Positions 1-64,000 of a stretch of 64,000 nucleotides of DNA are shown in pieces (the stretch's first letter is position 1; every line of letters starts with the position of its first letter). This DNA is from Odontocerum albicorne (lineage: Eukaryota > Arthropoda > Insecta > Trichoptera > Odontoceridae). The stretch is from contig OX463838.1 of assembly GCA_949825065.1 (NCBI GenBank), positions 7,356,251 to 7,420,250 of the forward strand, read 5' to 3'. Made by a program: the position numbers and the translations under genes. The notes beneath the pieces are model-generated. The model was not told the DNA's origin, ran no database searches, and saw nothing but the letters and a program-made list of their open reading frames with translations.

Positions 1-816
1 TGGTTTTGGAAGATCATCGATCGACTGTGGATGTGATAGCTGACACCATAAGCATCTCAGATGGAACAACATGGCATATTTTGGCTGAAGTTTTGGGTTT
101 CAAAAAACTGTGTGCACAATGGGTGCCGCATTTGCTAACAATGCAACAAAAACACGTTCGAATGCGACTTTTTGAGCAACATTTGGAGCAATTTCGAAAG
201 GATAAAAAGGATTTTCTGCGTCGATTCATCACTATGGATGAGATTTGGGTCTACCACCATGATCCTGAATCAAAACAAGAGGCTAAGGAGTGGTGTGAAC
301 CAGGCACTTTGGCTCCGAAGCGAGTTCGTGTCCAGAAATCGGCCAAGAAGGTGTTAGCGTCAGTTTTTTGGGATGCAAAAGGAATTTTATTGATAGATTA
401 TCTCCAAACTGGTAAGACAATCAACTCTGATTATTATTGTGACCTTTTGGACCAGTTGGATGAAAAAAAATTGTGAAAAAAGACCCGGTTTGCAGAAGAA
501 AAAAATCATTTTTCATCAAGACAATGCACCTGCTCACACAGCTCAAAAAACCATCGCGAAAATCAGTAAATTGGGGTACGAATTGTTGCAGCATCCACCC
601 TATTCACCAGATTTAGCTCCCTCTGACTTCTGGCTGTTCTCACACCTCAAAAAATTCCTTCGTGGAAAGCATTTTTCATCAAACGAAGAGGTTATAGCCG
701 TCGTAGAGGAGTATTTTGCAGGCCTTCCAGAAAGTCACTTCCGTGATGGGACAATAAAGTTGGAAGATCGTTGGACCAAGTGTTTTGATCTTATGGGAGA
801 CTTTACTGAGCAATAA
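1..816 (+). pseudogene. mariner transposase, C-terminal two thirds, frameshifted
   Basis: Remnant of a mariner-type DD34D transposase, the enzyme that cuts and pastes a TA-targeting transposon. The reading frame is open at the window edge, so the N-terminal HTH region lies outside. The first part carries the linker WVPHLLT and the first catalytic Asp in TMDEIW, then VLASVFWDAKG and GKTINSDYY, and ends at a stop at 474-476. After a net one-base frame change in the A-rich stretch at about 460-475 the protein resumes with HQDNAPAHT (second Asp) and YSPDLAPSDFW (third Asp). By my count 34 residues separate these two Asp residues, the mariner signature. It ends with a normal C-terminus and TAA at 814-816. 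The window edge and frame break make it non-functional. Confidence 0.9.
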
Positions 817-846
817 AAGTGATTTCCTCCCAAAAAAAATGTATAT

Positions 847-1075
847 TACTAATCATATTGATACCTTTAAAAATAAAAAGACTAACATACTAATCATATT
901 GATACTTATAAAAATAAAAAGATAAAAAGACTAACACACTAATCATATTGATAGGTAATAACCTATAAAAATAAAAAGATAAATATACTAACATACTAAT
1001 CATGTTGATAGATATTAATCTTTAAAAATAAAAAGATAAAAAGACTAACATATATTACTAATCATATTATAAAAC
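847..1075. repeat. Minisatellite, variable 41-62 bp unit
   Basis: Five units starting with ACTAATCATATTGATA at about 848, 889, 938, 995 and 1057. Each continues with an A-rich stretch containing AAAAATAAAAAGA. Unit length varies through internal indels. It follows directly on the mariner 3' flank. Confidence 0.75.
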
Positions 1076-1111
1076 AAATGAAAAAAATACGCCTTGGAAA
1101 ATTATTTTAAA

Positions 1112-1190
1112 AAACACTGTTTATTCCACTTTTTGTAACGGTATAATCCTACTGGTTTCAAGGCTTTCACATCATCATCAGAGGAGCACA
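1112..1190 (-). mobile_element. PLE terminal sequence with hammerhead-like core
   Basis: On the minus strand this reads CTGATGATG, a short stem, CCTTGAAACC, then TATACCGTTAC, AAAAGTGGAATAAACAGTG. The same block recurs at 25.5, 45.4 and 52.9 kb; at 45.4 kb it follows a GIY-YIG coding fragment, which identifies it as a Penelope-like element end. No coding sequence remains in this copy. CTGANGA...GAAA matches the hammerhead ribozyme core known from PLE terminal repeats; stem III is imperfect here. Confidence 0.6.
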
Positions 1191-1476
1191 AATAAGACTT
1201 GTTTGACTTGACACAAATAAGAGATTTCGACTGCATCGCCGAGAAGAGCAACGAGTTATAAAAAGGGCAAGAAACAAATTTTCACAAATCCAACGCAAAA
1301 TCGTTACTCCTCATAAGAAGCTTTAGCATTGTTCATTGCAAACAAATTTACGGTGATGCAGTATAAAAATATACAACTTCTGAAAAAGGTTTCAATTTGT
1401 ATCCATCATTTGATCGGGTTTCAGAAGAGAGAAAAAAAATTGTTATGCAGAAGTAGAGAACATAATTGGGACAGAC

Positions 1477-1518
1477 ATTTCAGCGGAAGTTCGACTTCAG
1501 TCGAACTTCCGCTGAAAT
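1477..1518. repeat. 20-bp perfect hairpin
   Basis: Arms 1477-1496 and 1499-1518 are exact reverse complements around a 2-bp centre. Each arm is ATTTCAGCGGAAGTTCGACT or its complement. No gene or terminator context is visible; it could be a foldback relic of a DNA element. Confidence 0.85.
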
Positions 1519-1794
1519 ATCTGAAATAAAAAATTCTAGGAGAGTATTTTTCAAGATCTGATGTAACAAACTAATCGTATTCGAATATATACAAATGGGG
1601 TTGTGACGTTTCTTCTAGTCAGTGTTTATAAAGAAAAAAATAAAAGTGCTGCCTCAATAGACGAATACACGTTTGTTGTATCTATAGTTCCAATAAGATT
1701 GATAAATAATGGCAACAGTGAAAGTGTTGTGTGGCAAAACCCCCGTTCTTGTTCACCAATATTTTGTAGCATAATTAAATTTGTCTATAAAAAG

Positions 1795-2445
1795 GAAACT
1801 TCTTCCTCTTATTTTAGGCCTGTTGGCCTGTTATGGTCCTGCATCATCGTTTCCCTCTTGTGACGTCGACTGCCAGCTGTCTTTCCATCTTTTGGAAGGT
1901 CGTCCTGGAGGTCTGCTTGCTTGGGGGATACTCTCCCTGGCCATTCTTACGACTCTTGGTTCCGCCATTCTGGATACATGTTCGTTCCAGAACCTTATTT
2001 TCTGTCGTCCCCATCTGACAATATATTTAACTTCTATTTCTGTGTTTCGAACTCCATCACGAAGGGGTTTGCCAGCGATACTCCTGAGTACATTCATTTC
2101 GCTGGTTCAAAGGAGATTTTTGGTTCTGACAGTGTCAGCGCTGGACTCTATACTGTATGTCATCATGGGGCGGACACAGGTCTTGTATATCCGCACCTTG
2201 TTTTGTATGTTCATATATTTGTTTTTCCAGATAGTGTTCTTTAAACATTCGGAAATAGCTGCGGCCTTTTGTGATTGTTCAAGTATTTCGCCATAGACGT
2301 CATTATTGCACATTATGCTTGCACCCAAGTATTTAAATTTTGTAACTTGTTCAATTTGTGTATCGTTGATCACCACACTGCATCCAACTTGCTCTCTAGC
2401 TAGAGTCATGCATTTAGTCTTGCAGATGGAGATAGACATGAAAAG
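1795..2445 (-). pseudogene. RTE-like LINE, 3' end with one nonsense codon
   Basis: C-terminal end of a non-LTR retrotransposon reverse transcriptase. The minus-strand frame runs from about 2439 to 1831. It contains KFKYLGASI, an IWKNKYMN block, YKTCVRPMMTYSIES, then an in-frame TGA at 2107-2109, then MNVLRSIAGKPLRDGVRNTE, YIVRWGRQK, EHVSRM and PPGRPSKRW. The order and wording match RTE-clade C-termini of insects. Both halves share one frame, so a single point change (CGA to TGA would fit) separates them. The 5' end is truncated at about 2445. A second copy lies at 33.9 kb on the other strand. Confidence 0.85.
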
Positions 2446-2449
2446 GAAA

Positions 2450-3470
2450 CCAGTGACTTAATCACAGAAGAATGCGATTTAATAATTTCACAATTTAGTT
2501 TCCACTATAATTAATATAAATGACAGGCAAATTAATGTTCACCATATCTTGATAACTTTGCGTGTTGGGATAAATTACGATTTATTTAAATTTTATTAGT
2601 TTTTTCTGATGCGTATATGTCTTATTAGAAAATAACATAAAAATAAAAGTCTTCCAATTATTACAAATATCTCAAATCTCTCAATTACACACTGCATTAC
2701 AATTTGACTTTTTATAAGATATATTTATGTAATCATTTAGTATTTTCTTGGGTTTTATTTCATTCATTATTTAGTTCAATTCTTAGATATAAATAAATTA
2801 ATCAAGCCGGAAGAAATTCTGTAATATTTCATTTAATTATACAATCATAAAAGATTTGCCCCTGTTTGACTTACCCCGATGTGAGCAAATATTTTAAAAC
2901 ATTTAAATATGTTCACAATCTAATTGTCTTATTTCTCTTACACGCTCTAACGACTTCCTCTTTCTGCTTTTCTCTCCACTCAGATTCATTTATCAACAAA
3001 ATGATAATTGCTGTCGCGTGATGTTTATATGTAGGCATTTATACAGCCTTGTGTGCTGGGGTAAAATACTTAATTTGACATTACTTCTTATGGGGGTGGT
3101 TTTATTTCGTAAAAGGGTTTCGGAATATTTCTGTTAGACATGCGAAGACGTTTATAAAATAAAGCAAACGTTTATAAATATATTTGTACGTGAGATCATT
3201 TAGAGTTAACGACAAACAAATAAATGAGAAACAATTTATTTTCTAGTTCTAATCTTTTTTCAGATTATTTTCGAGCATTTTTAAATAAAATTTTAACAAA
3301 AGAAGTTATTATTACTTGATTTGAAAAAAATCTTGATATTTGAACAAAACCTTTTATACGTCTCTCAGGCCCGAATTCATAATTTGACCGCCACGATAAA
3401 ACTTATTCTTAACATTTTTCAAGTTAAATGCCATACAATTTAGTTATAACTTCCTTAAATAATAGTGCCA
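2450..3470. other. AT-rich stretch, no supported feature
   Basis: Read in both orientations I see no credible coding motif, terminal repeat or tandem array here. Confidence 0.5.
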
Positions 3471-3475
3471 CGCCG

Positions 3476-3740
3476 TTAAATTCCAAGTTTTGAGAGTAAG
3501 TGATCCGATTTTGAATACAAATCACCTGATTCCACCAGGGTATTTAGCAGGTTACCGTCTAATTTTAAAGGTCGTCCTGATTTAGGGGTTTCTTTAAAAT
3601 TTCTATAACCCGATTTAAATCGCTGGAACCAAAACTGGCATCTGTTTACTTTGAGAACTGTCCCATAAACTTTGACAATGGTTTTTGTTGTCTTGGTGGC
3701 GCTCAAGCCCTGATTGAAAAAAAAAACCGCATTCAATGTC
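3476..3740 (-). pseudogene. mariner transposase N-terminal HTH fragment
   Basis: DNA-binding N-terminus of a mariner transposase. Recognisable pieces are FNQGLSATKTTKTIVKVYG, the recognition segment CQFWFQRFKSGYRNF, the GRP-type linker KSGRPLKLD and LLNTLVESG. The catalytic domain is missing; the frame stops after LLSKLGI. A run of T in the coding strand just upstream disturbs the N-terminal frame. The family differs from the fragment at 1-816. Confidence 0.75.
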
Positions 3741-4240
3741 TGTCGTGTTCTTCGGAAGTTTTATCACAAAACAAGCCTAGCTTCTTCCACATATATAAAC
3801 CTTTTCATACATCTCCTTGAACTGAGTTCAGAAGGGAGAAGGCCAGTGAGACGCGGTAAGAGTTAGAGGAAACAGGTGAAGTGGTTGTATGAGAAACAGG
3901 TGGTACTGGAAAATACTCGAGATATATGAAAATGAAAAATTTTAATCGAGGGTGTATTTAAGCTGGGAAGGTATTATGAGATTAGTCCATACCTTGATAG
4001 CTTCTTTCCTAAATATATTTTATTTTGTATTGCCTCGTCATATTTTTTAAAATTTTAGGATACATATTTACATACTAGTTTGTAATTAATAAACCTTTTA
4101 CTAATTAACTTTAATTTTATATATCAGCCGTTTCACAAGACATTACCTATTAAGAGACAGCTGACTTAAATCCACGAAATTCAGATATAAATACGCTTTA
4201 ATACTTTATTATTTTTTTTCTTTTTCAACCACACTTTTAT
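3741..4240. other. Unassigned intergenic stretch
   Basis: AT-rich sequence with a short purine-rich block near 3830-3910. No motif or repeat that I can name. Confidence 0.4.
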
Positions 4241-4243
4241 CGG

Positions 4244-4440
4244 TTGCTTTCTACCATGTTACGCACTCAATGTAAATATAGAATTTCATTAACATCACAC
4301 TCACTTTGTCTCTACTGGAGTAAGCAAAGAGAAGAGATCTCTACTTCATTCTATCCTGGCACACGTCTTTCGCTTCTGCCACTTCCATGCGCCTCGTCAT
4401 GCATACTCCCAATTATGACGACTTTTTACTCTTCGGTCTT
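4244..4440 (-). pseudogene. LINE-B, 3' coding end
   Basis: On the minus strand it reads RMEVAEAKDVCQDR followed by a stop and RSLLFAYSSRDKVSV. This matches the C-terminal tail of LINE-B copies at 24.4 kb and 50.7 kb (MEVKEAKDVC..., DVEEAEDVC...). Only the last roughly 45 codons survive, with stops. Confidence 0.55.
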
Positions 4441-4589
4441 CCAGAATTGGATCCCTTTGGTCGTGCTTCGACTTTCTAAGTCGTTTATTACATTTTGTAC
4501 CTACTGTACTATTTTTAAACATTTGTTAATATTTCATTGTTCATTCTTGTAATTTACTTAATTAAAATATATTCATCTATTTCAGTGTA

Positions 4590-4860
4590 AAGATCGACGC
4601 AATAAAACAGTTCAATACCTATATAATATAACAAAGTTCGACGCAATAACACAGTTCAATACCTATATAATGTAACAAAGATCGATGCAATAAAACAGTT
4701 CAATACCTATATAATATTACAAAGATTGATGCAATAAAACAGTTCAATATCTATATAATATAACAAAGATCGATGCAATAAAACAGTTTAATACCTATAT
4801 AATATAACAAAGATTGACGCAATAAAACAGTTCAATACCTATATAATATAACAAAGATAG
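4590..4860. repeat. Minisatellite, 44-bp unit, about 6 copies
   Basis: Starts of GATCGACGC or variants fall at 4592, 4636, 4680, 4724, 4768 and 4812, an exact 44-bp spacing. The unit contains AATAAAACAGTTCAATACC. Confidence 0.9.
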
Positions 4861-5230
4861 ATTCAGAATAATCCTGATTAATTTCATAACGATCGAAACA
4901 GCAAAGCAGCTTTCTTAATCTATACCGATTATTGAGTGGAAATATACACAAACAAAACAATTATTTCAAACTCAAACGATTCATTGTCGTAAATCTCGAC
5001 ACAGCTACACAAATTCCTATAATCATATTAATTAATTTTCATAACAGCAACCCTAAAATCATTTTCAACTTAAATAATCACCACTATGGAGGATTTTCAT
5101 TATGTGTGAGACAAATATTTAACAATAGAATAAAGATAAAGCACTGTACTTTGTTTTCTTCGACTATAATTTTTCACAATATATCATGAAGCGTTTTTAA
5201 TACGAACTGTGTAGTTCTTCAATGAGTTTG
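4861..5230. other. AT-rich stretch, no supported feature
   Basis: Low-complexity AT-rich sequence without recognised motifs. Confidence 0.4.
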
Positions 5231-5914
5231 TTAAGGGGGTATTATACTCGAGAAATTTGAAAAAAAAAATGTTTTTTTTTTATTTTTACGTATTTTTAAA
5301 GTAGACCTTTAAGAATATGTAATCAAATTTTAAAATTCTCAATATTTGCGAAGTTAAAGCTATAAATGAGGCAGCAATTACGCCGCACCGGTATGACTCA
5401 GACAATAATCTCAAAACTTTAAACGCGTTTTTCTCGAAACTGCTTTTTTCGACCTGGTCGACATAAAATCTCAAGTTTTATCCAACCCATTACCTTCTAA
5501 TTTGGTATGAAACTTTAGTAAATATTTTAATATCGTCTCTACTTTGAAAAATTCAAAACTATTTTTTTTTAAATTTAAAAAAGGGTAAAAAATTTATTTT
5601 TCTTTCAAACAGCCGCCATTTTACGATTTTTTTTTGGTAACAACTATAACTACATTATTTTTTATTAAGAAACTGTGTCTAGTTTTGGTTTCAAATTTAC
5701 TAAAGGGTTCCAATCATGTCGACCAGTTTACCCCCTTTTTTACGACAATATGACAAGATCTCGAATTTAATTTTTTCTTTTCATTTTTGGTACATTCTCA
5801 AATCATCAATAAACAAATTGTAAAAAAATTTATTGGAAAAATATTTTTTTATTTTTTTATTTAGTCTGAAAAAACGCCCGAAATTCACGCTTCTAGACTA
5901 GAATACCCCGTTAA
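5231..5914. mobile_element. Non-autonomous TTAA-flanked DNA transposon
   Basis: Flanked by TTAA at 5231-5234 and 5911-5914. Terminal inverted repeats GGGGGTATTATACTCGAGAA and (reversed) CGGGGTATTCTAGTCTAGAA agree at 16 of 20 positions. The interior has no transposase. A related copy starts at 53299 with the same TTAA and left end. TTAA targeting fits piggyBac or Kolobok-type elements; which one cannot be decided from the termini alone. Confidence 0.75.
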
Positions 5915-5924
5915 ACTAAACTAC

Positions 5925-7400
5925 ATGTTTCACTGTCCATCGTTTTATGATGAATAAAGAAAGACATTGAAATGTGACTGTGTTGAACACTCAACGTGTC
6001 CTCCCCGGTAAGTTTATTAAATTAAATTACATATTATTCTGTCCATGGTCTTATTGGAAATAGGGTAAGAAATTAAAATACGAGTATATGTGAGTTCAGC
6101 ACACACTGTGTCCTCTTACAGTGAGTTTATTTAACTGATCACAGTCATATGAGGAAAAGAGTAATATGAGAGGATTAATTAGTTTGATTTTTTTTATATT
6201 TCATCAATTAATACATTTGTTATCTTCACGTTTTCATACTTCATTCCCCAAAAAACTAAAGACAGTATAAGTAATTATGTTGAACCTTAATCTATGTTAA
6301 ACACAGTCACATTTGAATTTCTTGTGGAAAGCGTTAGTAATATTATATAAAGTTAAATTCAATTACCTCTCAGAAAGAAGACACAGAAGGGAACATATTG
6401 AGCATAGACACATTCCAATATCTCACTCTATTAACCAGAAGACTATGGACTGTATGTAAAGTAACTAATAATTAAGTTAAATAAACTCACCGTAGAAGGA
6501 CACAGTGTGTGTTGAACATAGTCACATTATTTTTCATTATATTCTCCATAAGACCGTAGGCAGTATTAGTATCATATAATTAAGTTCAGTAAACTCACCG
6601 GAGAAGGACTCAGTGTATGTTGAACATAGTCACAATATTTTTCATTCTATTCTCCATAAGACCGTAGGCAGTATTAGTAACATATAATTAAGTTCAGTTA
6701 ACTCACTGGAGAACAGTGTATGTTGAACATAGTCACATTATTTTTCATTCTATTCTCCGTAAGACCATGGGTAGTATAAGTGACATAAAATTAAGTTCAG
6801 TAAACTCACCGGAGAAGGAGACAGTGTGTGTTGAACATAGTCACATTATTTTTCATTATATTCTCCATAAGACCATGGGCAGTATAAGTAACATACTAAT
6901 TTAATTATGTTCAGTAAACTCACCGGAGAAGGACAGTGTGTTTGAACAAAGTCATATTATTTTTCATTCTATTCTCCATAAAATCATGGGCAGTATAAGT
7001 AACATAAAATTGAGTTCAGTAAATTCACCGGAGAAGGGCACAGTGTGTTTGAACATAGCGACATTTACATTTTTCACTCTACGAGTATTAACCAAAATAC
7101 CATGGGCAGTATGCATAATATATAATTAAGCTCAATTTACTCACAGGAAACTAATACAGTGGGTATTGAATATAGCCACAATATTTCTCACTCTTTTCTC
7201 CATAAGACCATGGACTGTATAAGTATGTTAACTAATAATCAAGTTCCATATTCTCTCCGAAGAAAGACACAGTGTGTATTGAACTAATTCCCATTTCAAT
7301 TTCTCACTCAATTCCCCATAAGATCATGGACAGTAAAAGTTATATGTAATTAAATAAATTAACACGCTGTAGGACGATTCAGTATATGTTGAACAGTCAC
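5925..7400. repeat. Satellite A, about 108-bp unit, with an orientation switch
   Basis: Units contain GTTCAGTAAACTCACCGGAG, GTGTTGAACATAGTCAC and CCATAAGACCATGGGCAG. Unit starts at about 6475, 6585, 6692, 6795, 6909, 7014 and 7130 give spacings of 103-116 bp. Between about 5925 and 6140 the same sequence is in the opposite orientation (GTGTCCTCTTACAGTGAGTT), so the array turns over near 6200. Open frames inside it are by-products of the repeat. Confidence 0.9.
7080..7088 (+). other. TA-CGAG-TA footprint-like 6-bp insertion
   Basis: This satellite unit reads CACTCTACGAGTATTAACC. A sister unit at about 6424 reads CACTCTATTAACC. The difference is exactly CGAGTA, i.e. a 4-bp CGAG plus a duplicated TA. 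One of five such filled/empty pairs in the window. Confidence 0.75.
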
Positions 7401-7880
7401 ATTTCAAATTATTGATGGCGATGATGATGATGAAAACGTCACCATATATTCTGATGGTGATGATGCTAATGAAAACGTCACCATATAAAGGTCACTACAT
7501 TTCAAATTATTGATGGTGATGATGATAATGAAAACGTCACCATATATTGATGGTGATGATAATAATGAAAACGTCACCATAAAAACATTACTACATTTCA
7601 AATTATTGATGGTGATGATGATAGTAAAAACGTCATCATATATTGATGGTGATGATGATAATGAAAACGTGGTGATGATAATAAGGAAAACGTCACTATA
7701 TATTGATGGTGATAATGATAATGAAAACGTCACCACATAAACGTCACCACATTTCAAATTATTGATGGTGATGATGATAGTGAAGACGTCACCACATATT
7801 GATGGTGATGATTAAAATGAAAACGTCACCATGTATGATAATGAAAACTTCACCATATAAAACGTCACCATATATATTCT
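7400..7880. repeat. Minisatellite with GATGGTGATGATGATAATG units
   Basis: Units of roughly 35 bp combine GATGGTGATGATGATAATG with AAAACGTCACCATA. Larger blocks begin with CATTTCAAATTATTGATGG at 7402, 7497, 7597 and 7749. The array starts in the middle of a satellite A unit, at the shared word GTCACATTTCAA. Open frames on both strands are simple-repeat artefacts. Confidence 0.85.
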
Positions 7881-7884
7881 TCTC

Positions 7885-8176
7885 TAAAAGCGTTAACGTC
7901 ACCCCAGTCCACCGCAAGCGACATAACAGTTCCACATATCGAGAGATACGGCTTCCCACTATTGCCATGACCCATCTGCCAAAAAAGGTGTATCGACTGG
8001 GCTACCCGAGTGCAGGTAACCTTATTGATTATCGATTAGCGGTAAGATTTAATGGCTTTCAGAAGCGTGTGGGGCTCGTAAAGGATGCCGACACATCACT
8101 TTGGGTAGATAGAGGAAAAGCATTCATATATAATATAATACTCCAAGGATTTTATGTGCTTATATTCAAGTGTTAG
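7885..8176 (+). other. Higher-complexity block of unknown origin
   Basis: A frame stays open from the repeat into this block and encodes about 90 residues including VYRLGYPSAGNLIDYRLAV and FNGFQKRVGLVKDADTSLW. Base composition is less AT-rich than its surroundings. I recognise no family. The upstream part of the frame is repeat sequence, so no start codon is credible. A decayed exon or transposon fragment are both possible. Confidence 0.25.
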
Positions 8177-8179
8177 TAA

Positions 8180-8728
8180 CTCTGAACTTATTAACCATAT
8201 AGTCAGGGTTCTTGATTTTATTTATTTTATACTTTCACGCGAATATATTTAGATAACTTATTGTATTTATTTTTCAATCAGCCATATTTTTTTTCGTAAT
8301 TGTTTATGGTATATACGACCTTATCTTGAACATTTATGAATATACTCGTAATATTCGGAAAAGTAAAGAAAATTTTAACAAATGCATCATAAAGAAGAAA
8401 ATAACAATAAGGATAGGAATCGTATGAGATGACAAGAAATATTCTGAGATATATTTTGCTTATTTAGGTTTTTGTATGCATTATGAATTTTCTAGATTTT
8501 TTAAAAATATTTATATTTAATAAATGTTGCTATGATACCTAAATGACATTTAAGTGTCCTATTTATTTTCTATTTATAAATAAACATTGTTAACAAGTAG
8601 TTATTATTTTGACGGGAATTCCAATCAAGTTTCGTTGCATGATTCCGAGAGGAAATAATCTTCCAATGAAGATATACGCCTTGTGTAGAGATTTAAGCTT
8701 GCGCATGGAGGGTTTTGTTTCCAACACA
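8180..8728. other. AT-rich stretch, no supported feature
   Basis: No motif or repeat recognised except one copy of the dispersed ATACTCGTA word at 8342. Confidence 0.4.
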
Positions 8729-8729
8729 A

Positions 8730-10485
8730 CCTTTTGGATAACTATAGATAATCCTTAAGCCTTATAATGAGCTAACAATTTTTATTAATGTGCTTAGTAA
8801 ACTATTATTTTATTCAAAAGACCATATTTATGTATCGAACTTTTGGATAACTATAGATAATTCTTAAGCCTTATAATGAGCTAACAATTCTTAGTAATGT
8901 GATTAATAAACTATTATTTTATTCAAAAGACCATATTTATAAATCGAACTTTTGGATAACTATAGATAATCCTAAAGCCTTATAATGAGCTAACAATTCT
9001 TATTGATGTGATTAATAAACTATTATTTTATTCAAAAGACCATATATATGTATCGAACTTTTGGATAACTATATAGTAGATAATCCTAAAGCCTTATAAT
9101 GAGCTAACAATTCTTATTTATGTGATTAATAAACTTTTATTTTATTCAAAAGACCATATTTATGTATCGAAATTTTGGATAACTATAGATAATCCTTAAG
9201 CCTTATAATGAGCTAACAATTCTTATTGACGTGATTAATAAACTATTATTTTATTCAAAAGACCATATTTATGTATCGAACTTTTGGATAACTATAGATA
9301 ATCCTTAAGCCTTATAATGGGATAACAATTCTTATGGATGTGATTAATAAACTATTATTTTATTCAAAAGACCATATTTATGTATCGAACTTTTGGATAA
9401 CTATAAATAATCCTTAAGCCTTATAATGAGCTTACAATTCTTATTGATGGGATTAGTAAACTTTTATTTTATTCAAAGACCATATTTATGTATCGAACTT
9501 TTGGATAACTATAGATAATCCTTAAGCCTTATAATGAGATAACAATTCTTATTGATGTGATTAATAAACTATTATTTTATTCAAAAGACCATATTTATGT
9601 ATCGAACTTTTTGATAACTATAGATAATCCTTAAGCCTTATAATGAGCTAACAATTCTGATTGATGTGAATAATAAACTATTATTTATTCAAAAGACCAT
9701 ATTTATATATCGAACTTTTGAATAACTATAGATAATCCTTAAGCCTTATAATGAGCTAACAATTCTTATTGATGCGATTAATAAACTATTATTTTATTCA
9801 AAAGACCATATTTATGTATCGAACTTTTGGATAACTATATATAATCCTTAAGCGTTATAATGAGCTAACAATTCTTATTAATGTGATTAGTAAACTATTA
9901 TTTTATTCAAAAGACCATATTTATGTATCGAACTTTTGGATAACTATAGATAATCCTTAAGCCTTATAATGAGCTAACAATTATTATTGATGTGATTAAT
10001 AAACTATTATTTTATTCAAAAGACCATATTTATGTATCGAACTTTTGGATAACTATAGATAATCCTTAAGCGTTATAATGAGCTAACAATTCTTATTAAC
10101 GTGATTAGTAAACTATTATTTTATTCAAAAGACCATATTTATGTATCGAACTTTTGGATAACTATAGATATTCCTTAAGCCTTATAATGAGCTAACAATT
10201 CTTATTGATGTGATTAATAAACTATTATTTTATTCAAAAGACCATATTTATGTATCGAACTTTTGGATAACTATAGATAATCCTTAAGCGTTATAATGAG
10301 CTAACAATTCTTATTAATGTGATTAGTAAACTATTATTTTATTCAAAACACCATATTTATGTATCGAACTTTTGGATAACTATAGATATTCCTTAAGCCT
10401 TATAATGAGCTTACAATTCTTATTAATGTGATTAGTAAACTATTATTTTATTCAAAAGACTATATTTATGTATCGAACCTTTTTT
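8730..10485. repeat. Satellite B, 109-bp unit, about 16 copies
   Basis: Unit words include CTTTTGGATAACTATAGATA, CCTTATAATGAGCTAACAAT and CAAAAGACCATATTTATG. Successive GAGCTAAC positions 8769, 8878 and 8987 give 109 bp. From about 9835 two unit types alternate (CCTTATAATG with GATG...AATAAAC, and CGTTATAATG with AATG or AACG...AGTAAAC), a dimeric higher-order structure. Confidence 0.95.
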
Positions 10486-10489
10486 TTGT

Positions 10490-11650
10490 ATATAAGTTGG
10501 GTAGAAAGTATAATTTAACATTATTGAGAAGTTTTCTATTTTTTTTATATATTTAGACAAAATAAACTGCACTACCCTTAAAATACTCGTATGTTAAATT
10601 ATTTTATTTTATAGCCAATTTACCTGCACAAACATTATTTGTGACATCATTGTTCAAGCCATAAACGTTATTGTTAGTGAGTCAATTTAACAACTGAAGT
10701 TTATAAAACTATTTTCATTAGATTTAGATATTTAAACTTGAAAACTTGACAGTTGATCTATAAGAGGAAAAGTTTTTCGGAGAAGGAAATACGCGACATT
10801 CATTAGACGTAATAAAAACTATAGAATTTAATTAATTAAATGTTCTATTCTATAGTTTTATCATCTTGACCACATTTGTCGTCGTAATCCTCTACAATAC
10901 CTATTATCCTTTTCTTTACTTTTCTTTTTTTTGTTGTAGAATCAATTTATTTATGATTTTTGCCATAAAACATGGGTTTTTTTTATTTTTCACCATTTTG
11001 CGAGCTCATTCTTGTGTTAAAATTCACAATATATATAAATGAATGTAAAATTTACCGATATGTTGAAATCATCTCTATACGATCAGTTACTATGCGAGTC
11101 TAAAAGACACTGTTATCAGAGATACAATAACATCAATATCTACTTACCTAAATATTTCTAAAGAATACTTTAAAGCGTTTAAAGAAATTTTCATGAACCG
11201 GAAAGTTATATATTTTTATCAAATTAATATTCAAAACATAAAACAAATTAATCAAACAAACTGTAATATAATTTTGGTATTTTCTAAGAAAAACTAAAGT
11301 TGTATCTTACCGGAAAACATTTACTTTAATTATTTTCTTTCATAATGTTGAACTTCAAATATTACTTATAATTTAATTTAGTATAGAATAATATGGAATA
11401 AACAAACATTGCTAAGTTTTCTGTTATTCAATAATTTCGTATAGTCTAACATTTATTAAGAAGAGACGAAGTTTCATTGAATTCGAGTAACATAAATCAG
11501 TATCGCTTAATACGTACGTTCGTATTTATTAAACATTTATTCCTAACCCACGTATTAGTACATATGTTTGCTTAGTTTATTGAAAGTCTTAGAAAATACA
11601 TATTTGTGAAAGAAATTGACAACGTGTTTGATTTATTTTGCTAACCGATT
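10490..11650. other. AT-rich stretch, no gene; one small hairpin
   Basis: No coding signal. A 13-bp inverted repeat AAAACTATAGAAT (10815-10827 with 10847-10859) and one ATACTCGTA word at 10583 are the only structures noted. Confidence 0.4.
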
Positions 11651-11654
11651 CTCT

Positions 11655-13395
11655 ACGGATCTCATGATATGTCGGGATACGTTGTCTTAGCCTTAATTGC
11701 TGGTACTGTGATATGACGAGACGTCGTTCATATTGCAGATACCGTGATGTTATGTGACTCGTTGTCTTAGCCTTAATTGCTGGTACTGTGATATGACGAG
11801 ACGTCGTTCATAGTGCAGATACCGTGATGTTATGTGACTCGTTGTCTTAGCCTTAATTGCTGGTACTGTGATATGACGAGACGTAGTTCATATTGCAGAT
11901 CCCGTTATGTTTTGTGACTCGTTGTCTTAGCCTTAACATAATTGCTGGTGCTGTGATGTGACGAGACGTCGTTCATATTGCAGATCCCGTGATGTTATGT
12001 GACTCGTTGTCTTAACCTTAATTGCTGGTACTGTGATGTGACGAGACGTCGTTCATAGTGCAGATCCCGTGATGTTATGTGACTCGTTGTCTTAGCCTTA
12101 ATTGATGGTATTGTGATATGACGAGACGTCGTTCATAGTGCAGATACCGTGGTGTTATGTGACTCGTTAACTTAGCCTTAATTGCTGGTACTGTGATGTG
12201 ACGAGACGTCGTTCATAGTGCAGATCCCGTGATGTTATGTGACTCGTTGTCTTAACCTTAATTGCTGGTACTGTGATGTGACGAGACGTCGTTCATAGTG
12301 CAGATCCCGTGATGTTATGTGACTCGTTGTCTTAGCCTTAATTGATGGTATTGTGATATGACGAGACGTCGTTCATAGTGCAGATACCGTGGTGTTATGT
12401 GACTCGTTAACTTAGCCTTAACATAATTGCCGGTGCTGTGATGTGACGAGACGTCGTTCATATTGCAGATCCCGTGATGTTATGTGACTCGTTGTCTTAA
12501 CCTTAATTGCTGGTACTGTGATGTGACGAGACGTCGTTCATAGTGCAGATCCCGTGATGTTATGTGACTCGTTGTCTTAACCTTAATTGCTGGTACTGTG
12601 ATGTGACGAGACGTCGTTCATAGTGCAGATCCCGTGATGTTATGTGACTCGTTGTCTTAGCCTTAATTGATGGTATTGTGATATGACAAGACGTCGTTCA
12701 TAGTGCAGATCCCGTGATGTTATGTGACTCGTTGTCTTAGCCTTAACTGATGGTATTGTGATATGACAAGACGTCGTTCATATTGCAGATCCCGTTATGT
12801 TATGTGACTCGTTGTCTTAGCCTTAACATAATTGCTGGTGCTGTGATGTGACGAGACGTCGTTCATATTGCAGATCCCGTGATGTTATGTGACTCGTTGT
12901 CTTAACCTTAATTGCTGGTACTGTGATGTGACGAGACGTCGTTCATAGTGCAGATCCCGTGATGTTATGTGACTCGTTGTCTTAGCCTTAATTGATGGTA
13001 TTGTGATATGACGAGACGTCGTTCATATTGCAGATCCCGTTATGTTATGTGACTCGTTGTCTTAGCCTTAACATAATTGCTGGTGCTGTGATGTGACGAG
13101 ACGTCGTTCATATTGCAGATCCCGTGATGTTATGTGACTCGTTGTCTTAACCTTAATTGCTGGTACTGTGATGTGACGAGACGTCGTTCATAGTGCAGAT
13201 CCCGTGATGTTATGAGACTCGTTGTCTTAGCCTTAACATAATTGCGATGTGACGAGACGAGTCGTTCATATTGCAGATCCCGTGATGTTATGTGACTCGT
13301 TGTCTTAGCCTTATAGCTGATCCTGTGATATAATAAGACGCCGTTTTTATGGCAGATCCCATGATGTCATGTACGCGTTATCTTGGCCTTATGCC
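11655..13395. repeat. Satellite C, 80/85-bp unit with higher-order organisation
   Basis: Unit core: CTCGTTGTCTTAGCCTTAAT, GCTGGTACTGTGATATGACG, AGACGTCGTTCATA, GCAGATCCCGTGATGTTATG. GTGACTC positions 11758, 11838 and 11918 give 80 bp. Some units carry a 5-bp addition (TTAACATAATTGC). Variants appear in recurring order (ACATAA type, TTAACCTTAA type, GATGGTATT type), e.g. around 11918-12160, 12410-12670 and 12820-13070. Less AT-rich than the surrounding DNA. Confidence 0.95.
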
Positions 13396-13619
13396 TAGGG
13401 TCGGCCACTGGCTGAAAAATATGACGGTTCAAAGTATGTAACTTGACAATCTTAGGTGCACGCTTTTTCTCTGGGTAGGCAATATGGATGGTTATTAACT
13501 AAGGCTACTTCAGATGTAATTTTCAAACATTCCACATCAATTTTCTTATCATCTATCATGGTAATGCATCGTTTGTTTCAGTTTTAGATAAAATATTAGA
13601 ACAAATTAAAGCCACTTAC

Positions 13620-14395
13620 CTTTTTTTTGTAGAAAAGCTCAAGTCTTCCTTCTTTTTTATTTCCGAACACTTCAATCACCAGAAAATTAAAATCCGGTAT
13701 CGTCTGAATTAATTGTCTTTCGATACTTAGCACTGACAATGCGTTGAGACGGTCCTGTGTCAAAGAGTTTCTTAAAAATGTTTTAACTCTCTTAAATGTA
13801 GAAAAACAACGTTCGATTTCAACAGAAGTTATAGGGATTGTACAAATTAATTTTAATAATTTAACATATTCCGAAAAAAGACTCGGCTAGACCATTATTT
13901 ACAAATAACTGTAAAATTGAAATAGCACAGTCAGCCTTTTCAAAATGGCCTCGATTATTATAAATTGTGCTAAGTTCATTTTTTTATTTCAATTTATTCA
14001 AAAAAATCGAACGTCTCAACAGTAGTTTTAAAAATATTTTCAGGGAAATTGTAACGGTATTTTGCAAAGTTTGCACAGAAGAACAATAAAATTGTGCTCC
14101 TATTAAATGATTATGAAATACAAATCTCGGTTTAATTTGCATCAAAATAATATCACTTTGTTTTTTTTAAATTACGGCCTCTGTGGTTTTAATTCTTTTA
14201 CTCGGATATATAGGAAGCTTTATTATATAAATCTAAATTAAAATAACGAACAAAACTTTTATTTTTGGACTTACACTGCTGTTTAATTTTTAAATTTGGT
14301 CTACGCAATCCGTGATTTTTTATGTCAAGTTTGTGATCAAAGGATAAATTATTATTTTTAATATATTCTACATTATAATTATTAATTGCGCTCAT
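13620..14395 (-). pseudogene. hAT-type transposase C-terminal region, decayed
   Basis: On the minus strand about 85 codons are open from 13885 down to 13620 and read LLKLICTIPITSVEIERCFS, TFKRVKTFLRNSLTQDRLNA, LSVLSIERQLIQTIPDFNF and GRLELFYKKK. This is the hAT C-terminal dimerisation domain (SVE-ER-FS, RN-LTQDRLNAL). Directly after it comes AAAG/GTAAGT, a splice-donor match. Upstream, NRGHFEKADCAISILQLF and NNGLAES continue the protein in another frame, joined at a run of T. Further upstream 14198-14395 may be an earlier part. It resembles ZMYM1-like hAT proteins. Frame breaks indicate a pseudogene. Confidence 0.65.
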
Positions 14396-14698
14396 GACTG
14401 AATATTTGTTAGTAACTGAATTGAGTGAATGCTTTAGACTTGAGACAAAATGAATTATTATTTTTATAGGTTATGGACACAGAACCGTTACTCTCAACAC
14501 ATTTGTCAATGTTCAATGTTATCATAATATTCAGACAATATCACACAAATTTTTCACAAAACACGAATAATATTCAGACAATATCACACAAAATTTTCAC
14601 AATTCACGACGAAATTAAAACTATGTATTAAATATTCACAATTTAAAAATAAATCTAATAGTTTTTAGGTGCTGTCAAATTCTCAACTCGTATAAATC

Positions 14699-14747
14699 AT
14701 TCGGTTTACTTCGTGAGTTACTCGGTAATTCACGAAGTCAACCGAAT
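14699..14747. repeat. Imperfect hairpin, 22-bp arms
   Basis: Arm 14699-14720 and arm 14726-14747 pair at 20 of 22 positions (ATTCGGTTTACTTCGTGAG against its complement) around CTCGG. It lies just beyond the hAT pseudogene. Confidence 0.8.
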
Positions 14748-14774
14748 CGACCTAGGCTGACTGTAGTTGAGTTT

Positions 14775-15775
14775 TTTGGAAAGATTTGATAGTATAAAGT
14801 ATCTTGGAATTTTTGTTGATCAGTTTCTTCACTGAGAGGTCCGTATTAACGCTTTGAGCACAAAAATCAGATAACTAGGATACATATTCCGTATAATTCA
14901 AAATGTGCTCAGTGAGAATATTCTTAAAAGTATTTACTTCGCCTTATGTCAGTCAGCACTTTCTTAAGGTATATCAGTTTAGGGCGATGCTACTTAACAC
15001 AAAAACACATATCGCAAGTTTCCTAAAAATTGATTATAAAAATAATTAATAAAACTCCTGCCCAGTATCCCACTACGGAGCTTTTTAAGTAGTATCGGGT
15101 CATGAATATAGCCAATTTACATCTCAAATCCATTCTCTGGCACCATCATCGAGAGGAAGGGAAGATGCAGACTCAGCAGAGACACATGACACGCATGGCA
15201 ACTAATCAAATGATCACCATTCCTAGAGTTGGAATATATTTTGCCCAAAGGTAATATGTTTATTAAGCTCCCATGACATACAATGGGGGGCCGAATTCAA
15301 TGAAGACAAAGGGAGGAAAACAATGTAGGTAGTCGATCGGAGCGTTGTTGTTATTGCGACAGGAGTTAGAGTAATTTGGCTTGCAAGAGGAATAACTTGT
15401 GGAAAAGGTTTTTGTGAGCTCTTTATTGTGGTTTTTTTATTGTTTTGTATTTATATTTTGGTTTTTTAATTTTTATGATTTTTATGTGCGTTACATTGTG
15501 GGGTGAATGTTTTTGGTCTGTCTGGAGTGATGAAGTGTGAGGAGTTTGATTTCGCGTGATGTATACACGTGTAATTGAGTGTCACTGTTTGTCAGGTTGA
15601 TGGGAATGTGCAACGGGGTTTTATGTAATCAAAAATCAGAAAGAAGTATCGATTTATTTTTTCATGTTTTACTTAACATACTTAACAATGTTTTTAATTT
15701 TGTCCTCAGTGAGATACAGGCAAAAGCCTAGTTTACTGGTGAGACGAAATAAAACGAAACGAAACGAAAATGAAA
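14775..15775 (+). pseudogene. Jockey-type LINE, 3' end with (ACGAA)n-like tail
   Basis: Broken reading frames encode SIKYLGIFVDQFLHWEVRIN, KLGYIFRIIQNVLSENILKS, ALCQSALSYGISVWGDA and PTTELFK, the region after the catalytic core of a Jockey-group reverse transcriptase. A long T/G-rich 3' UTR follows. The copy ends near 15775 in AATAAAACGAAACGAAACG. A related 3' end lies at 19.05-19.26 kb. Confidence 0.7.
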
Positions 15776-15889
15776 AGCAACAAACCCAGATTCATTAAAA
15801 TTATGTGTCCAAATTAAATTACCTGTTGTTTTTTCACAATTTATGTATATTTCTTGCCATGTGTAAAATAAAACAAACAAAAAAATATT

Positions 15890-16152
15890 CCTTTCAAATG
15901 GACCGGCAAATTTGGCCGGTCAATTAAAAGGATTTTTTTTTAAATTTAATTTTGTATATTTTTTTTAAATTTTCACTCAAATAAAAATAATATGCTTGTA
16001 CTATTTGTCAGTATTCTTACACATGTTTAATATTTACAAATATTTAACATTTTGGGAAGTCATGTTTTCGAATATATAATTTAATTATTGCAAATTGTTT
16101 ATCCTGTTCAGCGCACCAACGCACCTCGAGACTCGAGAGCAGCCGCCGCTGA
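15890..16152 (-). mobile_element. hAT-type non-autonomous element, one end
   Basis: Reading leftward from 16152 it begins CAGCGGCGGCTGCTC and continues GAGGTGCGTTGGTGCGCTGA, then follows the element at 34684-35074 for about 250 bp (GCAATAATTAAATTATATAT, AAGAATACTGACAAA, TTGACCGGCCAA). It terminates in an imperfect palindrome around TTTGCCGG/CCGGCAAA at 15890-15933 and lacks the second terminus. Confidence 0.65.
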
Positions 16153-16161
16153 CTTATGACC

Positions 16162-16175
16162 CTGTGATATGACGA
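16162..16175 (+). repeat. Isolated satellite C remnant
   Basis: CTGTGATATGACGA, a core word of the 80-bp satellite C unit, directly follows the hAT terminus, 2.8 kb away from the array. It may be a stranded unit next to the hAT insertion. Confidence 0.4.
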
Positions 16176-16179
16176 TATC

Positions 16180-16890
16180 TTATAATTCTGATAAAAAATT
16201 AAGTTTCATAAAAAAAAATTTATTATCAAGTTATATTTATTCGAATTAACATTTTTTTCTTCTTTTTCTTAAATCCTTTAGTATCGCTTAACAAACTTCA
16301 AACAGAATATTTTTAAGGCTTCAGTTTCACTTTAATAGCAGAAAATGACATCAAATTAGACTTTATTACAATAAATAAAAATAACTTTTTTTTATGAAGT
16401 CACGTTATACAAGCTGCATATTTTCTTAATCAAAAATTTTCTCAGGGTTAAACGTCAAAAATAAACCCAATTAAGTTGTGTTTGTTCCCTTTACAATAAC
16501 CAGGATTTTCGAGTTGAGTTTTGACAAAAAAAAGCCTTAACAAAATCACAATGAATTATTACTGAGGCCCATACAAAGAGCTCTCTTTGCTCGATACATC
16601 GATCAATTACCGGAACAAAAGTTTTGGATAAAGGTTCCAATTTTCTCTGAAACCTTTGCAAAGAAACCCAATAAGGGTAGTAAAGATCTCCAATGGCGCA
16701 ATATGAAATTCGCGATAGATTTATTTTCTCAAAGAAATGAACATGTGGGTGTATATAAATATAGGTACTTCTACTTCTAAAGAGGTTTTTTTTATCAAAT
16801 TTACAATATTTAATTATAACGGTTTTTATATAAGAAGTTCTTACTTAAAAATATGGAACGAAGAAGATCAAGAAAAATATAATTCAACTA
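16180..16890. other. AT-rich stretch, no supported feature
   Basis: No coding motif or tandem structure recognised before the 42-bp satellite begins. Confidence 0.4.
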
Positions 16891-16899
16891 ATTTAAGTT

Positions 16900-17325
16900 T
16901 TTTTTAATATAGGAAATCTCATGTTTTGAATATGTAATTTTTTTTAATATAGGAAATCTCATGTATTGAATATATATTTTTTTTTGAATATAGGAAATCT
17001 CATGTTTTGAATATATCATTTTTTTAAATATAGGAAATCTCATGTTTAGAATATATCATTTTTTTTAATATAGGAAATCTCATGTTTTGAATATATAATT
17101 TTTTTTAATATAGGAAATCTCATGTATTGAATATATTATTTTTTTTGAATATAGGAAATCTCATGTTTTGAATATATATTTTTTTTGAATATAGGAAATC
17201 TCATGTTTTGAATATATAATTTTTTTGAATATAGGAAATCTCATGTTTTGAATATATAATTATTTTTAATATAAGGAATCTCATATTTTGAATAAAGCAT
17301 TTTTTTTAATATAAGAAATCTCAAG
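16900..17325. repeat. Satellite E, about 42-bp unit, 10 copies
   Basis: Units read TTTTTTAATATAGGAAATCT followed by CATGTTTTGAATATATAAT. AGGAAATCTCATG occurs near 16911, 16953, 16995, 17032, 17074 and onwards. Confidence 0.9.
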
Positions 17326-17329
17326 TCAG

Positions 17330-18060
17330 AGCATCTTTAAAATATTTGTCTAAGATTTATTTTCAACCTACGAAAGTACGATCATATAACTTCATACCAG
17401 AAGACATTGTACTGGTAGAACGTTAGAAATAGACGCCAAATTCATATACTATCTCTATTGTGTAATATACTTAACTGTCCTGCCGCCCGTTCTTATCTCG
17501 CCGAAAATTTTCCGCGTCTTTCCGATCGTGGATTAGCGCTACGCTCAAACAAATATTGTTTATTAGCCCCGCTCCTTTTTTTATGTCGTCCTTTACTGTC
17601 CGTGCAGTGAGACTCTGGAATCAGTTACAAACCAATGTTGGACTTAACCCGTCCTTGGCATGCTTTAAAAAGCGACTGAAAAAACTCTTAATTTCTATTC
17701 AGTAACACGCCGTGTTTCATTCCTGATTTTTTTTCATTCCTCTCCATCATCCCTTCCTTTTCCTTTGATTAATGATATCTCACTTTATATGAAAAGGAAT
17801 TTTCGGATTGTCCGTCTTTGTGAGGTTTGTAGGCATAAATATTCATATTCTCACGTACGAGTATATGTTCATTGATTTCGTGGGGATTGATAGTCATTTG
17901 AATGTTTTTTGCGACCATCTAACTTGATTAATTTACTTTTATCTGTTTGGTTGGAAGAGATTGCCGTCTGGCAATTAGCCTGCCAGAGTTTATTTGCAAT
18001 AAAAGTGTTGAATAAATTAATTAATAAATGGTTGAAGGATATATATGATACTATGTAATA
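17330..18060 (+). pseudogene. LINE-C, 3' end of ORF plus 3' UTR
   Basis: Degenerate C-terminal coding sequence (pieces corresponding to SYLAENFQRLSNHGLALRSN and the final FKKRLKNLL of the 47.8-kb copy) up to about 17705. Then a 3' UTR with GTTTCATTCCTGATTTT and a terminal block GTTTGGTTGGAAGAGATTGC to TTTGCAATAAAAGTGTTG. This terminal block is also the tail of SINE-1. Stops and indels throughout. Confidence 0.75.
17856..17864 (+). other. TA-CGAG-TA footprint-like insertion in LINE-C
   Basis: The LINE-C copy at 34.6 kb reads ACATATACGTGAG (34630-34642) at the homologous place. Here, on the same strand of the element, the sequence is ACATATACTCGTACGTGAG. The extra 6 bp are CTCGTA. Confidence 0.75.
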
Positions 18061-18174
18061 TATCAATATTATGAGAGCTGAGACAGCATGTCGTGATCCA
18101 AAAGGTCTGCAGTATAATTTCTCAGTCTACCTTGTCAATAAAATGATGCAGTGATATGTCTTAAAGTAATTGCC

Positions 18175-18985
18175 CATCTCGACCATCTAGAACTTGCAAT
18201 AAATTTCAAAACATTTTAAAGGATTAAAACGTTCGAAAATTTTAAATAAAGGATCGGTGCATGAATGTTATTATACCAAGATGTTGAAACTCCTAGTTTT
18301 CCTATCTAGAACTTGCAACATAAAATAGATTCCAAAACATTATAAAGGTAAAAAAAGTTCGACAAATTTAAATTAATAATCGGAGCATAAATATTATTGT
18401 AGCAGGATGTTGAAACTACTAGTGTTCCTATCTAGACCTTGTTACACGAAATATAGTCCAAAACATTAGAAAGAGAAAAACATTCGACCAATTTAAATTA
18501 ATTATGAACATGAATGTTGTAGCAGGATGTTGAGACTACTAGTTTTCCTATTAAGATTAAATATATTCCTTGTTACATTAAATATATTCCAAAACATTAG
18601 AAAGGGAAAAACATTCAACAAATTAAAATTATATATTGAAGCATGAATGTTATTTTAGCAAGATAAGTTTTTTTTATCTAGACCCTGTAAACATACAATA
18701 GATTCCAAAACATTATAAAGTGAAAAACATTCGATAAATTTAAACAAAGGATCGGAGCATGAATATGATTGCAGTAACACGTTACGACTACAAATTTTTA
18801 TATCTGGACCCTGTAACGTATAATAGATTCCAAAACATTCGACAAATTTAAATGAAGGATCAGAGCATGAATGCAACCAGACGTTTTGACTACTAGTTTT
18901 TTTCTATCTAGACAATTTAAAAATATTCGACGAATTTAAACGACGGATCGGAACATGAATGTTATTGCAGCAAGACGCTGAGACT
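18175..18985. repeat. Satellite F, about 120-bp unit, 7 degenerate copies
   Basis: Recurring words TATCTAGAACTTGCAA, CCAAAACATTATAAAG, CGACAAATTTAAA and GGATCGGAGCATGAATG appear at about 18184, 18302, 18427, 18548, 18676, 18799 and 18904. Spacing is 105-128 bp. Confidence 0.85.
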
Positions 18986-19049
18986 TCTACTATAGCCACC
19001 AATAAATGTATGGGGAACACAAGACGGAAATTTAAAACAATTTTTTTTC

Positions 19050-19260
19050 GTTCATTTTATCAATTTTACCTCATAGTTAACAGAGAAAAATATGTTCAGG
19101 ATTTATTTATATTAGTAATTTGGCAAAATTTGAGCGTCTTTATTAGTTTGTCCCTAGTAAGAGAAATATAGAAACCTAATTTACTTGGGAAAAAAACGTA
19201 TAGGGATCGACTAACCCAGATCAACAAAATTTTAAATTCACCGCATTAATTGATTTGGTA
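19050..19260 (+). mobile_element. LINE 3' UTR fragment related to 15.6-15.8 kb
   Basis: GTCCCTAGTAAGAGAAATAT followed by ACCTAATTTACTTGGG and ACCCAGATCAACAAAATT parallels GTCCTCAGTGAGATACAGG...CCTAGTTTACTGGTG...ACCCAGATTCATTAAAATT of the Jockey-type LINE ending at 15.8 kb. No coding sequence. Confidence 0.5.
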
Positions 19261-19295
19261 TTTGTATTGTTGAACTCCATTTTATTACTGAATGA

Positions 19296-19447
19296 TTTGA
19301 CTCTTATTTTTTTTTAATCTACACAATAACTTAAATTTAAGAAACAGATCTGTTTCGCTTTAGAAAAGCATTGTCAAAGAACTTTTTTAAAAGCGAAACG
19401 AACGCGTTGCTTTAATTTAAGTTTTTTTTCACATTTAAGAGTCAAAT
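19296..19447. mobile_element. Palindromic MITE-like element, about 150 bp
   Basis: ATTTGACTCTTA (19296-19307) pairs exactly with TAAGAGTCAAAT (19436-19447). Inside, AACTTAAATTTAAG and GTTTCGCTTT pair imperfectly with their complements on the right side. Overall this is a degenerate palindrome without coding capacity. Confidence 0.5.
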
Positions 19448-19539
19448 AATTATGTTATTAAAATTATTTATGATGCATCTTGTTTTATTAAAAAAATATA
19501 TTGTAAATATCCAAATATTACATCCAGACTTTACAAGTA

Positions 19540-20396
<857 letters not shown>

Positions 20397-20399
20397 ATA

Positions 20400-22074
20400 T
20401 TTTATATTTTCACGGAGAGGAGTATACGTTGAATATTCTTTTGGAGTACTCCGTGTAGTCATCATGGTGGTCTTTATATTCCAATATTTCGTTCTGGATT
20501 ACACCAAAACATCATCAGGGAAAAGATTGATTTAGAATTGACTTTCTGTCAAAATGACATTTGTTAATTAGCGCTTTTGTTGGTTTACTCTGTGACCATA
20601 GATCCATAAGTTTTCATTAGAATTTCTTTTAAATATTTATTTGATTTGTAGCTACTTTTTGGTTATTTTTATTATTTTATTTTATTATTTTATTTATCAT
20701 CGGTTTCTTGCGTTCATTTAATATTGTATGCCATATTTTTGATATTCTTAGTGTGTCATCACGTGTGTTTAGACAGTTTGGTTGAAGATAAATTTCGATG
20801 GCTTCTCTTGTTGTTCTTGCTCTTTCTCTATCACCGTTTTTTATGGTTTTTGCATCATCAAAATTTATTTTATGCCCTTCTGTCATAACATGGAATGCTA
20901 GGGTTGATGTTGGATTTTAATTTTTGACGTCTACGCGGTGTTCTGCGATGCGTGCCGATACTCGACGATTAGTCTTCCCTATGTATGGTCGTTCACATGT
21001 TGAACACGGTATCTGGTATATTCCGTGGTTTTCATTTGGTATTGTGCTCTTGACACTTCTTATTAACGATGAAATTTTTTGGTGTGTTCCAAAGATGGTG
21101 GATATGTTATTTTTATTTAAAATTCTTCCAATACGGTCTGTTGTTCCTTTTATATATGGTAAAAATGCCGTGCTGACAAATTTCTTTTCGTTTCTTTTTA
21201 TATTATTTTTATTGTTATTTGTTTTATAAGCCTTGTTTATCAAATATTCAGAATATCCATTTGCCCTTAGTGCTTTTTTAAGATTTTGTTCTTCCGTTTT
21301 TAAATGTTGTTCGTCCGCTATTCTAATTGAGCGGTTTACTAGAGTTTTGGGCACTGATGCAATCTGGGAAGGAGAATGATGTGATTTTGCGTTCAGGTAG
21401 CGATCTGTGTGTGTTTCTTTTCTGTAGACACTGAAACCAAATGTATTGTTCATATTTCTTATTATGAGTACATCCAAGAAAGCAAGTTTTCTATCTTTCT
21501 CCTTCTCAACTGTAAATTTTATATTTTTATGTTGATTATTTAAGTGGTCTAGAAAAGATTCAAATTCATTCATTCCGTGTTCCCAAATAAGAAAGCAATC
21601 GTCAACATACCGCTTGAAAAATTTTGGTTTTAGTTTTGTTGTAGAGAGTGCTTGTTTTTCCAAGTTTATCATGAATGCATTACAGACAACAGGAGATAGT
21701 GCCGATCCCATCGGTGCGCCAATAATTTGCCTATAGAAAACATCTTCATATTTGAAATACGTATTATTGAGGCAATGTTTGGCCATATCCAGAATAAATT
21801 TAGGTGGTTTGAAATCTTCTTTAATGACGTCTAATGCTTCATTCATTGGTACTTTGGTGAAAAGGGACACAACATCCAAACTTATAAGTATATCGTTGTC
21901 TTTAAGTTCTGTCTCTTTCAACATTTTTATTAAATGATCTGCGTTCCTGACAAATGAGTCACATTTTTCTGTCTCTGGCTGTAGCTGTTTAGCCAGGAAT
22001 TTAGCGAGCATTTGTGTAGGAGAGCCGACAGCACTTACTATTGGTCTTAGTGGTGTATCTTGTTTATGGATTTA
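20400..22074 (-). pseudogene. Penelope-like element: RT plus GIY-YIG, one in-frame stop
   Basis: Minus strand. The frame enters at about 22071 with LRPIVSAVGSPTQMLAKFLA, then LISLDVVSLFTKVPM, the RT motif GAPMGSALSPVVCNAFM and the catalytic box KRYVDDCFLIW. The C-terminal GIY-YIG-type endonuclease follows (GIYQIPCSTCERPYIGKTNR, ARIAEH). TAA at 20917-20919 interrupts it, but the same frame continues with TSTLAFHVMTEGHKINF to 20677. 5'-truncated: no N-terminal domain. The 3' UTR holds a hammerhead-like core near 20505. The reverse transcriptase and GIY-YIG nuclease normally act together in PLE retrotransposition. It sits between (TA)n tracts. Confidence 0.92.
20455..20530 (-). ncRNA. Hammerhead-ribozyme-like motif in PLE 3' region
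   Basis: Minus strand: CTGATGA, then a stem GTTTTGG/CCAGAAC of 7 pairs (one wobble) with a 6-nt loop, then GAAA, then TATT-GG-AATA closing a short stem III ending in UA. The arrangement CUGAUGA-stem II-GAAA-stem III matches the hammerhead core that PLEs are known to carry. Stem I is not convincing, so activity is doubtful. Confidence 0.45.
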
Positions 22075-22085
22075 ATTTATGTTTA

Positions 22086-22413
<328 letters not shown>

Positions 22414-22444
22414 TTAAAAAAAAAAATTATTTCATATTTTTGTC

Positions 22445-22750
22445 AATATTCCCTTTTGTAAAGAACTAAATTACTCCTTACACATGTATCGAATCTCACT
22501 TTTCTTCTTGTGTTTGATAAATACCTTACAAGTTCTGCAAGGTTTTTCTTTAATGACAGTTGATAGAATACATATCAACACATTTTAAGACTTGTTCTTT
22601 TACAACCTGTTTGGAGGATCCTGCATTTTACTTCCTCTGCTTGAACCCGAAGACTGTTGGTTGGTTGGTTTCCAGATTGATATAAGTATCAAAATCTTCA
22701 GGATCTGACCCTTCATCAGAATCTTTACCATAAACAAATTCATGCATTAT
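22445..22750 (-). pseudogene. Possible piggyBac-type transposase remnant
   Basis: Minus strand from 22745: an acidic segment YGKDSDEGSDPEDFDTYINL, then a short gap, then STVIKEKPCRTCKVFIKHKK and KSEIRYMCKE before a stop. A CxxC...YxCxx pattern after a basic lead resembles the C-terminal cysteine-rich domain of piggyBac transposases. An acidic N-terminus is also typical. The catalytic middle would be deleted. Assignment is tentative. Confidence 0.3.
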
Positions 22751-23285
22751 CTAGGTATTGATGTAAGAAATAAGGAGGCTATCGTTTAAGGGTTGATTTA
22801 CAAAATATTTGCTAGATAATGTGTCCTTTTAGAGTGTTAATTGCTTCTACGCTTACAAAAAGCAAAAACTACCCTTATAAGGCTTAGCTGAAGGTAACTT
22901 TAAATACTACACACGAGTACACAATATTGTATAAATGAAACCTGCCATCTCTGGATGTTTCTGTGACAGATAAGTATTTCGAGTTCATAACACGTCCCTG
23001 CAAAGTGTCTACCACATTAGAAATTCTATTTTCCAGAAATTACCACAAAAACTTGCAATGGTTTGACGAAAGCACACTTACCTTGATTGCTGCAAAAACT
23101 AAAATAGGGCGAAGGAACTAGATTAAGGCTACATAGAAGTAGGTTACCGTTAATGCTCATGTGAGAAATTGTGCTGTTGAGAAGTTTAAAAGGGAAATTA
23201 GGTACATTCTCGCCAAACCACTGTACGATGGAAAATGCAGCTTTTCCCATAATTTATTATTTTAAAGCTCAAATAAAAACTTTGG
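22751..23285. other. Unassigned stretch
   Basis: No convincing motif. A minus-strand open frame at 23026-23250 matches nothing I recognise. Confidence 0.35.
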
Positions 23286-23289
23286 TAAG

Positions 23290-24440
23290 TTCTGAGATCT
23301 AGGCAGTATGTTTACGTGTGATGGACGAGCAGGTAAAAAAACATAGAAAAAAAGGTAGCAACAAGGTAAACGGAGCAATTAATGTAATACAAAACAACGT
23401 TTAACACCCATCCCAGAACATATCTTACCCGACTTCACGCTGAACAGCGAGAAGAAACCCTACAACACCACATCCTCGCTTGGACCGTGAAGTTCTATAA
23501 AAGCCAACAAAATCACAGAAATCCCTTAGTCGCTGCCCTGGGGGCTTACGAGAGTAAATCCGACCTACCCTTACGTTATAAGCACAAGCTCTCGAAGCAT
23601 TATCTGTTACCTGACTAGTCCACCTTCAGTATTAGCTGGGACGACCAAGGTCTGAGAGAATGTGATGGAATACAAGTAGCCTGAACGAGTGGACTTGTTT
23701 TTGCTAAATAATTAGTGTAAGAATTGTTATCTAGTTATAAGTAGTATGTAGGTGTTAATTATTTCTAAGATCTCATATATTAAGATTGAATAAATAAAAT
23801 AAAATGATATGTAGGAAAATAAGATTAAGTAAGTTCATAAATTATAACATATAATTAAGATTAGTTAAATAATAAATTTGTATATAGGGTATAGCCTTGA
23901 CAAATGTTTGTACAATAATTTACTTGTTAAATAAAAAAAAACAACAAAACAACGTCACAATATAAAAAATAGCTAAAATCACAATACATAAAAGCATGTT
24001 GGTACCCACCTTGATGTATGGAAGTGAAATATAGACTTTGCATAAGAAGGATAAAAGTAAGATTAATGATGTGGAGATGCATTCACCAAGAAAAAAAGTG
24101 TCAATGTATGAAATAAGGTGGAGTGAAGACATCTGAAATAAATGCATGGTTAAAACTGACGTTTTAATTAAGATGAACAAAGGAACTTGAAGATGGTTTG
24201 GACATGTGGAGAGAATAAATAATGAAAGAATGACTAAGCGAATATACAATTCAGAAGTGCTAGGTGTGTGCGAAAGAAGTAGGCCAGAAAACGTTGTTGA
24301 ATCAAATGGATCAAAATTTTGTTAGAAGGTAAAATGTTGTATAAGAAGATGTATGGAAGTGAAAGAGGCTTAGGATGTGTATCTAAATAGGGAAGTCTAC
24401 CGCTTCGTTCTCTTTACCTACTCCAACAGAAAATGGTGTG
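23290..24440 (+). pseudogene. LINE-B, 3' ORF end, interrupted by Jockey-A
   Basis: Before the insertion: DLGSMFTCDGRAGKK and, in another frame, GSNKVNGAINVIQNNV. After it: HKSMLVPTLMYGSEI, LHKKDKSKIN, KTDVLIKMNKG, RWFGHVERINNERMTKRIYN and CMEVKEA. This is the C-terminal part of a LINE reverse transcriptase of the YGSETW/GHVERM type. The target site of the inserted Jockey-A lies in the words IQNNV. Several stops and frame changes. I do not assign the clade. Confidence 0.8.
23401..23943 (+). mobile_element. Jockey-A 3' fragment with 12-bp target duplication
   Basis: Coding end 23400-23618: FNTHPRTYLTRLHAEQREET, HHILAWTVKFYKSQQNHRN, PLVAALGAYESKSDLPLRY, LPD and stop. The block resembles Jockey-clade ORF2 C-termini. 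A 3' UTR with GTAAGAATTGTTATCTAG and an A-rich end follow. ACAAAACAACGT flanks the copy at 23389-23400 and 23944-23955, showing target-primed insertion into LINE-B. The reading frame itself is unbroken but 5'-truncated. Confidence 0.88.
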
Positions 24441-24519
24441 ATAGTATTTGTGTATGTAATAAACAAAAAAGTGTTATACTACCGGGATCGCTTTTAATTT
24501 TAAAAACCAATTTTTTTTC

Positions 24520-24597
24520 AAGAACGCTCTGACTCGAACCCACTAATATTAAACAAATCACATCTGGCAGCTATAGCAGCGCCCGAGTGAATCCTGT
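24520..24597 (-). mobile_element. tRNA-like SINE head (separate family)
   Basis: Minus strand: GGGCGCTGCTATAGCTGCCA, then AGTGGGTTCGAGTCAGAGC. The GGTTCGAGTC word fits a polymerase III B box at a plausible distance from an A-box-like start. It lies next to SINE-1 on the same strand. Confidence 0.4.
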
Positions 24598-24800
24598 ATT
24601 ACACTTTCTTCGTATACAGTACAACCTTGTGGGATTATTGCCATGTGATAATCTCCTCCAATCAACTAAAAATATGTTAATGAGACCTTAAATAAAATCC
24701 AAACAAAAAAAACTTAACTGGTTCCAGCGGCAATTGAACTCGCAAGCTTCAGTTCAGAAGACAGGCATCTTACCAACTAGGCCACGGAGTTCGTGTAACG
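24598..24800 (-). mobile_element. SINE-1, full-length-looking copy
   Basis: Minus strand: tRNA-derived head CCGTGGCCTAGTTGGTAAG (A box) to GCGAGTTCAATTGCCGCTGG (B box region), a T-rich linker, then the body AGTTGATTGGAGGAGATTAT, CACATGGCAATAAT and GAAAGTGTAATACA. The body is shared with the LINE-C 3' end. Other copies: 32.3, 40.2, 56.7 and, in part, 32.9 and 63.8 kb. Confidence 0.75.
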
Positions 24801-25425
24801 TTTTTTCCATCTGTTTGTAACTATATGTATAAATACTGTTTTTTTTTTATTTCAATACAAAATAAATCCACCTCCAGCCATAAATATACTCGTACAATAT
24901 AAACTATCACTCACCCCGAGCTCCAATTAACTCTAAGATGCAACCCTGCCAATATTAATTTCACTACCCTTAAAAGCAAAACAAAATATGTTACAGCTCT
25001 AAAGCTGAAGACACATCATGGGTTACATGAATACTTTTGTTTTAATTTATTCAAAAATATGATCATGAAAGCTTTAGTTCAAAATATACGAAAATACCGC
25101 AGACAAATATATTAATAAGGCTTTATTAAATTATAAAACAACCCTTCCCACACTAGCCACAATAATCAAGTAGGTTTCATCCGTGTGTGAAAAGGAAGGA
25201 AATGATTAGTCTGTAGCATCTTGTAGGTACTCGACTATTTCGACCCTAACATACAAAAAAAAACAATAAAATAAAAAATATACAAACTTATAATTAATAC
25301 ACTCCTATACACAAAATAAAAACAAACACATCGAAATATCCACATATTTAGAGAGATCTAGAAAATTTTGAGAGAAACAATCGACGAAAATAATATGGAA
25401 TAACCTCCCTGTCAAGATTTAACGC
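24801..25425. other. AT-rich stretch, no supported feature
   Basis: One ATACTCGTA word at 24886; otherwise nothing recognised. Confidence 0.4.
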
Positions 25426-25476
25426 GATTGATAATTATTAATCATTGTGCTTTGAACCTGTGTTGAAAAAGATAAA

Positions 25477-25733
25477 TTGTAATTTATTTTTATCAAACAC
25501 TGTTTATTCCACTTTTTTGTGACGGTATAACCCAACCGGTTTCAAGGCTTTCACCTCATCTTCAGGGGAGCGCAAACAAGAGTTGTTTGCGCTCCCCTGA
25601 AGATGAGGTGAAAGCCTTGAAACCGGTTGGGTTATACCGTCACAAAAAAGTGGAATAAACAGTGTTTGATAAAAATAAATTACAATGTCTTTAAACCTCC
25701 ACAACGTTAATGCCTTAACTATAAAAAACAAAA
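25477..25733. mobile_element. Palindromic PLE-terminus unit with 12-bp target duplication
   Basis: Arms 25476-25579 and 25583-25686 are exact reverse complements, 104 bp each, around GAG. Each arm carries the PLE end: CTGAAGATGAGGTGAAAG, CCTTGAAACCGGTTGG, TATACCGTCAC, AGTGGAATAAACAGTG. A 47-bp tail (TGTCTTTAAACCTCC to GTTAATGCCTTAACTA) follows the right arm. GAAAAAGATAAA occurs on both sides (25465-25476 and 25734-25745). It was inserted into Jockey-like-B. There is no coding sequence. Confidence 0.88.
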
Positions 25734-26000
25734 GAAAAAGATAAACCTGTTTTTTATGTGATAACAAAGACAACATTAAAGATCTGAACGTCTTGTTCTA
25801 CACCAATTTCGCATTTGGTCGTCATATTGCACCTTTGTACAATTCAGCTTGCACAACTTTAGAATTTGTAATGAGAATCTCTAAGTCATTTGAAAGTCAA
25901 ACTAAAAAGTAACACTTGCATTTAGAACCCGCTGGAGGCACAACACACACCATAGTGGGAAAAAAATATGTACGATATCTCTATATGAGTGAGTTGGGTA

Positions 26001-26009
26001 TACGAGTAT
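26001..26009 (+). other. TA-CGAG-TA insertion, in frame, in Jockey-like-B
   Basis: Here the LINE reads GAGTTGGGTATACGAGTATA then TCCATGG (ELGIRVYPW). The 46.9-kb copy reads GAGTTCGGTGTCTATCCGTG (EFGVYPW). Removing CGAGTA restores equal length; the insertion adds the two codons RV. Confidence 0.75.
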
Positions 26010-26350
26010 ATCCATGGTTTTATACAGTTGAATTTCTGCTAGGCATGCTTAGATAAAATTCCTTGAGTGAAAGAATAAATCTTCGTCTTCTGGTATACGT
26101 TGTCAGACTTATTCAGAGTTATGAGCTCTCCAGCAATACTAGCAAGATTAGCTATTTAATTTTACTAACAGCTACACTCGACATTTATCAGACCAGGTAA
26201 CAATAGTGGAGGGTTTTAAAATACTTAGTGTTAAAATGATGAACACTTCTTTTGGTCAAATGCATCATACGAGTATATTTTTAACACCAAGGTTGCATAA
26301 CGCATTGCCAGATGAGTGGAAGACATTTTCTTTTTAAGTTGAGGGATGCT

Positions 26351-26715
26351 GTTGATATTCAGAAAACACTTGTTAACAGTTATGATATTTAAATAATAAA
26401 GACTAGCTGTAAGTTGGGATGCGTTAATATGTTTATATTATTTTGTTTGCTTAAAGAATGATATGGCATTGTTTTTTTTTGCTTAACCTTTCCTTCCCTG
26501 TGTTGGGTATCTTCTACACGTTGCTTCTAATAACCATCAATATCTCTATAAATATTATAAATACAAGGTTAAGATCTTAGGTATTCCTCCATAATATATT
26601 TACGCATTGATTTAAAAAAATAATATTAATAATAATCAGAATTTATCGACTACATCGTGGGTATTTTGTGAAGATCGGAAACAAATTCGCATTTAAACGC
26701 TGCGAGTGCCTCGAC
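26351..26715. other. AT-rich stretch, no supported feature
   Basis: Nothing recognised. Confidence 0.35.
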
Positions 26716-26719
26716 CTTG

Positions 26720-26945
26720 TATCTTGACGATAGGTGAAGAGTATGCGGGAAGCGCGACACTATATTCGCATCTCACTCTTGCATACTCCACTTAATTGCG
26801 AGAAGCTCAATTGTCTCAATCGTCGCAAGCGTAAGCCACGCCGGGGTAAGCCACTCATGATCCGCGCCGCAGTAGCTTCTGGGCTTGCAAATAGATTAGA
26901 CCTACGCCCGTTCCGTGAGCGTTGCCAGATGGTTTTTTTAATGTT
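26720..26945. other. GC-richer island of unknown nature
   Basis: Contrasts with the AT-rich surroundings (CGTCGCAAGCGTAAGCCACG, GATCCGCGCCGCAGTAGC). A frame of 79 codons is open on the plus strand (RREARHY-like basic sequence, PRRGKPLMIRAAVASG) but matches no family I know. It could be a promoter-proximal fragment or a transposon end. Confidence 0.3.
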
Positions 26946-27206
26946 TTCAGCAAATAAATCTCAATTATTATAATTTTTAACTTCAATTGTAATTAATTAA
27001 GGGGATTATCTATGAATGCTCTTATTTTTCCGATTTTAAATCGCAAATTTTTTATCGCGTACTCACTACCCAACGCCGGAGCGCGCGTTTCAATTTTAGC
27101 ACCGTAAGGGAAGGGTTAAATAACAATCAACCGTTAGGAGATGCGGCGCTTCCACAGCATCTATGGACGTCACGCCACTAGTATGTACAATACAGTGTTA
27201 AAAGAT

Positions 27207-27770
27207 GTACACTATCGCCCATAAGTCTTCGATATCCCCTAATAATTGAGTTATCTGCGTAATTATGCAAAATTACGCTGAAAAATTAATAAAATGAAAA
27301 AATTATAACCATTTTGCGTTGTATTTAACAGAAATCACGTGTGTATCTTATTGAGATTGTTGCCCTTTTGTTCAAAAACCGTCACCGTTACGAAACAGTC
27401 ACCGTTTGCTATTGTTTGTTAGAAGTCCAAGCAAGCTAATCCCTTTATTGTGTTAGGTTTACAGGTAGTAGGGATAACAATTCACCATTACGTGAATTCT
27501 TTGTCTAATTTACTTTCAGCTTTCAGTCTTCAAAAGTCCTTGATAAAATGCACTATGTTCGTTTCAAAATTTTCAAAAAAAAATGGTCAAAACTCGAAAA
27601 TATTATACAGAAATCCGTCCAATGATGGTGGTTTTTTCCAATATGGATAAAAATGTTAGTGAAATTGCCAGAGAAATGAAGATTCCTAGGAGAACAGTTG
27701 GCTGTTTTTTGAAAAAGTACGCTTTGACCGGGCGTTTGGGGGATGAAAACCGATCAGGAAGGCCGTAGCT
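27207..27770 (+). pseudogene. Tc1-like element: 5' end and N-terminal HTH only
   Basis: TACACTATCGCCCATAAGTC near 27214 resembles Tc1-type terminal sequence. From 27583 the frame encodes MVKTRKYYTEIRPMMVV, KNVSEIAREMKIPRRTVGCF, LKKYALTGR and ENRSGRP, then stops at TAG 27766-27768. This is the paired-like HTH of a Tc1-type transposase ending at the GRP linker. The DDE catalytic part is absent. Confidence 0.65.
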
Positions 27771-27984
27771 AAGCCTGTATTATACACACTTGTTCATGCC
27801 TGTACAAATAAATAAATACTTGTTCCAAAAATTGTGCTATTTGTGAATAATCATCATAGATCCTTAACACGTAGATATTTAAAAAAAATATATTTACTGT
27901 ACCAGTAAAAATAAATATGGACGCAACATTATCAAATTATTCAACAGATGTAAGAGTTACAATGTCCAGGGCTGGAACTTCTAG

Positions 27985-28060
27985 GAGGCGCCCCCCTCTG
28001 ACATAGTGACCCGGTTGGGGCCGACTCGGCCCCTCCGGGTCTCAGCGGGGCGCTATGTTA
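27985..28060. repeat. GC-rich hairpin
   Basis: GACCCGGTTGGGGCCGA (28008-28024) pairs with TCGGCCCCTCCGGGTC (28026-28041). Outer words ACATAG and CTATGT, and GCGCCCCC and GGGGCGC, allow further pairing. Very unlike the local base composition. Confidence 0.7.
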
Positions 28061-28074
28061 TCTAACCTTATTAG

Positions 28075-28384
28075 CATTGGCGTATCGGGGTAATAAATCA
28101 GTCAGGGGCATATTAAAACAACAATCGACACCAAATTGCAATAGAAAGAAATCTACAATGCAATTTTCTCTGACTCTTCAGTGTTGCTGGAAATTGTCGC
28201 AAATTAAATTAGAATCAAACGTTTCATAGTTCATGGTGGAATTTCATTACATATAAAATGATAAAAACGTTGTTTTTCTATTCAACTTTGTTTTTATCGT
28301 CAATAGTTCAAATACTAAGCTATCTTATTTAAAAAAAAAACGTTCATCTTCTTTTGTAAGGCATTTGAAACTCGAATATTCATA
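28075..28384. other. AT-rich stretch, no supported feature
   Basis: Nothing recognised. Confidence 0.35.
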
Positions 28385-28650
28385 ATCTTGTCGTTTAGAT
28401 CATGACCGCATCGAGCCTCCCATGATAGCCTTTGACGACTCCTCTTCAACCATCCCTGCACTCCACGACTCGAAAGACAGTTGTTAAGGATAGTCCTGTT
28501 GCATATCTCACTTGGTCAATCCAAGGCATTGGAACTCTTTCTCTTGTGTGTCGTCTTTACACATTTCCAATAACCACAAACCTCTTCAAACTGTTTATTT
28601 TGCCGCTATCAATATGTCCCAAGTATTGGAGGACTCGCCTATGAAAAAGT
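28385..28650 (-). pseudogene. LINE-E, C-terminal fragment
   Basis: The minus strand is a decayed version of the 29.2-29.6-kb segment. Matching plus-strand words include GATGATATC/GATAGCC, the CACTTGGTCAATCC-type block, CCAATAACCACAAACCTCT and TGTCCCAAGTATTGGAGGAC. Too broken for a continuous translation. Confidence 0.5.
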
Positions 28651-28673
28651 ACTAGTAATAATATTCGCATACG

Positions 28674-29154
28674 TGTAGGGACTACGGTCGTCCCTGAATA
28701 TTGTCAACACGCACGGTCAACGACCGACGAAACGACCTTCGGACATGTCCAAAGATCGCATACCAGAACATTGATATTGTTTACCCGCAAATACTATTTA
28801 CGATACATTCCACAGTAGAAAGAGAACGCATCGCGTTGTCTCGCCGTTTTCGTCAACAAATTATCTACCCACAATATTATTCGCGACGTCTGCAATATTT
28901 CGATCGACCACCTCGGCACGCACAGAGGGAGATAAAAATATATTGCGGGCGCACTCACGCGCCCCGTTCTGAAATGTATTTAAACCTACTTACCGATAAA
29001 TAAAGCATCACTTATCATTAATCATTTGACCATTCATCACTGTTTACTATTCATTGATTATTCACTCTCACTTTCCGCATTGCTAATCGACGTATTTTAT
29101 TTTAAATACCAAACAATCAAAATCATCAGCACGTCCAACAAGGACATCCGCTAA
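28674..29154. mobile_element. Possible solo LTR
   Basis: A block of higher complexity starts TGTAGGGACTACGG and is flanked by ATACG at 28669-28673 and 29155-29159, a possible 5-bp target duplication. It holds ATTTAAACC and AATAAAGCATCAC, which could be a TATA-like box and a polyadenylation signal. The right end CCGCTAA is not the usual CA, so the boundaries are uncertain. It separates two LINE-E pieces. Confidence 0.35.
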
Positions 29155-29224
29155 ATACGCTAAACGTGTGCGATTGTTGGTACCTATCCACGTGCGATTG
29201 TTGGTACCTATGCAGTAGTATTTC

Positions 29225-29600
29225 CTTCACGTTCGATGACAAACTTTCATCCTGTCATGTAGCTCATGATTGAGCATCGTGACTTCCATGATATCTCTTG
29301 AAGACTTCTCTCCATCCATCCTTGGACTCCGTAGTGCGAGGAGCAGGTATACGATGAGTTACCCTGTAACGTCTCTCACTTAATCAGTTCGATGCATTGG
29401 GACCCAACCTATTCTGCGCCATCCTTCCACGCTTCCAGTAACCACAAGCCTCTCCAAAATCTCTCCCTGGCCACAAGTAATGTGCCCAAAGAATCAAAGG
29501 ACTCTTCGAATGCATATTGTCGACAATCTGTCAGTGATTCTCAACTCTTCGAGAATGAAGACGTTAGTTCGCCTTGCTGTTCGTGGGATTCGTAACGATC
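29225..29600 (-). pseudogene. LINE-E, C-terminal ORF fragment
   Basis: The minus strand reads RRTNVFILEELRITDRLSTI, IRRVL, FFGHITCGQGEILERLVVTG, SVEGWRRIGWVPMHRTD and SRDIMEVTMLNHE with several stops. FGHI plus LVVTG-EG-R-RGR-P-RW is the C-terminal signature of a common insect LINE type. Only the last third of the protein is visible. Confidence 0.7.
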
Positions 29601-29624
29601 GTATCCTAGGGATTTTTTAACACA

Positions 29625-29720
29625 TTCCGGAAATAATAATAATAATAAAGATACAATAAATATAGCGCTGTTTAGAGAGCATGCTCTCCTCAAGGGTGCT
29701 TTAGCTCTGGATTTTAATCC
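29625..29720 (-). mobile_element. LINE-D 3' terminus with (AAT)n
   Basis: On the plus strand AATAATAATAATAATAAAG is followed by AGCGCTGTTTAGAGAGCATG and CTCCTCAAGGGTGCTTTAGC. The same order (AAT)n, GCGCCGTTTAGAGAGC, CTCAAGAGTGCTCTACCTCA occurs at 31.8, 39.0 and 50.1 kb. So (ATT)n is the 3' tail of LINE-D, read on the minus strand. Confidence 0.65.
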
Positions 29721-30940
29721 ACTACAACTCAACACGAAAATAATTTTGAAAAATATTTTAAATATGACATCCTAATATAATAAAAATTAAAAGAGAAAGA
29801 AGGACAATGCGTTAGCTGATGTGAGAAGGTATTGCTAAAAGAAGATTAAGACATTTAAAACAGACACATTAATAAATGTGTATCTTATAGTCGATCGTTT
29901 TCCCCAATCCACCATCAGTATACTATACAGGGAGTGGTACTAAACAGAGTTTCTGAATTCAAGGATTTGGGTCAATCAATCGCCTCTCCTCCATCTTGCT
30001 GTTGATGTCTGTAACACCTAGGCTTCCACGAATGCGTGTACTTTTTATTTTGTCTCTTAGGGACACGCCAGCTGACCATCTTAGCATGCGCATTTTAGCA
30101 GTTTACTACTCATCAAAAATAACGCTGTATAAAACTATGTCTAACGAAAAGCTGCAACAGAAAAAAAACTTGCCGATTATCTTGGAAGTTAAATTTCCTT
30201 GAACTTTGGGTTTAATCTATCAAGACTATCGGTTTGATTAAATGCAACAGCTTGCACACAATAAACCAATTAATACACAAGTATCTTCCATCCACAGAAG
30301 GACAAACAATCACACTCGATCACGAGGGATAACCTAACGTATTCAGAGTCAAACCTCATACGTTATAATCTTTAAAGTGATGTAATGAAAATACTTACTT
30401 CCTTCTTTAAATAACTTACTACATATTTATTTGAAATTTAACTGTACAAACTATTGTATTTTCTTCAGTAAGTGTTTAGGTCGGATCATAAATTAGAACT
30501 TTAGATACCGAATCAAAAACTCTAACATTAGAATACAATAGCAGTGACAACAGTGGATCGAATATCGAACCGATCTTGTGGCATCAAAGAATAGTTTTAC
30601 TGCATTCAAATTTCTGTGAAAGTACTGACTACTTACTGGGCTGTTTGAAGTTCAAGCCTTCAGTATATTTACATTGCTGCGGTTCATTTTCCTTCTTCCA
30701 TGACGTAGGACTTTATCTCAGTCGTCACAAGTATTATTTTCAAATACTTTACCGCCGAAGGACGTGTTCCTTGAGGCCGTTTCTTCATCGTCACTAGGTG
30801 ACGTCACTCACATAATGTATACAGAATATTTTGATCTTTAAGTATTGATTGGGCAGGATGGGAATTTATTTTGTATATCAACCGCGTGGGCAGTTGTGGG
30901 ATCAAACTGAATGTAAACCAAATGAAGTTGTTGTTTTTAT
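29721..30940. other. Unassigned stretch
   Basis: Mixed-complexity sequence. Several 60-75-codon open frames lie here but none shows a family motif. No terminal repeats seen. Confidence 0.35.
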
Positions 30941-30944
30941 ATAA

Positions 30945-31750
30945 CCATATTGGCCCGACTATAGGGCGACCCTGATTATAAGGCGACCCCTATTTTTTTA
31001 TCTGCTTTTTGGAGAAAAAAACATTTCCCTCACCATTATAATATTATGAAAATAAAATGCAAAATGTTTATCGAACCATCATTCGCCTGGACCAGCCCAT
31101 GTTGCCTTTCAAATTATATTCTGGTATATTTTCGTTCCTTGCAATTTCACGAGCTTTCAAATGCAATGCTTCTCTTGTTATGGGGAACCCCTTTCCGCGT
31201 ATTTCCATGACGTAGTCTGCTACCTTCATGTCAATCGATTCAAATCGTCCTACCTTAGGCCCCCGGAATGCTTTTCTTGAGGAACGTGCATTCATCAAGT
31301 CATGTTTTTGTAAACGACAATGTCTCACATTATTTTCCGTGATACCGAATTGTCTGGCAGCCGCACAGTTGTTGGTTGTTTCTGCAGCACATACCGCCAT
31401 AACCTTAAAATTGGAATCATAGCTTCTGCGTATTCCTTGATTCACTTGATTTTTTTGAGCTCCTCGTCTTTCAATATGGCCAGTCATAATATTTTTTTAG
31501 GTAGTAAAGACGCAAAATGAAGCACATTACAAAAAAACACCTCAAAAACGGTCAGAAATGACTACGCACAGACTATGTGTAAACAATGACGTCTTTTGAA
31601 CGCTCTCATTACAATGTTGCCATTTTGCTTATCGGGAGTAGTGAATTTATTGCTACACACTATGTTTGTGACTCGAATATAAGGCGATCCCCCTATTTAC
31701 GTGTCGCCTTTTTAAATAAAAACCTCGCCTTATAGTCGGGCTAATACGGT
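30945..31750 (-). mobile_element. pogo/Tigger-like element, internally deleted
   Basis: Ends: CCATATTGGCCCGACTATAG with GGCGACCC on the left, and the complement of CCGTATTAGCCCGACTATAA with GGCGA on the right. The frame 31068-31487 (minus) encodes MTGHIERRGAQKNQVNQGIR, RSYDSNFKVMAVCAAETTNN, CAAARQFGITENNVRHCRLQ and, later, KGFPITREALHLKAREIARN, a CENP-B/pogo-type DNA-binding region of about 139 aa. The DDE domain is absent. Whether the flanks give an exact TA duplication is unclear. Confidence 0.75.
31068..31487 (-). CDS. pogo-type transposase DNA-binding part, 139 aa
   Basis: Open frame inside the pogo-like element. Two HTH-type segments can be seen: NCAAARQFGITENNVRHCRL (psq-like) and the CENP-B-type segment VADYVMEIRGKGFPITREAL. 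It ends at GWSRRMMVR, where full-length proteins continue into the DDE domain. It could at most bind the element's ends. No evidence of expression. Confidence 0.6.
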   Translation of the reverse strand: MTGHIERRGAQKNQVNQGIRRSYDSNFKVMAVCAAETTNNCAAARQFGITENNVRHCRLQKHDLMNARSSRKAFRGPKVGRFESIDMKVADYVMEIRGKGFPITREALHLKAREIARNENIPEYNLKGNMGWSRRMMVR

Positions 31751-31935
31751 ACACTTTTTTTTGTTTTATCAATAGTGTATGAGAATTTATGATATAATAA
31801 TAATAATAAAAGTTCAATTTATATATCATAGAGCCGTTTAGAGAGCAAACTCAAATATGTTGATAAGACCTCCCAAAACGGATCGTCTTTAACTGCTTCT
31901 TAAAGTTGCACACGCCACTCATATCTCTGACACTA

Positions 31936-32149
31936 TAGTTCGGAAATTCTAGGATGAGTCCTGTGACAGCTCACAAATTGGCCCCAATACTCCTTGTAAC
32001 TATGTTCAGTAATTTTAATTATTTTATCAATTTTAATATAAGGCTCAATTCTAATAAATAGCAAGTTATTTAGGTAAAAACATTATATAAGATTGTATTG
32101 GGGCAAATTTGTGAGCTGTCACAGGACTCATTCTAGAATTTCCGAACTA
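31936..32149. mobile_element. MITE with 55-bp inverted repeats and TA target duplication
   Basis: Left arm 31936-31990 starts TAGTTCGGAAATTCTAGG; right arm 32095-32149 is its complement with 2 mismatches in 55. TA flanks both sides (31934-31935 and 32150-32151). It interrupts the LINE-D coding end: the flanks join to CTGACACTAGGAGCCAGACC, like ATACTTAGAGGCAGACC at 39.7 kb. TA targeting points to a Tc1/mariner/pogo-type mobiliser. Confidence 0.9.
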
Positions 32150-32262
32150 TAGGAGCCAGACCACTCTACGCCACAGACCAGCAATTGTAAAAACTCTATT
32201 ATAATACCCCGCCTTATTGGATCAATTTTGAATAACCAGTTGATTAGATGATGGAGAAATCG

Positions 32263-32475
32263 ACCTAACGTTGCCTAGTTAGTAAGACATCTGTCTCCCA
32301 CACCGGAGGTTGCGGGTTGAAATCCCGCTGGAACCAAAGTTTTTTTAAAAAGGATTCCAGTATTGTTTTCACTTAAAACCTCTTTACCAGCTTTCTGGTT
32401 GGTTAGAAAAGATTGCCACATGGCAATAAGCCTGCAAGGGTGTACTGTTAACAACGAAAGTGTAATACAATACCT
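32263..32475 (+). mobile_element. SINE-1 inserted in LINE-D
   Basis: Head GTTGCCTAGTTAGTAAGACA (A box), GGTTGCGGGTTGAAATCCCG (B box), linker of T and A runs, body TTTCTGGTTGGTTAGAAAAG, ATTGCCACATGGCAATAAGC, and end CAACGAAAGTGTAATACAAT. The 62.0-kb LINE-D copy shows the uninterrupted sequence around CGACCTAA. An open frame that spans head and body is not a gene. Confidence 0.8.
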
Positions 32476-32883
32476 TAAAGTTCTACTTCTCTCTGATGGG
32501 CACACCCCTCAGACACCGATTCGAAAGATACAATGGACACATCATATTAAAGGACTTGAATAGAAAAAGACAAAGTTTGAAATCAATCCGATCGTGACAC
32601 TTAAACCAGTTTAGACTTTTGTAGACGGATCAATGTAGCAATATTTATGACTGTCATCTATCAGCCTGGCAGCTGCATTGAAAACAGACTGGAGTCTAGA
32701 AATTTGTGCATCAGGCAAACCAGAAGTTTCAATAATGCAGATGTGACACAATAAATCAATAAATAAGAGTCTTACAAATTGTAACTCTGTGAGACTATAG
32801 AAATCTGAAGAAACTATATATCCAATTTGTCTTTTAAAGGAGAGCTTACAATCAAGACAGACACCAAGAACTTTGATAGTATT

Positions 32884-33010
32884 TTTACAAATGATAGCAT
32901 ACAATCTGGCGTGCTTATCGCAATGTGACAACCTCTTCCAGCCAACCAGAAAGATTTTAAAGAGGCTTTTTTTGAAAACCAGACTGAAATATTTGCGTTT
33001 TCATAAGTTA
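32884..33010 (-). mobile_element. SINE-1 body without tRNA head
   Basis: Minus strand: ATATTTCAGTCTGGTTTTC, then TTTCTGGTTGGCTGGAAGAG, GTTGTCACATTGCGATAAGC. This equals the SINE-1 linker and body; the tRNA-like head is missing. It abuts the 5' end of the LINE-D fragment. Confidence 0.6.
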
Positions 33011-33067
33011 TCCAGGATTTTTTTCTAGATTATTTATTTGAGAGTATTCGTTATTCAATTTATTTCA

Positions 33068-33262
33068 ACGTAACAATAATATTGAAAACTTTAATATTGA
33101 AAAAGCCAAGTAATTATATTGAAAACTTTAATATTGAAAAAGCCAAGCAATAATATTGAAAACTTTAATATTGAAAAAGCCAAGCAATAATATTGAAAAC
33201 TTTAATATTGAAAAAGCCAAGCAATAATATTGAAAACTTTAATATTGAAAAAGCCAAGCAAT
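33068..33262. repeat. Minisatellite, 37-bp unit, 5 copies
   Basis: GCCAAG recurs at 33105, 33142, 33179, 33216 and 33253, an exact 37-bp period. The unit contains ATTGAAAACTTTAATATTGA. Confidence 0.92.
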
Positions 33263-33264
33263 AA

Positions 33265-33930
33265 TGTTGAAAAAAAATCCTTTTTTTTTGCTAGATTGGT
33301 CCCTTCTATTTCCCCTATTTATTTATGTAAATGCATACTCATTTCTACAATTTAAAACAGTTTATATCAGCCATTTCACTAATTGTATTGCCTGTTCTGA
33401 AACATATTTGACTTAAGAACAGGTAATGAATGAACTTAGACTTACTTCCGATGAATTTAAATTTATTATCTCGATCAATCCAAAAATTCGAGCTACAGCC
33501 ACTGCAAAAATTTGACAACTCTCAGCAAAAAATATGTTGGCACGGTTTTATTGCAATACCTAAACACTGTGCATGTTTATATGAAACCCAGTCTGTCGGA
33601 ATGTTATACAAATATCAATGTGATTGTCCCTGAGCCACATTAAAACACCGTGCCCTACCATTAAATTTGAAATGTTATAAAAAAAAATCACTTTATTCCA
33701 TTGCCAAGTATCAGGGGTGTGACGTGCCAAAATTGAATGCCAAAAATAATATACTAACAATGAGATTAAAAATTTAAAAGAAGAGACCTACAAAAATTAT
33801 TAGATAAATTCAGTTTTTCCACTCTTCTTCTTCCTATTGTGTCAAAAACACTAAATAATTTTCACCTAGAATTCTTTTACCTAGATAGCACCGGGCATTA
33901 TTTTTTATTTAATTTAATAAAGTTATCTAT
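33265..33930. other. Unassigned stretch
   Basis: No family motif on either strand. Confidence 0.35.
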
Positions 33931-33934
33931 AACA

Positions 33935-34395
33935 CGTTTAAAGAACAATATCTGGAAAAACAAGCATATGAACATCCAAAGCAAATTGAGGATATGCAAG
34001 ACCTGTGTTCGCCTCACAATGACATACAGCAGAGTCCAGAGCCGACATTATCGGAACCAAAAATCTCCTTCGAACCAGCGAAATGAAGATACTCAGGAGT
34101 ATCGCTGACAAAACCCTTCGTGATAGAGTACGAAACACAGAAATCCGAAGGATGTGCGAAGTTGAAGATATTGTCAGATGGGGACAATAGAGAAGAAGGT
34201 TCTGGAACGAACATGTATCCAGAATGGCGGAACCAAGAGCCGTAAGAATGGCCAAGGATAGTATCCCCCAAGCAAGCAGACCTCCAGGATGACCTCCCAA
34301 AAGATGGAAAGACAGCTGGTAGTCGACGTCACAAGAAAAAAACAATGATGCAGAACCATAACCGGCCAACAGGCCTAAAATAGGATGAAGAAGAT
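33935..34395 (+). pseudogene. RTE-like LINE, second copy
   Basis: Same family as 1.8-2.4 kb, opposite strand. Frames shift but the pieces are clear: NNIWKNKHMNIQSKLRI, CKTCVRLTMTYS, SIADKTLRDRVRNTEIR, EVEDIVRWG, FWNEHVSRMAEPRAVRMA and the end GCCAACAGGCCTAAAATAGG. Stops after RWG and elsewhere. Confidence 0.8.
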
Positions 34396-34474
34396 ATATA
34401 AATACAAACATTTGTCAAAGGCTATACCTATATACAAATTTATGTCTTTACAATTAATCAAATTTATATATTAC

Positions 34475-35150
34475 ATATTTATTAATTCAACACTTTTATT
34501 GCAAATACAATTTGGCGTGCTTATTTCTAGATGGTAATCTCTTCCAACCAACCAGATTAAATTAAATGAAGCAAGTTACATGGTCGCAAAAAGCATTCAA
34601 AATACTATCCGTCTCCACGAAATCCATGAACATATACGTGAGCAACAAACCGTATGCTCACGTATACGAGTATGTTGAGACTGCAGTGGCGGCCGGTCTA
34701 TAGGTGCGTTGGTGCGCTGAACCGGAGAAATAATTCGCAATAATTAAATTATATATTCGCAAACATTACTTCCAAAATTGTTAAATATTTGTATAGATTA
34801 AATATATATAAGAATACTGACAAACAGTACGAGGATTTTTATTTAAGTGAAAATTAAAAAAAAAAAAAAATTTAAAATATTCCTTTCAAATTGACCGGCC
34901 AAGTTTGCCAATACTACCGGAGCGATCTCCAATACGCACCGGACGGAAACGCTAATTCATATAGGGCAGACAGAGCACAGTAAACCGTGAGACAGCGATA
35001 TTTCATATTCGCTCAGCGTCTCGAGGTGCGTTGTAGCTCAGCGCACCAGCGCACCTCAGGACGGGTTGCCGCTGGTTGAGAGGTGAAGAGGTTGTAGGAG
35101 AGGAAAGAAAAAATCAGGAATGAAACACTTTGTATTACTGACTAGAAACA
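34475..35150 (-). pseudogene. LINE-C 3' UTR, split by a hAT-type insertion
   Basis: The plus-strand words ACACTTTTATTGCAAATACA, CTCTTCCAACCAACCAGA, AGCAAGTTACATGGTCGC and CCACGAAATCCATGAACAT match the 47.5-48.1-kb LINE-C copy. After the hAT element the match continues with GGAGAGGAAAGAAAAAATC and AGGAATGAAACAC. Only 3' UTR, no coding sequence. Confidence 0.75.
34684..35074. mobile_element. Non-autonomous hAT-type element with 8-bp target duplication
   Basis: Left end CAGTGGCGGCCGG...GGTGCGTTGGTGCGCTGA; right end TCAGCGCACCAGCGCACC...GGGTTGCCGCTG. Flanking GTTGAGAC (34674-34681) and GTTGAGAG (35075-35082) agree at 7 of 8 positions, with two extra bases before the left end. An 8-bp duplication and CAG-starting GC-rich ends are typical of hAT. 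No transposase. Related half element at 15.9-16.15 kb. Confidence 0.8.
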
Positions 35151-35179
35151 CATTATATTACTGACTATATTATTACTAT

Positions 35180-35325
35180 GAACTAACTTTATTGTAATTT
35201 CCTACATGCAATTTTATTTTTAATAATCTTTATACTTAATTCTTCGTAAAAATTAACACCTACATACTTATTATAACTAGATAACAATTCTTACAACTAA
35301 TCGTTATAATACTAATTATTTCGCA
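35180..35325 (-). mobile_element. Jockey-A 3' UTR fragment
   Basis: Plus-strand words TATGAACTAACTTTATTGTA, TTAACACCTACATACTTATT and TAACTAGATAACAATTCTTA are the complement of the Jockey-A 3' UTR at 23.7-23.85 kb. No coding sequence and no clear A-rich end. Confidence 0.6.
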
Positions 35326-35329
35326 CGCA

Positions 35330-35760
35330 CGTATGTTAGGTGTTGACGAATGAAGTAATATTATGTATAATATATCGGGTCCTTAATCACTGCACCAAGT
35401 GTCACATACAATGCTCCTCATTGCAGATATCGAGAGTAAATCAATCGCGTAACGTTTACTATTTTGACATGTCCTAAATTCTGCAAATTCGTGTTCGAAG
35501 CATATTAAGGGATTTTCAGATCACCCAAGGCAGTTCAGAGCTATGTGGTAACGCATCTACAGGCAAAATCCACCCACTAGGCACGATGTTCCTCTTTACT
35601 CAATCATCCTAAGAACAGTAGTTGGTTGTTTCAGAAGCAACGCGGTATGAATGAAACTGTGCCTGGATTTAGATCTAGCAGTTTGGAACTCATGGTTATG
35701 CAAATTATCTGAATAGTTATACTCGTATATATAACATAATTTACTTATTGTACTTTGTGA
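35330..35760. other. Unassigned stretch of moderate complexity
   Basis: Not strongly AT-rich. I found no known motif. One ATACTCGTA word at 35719. Confidence 0.3.
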
Positions 35761-35764
35761 TTCG

Positions 35765-35930
35765 TCCACAAACTTCTTTTACACTACCATAGTATCAGCA
35801 TACATTAACTTGCACACATTCCTTTTCAAGATTTGCATGTCACCCATCGATCTCTGTAGTTCCTTAACACACGAATCTATTTAAATAATAAAGAACCAGG
35901 GCGACATGAAACACCCTTGCTTTCCTCTTT
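35765..35930 (-). pseudogene. LINE-B reverse-transcriptase core fragment
   Basis: Minus strand: KQGCFMSPWFFII, stop, IDSCVKELQRSMGDMQILKR, NVCKLMYADTMVV. QGC-MSPWLF is the RT substrate-pocket motif and YAD-MVV the catalytic YADD box, here missing one Asp. The 55.8-kb copy gives ECVMSL-LFNICIDSSVKELQRSMG in the same order. The left half of the motif passes directly into a 47-bp tandem array. Confidence 0.75.
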
Positions 35931-36690
35931 AATAATAAACAACCAGGGTGACATTAATCACCCTTGATTTCCTCTTTTATAATAAACAACTAGGGTGACG
36001 TGAAATACCTTTGATTTCCTCTTTTATAATAAACAACCAGAGTGACATGAAACATCCTTGATTTCCTCTTTTATAGTAAACAACCAGAGTGACATGAAAC
36101 ACCCTTGTTTTCTTATTTTATAATAAACAACCAGGGTGACGTGAAACACCCATGCTTTCCTCTTTTATAATAAACAACCAGGGTGACGTGAAACACCCTT
36201 GCTTTCCTCTTTAATAATAAACAACCAGGGTGACATTAATCACTCTTGATTTCCTCTTTAATAATAAACAACCAGGATGACATTAATCACCCTTGATTTC
36301 CTCTTTTTTAATAAACAACCAGGGTGACGTGAAACACCTTTGCTTTCCTCTTTTATAATAAACAACCAGGGTGAAATGAAACACCCTTGTTTTCTTCTTT
36401 TATAATAAACAACCAGGGTGACATGAAACACCCTTGCTTTCCTTTTTAATAATAAACAACCAGAGTAACATGAAACACCCTTGCTTTCCTCTTTAATAAT
36501 AAACAACCAGAGTGACATGAAACACCCTTGATTTCCTCTTTTATAATAAATAACCAGGGTGACATGAAACACCCTTGATTTCCTCTTTTATAATAAATAA
36601 CCAGGGTGACATAAAACACCCTTCCTTTCTTCTTTTATAATAAACAACCAGGGTGACACGAAACATCCTTGCTTTCCTCTTTTATAATAT
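35888..36690. repeat. Satellite D, 47-bp unit, about 17 copies
   Basis: The plus-strand unit runs TTATAATAAACAACCAGGGT, GACATGAAACACCCTTG, then CTTTCCTC. On the minus strand one frame of each unit reads RGNQGCFMSPWLFII, the LINE-B reverse-transcriptase motif, and the array starts exactly in a LINE-B fragment. 47 is not a multiple of 3, so the open frame across the array is accidental. Confidence 0.93.
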
Positions 36691-37880
36691 TAAACGACTC
36701 GCTTATAATGATGCAATACCACGCATTCATTTAACATATATTCAACACTTTATTCATTCAATATTTTCAATAGCTTTTTTCCTATTGTTCGGTCATAAGA
36801 TTTTTCAAAGAACACAATATAACCATTTATTTTTTTACCATACATTGTTTCACAAGTATAAATAATCAAAGAGAAAATCCGATCCACCCATCCTTTTTCA
36901 CTTAAAAAGGCTTCTGAGCATCCCACGTTTTCTTTTCAGGCCTTCTTCTCCCTCTTTTTATTAGAAATTTTCCAGAACAGTCTTAAATTAAGACTTCTTT
37001 ATGCCATCACAATGTACGGTTTTTATCCACCATTAAAAAAAGTAACAAGAGAAATACTCAAATTAGAATTTGAAGTGCGCGTGAATATAAATACAATTTG
37101 TCACAAAAATAAAAAACATTACATATGAATACATATACAAACAAATCAAAAAACAGTACACACATGCATATAGATCGTTCAGCTAGAAGAGTTATTTTGC
37201 AATACTGTAAGTAACAGTGCGTTTACAAAAACTTGTCACTTTATTTTTTTAAGAAGTGAAAAAGCAAAAAAATAATATTTTATATTCAAACATTGAAATG
37301 AACACGCACGTTTTGTAAATTAAAAATGCTGTCAACTTAAATTGTAATAATCATAAAAATAAAATGAAAATAAGTTTATTTCAAATATTAATTGTTTAGG
37401 CATGGCAGATTCTAGGAAACATTGAATAACAATAATGACATTTTTCAAGAGTAAAAATAAATATAAGTACAAATATTATAAAGTTAAAATGTTCGTCAGT
37501 TTTAATTAGATTGCACATAAAAATAAAATGAATGTAAGATTATTTAACATATTTGTATCATAATTATAATGCCAAATAATAAAGTTTTAAAATAATAGTG
37601 GGATGGAGTGATATTAAATTCTATGGAACTTTAAGTTATAACAAAGTACATTCTAAGCTTTTGAAAATTTTTGAATTATGCATTACATTAGACAAAAATC
37701 GCACTGCTAATTTGACATGGTAGTGTTTTTTTCTTATCACCGAGTATTTTAACAACAATACAAACGTGCGCTCTGCGCGAACCAATCGTGTGGCATTCTA
37801 AAACCAATACCACTACATAAGTTGTGTAATACAGAGAGTGTACTCACACTATTGCGAAATGATTCTTCTGGCTGAACGAT
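36691..37880. other. AT-rich stretch, no supported feature
   Basis: No gene or repeat recognised. Confidence 0.4.
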
Positions 37881-37884
37881 CTAT

Positions 37885-38160
37885 ACCTTATTGAGGTGCA
37901 TAACTGTGCGGTAACGCACTAGACTTCCGTGCAGAAGGTTGCCGGTTCGAATCCCGCACTGTGCTACTCCTCTCGAAAAACACAATTCTAGTGTTCGGAG
38001 GTATAAAGGTAGCTATGACGCCGGTCATATATAGTATATTCTTTGAAAACAAAACATGCCGGTGTGCTCCGGTCGTCTCACTTCGGTATGCTATCGAATA
38101 CAGTATAGCGTTGAGGTCGGTGAGTTTGCCACTGTGCAACGGTTCACTCACTTTAAAAAA
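37885..38160 (+). mobile_element. SINE-2, tRNA-derived head plus body
   Basis: GAGGTGCATAACTGTGCGGT starts a tRNA-like head with CACTAGACTTCCGTGCAGAA and a perfect B box GGTTCGAATCC. A related head lies at 52.3 kb on the minus strand. The following GC-richer part to about 38160 may be the SINE body. The 3' end is not defined. Confidence 0.6.
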
Positions 38161-38199
38161 ACTCCATGGCATAGCTTCGTTTTCCAATTGATTTGAATT

Positions 38200-38649
<450 letters not shown>

Positions 38650-38849
38650 NNNNNNNNNNNNNNNNNNNNNNNNNNNNNNNNNNNNNNNNNNNNNNNNNNN
38701 NNNNNNNNNNNNNNNNNNNNNNNNNNNNNNNNNNNNNNNNNNNNNNNNNNNNNNNNNNNNNNNNNNNNNNNNNNNNNNNNNNNNNNNNNNNNNNNNNNNN
38801 NNNNNNNNNNNNNNNNNNNNNNNNNNNNNNNNNNNNNNNNNNNNNNNNN
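38650..38849. other. Assembly gap, 200 N
   Basis: Exactly 200 N, probably a placeholder length. Features cannot be followed across it. Confidence 0.98.
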
Positions 38850-38989
38850 CTGGGTTTGACTTTAGGACGATCTTACTGCCAAAAACAAGACTACAATATT
38901 GCTCAAAATTATTATTTTAATCCTTATTTTCCTTACCATATATACTTGTCATTATTATCATTCTGCTTATATTTTTCGAAATATGTAAA

Positions 38990-39850
38990 GTGATAATAAT
39001 AATAATAAGAGCAATTTCTATAGCGTCGGGTGAACAATAAACCCTCCTCAAGAGTGCTCTGCCTCAGGATTCTTTAGCGTCGGGTGAACAGTAAACCCTC
39101 TTCAAGAATGCTCTACTTCAGGATTATTGAGCGTTGGGTGAATAGTAAACCCTCCTCGAGAGTGTTCTACCTCAGGATTATTGAGCGTTGGGTGAACAGT
39201 AAACCCTCCTCAAGAGTGCTCTGCCTCAGGATTATTTAACGTCGGGTGAACAGTAAACCCTTCTCAAGAGTGTTGTACCTCAGGATTATTGAGCGTCGGG
39301 TGAACAGTAAACCATCTTCAATAGTGTTCTACCTCAGGATTCAAGGTACTATCATTGAAAAGTTAAAAATGTTACAAAATAAACATAAAGTTGAGTAAAA
39401 GGATATGAAGGTAGTTGTTGCGATCTTTTGATTAGGCAATTCCTCGCATATGTATAAGCTAAAAAAAACGTGTTTGCTTTGAAAACCGCAGAAAACTTTA
39501 AAAAAAAAGACCTACTACAAAAAACCTTTTTAAATCTTCCGACATGTAACATATTTGGTTTTAAGTAAAATGTACTGTATGAGCCTAGTATTCATATATA
39601 ATTATAAATGTTGATATGACTTTCCAAAAAGGGTTATTCTCAAGTGATTCCTGAAGCTGCTACCATCACCTATATATCTAATACTTAGAGGCAGACCATT
39701 CCACCCCACAGGACCAGCATCATCAAAAGCGTCATAATACCACGCCCTAGTGAGTGGAAGAGAGAAAATGAGAACTAGTGAGAAAGAGAGCATCTTTAAA
39801 CTTTATTTACTGACAGAAAACGAAATATTCGATAAAAGCAGAATGAGCAG
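38990..39850 (-). pseudogene. LINE-D 3' end with internal tandem array
   Basis: Minus strand 39602-39793 encodes RAWYYDAFDDAGPVGWNGLP, LSIRYIGDGSSFRNHLRITL and FGKSYQHL, the usual C-terminal WN-LP--IR...F+--L+--LF pattern of LINE proteins. The 3' UTR includes AAAACCGCAGAAAAC near 39482, then the 57-bp array, then (AAT)n at about 38993-39010 as the 3' tail. Confidence 0.75.
39015..39345. repeat. Satellite G, about 57-bp unit, 6 copies
   Basis: Units read AGCGTCGGGTGAACAGTAAA, CCCTCCTCAAGAGTGCTCTA, CCTCAGGATTATT. A single unit of this kind is the normal 3' end of LINE-D at 29.67 and 50.18 kb; here it is amplified inside a LINE-D copy. Confidence 0.92.
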
Positions 39851-39934
39851 ATTCAAGTGTTATTAGATAAAAGGACAATTTCTAAAGAATTCTTAAGCCG
39901 ACTATTCTTGTATCAGACGTAATATGCGGCCGCG

Positions 39935-40030
39935 GGTCAGGACGGATGATTCAGGGAGACCGAGGCAAGGGAGAGAGATTGGATTATCCTTGCAAGACCA
40001 CGGCGCTCGTCTATCAATGACCAGGATTAC
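39935..40030 (+). pseudogene. Possible Tc1-type transposase fragment
   Basis: RTDDSGRPRQGREIGLSLQD and HGARLSMTRITAEI recall the SGRPR-TT-RED-R-I-L linker and second HTH of Tc1-type transposases. Only about 35 codons, no other element parts. Tentative. Confidence 0.35.
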
Positions 40031-40159
40031 TGCTGAGATCGTAATAAAAGTATTATTAAATATTAACAATAGTGGATGGTATAAAATTAAATATATACTC
40101 TCAACTAAATTTAAAAAATTTAAAAAAAATAATTTATCATTTTTTTTATTTTAAACATA

Positions 40160-40335
40160 TAGGCACTCTGTGGCCTAGTTAGATGGACGTCTGTCTTCCA
40201 ACCTGGGGTTTGTAATCCCGTTGGTACCCATTTTATTTTAAAATGTTCGTCTAGTTTACTCATAAGACACCTGTAACATATTTCTGATTAGTAAGAAAAT
40301 ATTGCAATATAATTATTAACAATAAGATGTCATCA
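40160..40335 (+). mobile_element. SINE-1, degenerate copy
   Basis: CTCTGTGGCCTAGTTAGATG (A box), GTTTGTAATCCCGTTGG (decayed B box), then the linker and a weak body TTTCTGATTAGTAAGAAAAT, ATTGCAATATAATTATTAAC. More diverged than the 24.7- and 32.3-kb copies. Confidence 0.6.
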
Positions 40336-40870
40336 TTAAGGCAAGTACTTAATTTTTTTTATTGTTATTAATTATTTAAGTTAAGAAGATTTCTCGCAAA
40401 ATAATAAAGAAACAAAACTCACATTCATATTTCTTTATTGTTCGGGTGCTATTTTGTAATCAAAGATAACTTAAGGCGGACTTTATTTCAATATGGCATT
40501 ACTGAAATAGAATGAATTTAAGAATCATGTTGAATGCCTCAAAGATTTCGCAGCATATAGTAGCTACACTTCAAAGAATATATATATATATATATATCCT
40601 CATTTTAGGGCCAGCCATTTAAAAGATTGATCAAGGTATATCGGTATGTTTACCCGATCCACCTTAACTAACATATATTGTCTTTTGAATCTTCAGTCTC
40701 TTGAGGCTCGTAGACGTACCTTTGGCTTATGTTTCTTAATAAAGTCCTGAATGATCTTAAAAACTTACCTTCGACTCGGGAATGTATTAATTTAAGTGTT
40801 TCAATACAAGTTATATCGGCTTCCATAACCGTGCCGAAAAAAGGTAACTGACTCGAATGTGGACATATTT
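40336..40870. other. AT-rich stretch, no supported feature
   Basis: A short (TA)n at 40581-40597; otherwise nothing recognised. Confidence 0.35.
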
Positions 40871-40872
40871 AC

Positions 40873-41005
40873 GGATAGTTCAATACTGTTAGAATTTACG
40901 GTAGTTCAACACAGTTAGAATTTACGAGTAGTTCAACACTTTTAGAATTAACGAGTAGTTCAACACTGTTAGAATTTACAAGTAGTTCAACACTGTTAGA
41001 ATTTA
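40873..41005. repeat. Minisatellite, about 27-bp unit, 5 copies
   Basis: Units read GTAGTTCAACACTGTTAGAA and TTTACGA with small variations. Confidence 0.85.
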
Positions 41006-41060
41006 GAAGGATGTTAGTTGATTTGATTGAGGAATGTGTGTTTTATTTTCTTCCATATTG

Positions 41061-41640
41061 GGTGTTAGTATAAATTGTGTTCGTTTTTTTCCAATTTAAA
41101 AAATGAGCACCAAAAGTAAAACAAAATGCTAAAGGTATACGAGTATGTCATTCGTAAGAAAATTTTCTGTTCTACAAGATATTGTGTTTGCTTTTACGTT
41201 ACATATATTATTTTATTTGATTACAAGCCTTCAAAATGGAATGTCAAGTAGACGAAAGTGAGCAATTTCGACACCTCCTTCTGTTCGCGTTCAATCGAGG
41301 GAATAAAATTGCCAAAGCTGCTCGCGATATTTGCGAAGTGTACGGTGAAGATGCTATGAATGAAACGACAGTTCGTCGATGGTTTTTGCGTTTCAACGTC
41401 GGTAACTTTCACCTGAAAGACATGGAGCGTTCCGGACGACCAGTGGACTGCGATGAGGACCGCTTAAACCATATTATTCATGAAGATCCCCTTCAACCAT
41501 TTTTCATCACCATTGTTTTTTCCCTCACCATTTTCAAACCATTTTTCATCACCAGTAACACATCGAGAGTATATTATTTACACCATAGGCAACATTATGT
41601 CGTATTAGTTTCGATAGATGACACTCAAAACGTTTAAAGT
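41061..41640 (+). pseudogene. mariner, 5' end and HTH, rearranged
   Basis: TTGGGTGTTAGTATAAATTG resembles the terminus TTAGGTGTTAACATAAGTTG of the 44.6-kb relative. The frame from 41236 encodes MECQVDESEQFRHLLLFAFN, RGNKIAKAARDICEVYGEDA, TTVRRWFLRFNVGNFHLKDM and ERSGRPVD, a mariner N-terminal HTH pair. After about 41490 it breaks: on the opposite strand 41521-41560 reads RCVTGDEKWF, the catalytic-domain motif, so an internal piece is inverted. CCATTTTTCATCACCA occurs twice there. Confidence 0.8.
41138..41146 (+). other. TA-CGAG-TA footprint-like insertion in a mariner 5' UTR
   Basis: This copy reads AAAGGTATACGAGTATGTCA then TTCG. The two relatives at 43.91 and 44.53 kb read GGTTATACGTCATTCG. 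The copy equals TA plus CGAGTA inserted, allowing one lost T and one CpG C-to-T change. Confidence 0.65.
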
Positions 41641-41884
41641 CAATAAAACCGAATCCTACACTTCATTTGTTATCACAAAATAGACACATACCACGAAAGA
41701 ACACTTTGACCATTATAATGGACGTCCGGTCTGAAGATGTTAATTTGTTAATAACTTTATAGTTAATTCAATATTAAAAGCTTGTTCTATCTGTTAGTAA
41801 AAAAATAGTCATCAATAAATGTTTAAAAACAGTTCGTGCTATCCACTTCCATTGGGCGCTTACGTACACTGCCGACATCAAATA

Positions 41885-42416
41885 ATATATAGGGTCATTG
41901 AAATTGACTGGGTTTTTTAATTTTTTTTTTTAATTCTTGAATAAACCCACAATTGGCTTAATTTTAAAAAACTTTTTATTGGCCATTGACGTAAATGTAT
42001 GACATTTACACACAAAAAACGAATATCCGCCAAATGTCCTCTTAAAGTTCTACAGATGACCACCCTTTAGTCAAAATTTTCGATGACATTTTGGCATAAT
42101 TGCGGTTCTAACACATCAATAACGCGAATAATTTCGTCCTTGAGCTCAGGAATTGATCGGGGTCATTATTATAGACCTGGCTTTTCACGTAACTCCAGAG
42201 AAAATAGTCCAACGGTGTCAGATCACATGATCTCGGTGGCCAATTAACATCACCGTTTCCGGAGATTACAATACATAAATCAATTTGAACACGTTATTGT
42301 ATTGTAAACGACTCCATTTTTATAAATGCCATACATTACACTTTTCAAATGTCACAAGATCCAGACAAATTCGCGACGCCATCTGTGTGTTATCCAAGAA
42401 TTGAAAAAACCGCTCT
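41885..42416 (-). pseudogene. Tc1/mariner-superfamily element with large internal deletion
   Basis: Minus strand: a start MESFTIQ, a few codons, then directly GDVNWPPRSCDLTPLDYFLW, SYVKSQVYNND, ELKDEIIRVIDVLEPQLCQN and VIENFD. PPRS-DLTPLDYFLW-Y-K is the C-terminal motif of a DDE transposase of this superfamily. The 5' start is fused to the C-terminus, so most of the protein is deleted. The 3' end AGGGTCATTGAAATTGACTG (plus strand, 41892) and the inner word GGTTTTTT-AATTCTTG on both sides suggest terminal repeats. Confidence 0.7.
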
Positions 42417-42429
42417 TGCTTGCTTGAAC

Positions 42430-42778
42430 GAGTTCTTTTTCTTTTACTAAATTTTTAAACGTGCGCATTTAACTGCGTCATCGATCATTTGTCAGTGATT
42501 TGAGGGAATACCTTTTCCACTGTTGTGTCATACGAGTATGTGTGGTTGTGTTATTTATATGTGTATACTTATATTAAGTATTTGTGTGATAATCTCATTT
42601 TATTTTTGGCTCGAAGAGCATTTGATTTCGATTCTGATTTCTCGCTTTCTTCTAAGTTTTATCTGAGCTTTCTTTGCTCCTTATCATTACCTTTGTAGAT
42701 TAGTTTACTTTGTAGACTATCGAAGTGAATAAGAGTAAGAGTAGCCACCCTGTACCACCACCCTGTACCACCCTGCTA
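42430..42778. other. Unassigned stretch
   Basis: A T-rich block and a short direct repeat CACCCTGTACCAC near 42745. One TACGAGTAT word at 42531. Confidence 0.35.
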
Positions 42779-42779
42779 G

Positions 42780-43080
42780 ACCTTTAAGGAGAATAATTAC
42801 ATATATTTATAAGATCAAGTGTAGGTGTAGAGTGTGGGGATGGGAAGGTATCGACTGCGGCCTGTATGATTGGAGCTTCCCCGCATTTGCATATGTATTG
42901 AAGACATATTCGGTGAGAAAACCGCAGAAAACTCACCGAGGGAAGTCGAGCTTCAGAGGACCTCTGGGCTCTACCGTTCTGTGATATTAACACAAAACCG
43001 CTCAATTGGAAAGACCCTTTATATATGGAAAGACGGCCCTGCAAATATTTACTTTTATTATTAAAATAATAGAATAACTT
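42780..43080 (-). mobile_element. LINE-D 3' UTR fragment
   Basis: GGTGAGAAAACCGCAGAAAA, CTCACCGAGGGAAG and the preceding block correspond to LINE-D at 61.68-61.85 kb (AGTAAGAAAACCGCAGAAAA, CTTATCAACGGAAGACGACC). No coding sequence and no tail preserved. Confidence 0.5.
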
Positions 43081-43382
43081 TGAATACGAAAGAGACGACA
43101 CTCTTATGTTTTACCAGGAAGAAGTTTCGTATTTCTCGGATATACTCGTGTGTTGTAAGGACTAATTACTTTGTTTATATAACACTGTTTACTTCATTCC
43201 AAACGTGCTGAATGAAACGTAATTATTAAGCGCTTGATTTTTTAAATCATGTACGCAATTTCCTTGAGCGGGTTTTTGGAATAAATTTAAAAATGGATCA
43301 ACGTTATTTGTATTTTTCTGTGATTTGTTCTTCCCCCCCCCCCCCTCAAAAAAGGTAACAAAAACCAAAAAATATATATGTA

Positions 43383-43629
43383 CAGTACCCGGTGGTGAGA
43401 AATACACATCGGGCTTAAGAAAGAAACTGTCGGCCATAATCGGCTAACTTCGGCTTTGTAGAGCGTCGCCTCTGTCATTCATACACGTGTTCCGTCGCGA
43501 TTTGTCAATCGTTGTTAAGCGTTCTAGGGTGTGGTCGCTCGGTGAGACGACGCTCTACAAAGTCGAAGTTAGCCGATTATGGCTGACAGTTTCTTTCTTA
43601 AACCCGATGTGAATTACTTACCGCTACTG
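43383..43629. mobile_element. Palindromic MITE, pogo-like ends
   Basis: Starts CAGTACCCGGTGGTGAG after TA. Long inverted arms include ATCGGGCTTAAGAAAG, CTGTCGGCCATAATCGGC and GGCTTTGTAGAGCGTCG. The right end reads CTTACCGCTACTG and lacks 3 bp compared with the 51.7-kb copy. The middle (CATACACGTGTTCCGTCGCG) is unique. An open frame starting in the right arm is not a gene. Confidence 0.85.
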
Positions 43630-43823
43630 ATATTTGGAGATGATGTCCGCTCTGAAAAGCCAATTTCGACTGATGACGACCAAAACACGACTTTAATCGA
43701 GAAACCACAGCGACCTATATCACGCGAGATTACTGAAAAATTAAAACCCACCATCTACAAGCCTTAGATGTAAATTTTACCTTTGATTTTGATATAAAAT
43801 GCTAAATTACTTTCCGGGTTACT

Positions 43824-44617
43824 CAATATGTATAAGATGTTAACATAAGTTGTGTCCGTTTTTTTCCCATTTAAAAATGAGCACCAAAAGTATAACACAA
43901 TGGTAAATGTTATACGTCATTCGAAAGATAATTTTCTGCTCTACAAGATATTGTCCTCATCGAAGTCCACTGGGCGTCCGGAAAGCTCTATGTCATTCAG
44001 GTCGAAATTACAATCTTTTTTTTTTTTTTTTATTAAGCAAAGTAAATTATTGTTCAAACATTTGTCAAGGCTATACATTTATACAAATTTATTACTTAAC
44101 TAATCTTAATTATATGTTATAATTTATGAACTAACTTAATCTTATTTTCCTACATGTCATTTTATTTTATTTTTTTCAATCTAAGTATATGATTTCTTAG
44201 AAATAATTAACACCTACATACTACTTATAACAAGATAACAATTCTTACACTAATTATTTAGTAAAACAGAAATTACCATCTTTGAAACGCAAAAACCATC
44301 GACGAACGGTCCTTTAATTCATAGCATCTTCACCGTACACTTTTGCAAATATCACAAGCAGCTTTGGCAACTTTATTGCCTCGATTGAACGCGAACAGAA
44401 GGATGTGTCGAAAATGCTCACTTTCGTCTACTTGACATTCCGTTTTGAAGGCTTGTAATCAAATAAAATAATATATGTAACGTAAAACTAAACACAATAT
44501 CTTGTAGAGCAGAAAATTTTCTTTCGAATGACGTATAACCTTTACCATTTTGTTTTACTTTTGGTGCTCATTTTTAAATTTGAAAAAAAAACGGACACAA
44601 CTTATGTTAACACCTAA
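43824..44617 (-). pseudogene. mariner derivative with duplicated inverted 5' ends
   Basis: From 44617 on the minus strand: terminus TTAGGTGTTAACATAAGTTG, 5' UTR, then decayed HTH coding similar to 41.24 kb up to about 44281, an insertion (44016-44268), then coding for SGRPVDFDED at 43950-44003. At 43824-43955 the 5' terminus and 5' UTR appear again in opposite orientation, roughly 90 percent alike by eye. The 3' half of the element is thus replaced by an inverted 5' end, a plausible step towards a MITE. Confidence 0.75.
44016..44268 (-). mobile_element. Jockey-A 3' UTR insertion with 12-bp target duplication
   Basis: Begins with a T run (the A tail on the minus strand) and matches the Jockey-A 3' UTR (TTATTGTTCAAACATTTGTC, AGGCTATAC, ACACCTACATACTACTTATA). 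GAAATTACAATC (44004-44015) and GAAATTACCATC (44269-44280) flank it; 11 of 12 match, and both are mariner coding sequence. No Jockey coding sequence is retained. Confidence 0.85.
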
Positions 44618-44619
44618 TA

Positions 44620-44915
44620 CATTGCTCTACATTTAAAAAGTTAGAAATCCAACGGATTCCTCTTATTTAACCTTCGAATTACGGATGTTTCTCAGAGACG
44701 ACTTGAGTATATTCGTCCCTCGTTTTATACGGCAGATACGTTCTAAGGAAATTAACGTAAATCGGTAGCGCACAAATTGAGGTAAGAAACTTATCTAAAA
44801 TTGGAAGACATTTTCCATTTTGTAATTTGATACATACAAAATAACCTAAAAATTCCAAGTCACATAAAGCCAGCTTTTTACACTAATTTTAATCTCCGGA
44901 AACTCTAATTATACG
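44620..44915. other. Unassigned stretch
   Basis: Nothing recognised between the mariner terminus and the PLE fragment. Confidence 0.35.
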
Positions 44916-44919
44916 GGAA

Positions 44920-45480
44920 AGGCAAAAATGGAATACGTAGCAACAGTGGTGTGTATAAACTTTTATGTGCCGACTGTCATAATTTATATATAGAAAAGAC
45001 AGGAAGATCTTTTGAAAATATATTTCGTGAACATAAATCCGCCTTAACAAATCCTCTAATTTATTCTGAAATGGCTAATCAATGTCACCGTGAAAACCAC
45101 ACATATTGTATCGAAGGTGCCAAATTCTTACGTATCACTAGTAACGGAAAAAAATGGACAGATAAGAGGCCCTAGGAATTTCGAAGTTAGTACATCGAGG
45201 TGAACATCTGGCAAACACATATATCCCAATAATCTCTCCGCTGCTCGCCAAGATTGTCTCATCCCTCCCTCCACCTCCAGTCCTCAACCCGAATGCTTAC
45301 CGTTAGAAGCGTGTATCTCGGTACCAGTTTGAAGAGAATTTAGTCTTTTTTGTGCTCCCCTGATGATGAGGTTAAAGCCTTGAAACCGGTAGAGTTATAC
45401 CGTTACAAAAAAATGGAATAAACAGTGCTTGATAAAACAAATTACAATGTCTATAAAATTCCATAATGTTAATGCCTTAA
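44920..45480 (+). pseudogene. PLE fragment: GIY-YIG domain plus terminal sequence
   Basis: 44926-45175 encodes GKNGIRSNSGVYKLLCADCH, NLYIEKTGRSFENIFREHKS, ALTNPLIYSEMANQCHRENH and KFLRITSNGKKWTDKRP. GVYKLxCxxCxxxYIxxTGRxFxxxxxEH is the PLE-type GIY-YIG endonuclease; the second motif is YIE instead of YIG. About 180 bp after the stop the PLE end follows: CTGATGATGAGGTTAAAG, CCTTGAAACCGGT, ATACCGTTAC, ATGGAATAAACAGTGC and the tail GTTAATGCCTTAACTATAAA. Truncated at the 5' side. Confidence 0.85.
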
Positions 45481-45915
45481 CTATAAATTATACATTCTCC
45501 ATAATATTGAAATCAGCGTAGATTAAAAAACAAAACTCAAATAAATGTTTTAATAAAAATACAAAGAAACGTGTAAAACAAATCTATCAACATAATAAAA
45601 ATGAAATTAACGTGTTATAAAACATTTGTATTTATTGGTAAAAATATTGTTTTTCAATACACGAATACAAACTTTTTAATATGATTATAAAATTAATTGA
45701 AAAAAACATTTTGTTATTTTTGATGTTGCAAATCTGCCTCTTAGCTGAAATTATCTTCATTAACGAGCACGCGAGTGCGCAGTCATCCAAATATATAATA
45801 TACTAGACAAAATTCAAATAAATAGAAAAAGACCTATAAAAGAAATATTTTTCTTAACCGCATTAAAACGACACCGTGTAAAAATAAATGGCATTAATAA
45901 AGGCATAGGTGTATG
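45481..45915. other. AT-rich stretch, no supported feature
   Basis: Nothing recognised. Confidence 0.35.
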
Positions 45916-45921
45916 TTGTTT

Positions 45922-45990
45922 TTAGATTCCCATCAGCGTTTCATAATCTTTGCCACCAAATTCTTGGGCACGTGCCGAAAGGTCAGCCAT
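45922..45990 (-). other. Short ORF in a non-AT-rich pocket
   Basis: Minus strand, 22 codons: MADLSARAQEFGGKDYETLM and GI, then TAA. The start context GTGAAAATGG is good for a eukaryotic start, and TATTTTTATA lies about 110 bp upstream. I do not recognise the peptide. It could be a first exon, a retrocopy scrap or chance. Confidence 0.2.
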
Positions 45991-46019
45991 TTTCACGGTT
46001 GCGGGTGGTTAGTAGGTCA

Positions 46020-46580
46020 CTCTCTTCTCTGGAGAATACCAAAACTCTAATGTGGCGCATTCGATGACACTTTGTATAAAAATAGGGACAATTTATTCTA
46101 AAGCTGCGTTTACATGAATAACACATAACGTAAAAGACACATTTATTTTATTTTTAAGCATACGTCAAGTATTAATTAGTACGTATAGTTTAAATTTTGT
46201 ATTCATTATTTTAGACTCTTATAATTGACAATATGAGTAGATATTTTTAACATAAAAATCAATTTAGACCAAAATATTTATCTGGAAAAATTAATCTCCT
46301 TAGTTGTTAGTTCAATACTACTGGGCGTGATCACCACAGTCATCGACCATAATTTTGCAGCACAAGCAATCTCTTGCTCCGTATATTGCCTCTTGGATAG
46401 TATACTCTCATGTTTTCCTCTAATTTATTTATTTATTTATTTATTCAATTACTTTGAAAAATACAAGACATTAAAAAAGAACAAAAATTACATAGAAAAA
46501 AATTATATATAATAAAAAATAATGCATATGCATACATACGAGTATATACACACAAACAAATGATACACATATATTCACAG
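46020..46580. other. AT-rich stretch, no supported feature
   Basis: A short TTTA repeat at 46424-46445 and one TACGAGTAT word at 46537. Confidence 0.35.
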
Positions 46581-46584
46581 TCAC

Positions 46585-47330
46585 TTAAGTATGTTGATAA
46601 GTGCTTTCTAACGCGCTCAATCTAAGAAGAAAATTTACTTTTGCTTTTGGTAATGTGATATGAAATATGTCAATATCCGAAGCAGTCCCGTTCAGAAGAG
46701 TTAAGGCCCTTCCAACAGGCATAGCGGCTGGAAGATCCGTTCTTGCGTATGTTATTGAGGACAGTTCTTGCCGGCGCAGTCTAGTGTAATTGTTAGGAAC
46801 ATTTAACGCTAATCTTTGTAGTAATGCTGGACAGCTCACAACTCCTCGAACGAGTTTGACAACGTATACCAGGAGACGCAGATCTCTTCTTACGCTCAAA
46901 GAGTTATACCCGAGCATGCCCAGCAGAAACTGAGTAGGATAAAGCCACGGATAGACACCGAACTCTCTCATATAGAGATATCGTAGAGATTTTTTTGTAC
47001 TTGCTCCACCATGAGCGAGTTCTGGGCCCCCACCGGGCTCCAAATGCAAGCATTGCTTTCTAGTTTGCTACGGATCAATGAATTAAACAACGTTTTGAGC
47101 ACCAATTGGTTTTCAAACGACTTAGAGATTCTTATTACAAATCCTAGAGTTTTATAAGCCGAGTTGCACATAACTTCTATGTGAGGACCAAACGAGAGAT
47201 TGTTGTGAAACAAGACACCCAGATCTTTAATATTATCTGTGCGGGTTATACCGTCGGGCGTGTTTTTGGTGTCTGATCCTTTTTCCACTCAAATTTCCTG
47301 TCCTAATCAACCTCTCAAACTTGTCGTTTT
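46585..47330 (-). pseudogene. Jockey-like-B LINE, C-terminal ORF, one frameshift
   Basis: Minus strand: DGITRTDNIKDLGVLFHNNL, SFGPHIEVMCNSAYKTLGFV, IRISKSFENQLVLKTLFNSL, IRSKLESNACIWSPVGAQNS, then after a frame change near 46990 the sequence RYLYMREFGVYPWLYPTQFL, LGMLGYNSLSVRRDLRLLVY and ALNVPNNYTRLRRQ to the stop at about 46585. DLGV-FD--L-F--HI and S-LE-C--+WSP are Jockey-group motifs following the RT core. The catalytic core itself is not present. Confidence 0.85.
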
Positions 47331-47504
47331 CCTTCCACGATACATGTCAACTTCAAGACATCAATAATCGATTGATTGTTCTGGTAGTAAATGGAATGCG
47401 TAAAATATTTCTTCATATAAAATATTCCCTTCACATCACTCGAAGGCATCCATTATTTTTCTATCGTACGCCTTGAGTGTTAAAATTATTTCTTATTCAT
47501 TATT

Positions 47505-48110
47505 ATTTTTTTATTTAACACTTTTATTGCAAATACAATATGGCAGGCGTATTGCCAGGCGGCAATCCCTTCCAACCAACCAGGCAAAAGTAAATGAAGC
47601 AAGTTACGTGGTCGCATAAATCAGTCAAATGACTATCTATCCCCACGAAATCCATAAACATTACGTGAGCACATGCCCACGAACCCCACAAAGACGGGCA
47701 ATCACCCGAACATTATTTTTAATATAAGGTGAGATATCATCAATCAAAAGGAAAGGAAGGGATGGTGGAGAGGAAAAGAAAAGAAAAATCAGGAATGAAA
47801 CACGTTATTTTACTGACTAGAAATTAAGAGGTTTTTCAGTCGCTTCTTAAAGCATGCCAAAGACGGAGCGAGTCTTATATTGGTTTGTAACTGATTCAAG
47901 AGTCTCACTGCATGGACAGTAAAGGACGACGTAAAGAAAGATGAGCGGTGAATTGGAAAGGCCAATAAACAATCTCTGTTTGAGCGTAGCGCTAATCCAT
48001 GATTGGAAAGACGCTGAAAATTCTCGGCGAGATAAGATGGGGTGGCGGGACTGTTAAGGATATTATACAATAAAGACAGTATGTCTATTTTTAACATTCA
48101 ACCAGCGTCT
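47505..48110 (-). pseudogene. LINE-C, C-terminal ORF plus complete 3' UTR
   Basis: Best LINE-C copy. Minus strand 47810-48097 encodes MLKIDILSLLYNILNSPATP, SYLAENFQRLSNHGLALRSN, RDCLLAFPIHRSSFFTSSFT, VHAVRLLNQLQTNIRLAPSL and FKKRLKNLLISSQ, an unbroken C-terminal LINE tail. The 3' UTR ends with TGGTTGGAAGGGATTGCCGC and TATTGCAATAAAAGTG (minus strand), the block shared with SINE-1. The 5' side is truncated. Confidence 0.8.
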
Positions 48111-48510
48111 ATTTCTAACATTCAACCAGTATCTTGTGGTATATTTAAAAATAATCCATTCCATGCTACCCAAAATTCCTAATGTTATATTTTCTCTACT
48201 GGTAGAAAAACGATTCGATTTTTTGACACGTATATAACACACCTAATTATATGCTGATAATGATACACGTAACATGCAGTTCATAAAGATCAAGTTAGAT
48301 TTTTCAGCCATCTTGGGAAATAAGGTCTCTAAGTCGTGTATTTTTGTTGTTTGGAAGCTGTTGCACTTAAGCAAGCACACATACTTTACTTTTCAAACCT
48401 AACGATTCAATGGCTAGGAGATCGAAATTTCAAAACGATCGGTAGGTTTAATCTGCCGCAGTTTTTTTTAAGTTATTTTTTAAACATAGACCTGAACTGA
48501 CATGTAATGA
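48111..48510. other. Unassigned stretch
   Basis: Nothing recognised. Confidence 0.35.
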
Positions 48511-48514
48511 GTCC

Positions 48515-48592
48515 ACCTGAAATCAAACTTGGGATGCCCGCTTGCTAATCATAGATGCTCATGATACTGTTAGACCACCGTTGCCGAATAAT
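48515..48592 (-). mobile_element. tRNA-like SINE head
   Basis: Minus strand: AACGGTGGTCTAACAGTATC (A-box like) and CATCCCAAGTTTGATTTCAG (B-box like), about 45 bp apart. Differs from SINE-1 and SINE-2. No body identified. Confidence 0.35.
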
Positions 48593-48659
48593 ATTCATTT
48601 CAACTAAAGCTGTAAATTGACCTTATACTTAATTTATAAAAATATGAGGAATTTGTAAT

Positions 48660-49560
48660 AATAATGAAAATTAAGGTTTTTTTATAATACCACGTTTACA
48701 TAGACTCTCTTCACTATTATAGTATTGACACATTAAAAATATTACAAAATAAATATGTATAATTTGAATGAAAGTTAAGATGGTGGTTACTGCGACCATT
48801 AGATTAAGTTCTTCCTCGCTTTCTGCATATCTTTAGAAAAGCATCCTTGGTAAAAAGTTAACAAAGTGGTAACTGCGACCATTAGATTAGGTACTTCCTC
48901 ACTTTCTTCATATGTTTAGAAAAGCATCCTTGGTAAAAAATTAGGAAGTGGTAACTGCGACCATTAGATTAACTACTTCCTCGCTTTCTTCATATCTTTA
49001 GAAAGCATCCTTGGTAAAAAGTTAAGAAGTTGGTAACTGCGACCATTAAATAAGGTGCTTCCTCGCTTTCCCCATATGTTTGGAAAAGCATCCTTGGTAA
49101 AAAGTTAAGAAGGTGGTAACTGCGACCATTAGATTACGTGCTTCCTCGCTTTCTCCATATGTTTGGAAAAGCATCCTTGGTAAAAAATTAGGAAGAGATA
49201 ACTGCAACTATTAGATTAAGTACTTCCTCGCTTTCTGCATATATTTAGAAAAGCATCCTTGGTATAGAGTTTAGAAGGTCGTAACTGCGACCATTAGATT
49301 AGGTGCTTCCTCGCTTTCTCCATATGTTAGGAAAAGCATCCTTGTAAAAAGTTAAGAAGGTGGTAACTGCGACCATTAGATTGTTCTTCCTAACTTTCTG
49401 CATGTGTTAGGAAAAGCATCCTTGTTAAAAAGTTAAGAAGGTGGTTACTGCGACCATTAGATTAGGTACTTCCTCGCTTTCTACATATGTTTAGGAAAGC
49501 ATCCTTGGTAAAAAAAATTGCAGAACACTTACTAAGGGAAGACGAACTACAGAGAAACCT
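48660..49560 (-). mobile_element. LINE-D 3' UTR expanded into Satellite H
   Basis: Flanks are LINE-D 3' UTR: ACATTAAAAATATTACAAAA TAAA-like sequence at 48730 and AACACTTACTAAGGGAAGAC at 49525, matching 39.35 kb and 61.76 kb. Between them the short LINE-D segment with TGCGACCATTAGATTAGGT is repeated about nine times. Confidence 0.7.
48775..49510. repeat. Satellite H, about 82-bp unit, 9 copies
   Basis: Unit words: GGTAACTGCGACCATTAGAT, TACTTCCTCGCTTTCTTCAT, TTTAGAAAAGCATCCTTGGT. The single-copy version is TGATTGCGGTCATTAGACGA, GGTACTTTCTCGCATCTGCA at 61.68 kb within LINE-D. Confidence 0.92.
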
Positions 49561-50138
49561 TTGTAGATATTCCGATATGTTATAACAACACATTCGACTT
49601 TAGGTGTAGTATAGTCAATACAAATTTTACATAATTTAGAATATCAAAGTCAATCTCAAATTAGATTAAACTCATTATACAAATTAAATGTATTTTGAAA
49701 ACCACGTTTTATTAGTATACACATGAAACTGTTGATTCTAAGAAAAAGAATTCTATGTTTATTGTACTTACGAGTATACTCGTATTACTTTGAAATTTTA
49801 CTGTTGTATTCATTTAAAAATACTTCAATCCTAATTTTTAATTCCGCAACTTCTATGTATATTTTTTAATACCTTTCATGCTTCAACTTGGCTTTAATAA
49901 TTCTAATTCTTTTCTGAGAACGGATTACACCTACATTGAAAAATTGCTGTCATTAATTTTCCAACCCACATTTAGAACAAAAATTAATTTTTATAAATTG
50001 ACCTAAGAACGTGATCCCGAAATTTGCATTTTTATTTATTTTTTTATAAATGAAAATGTTACTTAAAATAATTTCAAAAAGACAAAAATATAAGAAGTTA
50101 CATCGAATAATTAGAAGACGACGTCCATGGCCTAGGCG
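49561..50138. other. AT-rich stretch with a palindromic double motif
   Basis: TACGAGTATACTCGTA at 49769-49784 is a perfect 16-bp palindrome made of two overlapping copies of the dispersed motif. Otherwise nothing recognised. Confidence 0.4.
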
Positions 50139-50139
50139 G

Positions 50140-50430
50140 TAGTAATAATAATAAGAATTAAATAATTGTAAGGCCGTTTAGAGGGCAGACTGTCCTCAAA
50201 GGCACTCTAGCTCGGGATTCGAACTCACTATTATTGAAAGATTAGAAAATAAATGTATATTAGTTGAGTGTAGAGATGGAAATGTGGTCGCTTTAGAAAA
50301 AATATGTTTGGTAAGAAAACCGCGGAATATTTTTCCAAGGAAAAAGAACAACAAAGAAACTTTCGTAGATTTCGATGTACGAATATTATAGTAACACATT
50401 CGGATTAAGATGTAGTGTAGTGTACATGTT
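50140..50430 (-). mobile_element. LINE-D 3' end with (AAT)n
   Basis: TAGTAATAATAATAAGAATT then AGGCCGTTTAGAGGGCAGAC, TGTCCTCAAAGGCACTCTAG, ATTATTGAAAGATTAG, and GTAAGAAAACCGCGGAA. Same order as the other LINE-D tails; a single, unamplified copy of both segments that became Satellites G and H elsewhere. Confidence 0.65.
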
Positions 50431-50704
50431 TAGTACATACAATCATGAACATCATAACGCCAGGGTGTGGACTAAAAAAACATGTGATGTCCTCGCGGCC
50501 GAGCTCACCCTATATTGATGTGGTATATCTCAGCCGAGGAGAATGTTATGAGATGAACCCAGACCTTTTTATATGATTTCTTTTAAATGTAATTTCTGCA
50601 GTTTATCGTGAGATATAATACGAGTATCTGTGTTTTCGGAATAGATTTATTTGCCCGTTCATACGTACATACTATGTGGCTATCAATAATCCTGTATTTA
50701 TTTA

Positions 50705-51130
50705 TTTATTTCCCCGTCAACCTAGGCGGAGAAGACAGAGCACCATACTTTCTAGCTCAACACACACATCTTCAGCCTCTTCTACATCCATACACCTTCT
50801 CATACAACCTTTACGATACCTCTGACTTTCTACGTTTATTTCAGAATACTCGTATAATTCACTTTATCCAACCATATTTTCCTTAGTTTTCTTCTACACG
50901 CCTTCCACTCATATTTGCACTGTATATATATTTTTTCATTCATTCGTTCTACGTGCCTAAACCATCTCAACGTACTTTTCTTCGCCTTATTTAACACATC
51001 AGTCTTAAGTTCAAATTCCTCCCTTAACACTTCATTCCCTGTTCTGTTATACATGGTCACTCTATGTATTCTTCGCAATGAGCGTATGTTAACAGCATTT
51101 ATTAGTCTCCTCTCGTACCCTATGCTCATG
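50705..51130 (-). pseudogene. LINE-B, C-terminal ORF with (AAAT)n tail
   Basis: Minus strand: MSIGYERRLINAVNIRSLRR, VTMYNRTGNEVLREEFELKT, DVLNKAKKSTLRWFRHVERM, KIWLDKVN, then in another frame RCMDVEEAEDVC. RWF-HVERM and the final block match the 24.2-kb copy. The 3' end at about 50705 is followed by TAAATAAATAAATA on the minus strand, a LINE-type tail. Confidence 0.75.
50846..50854 (-). other. TA-CGAG-TA footprint-like insertion in LINE-B
   Basis: This copy reads CAGAATACTCGTATAATTCA; the 56.5-kb copy reads CAAAATACTATTCA. Removing CTCGTA gives equal length with two substitutions. Confidence 0.6.
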
Positions 51131-51389
51131 CAGAAATTGTTTATTGTCTTTCCTATTTCACCACTCTTATTTTATACGTCATTCTTTAGTGCGCATGCAG
51201 TTAAGTTCTAGGATTAGTGGCCAACTATTAGACTATTCATCCGTATGTGTGTTTTAAACTTTTAATTTCTAGTAGTCCTTGTTGCGTGTTTCATTCCCAT
51301 TTTTTTTTCGCCAAGAAATTTCACTCATCTTAATTTTCCTGTTATTTTTATCATATATTAATTTGAATTTTGTACAAATTATCAATAAT

Positions 51390-52120
51390 TGCTTAGACGA
51401 TAGTCTACAACAGTGTTTTAGTAACAATTTTTATGCATGGGAGTGAAACGTAGATGAGGAGAAAGGTTAAAAAGAGCCGAATAAATGCAGCGAAAATGCG
51501 TACTATACACTTGAAAAATATATTTGGATACAAAGCGACAAAATATGGAAGATAATGAGTGATGATTGTGAACTTAAAACTGACGTTTTAAGTAAAATAA
51601 AAAAATGCACTCTCAGGTGGTTTGGAAACGTGGAACTAATGTTTAAAAAATACTAAAAAAACAAAAAAATATTGTATACACGTGAGTACAGTACCCGGCG
51701 GTAAGTAATACACATCGGGCTTAAGAAAGAGACTGTCGGCCATAATCGGCTAACTTTGGCTTTGTAGAACGTCGTCTCTGTCGCACGATGCGCCAAAAGT
51801 CTGGCGAAGGAACACGTGTATGAATGACAGAGACGACTCTACAAAGCCGGAGTTAGCCGATTATGGCCGACAGTCTCTTTCTTAAGCCCGACGTGTATTA
51901 CTTACCGCTGGGTACTGTATACTATATATGTGCAAGTCTAATATGAGAAAAATATGGTTGGATAAAATGACTGATATTTTGAGGGAAGGAAAAATAAGTA
52001 GGAGGAGAAATCGTAGGAACTTTTTGAGGTGTATATAAAGGTATGTGAATGAGGCGAAATATGTGTTTTGATATAGTAATGATAAGATCTGTCCTCTCTG
52101 CTCACGTCAGCACATAAGCG
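51390..52120 (+). pseudogene. LINE-B, C-terminal ORF, split by a MITE
   Basis: Before the MITE: TIFMHGSET, RRKVKKSRINAAKMRTIHLK, and further shifted pieces with KTDVL and RWFGNVE. After it: NMRKIWLDKMTDILREGKIS, RRRNRRNFLRCI and VNEAKYVF. These are the same successive motifs as in the 23.9-24.4-kb copy. Stops and frame changes throughout. Confidence 0.7.
51689..51917. mobile_element. Palindromic MITE, pogo-like ends, exact TA duplication
   Basis: Starts CAGTACCCGGCGGTAAG at 51689 and ends with the complement of CAGTACCCAGCGGTAAG at 51917. TA flanks both sides (51687-51688, 51918-51919). Arms of about 95 bp agree at roughly 94 percent by eye. CAGT-starting ends with TA duplication suit the pogo group. 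It interrupts LINE-B. Second copy at 43383-43629. Confidence 0.92.
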
Positions 52121-52334
52121 GCGTGATGGTTTGTATGTGTGTATATACCAATTATTTGATTTTTTTGTGAACATGTAACTTTCTTTATCAACTCTTATGT
52201 AGCTGGCAAGAAATCATTGTACGGCGTGATTATAAATTTGCGAGAATATTATACATTTTTTTAAAGAATAGATATGACTGAAGTCATAGGTATCCTTATA
52301 CTATCAAACAGTAGCCGGAAAAAGTGCCTGTGTC

Positions 52335-52415
52335 GTTCGAGGAGAGTAGAGTTCGAACCGACGACCTTCCGCACGGAAGTCCAGTGTGTTACCGCGCGAC
52401 CATGCACCTCTTGTA
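52335..52415 (-). mobile_element. SINE-2 tRNA-like head
   Basis: Minus strand: GAGGTGCATGGTCGCGCGGT, AACACACTGGACTTCCGTGC, GGTCGTCGGTTCGAACTC. Corresponds to the head at 37.89-37.97 kb with a clear B box. Confidence 0.6.
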
Positions 52416-52419
52416 TAAT

Positions 52420-52835
52420 ATTCTAGTAAACTAAGACCATACTAGTATAATATTCTCGTAAACTAAAATATTATACAATTTTACCTGAATAGTTGATAAA
52501 AATATAACCCGGTTGAAGTGTAACGAGTGTCTAAAGAAAATACACGCAGTATATAACATTGATAAAATTGTAGCATATGGTCGATACGAAGTCATATATT
52601 TTAGGAAATGATTATTTTATCTACGGAGTAAGATATTTTGGGAAATGATTATTTTATCCACAAAATAGCAGAATGGTCGCGGTCCAATAACATTTGCCTA
52701 TAAATTTATCACCGTGATTGGCTAATGCGATAATATGGTTGGGTTAGGCCATATTGATACCCGCCAACCCTCGTACTTTGTATGACCACAATTTCAAAAC
52801 ATATGATACATATATTATTCAAATATCATATAATA
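52420..52835. other. AT-rich stretch, no gene
   Basis: A 26-bp near-direct repeat (GGAAATGATTATTTTATC at 52604 and 52638). Otherwise nothing recognised. Confidence 0.4.
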
Positions 52836-52838
52836 TGT

Positions 52839-53012
52839 ATTGTAATTTGTTTTATCAAACACTATTTATTCCACTTTTTTGTAACGGTATAGCTCTATAA
52901 GGGGTTATACCGATACAAAAAGTGGAACAAACAGTGTTTGATAAAAAAATTACAATGTCTTTCAACCTCCACAATGTTAATGCCTTAACATGTGATATTA
53001 TATTATTAAATA
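52839..53012. mobile_element. Second palindromic PLE-terminus unit
   Basis: The left part ATTGTAATTTGTTTTATCAA, ACACTATTTATTCCAC, TTGTAACGGTATAGC is mirrored by GGTTATACCGATAC, AAAAGTGGAACAAACAGTG, TTTGATAAAAAAATTACAAT. The tail TGTCTTTCAACCTCC to GTTAATGCCTTAAC is the same as at 25.7 kb. The hammerhead-like centre is deleted. ATATAATATGT occurs on both sides (52828-52838, 53013-53023); being AT-rich this is weaker evidence for a target duplication. Confidence 0.75.
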
Positions 53013-53077
53013 ATATAATATGTTTTCTTTTAGCGTCGTTTAATATAAATAAGCATTGGGGTTGTTATTACGAAGAG

Positions 53078-53296
53078 TTATGTCCATAGAAGGTTTTTTA
53101 ATCGTCTAATTTTAAGGCATTGAAATATGTTATATAATTCTGACAAATGGTCATACTTCTTTAAGTTATATATGAATGAAATGCTAATGTTTTGCAATCT
53201 CTCCAGCTTATACAATATCTCCTCGTAAACATCCAAATGACTTAGGTCACTATAGTCAAATAATGGAAGCATTAGGTACAAGAACTGTTTTATTTG
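53078..53296 (-). pseudogene. Jockey-group LINE fragment
   Basis: Minus strand: MYLMLPLFDYSDLSHLDVYE, EILYKLERLQNISISFIYNL, KKYDHLSELYNIFQCLKIRR. P-FDY-D--Y...KL-RLQN--IRFI+-L+K-DH-S---- is the post-catalytic region of Jockey-type reverse transcriptases. A stop ends it after LKNLLWT. Confidence 0.7.
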
Positions 53297-53298
53297 AC

Positions 53299-53945
53299 TT
53301 AAGGGAGTATTCTGCTCTAGAAATGTGAAATAATCGTTTTTTTTTTTTGTTTTTTTACATATTCTTTAAGTTTAGACCTTTAAGAATATTTTTTCAAAAG
53401 GAAATTTTAAAATTCTCAATATTTACGAAGTTACAGCAATAAATGGGGCAGAAATTACGCCGCACCAGAATGGCTTAGGCAATAATCTCAAAACTTTAAA
53501 CGCGTTTTTCTCGAAATTACTTTTTTCAACATGGTCGACATAAAATCTCAAGTTCAATCTAACCGATTGCCTTTAAATTTGGTATGAAACTTTGATAAAT
53601 GTTTTTATATCGTTCCCACCTTGGAATATTCAAAACTTTTTTTTTATTTAAAAAAAAAATTTATTTAAAAAAATTGTAGAAAAATAACTTTATTTTGGTA
53701 CCAACAATAACAGCATTATTTTTTATTAAGAAACTGTATAATTTTAGTTTCAAATTAACCAAACGGTTCCAATCATGTCGACTAGCTTACCCCTTTTTTT
53801 ATGACGAGATATAACAGCTGATAACATCTTGAATTTTCATGTTTTTTTTTCATAATATTTTTTGTACATTTTCAAATCATCAATAAAGAAACTGTAATAA
53901 AAATGTTTAGAAAAATATTTTTTGTTTTTTTTTATTTGGTTCGAC
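53299..53945. mobile_element. TTAA-type DNA element, right end missing
   Basis: TTAA at 53299 followed by GGGAGTATTCTGCTCTAGAA, then long similarity to the 5.2-5.9-kb element (ACGCCGCACC, AACTTTAAACGCGTTTTTCT, GGTCGACATAAAATCTCAAG, CAATCATGTCGACTAG). The match ends near 53945 without the right terminal repeat. Confidence 0.75.
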
Positions 53946-53949
53946 ATAA

Positions 53950-54345
53950 AATTACACATGCTTTAAGAAAATGTAGAGAACCAAAGATCTTGCGATTTTA
54001 CTTGGAGACATGATTACCCCAACCCCAACTCAGATTTTCGTCAATAAGAAATTTCAGATTTTTTATTTATGATAAAAACGTAATCTCATAAATATTGATT
54101 TTAATAGAAGAAAAACCTTGAGGTATATCATATTTTTTACTCTCGTATTATTCATCCAAAGCACTCGAACAACTTTTTTTTTTTGCGGGATAATATTTAT
54201 AAAAATTTAATTCAACCGTTTCAATATATCATCATTATGGACTTAGTCAACCCACTACACTCTCAGCATTCTTCAATAGCACCATATTTCAAACGTTCTA
54301 GTAACTGTTAGATAGCTTGAATATGTGTTAATCCTTCATATCATA
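53950..54345. other. Unassigned AT-rich stretch
   Basis: Nothing recognised. Confidence 0.35.
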
Positions 54346-54349
54346 GAGA

Positions 54350-54885
54350 TTTAACACCCATCCCAGAACAAACCTTACCCGACTTCACGCCGAACAGCGA
54401 GAAGAAATCCTACAACACCACATCCTCGCTTGGACCGTGGAGTTCTATAAAAGTAAACGAAATCACAGCAATCCCTTAGTCGCTGCCCTGGGGGCTTACG
54501 AGAGTAAATCCGACCTACCCTTCCGTTATAAGCACAAGCTCCCGAAGCATTATCTGTTGCCTGACTAGTCCACCTTCAGTATTAGCTGGGACGACCAAGG
54601 TCTGAGTGAATGTGATGGAATACAAGTAGCCTGAACGAGTGGACTTGTTTTTACTAAATAATTAGTGTAAGAATTGTTATCTAGTTATAAATAGTATGTA
54701 GGTGTTAATTATTTCTAAGATATCATATATTAAGATTGAATAAATAAAATAAAATGATATGTAGGAAAATAAGATTAAGTTAGTTCATAAATTATAACAT
54801 ATAATAAAGATTAGTTAAGTAATAAATTTGTATATAGGTATAGCCTTGACAAATATTTGTCCAATAATGTACTTTGTTTAATAAA
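54350..54885 (+). mobile_element. Jockey-A 3' fragment, second copy
   Basis: Coding end 54350-54568: FNTHPRTNLTRLHAEQREEI, HHILAWTVEFYKSKRNHSN, PLVAALGAYESKSDLPFRY, LPD and stop. It is about 97 percent identical by eye to 23401-23943 and begins at the same base (TTAACACCCATCCC). The A-rich 3' end lies near 54885. No clear target duplication. Confidence 0.85.
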
Positions 54886-54889
54886 AAAT

Positions 54890-55790
54890 AAAAAAAGATA
54901 AAATGTATTTAAAAGCAAAATTGGCTTACGCGCGTCAAAAATTGAAATCCTCGTTACAGATGAGATCCTATATTTTAAAAAATTAGCTTCATGCCATCTT
55001 CACTCTTACATAGATCCCTTAATACTGGTCCCATTGATTATTTATTCAGCCGCCACCCCAAATATTGATGTAATGGGATTCGGTCAAATATTTCAATATT
55101 TATAACAAAACTCTATTTTTTTTAAACTTTCTAGTACTTGTATCTTTATGGTGACATGACTAAATACCCGTGCTTCAATACCGTAAATATGTACAACGGA
55201 TATAAGCATAAATAAAGTTTTATTTTATGAATAAACTCTGGTCATACGGCTGATTGGTAACATTATATAAACCACAATGAGCGCGGTTACCCAACTGGTT
55301 CTGCATCAAAAAGGCGACCTGACAGTTGGTGTGGTGTACCAACTGGTCAGACGCAGAAGTGACTAGAACAATACGAAAGTCAGAACTCAGCTGTGGGCAA
55401 CTGCTATTTAGCGAACTAATTACCACACTGATTGCTTGTTTTGTAATTAAATTTGTTTTATTTGCAAACTGAAATTTGTGGACAGTAAATACGATTAATT
55501 ATGTTTATGGGCGTGTAACAGACGTTAACTAGTTGTGATAGAAATGTGCAAATGATATTTGAGAGAATGATAACTTTTCTAAAAATAAAATATAGTTTTA
55601 TATTCGGCATGTTTAACTTTACTTATATTTACAGCAGGACAGTTCAAATTGTACACAAACCCTTAAAATGTAAGTTAATAATAAGTTTCTTGAGATTCTA
55701 GAGTTTGATTGCATCATTATACGTTGAAAGTAGAGCATTTATTCGAGTGAGCAGTATCTCGACTAAGTAGTTAAATATTACAATAGAGGT
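54890..55790. other. Unassigned stretch
   Basis: A minus-strand frame of 68 codons at 55220-55426 shows no known motif. No repeats seen. Confidence 0.35.
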
Positions 55791-55794
55791 AAAG

Positions 55795-56230
55795 CAAGAA
55801 TGTGTTATGTCACTCTAGTTGTTTAATATTTGCATAGATTCATCTGTGAAAGAACTACAACGCTCAATGGGTGGCTACAAATGTAAACAGATAGCTGTTT
55901 TTTTATGACATGATAGTATTGGGAGAAAGTTGAGATAAATTACTAAGTTTGATAATAAACTAATAAAGTGAAAGTTCTGAAGTCTAAAGTCATTGTGAAA
56001 GAAAAATGTGACAAAAAAAGTAAATGCGATATGAAAGTGAGAAATATAATATAAGAAGAAGTTAAGAAATTCTAATATTTAAATAGTATTTTCTCAGATG
56101 ATGGAACAGTTGCGAGAGATATCGAACGGTGTGAAGCGATGAGAAACAAAGTCAATAGGGCACTAAAGCAAATATTCACAAATAAGACAGTATTAAAATC
56201 TACTAAGATGATAGTCTACAAAAGTATTAT
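55795..56230 (+). pseudogene. LINE-B, RT core to YGSE region
   Basis: Pieces in order: EVKQECVMSL, LFNICIDSSVKELQRSMGGY, later FSDDGTVARDIERCEAMRNK, VNRALKQIFTNKTVLKSTKM and IVYKSIIR. QECVMS-LFN is the RT motif that seeds Satellite D at 35.9 kb. Stops and frame changes. Confidence 0.75.
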
Positions 56231-56349
56231 CCGGAATACCTGATTCTTAAAGCAAAGTACGCAAAATTGTTATTTGTCCATCATTGTCCAAACTCTCTTC
56301 GATGTGAAATGTAATTAATGAAGAAGATACTCGTACTTTAGACAAATCG

Positions 56350-56660
56350 GATGATTTTATCTTCGATATATTATTCCAGACTTACATACCATTTTCCTGT
56401 CAAAGTAGGCAGAGAGGACAAAGTGCCAGACTTTTCGATCTACCACTTCCCCATCAATACACGTTCTAATAAAGCTTCTTCGATGTTTCTTCCTTCCTAC
56501 ATTTCCTTCTTTCAAAATACTATTCACTTTATTCAACCATAATTTTCTTGATATTTCTCTACTACGCCTTTCGCTTCCGTTTACAATGAATATTTATTTT
56601 ATTAGTCTTTCCGTTCTACGTGTCCAAACCATCTTGAGTTACTCTTCTTCATCTTATGCA
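56350..56660 (-). pseudogene. LINE-B, C-terminal end
   Basis: Minus strand pieces KMKKSNSRWFGHVER, KLWLNKVNSILKEGNVGRK and HFVLSAYFDRKM follow the 50.7-51.1-kb copy on the nucleotide level (CACTTTATTCAACCATAATT). It lies head-to-head against the plus-strand LINE-B piece at 55.8-56.2 kb. Confidence 0.65.
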
Positions 56661-56724
56661 ATACATTAATTTATTTTTTATTGAAATATCAACATTTTTA
56701 TACAATACTCGACCTTTGTTGTAA

Positions 56725-56905
56725 GATGGATATCTTTTAACCCGGAGATTGCGGATTCCATTCCCTTTGAAACCCAGATTGATTTAGAAAAATATTTCAG
56801 TTTGATAGCTACTAAAGGCCTTTATAACATCTTTCCGGCTGTTCCGAAGACATTGTCGTATGGAAATAAGTCTGCCAGTTTGTATTGTTCAAAATAAAAA
56901 TATAA
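56725..56905 (+). mobile_element. SINE-1, diverged copy
   Basis: Decayed head GTTGTAAGATGGATATCTTT, GAGATTGCGGATTCCATTCC; linker GATTTAGAAAAATATTTCAG; body CTTTCCGGCTGTTCCGAAGA, CATTGTCGTATGGAAATAAG, TCTGCCAG; end AAAATATAATACAATACAA. Confidence 0.65.
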
Positions 56906-58455
56906 TACAATACAACATTCAAAAGGTTGTCGAATTATATTTTTAATGCAGAAAAATCTTCCCTTTTATATTTAATATGTTTCCCAAATATCTGAAGAAA
57001 CGTTTTCAGGACTTTTTGTGAAAACTGAAATTGGTCTCCTTTACTTAATTTTCTCAAAACCTAAAGCAGTGTTATACATCATGGTTTCAAATTCACACGA
57101 TTTTATATAGTTTCGCATAAAACATTTTACTCTCCATATAATATTTTTGAACACTAGGTTGACATTTTTAAGTGTTTTTTTAAATAAATTAAAGATTTCT
57201 TATCCACTCTCTCTCACCCTTCTCGCATTTTACACTCGGCTATATTTTGATCACGTTTTTAAGTACAAATACATAAAAAATATATATTTGGAATACTCGG
57301 AAAACCCAAATATTTTGCCCCTGACTGAAAACATTAGGGCTGGTAACATTTGTGGAGCCGACAGTAACTTATTTTAAAAACCGCCTGAATTAATTATTCT
57401 AGTGAAATTTCAAATTAATGTCAATATCTTTTTTACATAATTTGGTGGGATTACTGTCAAAAATGTTATTTAAACAAAGTTTGAGACGACCACTCACCAA
57501 ATTAACTTTATTTTACACTTATAAATTCCATCCTAAATTATTATTCCATTCACTGCCTTTATTAAATCAATGTTTTGTACATTCAGTGCCTTTATTAAAT
57601 CAATGTTTTGTATTGCAGTACACTTTTGTTGCAAACAAAATATCTTGCAAACAAAACATCTTGCAAACAAAACATTGTCATGTGGGAATCCAATCAAACT
57701 GACCAGAAAGGTATTAAAGAGAGCTGAAGTGAAAACCAGACTTAATTATTTAAAAAAAAATAAGATTTTTAAAATACGTTTTGAACAACTCTTTGGCACT
57801 CATTTGTTAAGAGTTATTATAAAATGAATGTTGTAGTTATTTCAATTCAGCTCTAAATGATAATCTCATTGATTCGCGAAAAATCTTTTAAACCACATTT
57901 GGTTTTCTTTCAAAATGTTATGATTTTTTTTGTCATTATTTACGTATAACTTTAATTTCAAAAGATCGCATTACACTTTTTTGTATACAAAACAACCTGT
58001 TTCAAATTATTGATAAATAAAACAAATTAAAATTTTTTTTTTTTTAAATATATAGGAAATATGAAACTAAATATATTTTTTGAGCATAAAAATCTAAGTT
58101 TATTGACTAGGCCTATTCCTATTCAAAATCAAGCATTATTAGTTAGCAACGTTGTGATGAAAAACCAAACTTATTACTCACAAAGTTAATGTATTTACCC
58201 TAAGTACTAAAACATGCGGCTGCAACATTAAAACTCAGCATTCATATCATATTTCTATACGTACTTAAATCCCAATTTTTCCCATACATTGTTTAAACCA
58301 CATTATAATCTCAACAACGTACAGCACTTTCTAAATTCGCATCAATAATTTCCTCATAAGCCTCTATAAACATCTCCAAAAACTCCCAATTCCTCGCTCT
58401 CCCTATGTCAAAGAATCATCTTGATACATTTTTTTCAAGTCGAAAGCATAACATT
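56906..58455. other. AT-rich stretch, short duplications only
   Basis: Near 57548-57615 the block CACTGCCTTTATTAAATCAA-TGTTTTGTA occurs twice, and AACAAAACATCTTGC-like words follow three times. A 94-codon frame over this region and its neighbour have no recognised motif. Confidence 0.4.
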
Positions 58456-58460
58456 ACATC

Positions 58461-59232
58461 TGTGGCGTTATGACAGAAGTTGATATGTCCGTTTTACCTT
58501 AGTTTACAGGAGAAGCAATATTAACTTTGATAAGCTGTTAACATCAGTACGAATAAGCATTTTTTATTTTTTTTCCAAACAATATATCTTTTGTTTGGAT
58601 AATGACTGATACACCAAGTTTTGCCACAACATGCTGAGAAATATTTTATATAAATTGAGAGAATAAACACAAAATGACAAAAAACGGACATATCGGATAA
58701 ACAAAACATTAAGGACAATACTTTGCCTCTGGAGTTGAGTAACCCTGCATCAACATGTATGAAGGTTTTAATTCTGCAAAGCAACTTGCATCTCGTTCTA
58801 CTTATGAGGCCATGTGTTTTCTATATCTCAATATCTATCCATAAAATTCCCACAAAATTCTCAAAAAATCCAATATTTGTTCTATGTATGCGTTATTCCA
58901 CTAAAAACAAATCTGAGTTATTTACCTCTATAAAATAAGTCTTCGACAATTACGTAAGTCTGCTTGATGAAGTTTGGTAATATTTTGTGATATACTTACA
59001 TAACATATATTGATCTTAAAAATACATATAATTATCAAATAATTTTAAAACAGTGACTGTATTTTATAATTACTACTGCTTTTTGTATCTTCATGTTAGT
59101 TTAAGATAAAGTTGCATTATTTGTCAATAATTTTTAGTACTTGTATAACCTGTCACATGTTCATTTGTATATAAAGAACCTCTTGTGTCGTTAATTAAAT
59201 AAATAAATATCAACTTCTGTCATAACGCCACA
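58461..59232. mobile_element. Element with 26-bp perfect terminal inverted repeats
   Basis: TGTGGCGTTATGACAGAAGT plus TGATAT at 58461-58486 is matched exactly, inverted, at 59207-59232. A second inverted pair GATATGTCCGTTTT (58483-58496) and AAAACGGACATATC (58683-58696) lies inside. The interior is AT-rich with no transposase. No clear target duplication. Superfamily unknown. Confidence 0.6.
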
Positions 59233-59394
59233 AACATAATCATCATGTTCCTGCAGAAACATGTAATATATAAATCAATTTAGTAATATTTTAATTAATT
59301 TAGTAAAATATAGGTACCACACCCACTTTTGATGTGGATAGTCCATAGTATCATGACACCAAATATATAAGTACTTCTCACATAAAAGACCAGG

Positions 59395-59500
59395 ACCAAT
59401 CTGCCTGAAGATAGGCTTAAGATTAGAGGTAAAAACACGTTTAAAGCGGATTAATATAATTAGTGGAATAACAAAGTAATTTATTATTAAATTGCCTACA
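59395..59500 (+). mobile_element. Possible PLE terminus, diverged
   Basis: GCCTGAAGATAGGCTTAAG, AAACACGTTTAAAGCGG, TAGTGGAATAACAAAG and a following TTGCCTACAATC parallel, with spacing, the CTGAAGATG...GAAAC...AGTGGAATAAACAG...TTACAATG order of the PLE ends. Sequence divergence is large. Confidence 0.3.
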
Positions 59501-59634
59501 ATCAGTTATTGTCAAATATTTTACAATAAGTCCTTGTTCAATATTCTACAATAAGTCGTCCGACATCTTCCGATGTTTCATAATAACACATTGATGAGTT
59601 ATGAATAAAAACAATTCAATATGAACTCACATAA

Positions 59635-59880
59635 TGTTGCTGAATCCTGAAACCTGAAAATGTATAGCTACCAAATTTTCTGCAACGCTCGTGAACGTTG
59701 GTTTTCGACAGTTTCAGTGCCTCATTAATTTCTCGTGTCATAGAATGCTGATTATTCTCCATCAAAACCTTAGTTTGATATTGATCAGTGGAAATAAACC
59801 TTCCAGAGTGGACACCATCTTAAAGTGTTATATCACCATTATAAATTTTTCAATCCACATTTGACATAAACGATTGTTTA
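59635..59880 (-). pseudogene. mariner transposase N-terminal fragment
   Basis: Minus strand: GDITL, DGVHSGRFISTDQYQTKVLM, ENNQHSMTREINEALKLSKT, NVHERCRKFGSYT. It fits the mariner linker (LKD-PRSGRP), the second HTH (ENNPHYTTREIAE-LNISKS-VH) and the start of the catalytic part. One stop in the first HTH region; catalytic domain missing. Confidence 0.6.
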
Positions 59881-59889
59881 CTGCATTAT

Positions 59890-60865
59890 CGCCATATGCT
59901 ATAAATTTTCTTTTATTTTATTAAACGAGTATGGCAAGCGAATTTTTACCTCAAGAGAGTATGGACGTACACGGTCCGATGTTTTTATTCCCGAATACAT
60001 GAATTTGTCCATAAAACGGACATGGCTCAAATGTTTTTATCTATTCAATTATTTTGTACTTACAAAATATATTTTTTAATTTTTACTTACGAAATCTCAC
60101 TCGCTTAGAGGTTAGTGTAGCATATTTTTCTTTACGGTAGTAAAAAAGCATCAAACACCGAAAAACAACTCATTTTGTTTCATCTTCAACGTATTCGCAC
60201 CGTGTCTACTGAATGAATATCATGGATCAACACTCGTCACACGTGGTGCAGAAATATTTAATCGACTAAGTGACACTATGGATATGTTCTTGGCATCGCC
60301 TAGCAATATGAGAATAATCCTGGCTAGTATTTTTTCTTACGAATGAATGAACTCGTAGCAGATCTCCTAAAAGGCACAAAAAATCAAGCAATTAAATTTG
60401 GGTACATAATGATATACATTCGGCACGTTTGAAATAAAATTAACAAAGAAAATTTAATCCTAAATATGCAAAAGTACTTTTAAAAATGACGTGTTACAAT
60501 AACTTCATGATATTTACATCAAGGTATCACAAATTCAATTGAAGCATACCTTAATGTGATTTGCTCGATTAAGGCCTGATACGAGTCAACTACAGATATT
60601 AATAATTGAGGACCGCACAAGTGACTTTCAATCCTTTTTAAGATATTATAATTAATTATTAAAATCACATTAGAGAAGGGATTAATCAAACTGAACGATC
60701 GCCTGAGGAATAATTAATGATATACTCGTACATAGGTCGATTAAAGCGTGTCTTTGAGTGAAAACGACTCGCTTGAAATTTAATGAGTTTGGACCTTTGT
60801 GTCCCAATCATTATTTCTTTATATATTACATAGGTTTAATGTTCTTTTTATATAGTTACCAAAAA
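59890..60865. other. Unassigned stretch
   Basis: Nothing recognised apart from one ATACTCGTA word at 60722. Confidence 0.35.
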
Positions 60866-60868
60866 TAT

Positions 60869-61330
60869 TCGTTTTAAATAGCCGTTCGGTTTGTAAGCGC
60901 GTATATTTTTGTATGAACATAAATCAAATATATTTTTATTTTAAACATTTCCTTTGTAGCTTTGTTTTAAATAGCCGTTCGGTTTGTAAGCGCGTTTATT
61001 TTTGTATGAACATAAATGAAATATATTTTTATTTTAAACATTTCCTTTGTAGCTTTGTTTTAAATAGCAATTCGGTTTGTAAGCGCATATATTTTTGTAG
61101 GAACATAAATCAAATAAATTTTTATTTTAAACATTTCCTTTGTAGCTTTGTTTTAAATAGCCGTTCGGTTTGTAAGCTCGTATATTTTTGTATGAAAATA
61201 AATCAAATATATTTTTATTTTAAACATTTCCTTTGTAGCTTTGTTTTAAATAGCCATTCGGTTTGTAAGGGCGTATATTTTTGAAGGAACATAAATCAAA
61301 TTTTTTTTTTTAAACATTTCCTTTGTAGCC
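60869..61330. repeat. Satellite-like array, 93-bp unit, 5 copies
   Basis: Unit words: TAAATAGCCGTTCGGTTTGT, GTATATTTTTGTATGAACAT, AAACATTTCCTTTGTAGC. 93 is a multiple of 3, so one frame stays open through four units (about 31 residues per unit). The repeat explains it better than coding. Confidence 0.9.
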
Positions 61331-61675
61331 TAGTCGATAGAATAATTAAATTCCTGCTCAGTTTTCGATGTATAAAAAAGATCCAGTCTATTTTTCCACA
61401 TGAGGTCTTTTAACATTGGTTTTTAGTTAGGTGGAAAGAACTTCCCTCATGACTATAAGTTTAGCTATAACATAGTTGATAACATGCCTGTCTTTTAATT
61501 TTCTGCTTGTCGTTTATTCCATTTCTCAGTATTCATATAACTAGTGACAAGCATACACGTTGAGAAAGCTTACATCACCGGTTTGATTTTGATAGATTCC
61601 TGTTTCATACTTAATTACTTAAAAAACTTATTTTATTAACAGTTTCATTACAATAAATTCAGTGTTAAAGTAAAA
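61331..61675. other. Unassigned stretch
   Basis: Nothing convincing. A tRNA-head-like word TAGCCTAGTCGATAG follows the last repeat unit but has no clear B box. Confidence 0.3.
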
Positions 61676-61679
61676 ATGT

Positions 61680-62400
61680 AGTGATTGCGGTCATTAGACG
61701 AGGTACTTTCTCGCATCTGCATACGTTTATAAAAACAAATTTAGTAAGAAAACCGCAGAAAACTTATCAACGGAAGACGACCTACAAAAACCCCTTAGTA
61801 TATATTACGATATTCAATAATAAGATTATCAGTTTTAGGTGTAGTATATTGTATGTGTGTTGAGTTTCTATGTAATCATGAATTTCGATAAAACCACCTT
61901 TAAAAGTGCCTTCTTAAAATGCTTACTAAAGCTGCACACGTCACCTATATGTCTAAAACTAAGAGGCACACCATTCTCCGCCACAAAACCAGTAGCTGCA
62001 AAATATATATCATAGAACCCCAACATGTTGTATCAATTCAGAACAGTCAATTTATTTGATAAATGCAAAATTGACCTAAATATTTCACTCCTTCCCAAAG
62101 GAACATATCTCAAACACAGATTCAAAATATACAATTGAGACATTTCATTAAGGGACTTGAATTTAAAGCGATAATATTTTAAATCAAACTTTGCATGCCA
62201 CTTGAGTTATTGTAGGCTTTTTTAGAATTTGACTAATGTGACAATATTTATGATTACCTTATATTAGCCTAGCTACTGCATTGAAAACAGACTATACTCT
62301 TAAAACTTGCGAATCAGGCAAACCAGTTTAAGTTGTTCATTTGCTGAATTGCAAAAGCAGATACACAATACTAGGAAGAGAAATCATCGGGACTGATTGT
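61680..62400 (-). pseudogene. LINE-D, 3' UTR and C-terminal ORF, decayed
   Basis: Plus-strand 3' UTR words GTGATTGCGGTCATTAGACG and GTAAGAAAACCGCAGAAAAC lie at the left. Towards the right the minus strand encodes VAENGVPLSFRHIGDVCSFS, KHFKKALLK and, near 62280, remnants of LPDSQ-LRV--VFNAVA. It shows the unbroken site where SINE-1 sits in the 32-kb copy. The (AAT)n tail is not preserved. Confidence 0.65.
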
Positions 62401-62584
62401 ATTAACAGTAAAAGATTGTTCTGAAAATTGGAAAATTTGATCTTACTTATTTTATTATTATTTTTCCAAAATAACATAAAGACGTCTCATTCAAGTAGGT
62501 TTTAAAGTAATGTTAAACTTAAAACGTGGTTTATTGATGTAAAACTTAAATATGTTTCGTTCTTATAATGTATTTGATTGCAGC

Positions 62585-63215
62585 GTCTTCCAAATGTTTG
62601 TCTGAGATTTAGTTTCAACCTGAGAAAGTACAATCACATCACTTCATGCCAGAAAATGAGTTGAATTGATTGAACGAGAGAAATAAATGCAATATTCATT
62701 CACTGTTGTATAATATCCTTAACTGCCCTGCCACCCTCGCGTACTTCATCCGAAAACGTAGTTCGTATTTTCGATCATAGACTTGCGCAGTTGTTTAGTG
62801 ACTTTGCCAGTTCACATCACTTCTTTTTTTACGTCAACCCTTTTTGTTTAAGCTGTGCGCTTAAACAAAAAGGGTTGACGTAAAACGCTCGGTCTGACGC
62901 TCGGTCCGTCATTGCAATATTTTAAAAAGCGACTGAAAAATTCTTAATTTCAAGTGTGTAATATAACGTGTTTCATTCCTGATTTTCCTTTCCTTTCCTC
63001 CATCCCTTCCATTTATTTTTATTGATATCTCACTTTCATTTTTACTATGCACACTTTTCATGAATTTCATAAAGGTGAATAATCAATTGACAATTTTTTG
63101 CGACCATGTAAATTCTTTTATTAGCATTTTTTCTGGGTAGTTGAAGAGATTGGCACTTGTCAAAAACACCGCCAGATTGTTTAATAATGAAGTGTGAAAT
63201 AAAAAAGTTAATTAA
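62585..63215 (+). pseudogene. LINE-C, C-terminal ORF and 3' UTR, decayed
   Basis: CTTCCAAATGTTTGTCTGAG, TTTCAACCTGAGAAAGTA and CTTAACTGCCCTGCCACCCT follow the 17.3-kb copy. Then AAAAAGCGACTGAAAAATTC, TTTCATTCCTGATTTTCC and the terminal GTAGTTGAAGAGATTGGCAC block. A hairpin occupies 62827-62885. Confidence 0.65.
62827..62885. repeat. 26-bp perfect hairpin inside LINE-C
   Basis: TTTTACGTCAACCCTTTTTG to TTTAAG (62827-62852) is mirrored exactly at 62860-62885; the pairing can extend one more base into the loop. The other LINE-C copies have no such inverted repeat. Confidence 0.9.
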
Positions 63216-63740
63216 TTAGACAATCATGTCAAACTTATACTGTTCTTATTTTTTCAAAAAAAGTCGTGATTTGAAGTTTCTTTAATTTTGAAATCATGAT
63301 GCCAAATTTACGTTATAAATCATTTAAAAAAATAACTAAAACCATAAAATTCCTTACAAATGTATTAAATGAGGTAATAAGTATCAACCACTCTCTTATA
63401 GGGATGTATACCAATCCTCCGAAGAGATTTTCTGAATCGAATCACAACCTTCGTGAATCAGTGAATCTCAATGAAAATAAAACGTTTTTCTAGCGACAAT
63501 AATTCCATTTCGTTTAAACATATTATTTCAGCGAATTTCATCTACAACTGTAGTTTTATTTATAAAGAATCAGTTTTAATGTTTAAATGAGGGAAAAATT
63601 GCTACGAATGTTGAGGGTGTGATGAAGAGTTGTTTGACATGATCTTGATGTAGTTATTGAGAATATGATGCAGTTAAAATCATTCTGAAATCATAAAATC
63701 AAGTAAAAATCATATAATCAACTGGAATCGTTTTAAAAAA
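63216..63740. other. AT-rich stretch, no supported feature
   Basis: Nothing recognised. Confidence 0.35.
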
Positions 63741-63744
63741 ATCT

Positions 63745-63830
63745 AGGTTTCAACGGAAATCGAACCCGCAACTTATGAGCTGGAAGACAGACGTTTTTTT
63801 CAACTGAGCCAAGAAAGTTGTCAAGAGTTA
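63745..63830 (-). mobile_element. SINE-1 tRNA-like head
   Basis: Minus strand: TTCTTGGCTCAGTTGAAAAA (A box), CGTCTGTCTTCCAGCTCATA, GTTGCGGGTTCGATTTCCGT (good B box). The body is not visible on the left side. Could also be a decayed tRNA-derived sequence of another SINE. Confidence 0.55.
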
Positions 63831-64000
63831 TATAATATATAACAACACGGAAATAGCGGGATGATGATGATAATGATGATAACGATGTCCTATAATCCAT
63901 GAAGATTTGTCAACCTTTAATGTTTGGAAACCCTTACTTTTACAATAAATCATAGTTTATTTACTTATGAGTTGCGAGCAGATATCGGGAAGGTAGATAT

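Follow-up and report, generated by a model that had tools for sequence, protein, structure and literature searches.

The 64-kb stretch of DNA analysed here (the window) contained 20 copies of the 9-mer TACGAGTAT or its complement ATACTCGTA, each of which, judging from its letters and surroundings, is most probably the scar of a departed transposon of the Tc1/mariner superfamily, or of a MITE moved by its transposase, with inverted repeats that would start with CGAG as in Minos. An exact search of both strands placed 11 copies on the forward strand and nine on the reverse strand, a density of one per 3.2 kb, and every one of the 20 coordinates listed in the original prediction proved exact. The chance level was about 0.6 (0.58 in 100 dinucleotide shuffles, with a largest count of 3, and 0.61 by a second-order Markov model). 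The word TACGAGTA occurred 21 times against 1.5 expected; its extra copy, at 40923, lay within a tandem array of 27-bp units, the consensus of which includes TACGAGTA. In the unmasked window the enrichment of many satellite words exceeded that of the motif; when tandem arrays were masked and only words with at least six unlike contexts were admitted, the motif ranked first among the dispersed 8-, 9-, and 10-mers. A tandem-array origin was ruled out by the masked array sequence, which held just one of the 20 sites. The motif made up 0.28% of the window length. Clustering of the sites was weak (at least three gaps under 300 bp, p = 0.23; a gap of 7 or less, p = 0.04), and the window gave no Rfam match at gathering scores.

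Eight of the 20 sites had a usable relative within the window, and the motif was absent from the aligned place in every relative compared. Seven of these eight sites showed a net gain of exactly 6 bp, and the eighth a gain of 5 bp; at the seven, the gain consisted of CGAG plus a second TA, in line with the insertion at TA and duplication of TA that characterize a Tc1/mariner footprint. The five pairs of filled and empty sites in the original prediction mostly held. The gain was 6 bp at 7080–7088 (forward strand) in satellite A, compared with several empty units (e.g., 6403-6456); at 26001–26009 (forward) in a LINE-like coding fragment, where the insertion relative to the empty copy 46983-46924 was in frame (GV to GIRV); and at 50846–50854 (reverse) in LINE-B, with the empty copy 56545-56488. 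At 17856–17864 (forward), at the first TA of the LINE-C word CGTATATG, the gain depended on the LINE copy, being exactly 6 bp against 34642-34605 and 7 against 47675-47633. Upstream of a mariner-like ORF, at 41138–41146 (forward), both empty copies (44564-44504 and 43884-43944) had one extra T, and the gain was 5 bp, not 6. Three comparisons went beyond these pairs. The copy at 6079–6087 (forward), in a satellite-A-like repeat, was compared with the empty relative 7321-7266, and a length scan was best at k = 6 (35/48). The copy at 34665–34673 (forward), at the second TA of the same LINE-C CGTATATG, lay in the right arm of an inverted repeat (34655-34676), of which the left arm (34629-34644) represented the empty version; this arm and the empty stretch used for 17856 are one and the same piece of sequence. 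The copy at 38364–38372 (reverse) was compared with the empty relative 25316-25274, which aligned over 43 nt ungapped at 79%.

No usable relative was found within the window for the other 12 sites. Nine of them were single copies at 26268–26276, 42531–42539, and 50619–50627 on the forward strand and at 8342–8350, 10583–10591, 24886–24894, 35719–35727, 56327–56335, and 60722–60730 on the reverse strand. Two formed the twin TACGAGTATACTCGTA, with its left half at 49769–49777 (forward) and its right half at 49776–49784 (reverse). The copy at 46537–46545 (forward) had only a low-complexity relative (37108-37165), and this comparison, which scored 48.5 where shuffles reached at most 45.5, was dropped from the count; its length scan peaked at 4 and 12, not at 6. 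A census of gaps between relatives gave eight loci with an insertion of 6–7 nt, four of which overlapped the motif and a fifth of which adjoined one; the inserted letters were a plain rotation of CGAGTA at the 7080 gap only. This last point counts against the excision reading, as do the 5-bp gain at 41138 and the 7-bp gain against one relative of 17856.

When CGAGTA was removed from the scars, the joined flanks resembled the AT-palindromic target AYATATRT of a Tc1/mariner footprint. Their mean score of 6.3 exceeded both the 4.49 averaged over 9,945 background TA sites and the 5.13 of their NTAT subset, and it was not reached in 100,000 draws from either background. AYATATRT/CAYATATRTG is given as the Tc1 target consensus in the available text of one report (PMC9635669), and that of another gives ATATATAT as the ZB target consensus and likens it to those of SB and Bari (PMC7913693). 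The base after TA on the CGAGTA side was T in all 20 scars, whereas the base before TA was A in just 13 (Fisher p = 0.008). This one-sided T exceeds what a symmetric process or symmetric ends would predict, and it speaks against excision of an element with symmetric ends.

Decayed forms of the motif were not in excess. Copies with a single mismatch numbered 11 in the unmasked window against 17.5 expected (range of expectation 16–17.5) and 10 against 13.6 with arrays masked; half copies numbered 14 against 14.55 for CGAGTA lacking the preceding TA and 15 against 16.35 for TACGAG lacking the following TA. Because neither class was in excess, the copies appear young and uniform, and such uniform, undecayed scars would point to a recent and strong burst of activity. 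The spread of products usual for NHEJ was nearly missing from the window: TACTAGTA occurred twice against 0.54 expected, TACGCGTA was absent against 0.41 expected, and TACGTA occurred 11 times against 13.7 expected. The word TACGAGAGTA occurred three times against 0.08 expected, and two of these copies (23547 and 54497) sat in copies of one repeat. The near-lack of the usual end-joining spread speaks against the reading of the motif as an excision scar.

The Minos terminal primer, as it appears in the accessible part of one paper, is TACGAGCCCC and begins with TACGAGCCCCAACC (PMC3680223). Minos excision is described as leaving a 6-bp footprint (PMC3386967, PMC10992017) and Tc1/mariner footprints as being 2–4 bp long (PMC7913693), again in the sections available. 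Four bases, CGAG or CTCG, separated the two TAs in all 20 copies, and they would correspond to a transposon end; one Minos-type end followed by a second TA would give TA-CGAG-TA. In the proposed sequence of events, an element would insert at TA in an AYATATRT-like site with duplication of the TA, as the flanks suggest, and the transposase would later cut the 5' ends four bases within the element, so that each flank would be left with a 3' CGAG overhang. Pairing of the two overhangs might then form a mismatched heteroduplex, and its repair to either CGAG or CTCG would yield TA-CGAG-TA in one orientation or the other, with the net 6-bp gain that was observed at seven sites. The original prediction, which did not name Minos, had attributed the motif to a TA-targeting transposon that bore CTCG.../...CGAG ends and was excised, and this was supported by the 6-bp gain at TA in seven of eight comparisons, the Tc1-type target, the motif-free relatives, and, within the published text available, the terminus and footprint size of Minos. 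The alternative offered with it, an unknown micro-insertion process, is not required. Excision footprints are of a known kind, and the surprise lies in their density without decay; this density and the freshness of the scars make a very active source transposon, not found in the window, likely.

No element of the form TA-CGAG...CTCG-TA turned up in the 64-kb window: among 45 TACGAG/CTCGTA pairs lying 40–8000 bases apart, the best terminal match was 15/24, and the contexts of other TACGAG words in the window gave no source candidate. The inverted repeats in chosen regions of the window likewise gave neither a CGAG end nor a candidate element. A tblastn search with a Minos protein query found no Minos-like transposase in the window; its single match under E 1, at 511-810 (E 5e-6), was to a DDE_3 fragment that we read as mariner. 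The same protein query had no match in viral contigs, where two ORFs from the window gave pattern matches and no relative. The 15-base Minos terminus matched nine viral contigs once each and a satellite word matched two genome sequences and one viral sequence, and these matches were taken as chance. Among the other repeats of the window, the reverse-transcriptase ORF at 20917-22071 had 276 matches, and those named among the 120 listed included insect, vertebrate, and sea-urchin sequences, with identities mostly around 40-53%; a LINE ORF had no matches and a repeat ORF had one.

These searches bear on whether the source was another TA-targeting family, of a mariner, pogo, or MITE lineage outside the Minos clade, that ends in CGAG by chance. 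In favour of this, mariner-like and other DDE or HTH transposase fragments lie in the window, where the search for a Minos-like transposase found none, and four bases are insufficient to name a clade. Against it, none of the TA-flanked inverted-repeat pairs listed (40 of 41) started with CGAG, one pair being just two scars that share TACGAGTATGTT, and the inverted repeats of the regions examined showed no CGAG end. In the available text, SB and Frog Prince leave footprints of C(A/T)GTA, and ZB leaves footprints of 0–3 bp. We consider such a family possible but doubtful, a judgement that refers to the odds of the clade being another one; this alternative overlaps with the excision scar favoured here, because the latter requires no Minos clade.

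The uniform, undecayed scars and the lack of elements in the window would also be accounted for by programmed elimination, with a somatic assembly and germline-kept Minos-like elements that a faithful machinery cuts out anew every generation, always leaving TA-CGAG-TA, much as ciliates treat their eliminated sequences. Elimination would permit directional processing of the ends and hence the T asymmetry, and it is known in animals, including copepods (PMC4029161) and fungus gnats (PMC8906591), from the portions of these papers available. An ordinary burst covers the same facts, however; a resident element copy would rarely be expected in a 64-kb window anyway, and the abstracts consulted on the topic gave no description of Minos-type scars. 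We regard programmed elimination as improbable, and equally so its specific form, in which faithful, directional somatic excision of Minos-type elements by a Tc1-type transposase, resembling IES excision, would leave TA-CGAG-TA-T about once per 3 kb in an animal-like genome.

A sequencing, barcode, or assembly artefact would fit the uniformity of the motif and the lack of an excess of decayed copies, and the motif resembles what we take to be a 454 multiplex tag, TACGAGTATG. The tag was rejected on the next base, which was G at just four of the 20 sites; the flanks continued unbroken into related sequence at the comparable sites, and an artefact would not produce a Tc1 target bias, which leaves this origin very unlikely. 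A functional or bound motif under selection (a regulatory site, origin, or insulator) would be exactly conserved with no excess of decayed copies, as seen here, but it was rejected as extremely unlikely on the motif-free relatives at the comparable sites, where only the filled copy, within a satellite or repeat fragment, has gained the motif, and on the Tc1 target consensus around it.

If the density of excision scars holds genome-wide, the host would carry a huge number of departure scars, from which it could be read how often a DNA transposon has moved. Such a density would point to a Tc1-type element of exceptional activity, which would be a candidate tool for gene transfer, and to 6-bp in-frame insertions that arise steadily; it would also offer a natural assay for the repair of transposon breaks in the host. 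The timing of the activity can be tested through the lack of decayed copies, and end processing through the one-sided T.

Among known systems, the internal eliminated sequences of ciliates are alike in dense excision at many loci, and those of Paramecium are TA-bounded. To our knowledge, their excision leaves no CGAG scar, and the ciliate somatic genome is unlike the satellite- and LINE-rich window. Tc1 of Caenorhabditis elegans leaves a shorter footprint of 2 nt, and TACATA was not strongly enriched in the window (92 against 82 expected). Minos of Drosophila hydei, a member of the Tc1/mariner superfamily, carries inverted repeats of 255 bp, each with two transposase sites, and only CGAG, the four terminal bases, would be visible in a scar. 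In the published sections available, Tc1 shares the target consensus CAYATATRTG with the scars, and Sleeping Beauty, Frog Prince, and ZB are Tc1-like elements with a TA target, with an AT-palindrome preference for SB and ZB; their footprints differ from the CGAG found here. Minos is alike in its TA target and 6-bp footprint, so far as the available text describes them, and its terminus begins with the CGAG seen in the scars; the likeness to its footprint is one of size. The Minos footprints known to us come from mobilised laboratory insertions, for which scars of 4 and 8 bp and exact excisions are also reported, whereas the 20 scars here were uniform.

In the window (64,000 bases, approximately 68% A+T, 200 N), exact matching located the 9-mer that contains TA-CGAG-TA, or its complement, at 20 sites, 11 as TACGAGTAT and nine as ATACTCGTA. 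The original prediction had listed these 20 positions with every coordinate exact, and its estimate of about one copy by chance was close to the values obtained from dinucleotide-preserving shuffles (mean 0.58, maximum 3, n = 100) and a second-order Markov model (0.61). In the unmasked window, the enrichment of many satellite words exceeded that of the motif. When tandem arrays were masked and words with fewer than six unlike contexts were discarded, the motif ranked first among 8-mers (17 unique contexts against 1.32 expected), 9-mers (17 against 0.48) and, as ATACGAGTAT, 10-mers (13 against 0.18).

Relatives of the filled sites were sought by self-BLAST with 250-base flanks, by self-BLAST with the flanks joined after removal of 6 bases, and by an ungapped scan removing 0 to 14 bases at 19 sites (49776, which forms a twin with 49769, was omitted). 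Six was the sole optimal removal length in the ungapped scan at 6079, 7080, 26001, and 38364, and tied with two at 50846; at 17856 seven was best and six second, tied with two, and at 41138 five was best and six second. The remaining 12 scanned sites showed no clear length peak, except for the AT-rich site 46537, with peaks at four and twelve. Compared with the copy at 34642–34605, 17856 showed a gain of exactly six bases; the copy at 47675–47633 lacked one further T. At 41138 the filled copy had T where both relatives read TT, and at 26001 and 50846 taking CGAGTA as the insert also left two substitutions at the junction. Site 34665 was missed by the ungapped scan, and an inverted repeat there gave the empty version by direct reading: the left arm (34629–34644) was AACATATACGTGAGCA, and the right arm, reversed, repeated those 16 bases except for a CTCGTA insertion at TA. 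The empty references for 34665 and 17856 overlapped, this left arm lying within the same stretch. Eight of the 20 sites were thus comparable: the filled copy was longer by exactly 6 bp at seven of them and by 5 bp at 41138, where the original prediction had read 6 bp. No relative at the eight comparable sites had the motif at the aligned place. Sites 6079 and 7080 lay in related satellite units, at differing positions within them.

A census of gaps between relatives, with the satellite at 6459–7353 left unmasked, yielded 49 gap calls, nine of which, at eight loci, were of 6–7 bases. Four of these loci (7080, 17858, 26000, and 50851) overlapped a motif, the motif covering 0.28% of the window, and a fifth, 6088, adjoined one. 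The gap letters were a plain rotation of CGAGTA at 7080 only; at the other loci, aligner placement or substitutions had shifted them.

With CGAGTA removed, the 20 sites had Y at −2 (15/20), A at −1 (13/20), T at +1 (20/20), R at +2 (15/20), and T at +3 (15/20); A at −3 was at background level (8/20). PMC9635669 gives the Tc1 target consensus as AYATATRT and CAYATATRTG, and PMC7913693 reports the ZB target as ATATATAT, likened to those of SB and Bari. The mean match to AYATATRT was 6.3 of 8 at the scars; for TA sites of the masked background (n = 9,945) it was 4.49, and 5.13 in their NTAT subset, a control that matters because T at +1 supplies much of the score. The scar mean was attained in none of 100,000 draws from either background.

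The interpretation of the motif as an excision footprint draws on the six-base gain at TA, the Tc1-type target, the occurrence in both orientations, and the relatives without the motif at the aligned place. Excision would involve a staggered break reaching four bases into the element; two CGAG 3′ overhangs would pair with central mismatches remaining, and the mismatched pairing would be repaired to one strand. Arca et al. 1997, cited in PMC7843133, has "chromatid repair by heteroduplex formation" in its title. Mixed repair products were almost absent from the window (TACTAGTA, 2 against 0.54 expected; TACGCGTA, 0 against 0.41), and window word counts showed no excess of trimmed scars, which leaves two readings: exceptionally clean repair, or scars of these kinds that went unrecognized. 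With arrays masked, TACGAGAGTA was over-represented (3 against 0.08 expected), two of its three copies lying within copies of a single repeat. Two scars shared one short stretch of the LINE-C repeat family: in one copy scar 17856 marked the first TA of CGTATATG, and in another copy scar 34665 marked the second. A back-to-back pair of scars, TACGAGTATACTCGTA, occupied 49769–49784. T followed CGAGTA at all 20 scars and A preceded TACGAG at 13 (Fisher p = 0.008), and T was always on the CGAGTA side at all seven sites allowing the call (two-sided p = 0.016). This asymmetry, which was spotted post hoc, conflicts with symmetric ends, for which A-before and T-after should be equally frequent; it may reflect chance, or the processing of one end ahead of the other.

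The excess in the window was confined to the full 9-mer, and partial words were at background: CGAGTA without a preceding TA occurred 14 times (14.55 expected) and TACGAG without a following TA 15 times (16.35 expected). Single-mismatch neighbours were not in excess in the window (11 against 17.5 expected, or approximately 16.4 by shuffles) or with arrays masked (10 against 13.6); the latter ratio, 0.74, fell within the range of 400 permuted words (0.51–1.44, mean 0.91). Provided that these backgrounds hold, the 95% limit for decayed copies caps divergence since scar formation at approximately 0.4–1.3% per site, loosening to 3.5% with a single-mismatch background set as low as 12. Since the best relatives around the scars showed 75–92% identity (BLAST, flanks joined without the 6 bases), the scars look younger than the surrounding repeats.

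Neither an element with CGAG ends nor a Minos-like transposase was found within the 64-kb window, which is too small to speak for the genome. Mariner-like copies were present in both orientations at 41084–44622, one with a Mos1-type HTH domain. A reverse-transcriptase ORF on the minus strand (20917–22299; Pfam RVT_1), read as Penelope-like, partly overlapped a 235-nt inverted repeat (96% complementary) and was adjoined by an AT microsatellite. An animal-like genome is suggested by the named relatives of one reverse-transcriptase ORF, together with the presence of LINE and mariner-type sequences. An AT dinucleotide array (848 bp, 98% match) was located at 19546–20393, and the satellite at 11680–13391 had a unit of 80 bp and, beyond that, periods of 245 and 325 bp. 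The inverted repeat at 25476–25686 is probably a very young foldback element, because its 104-nt repeat is perfect and the gap is 3 nt; two other foldback elements (43394–43622 and 51687–51919) had the arm stretch AGAAAGA(A/G)ACTGTCGGCCATAATCGGCTAA in common.

The scar density in this window was 20 per 64 kb, or one per 3.2 kb. Were the window typical, approximately 300,000 scars would be expected in a one-billion-base genome, a number that some 5,000 copies with an assumed excision rate of 1e-4 to 1e-3 per generation would produce in some 60,000–600,000 generations; at ordinary mutation rates, such a period would fall within the age limit of the scars. Excision footprints as a kind and Minos-type ends are already known; the unusual part is the density of scars in the window, and among the papers listed in a literature search none reported a genome so densely covered with such footprints.

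TA-CGAG-TA, in either orientation, is the product predicted from one end of Minos, a Tc1/mariner transposon of Drosophila hydei, plus TA, and we take these letters to be those of the recorded Minos footprint. In the literature, the Minos terminal primer is TACGAGCCCCAACCACTATTAATTC (PMC3680223), the footprint is 6 bp (PMC3386967; PMC10992017), and excision was precise in two of six lines examined (PMC7843133). Minos scars are not always uniform, because excision alleles of 4, 6, and 8 bp occurred among three sequenced lethal lines in PMC6980720. The 6-bp footprint of Minos matches the gain at seven of the eight comparable window sites, and its terminus would account for the CGAG of the scars; the window scars are uniform, whereas the reported Minos scars differ in length.
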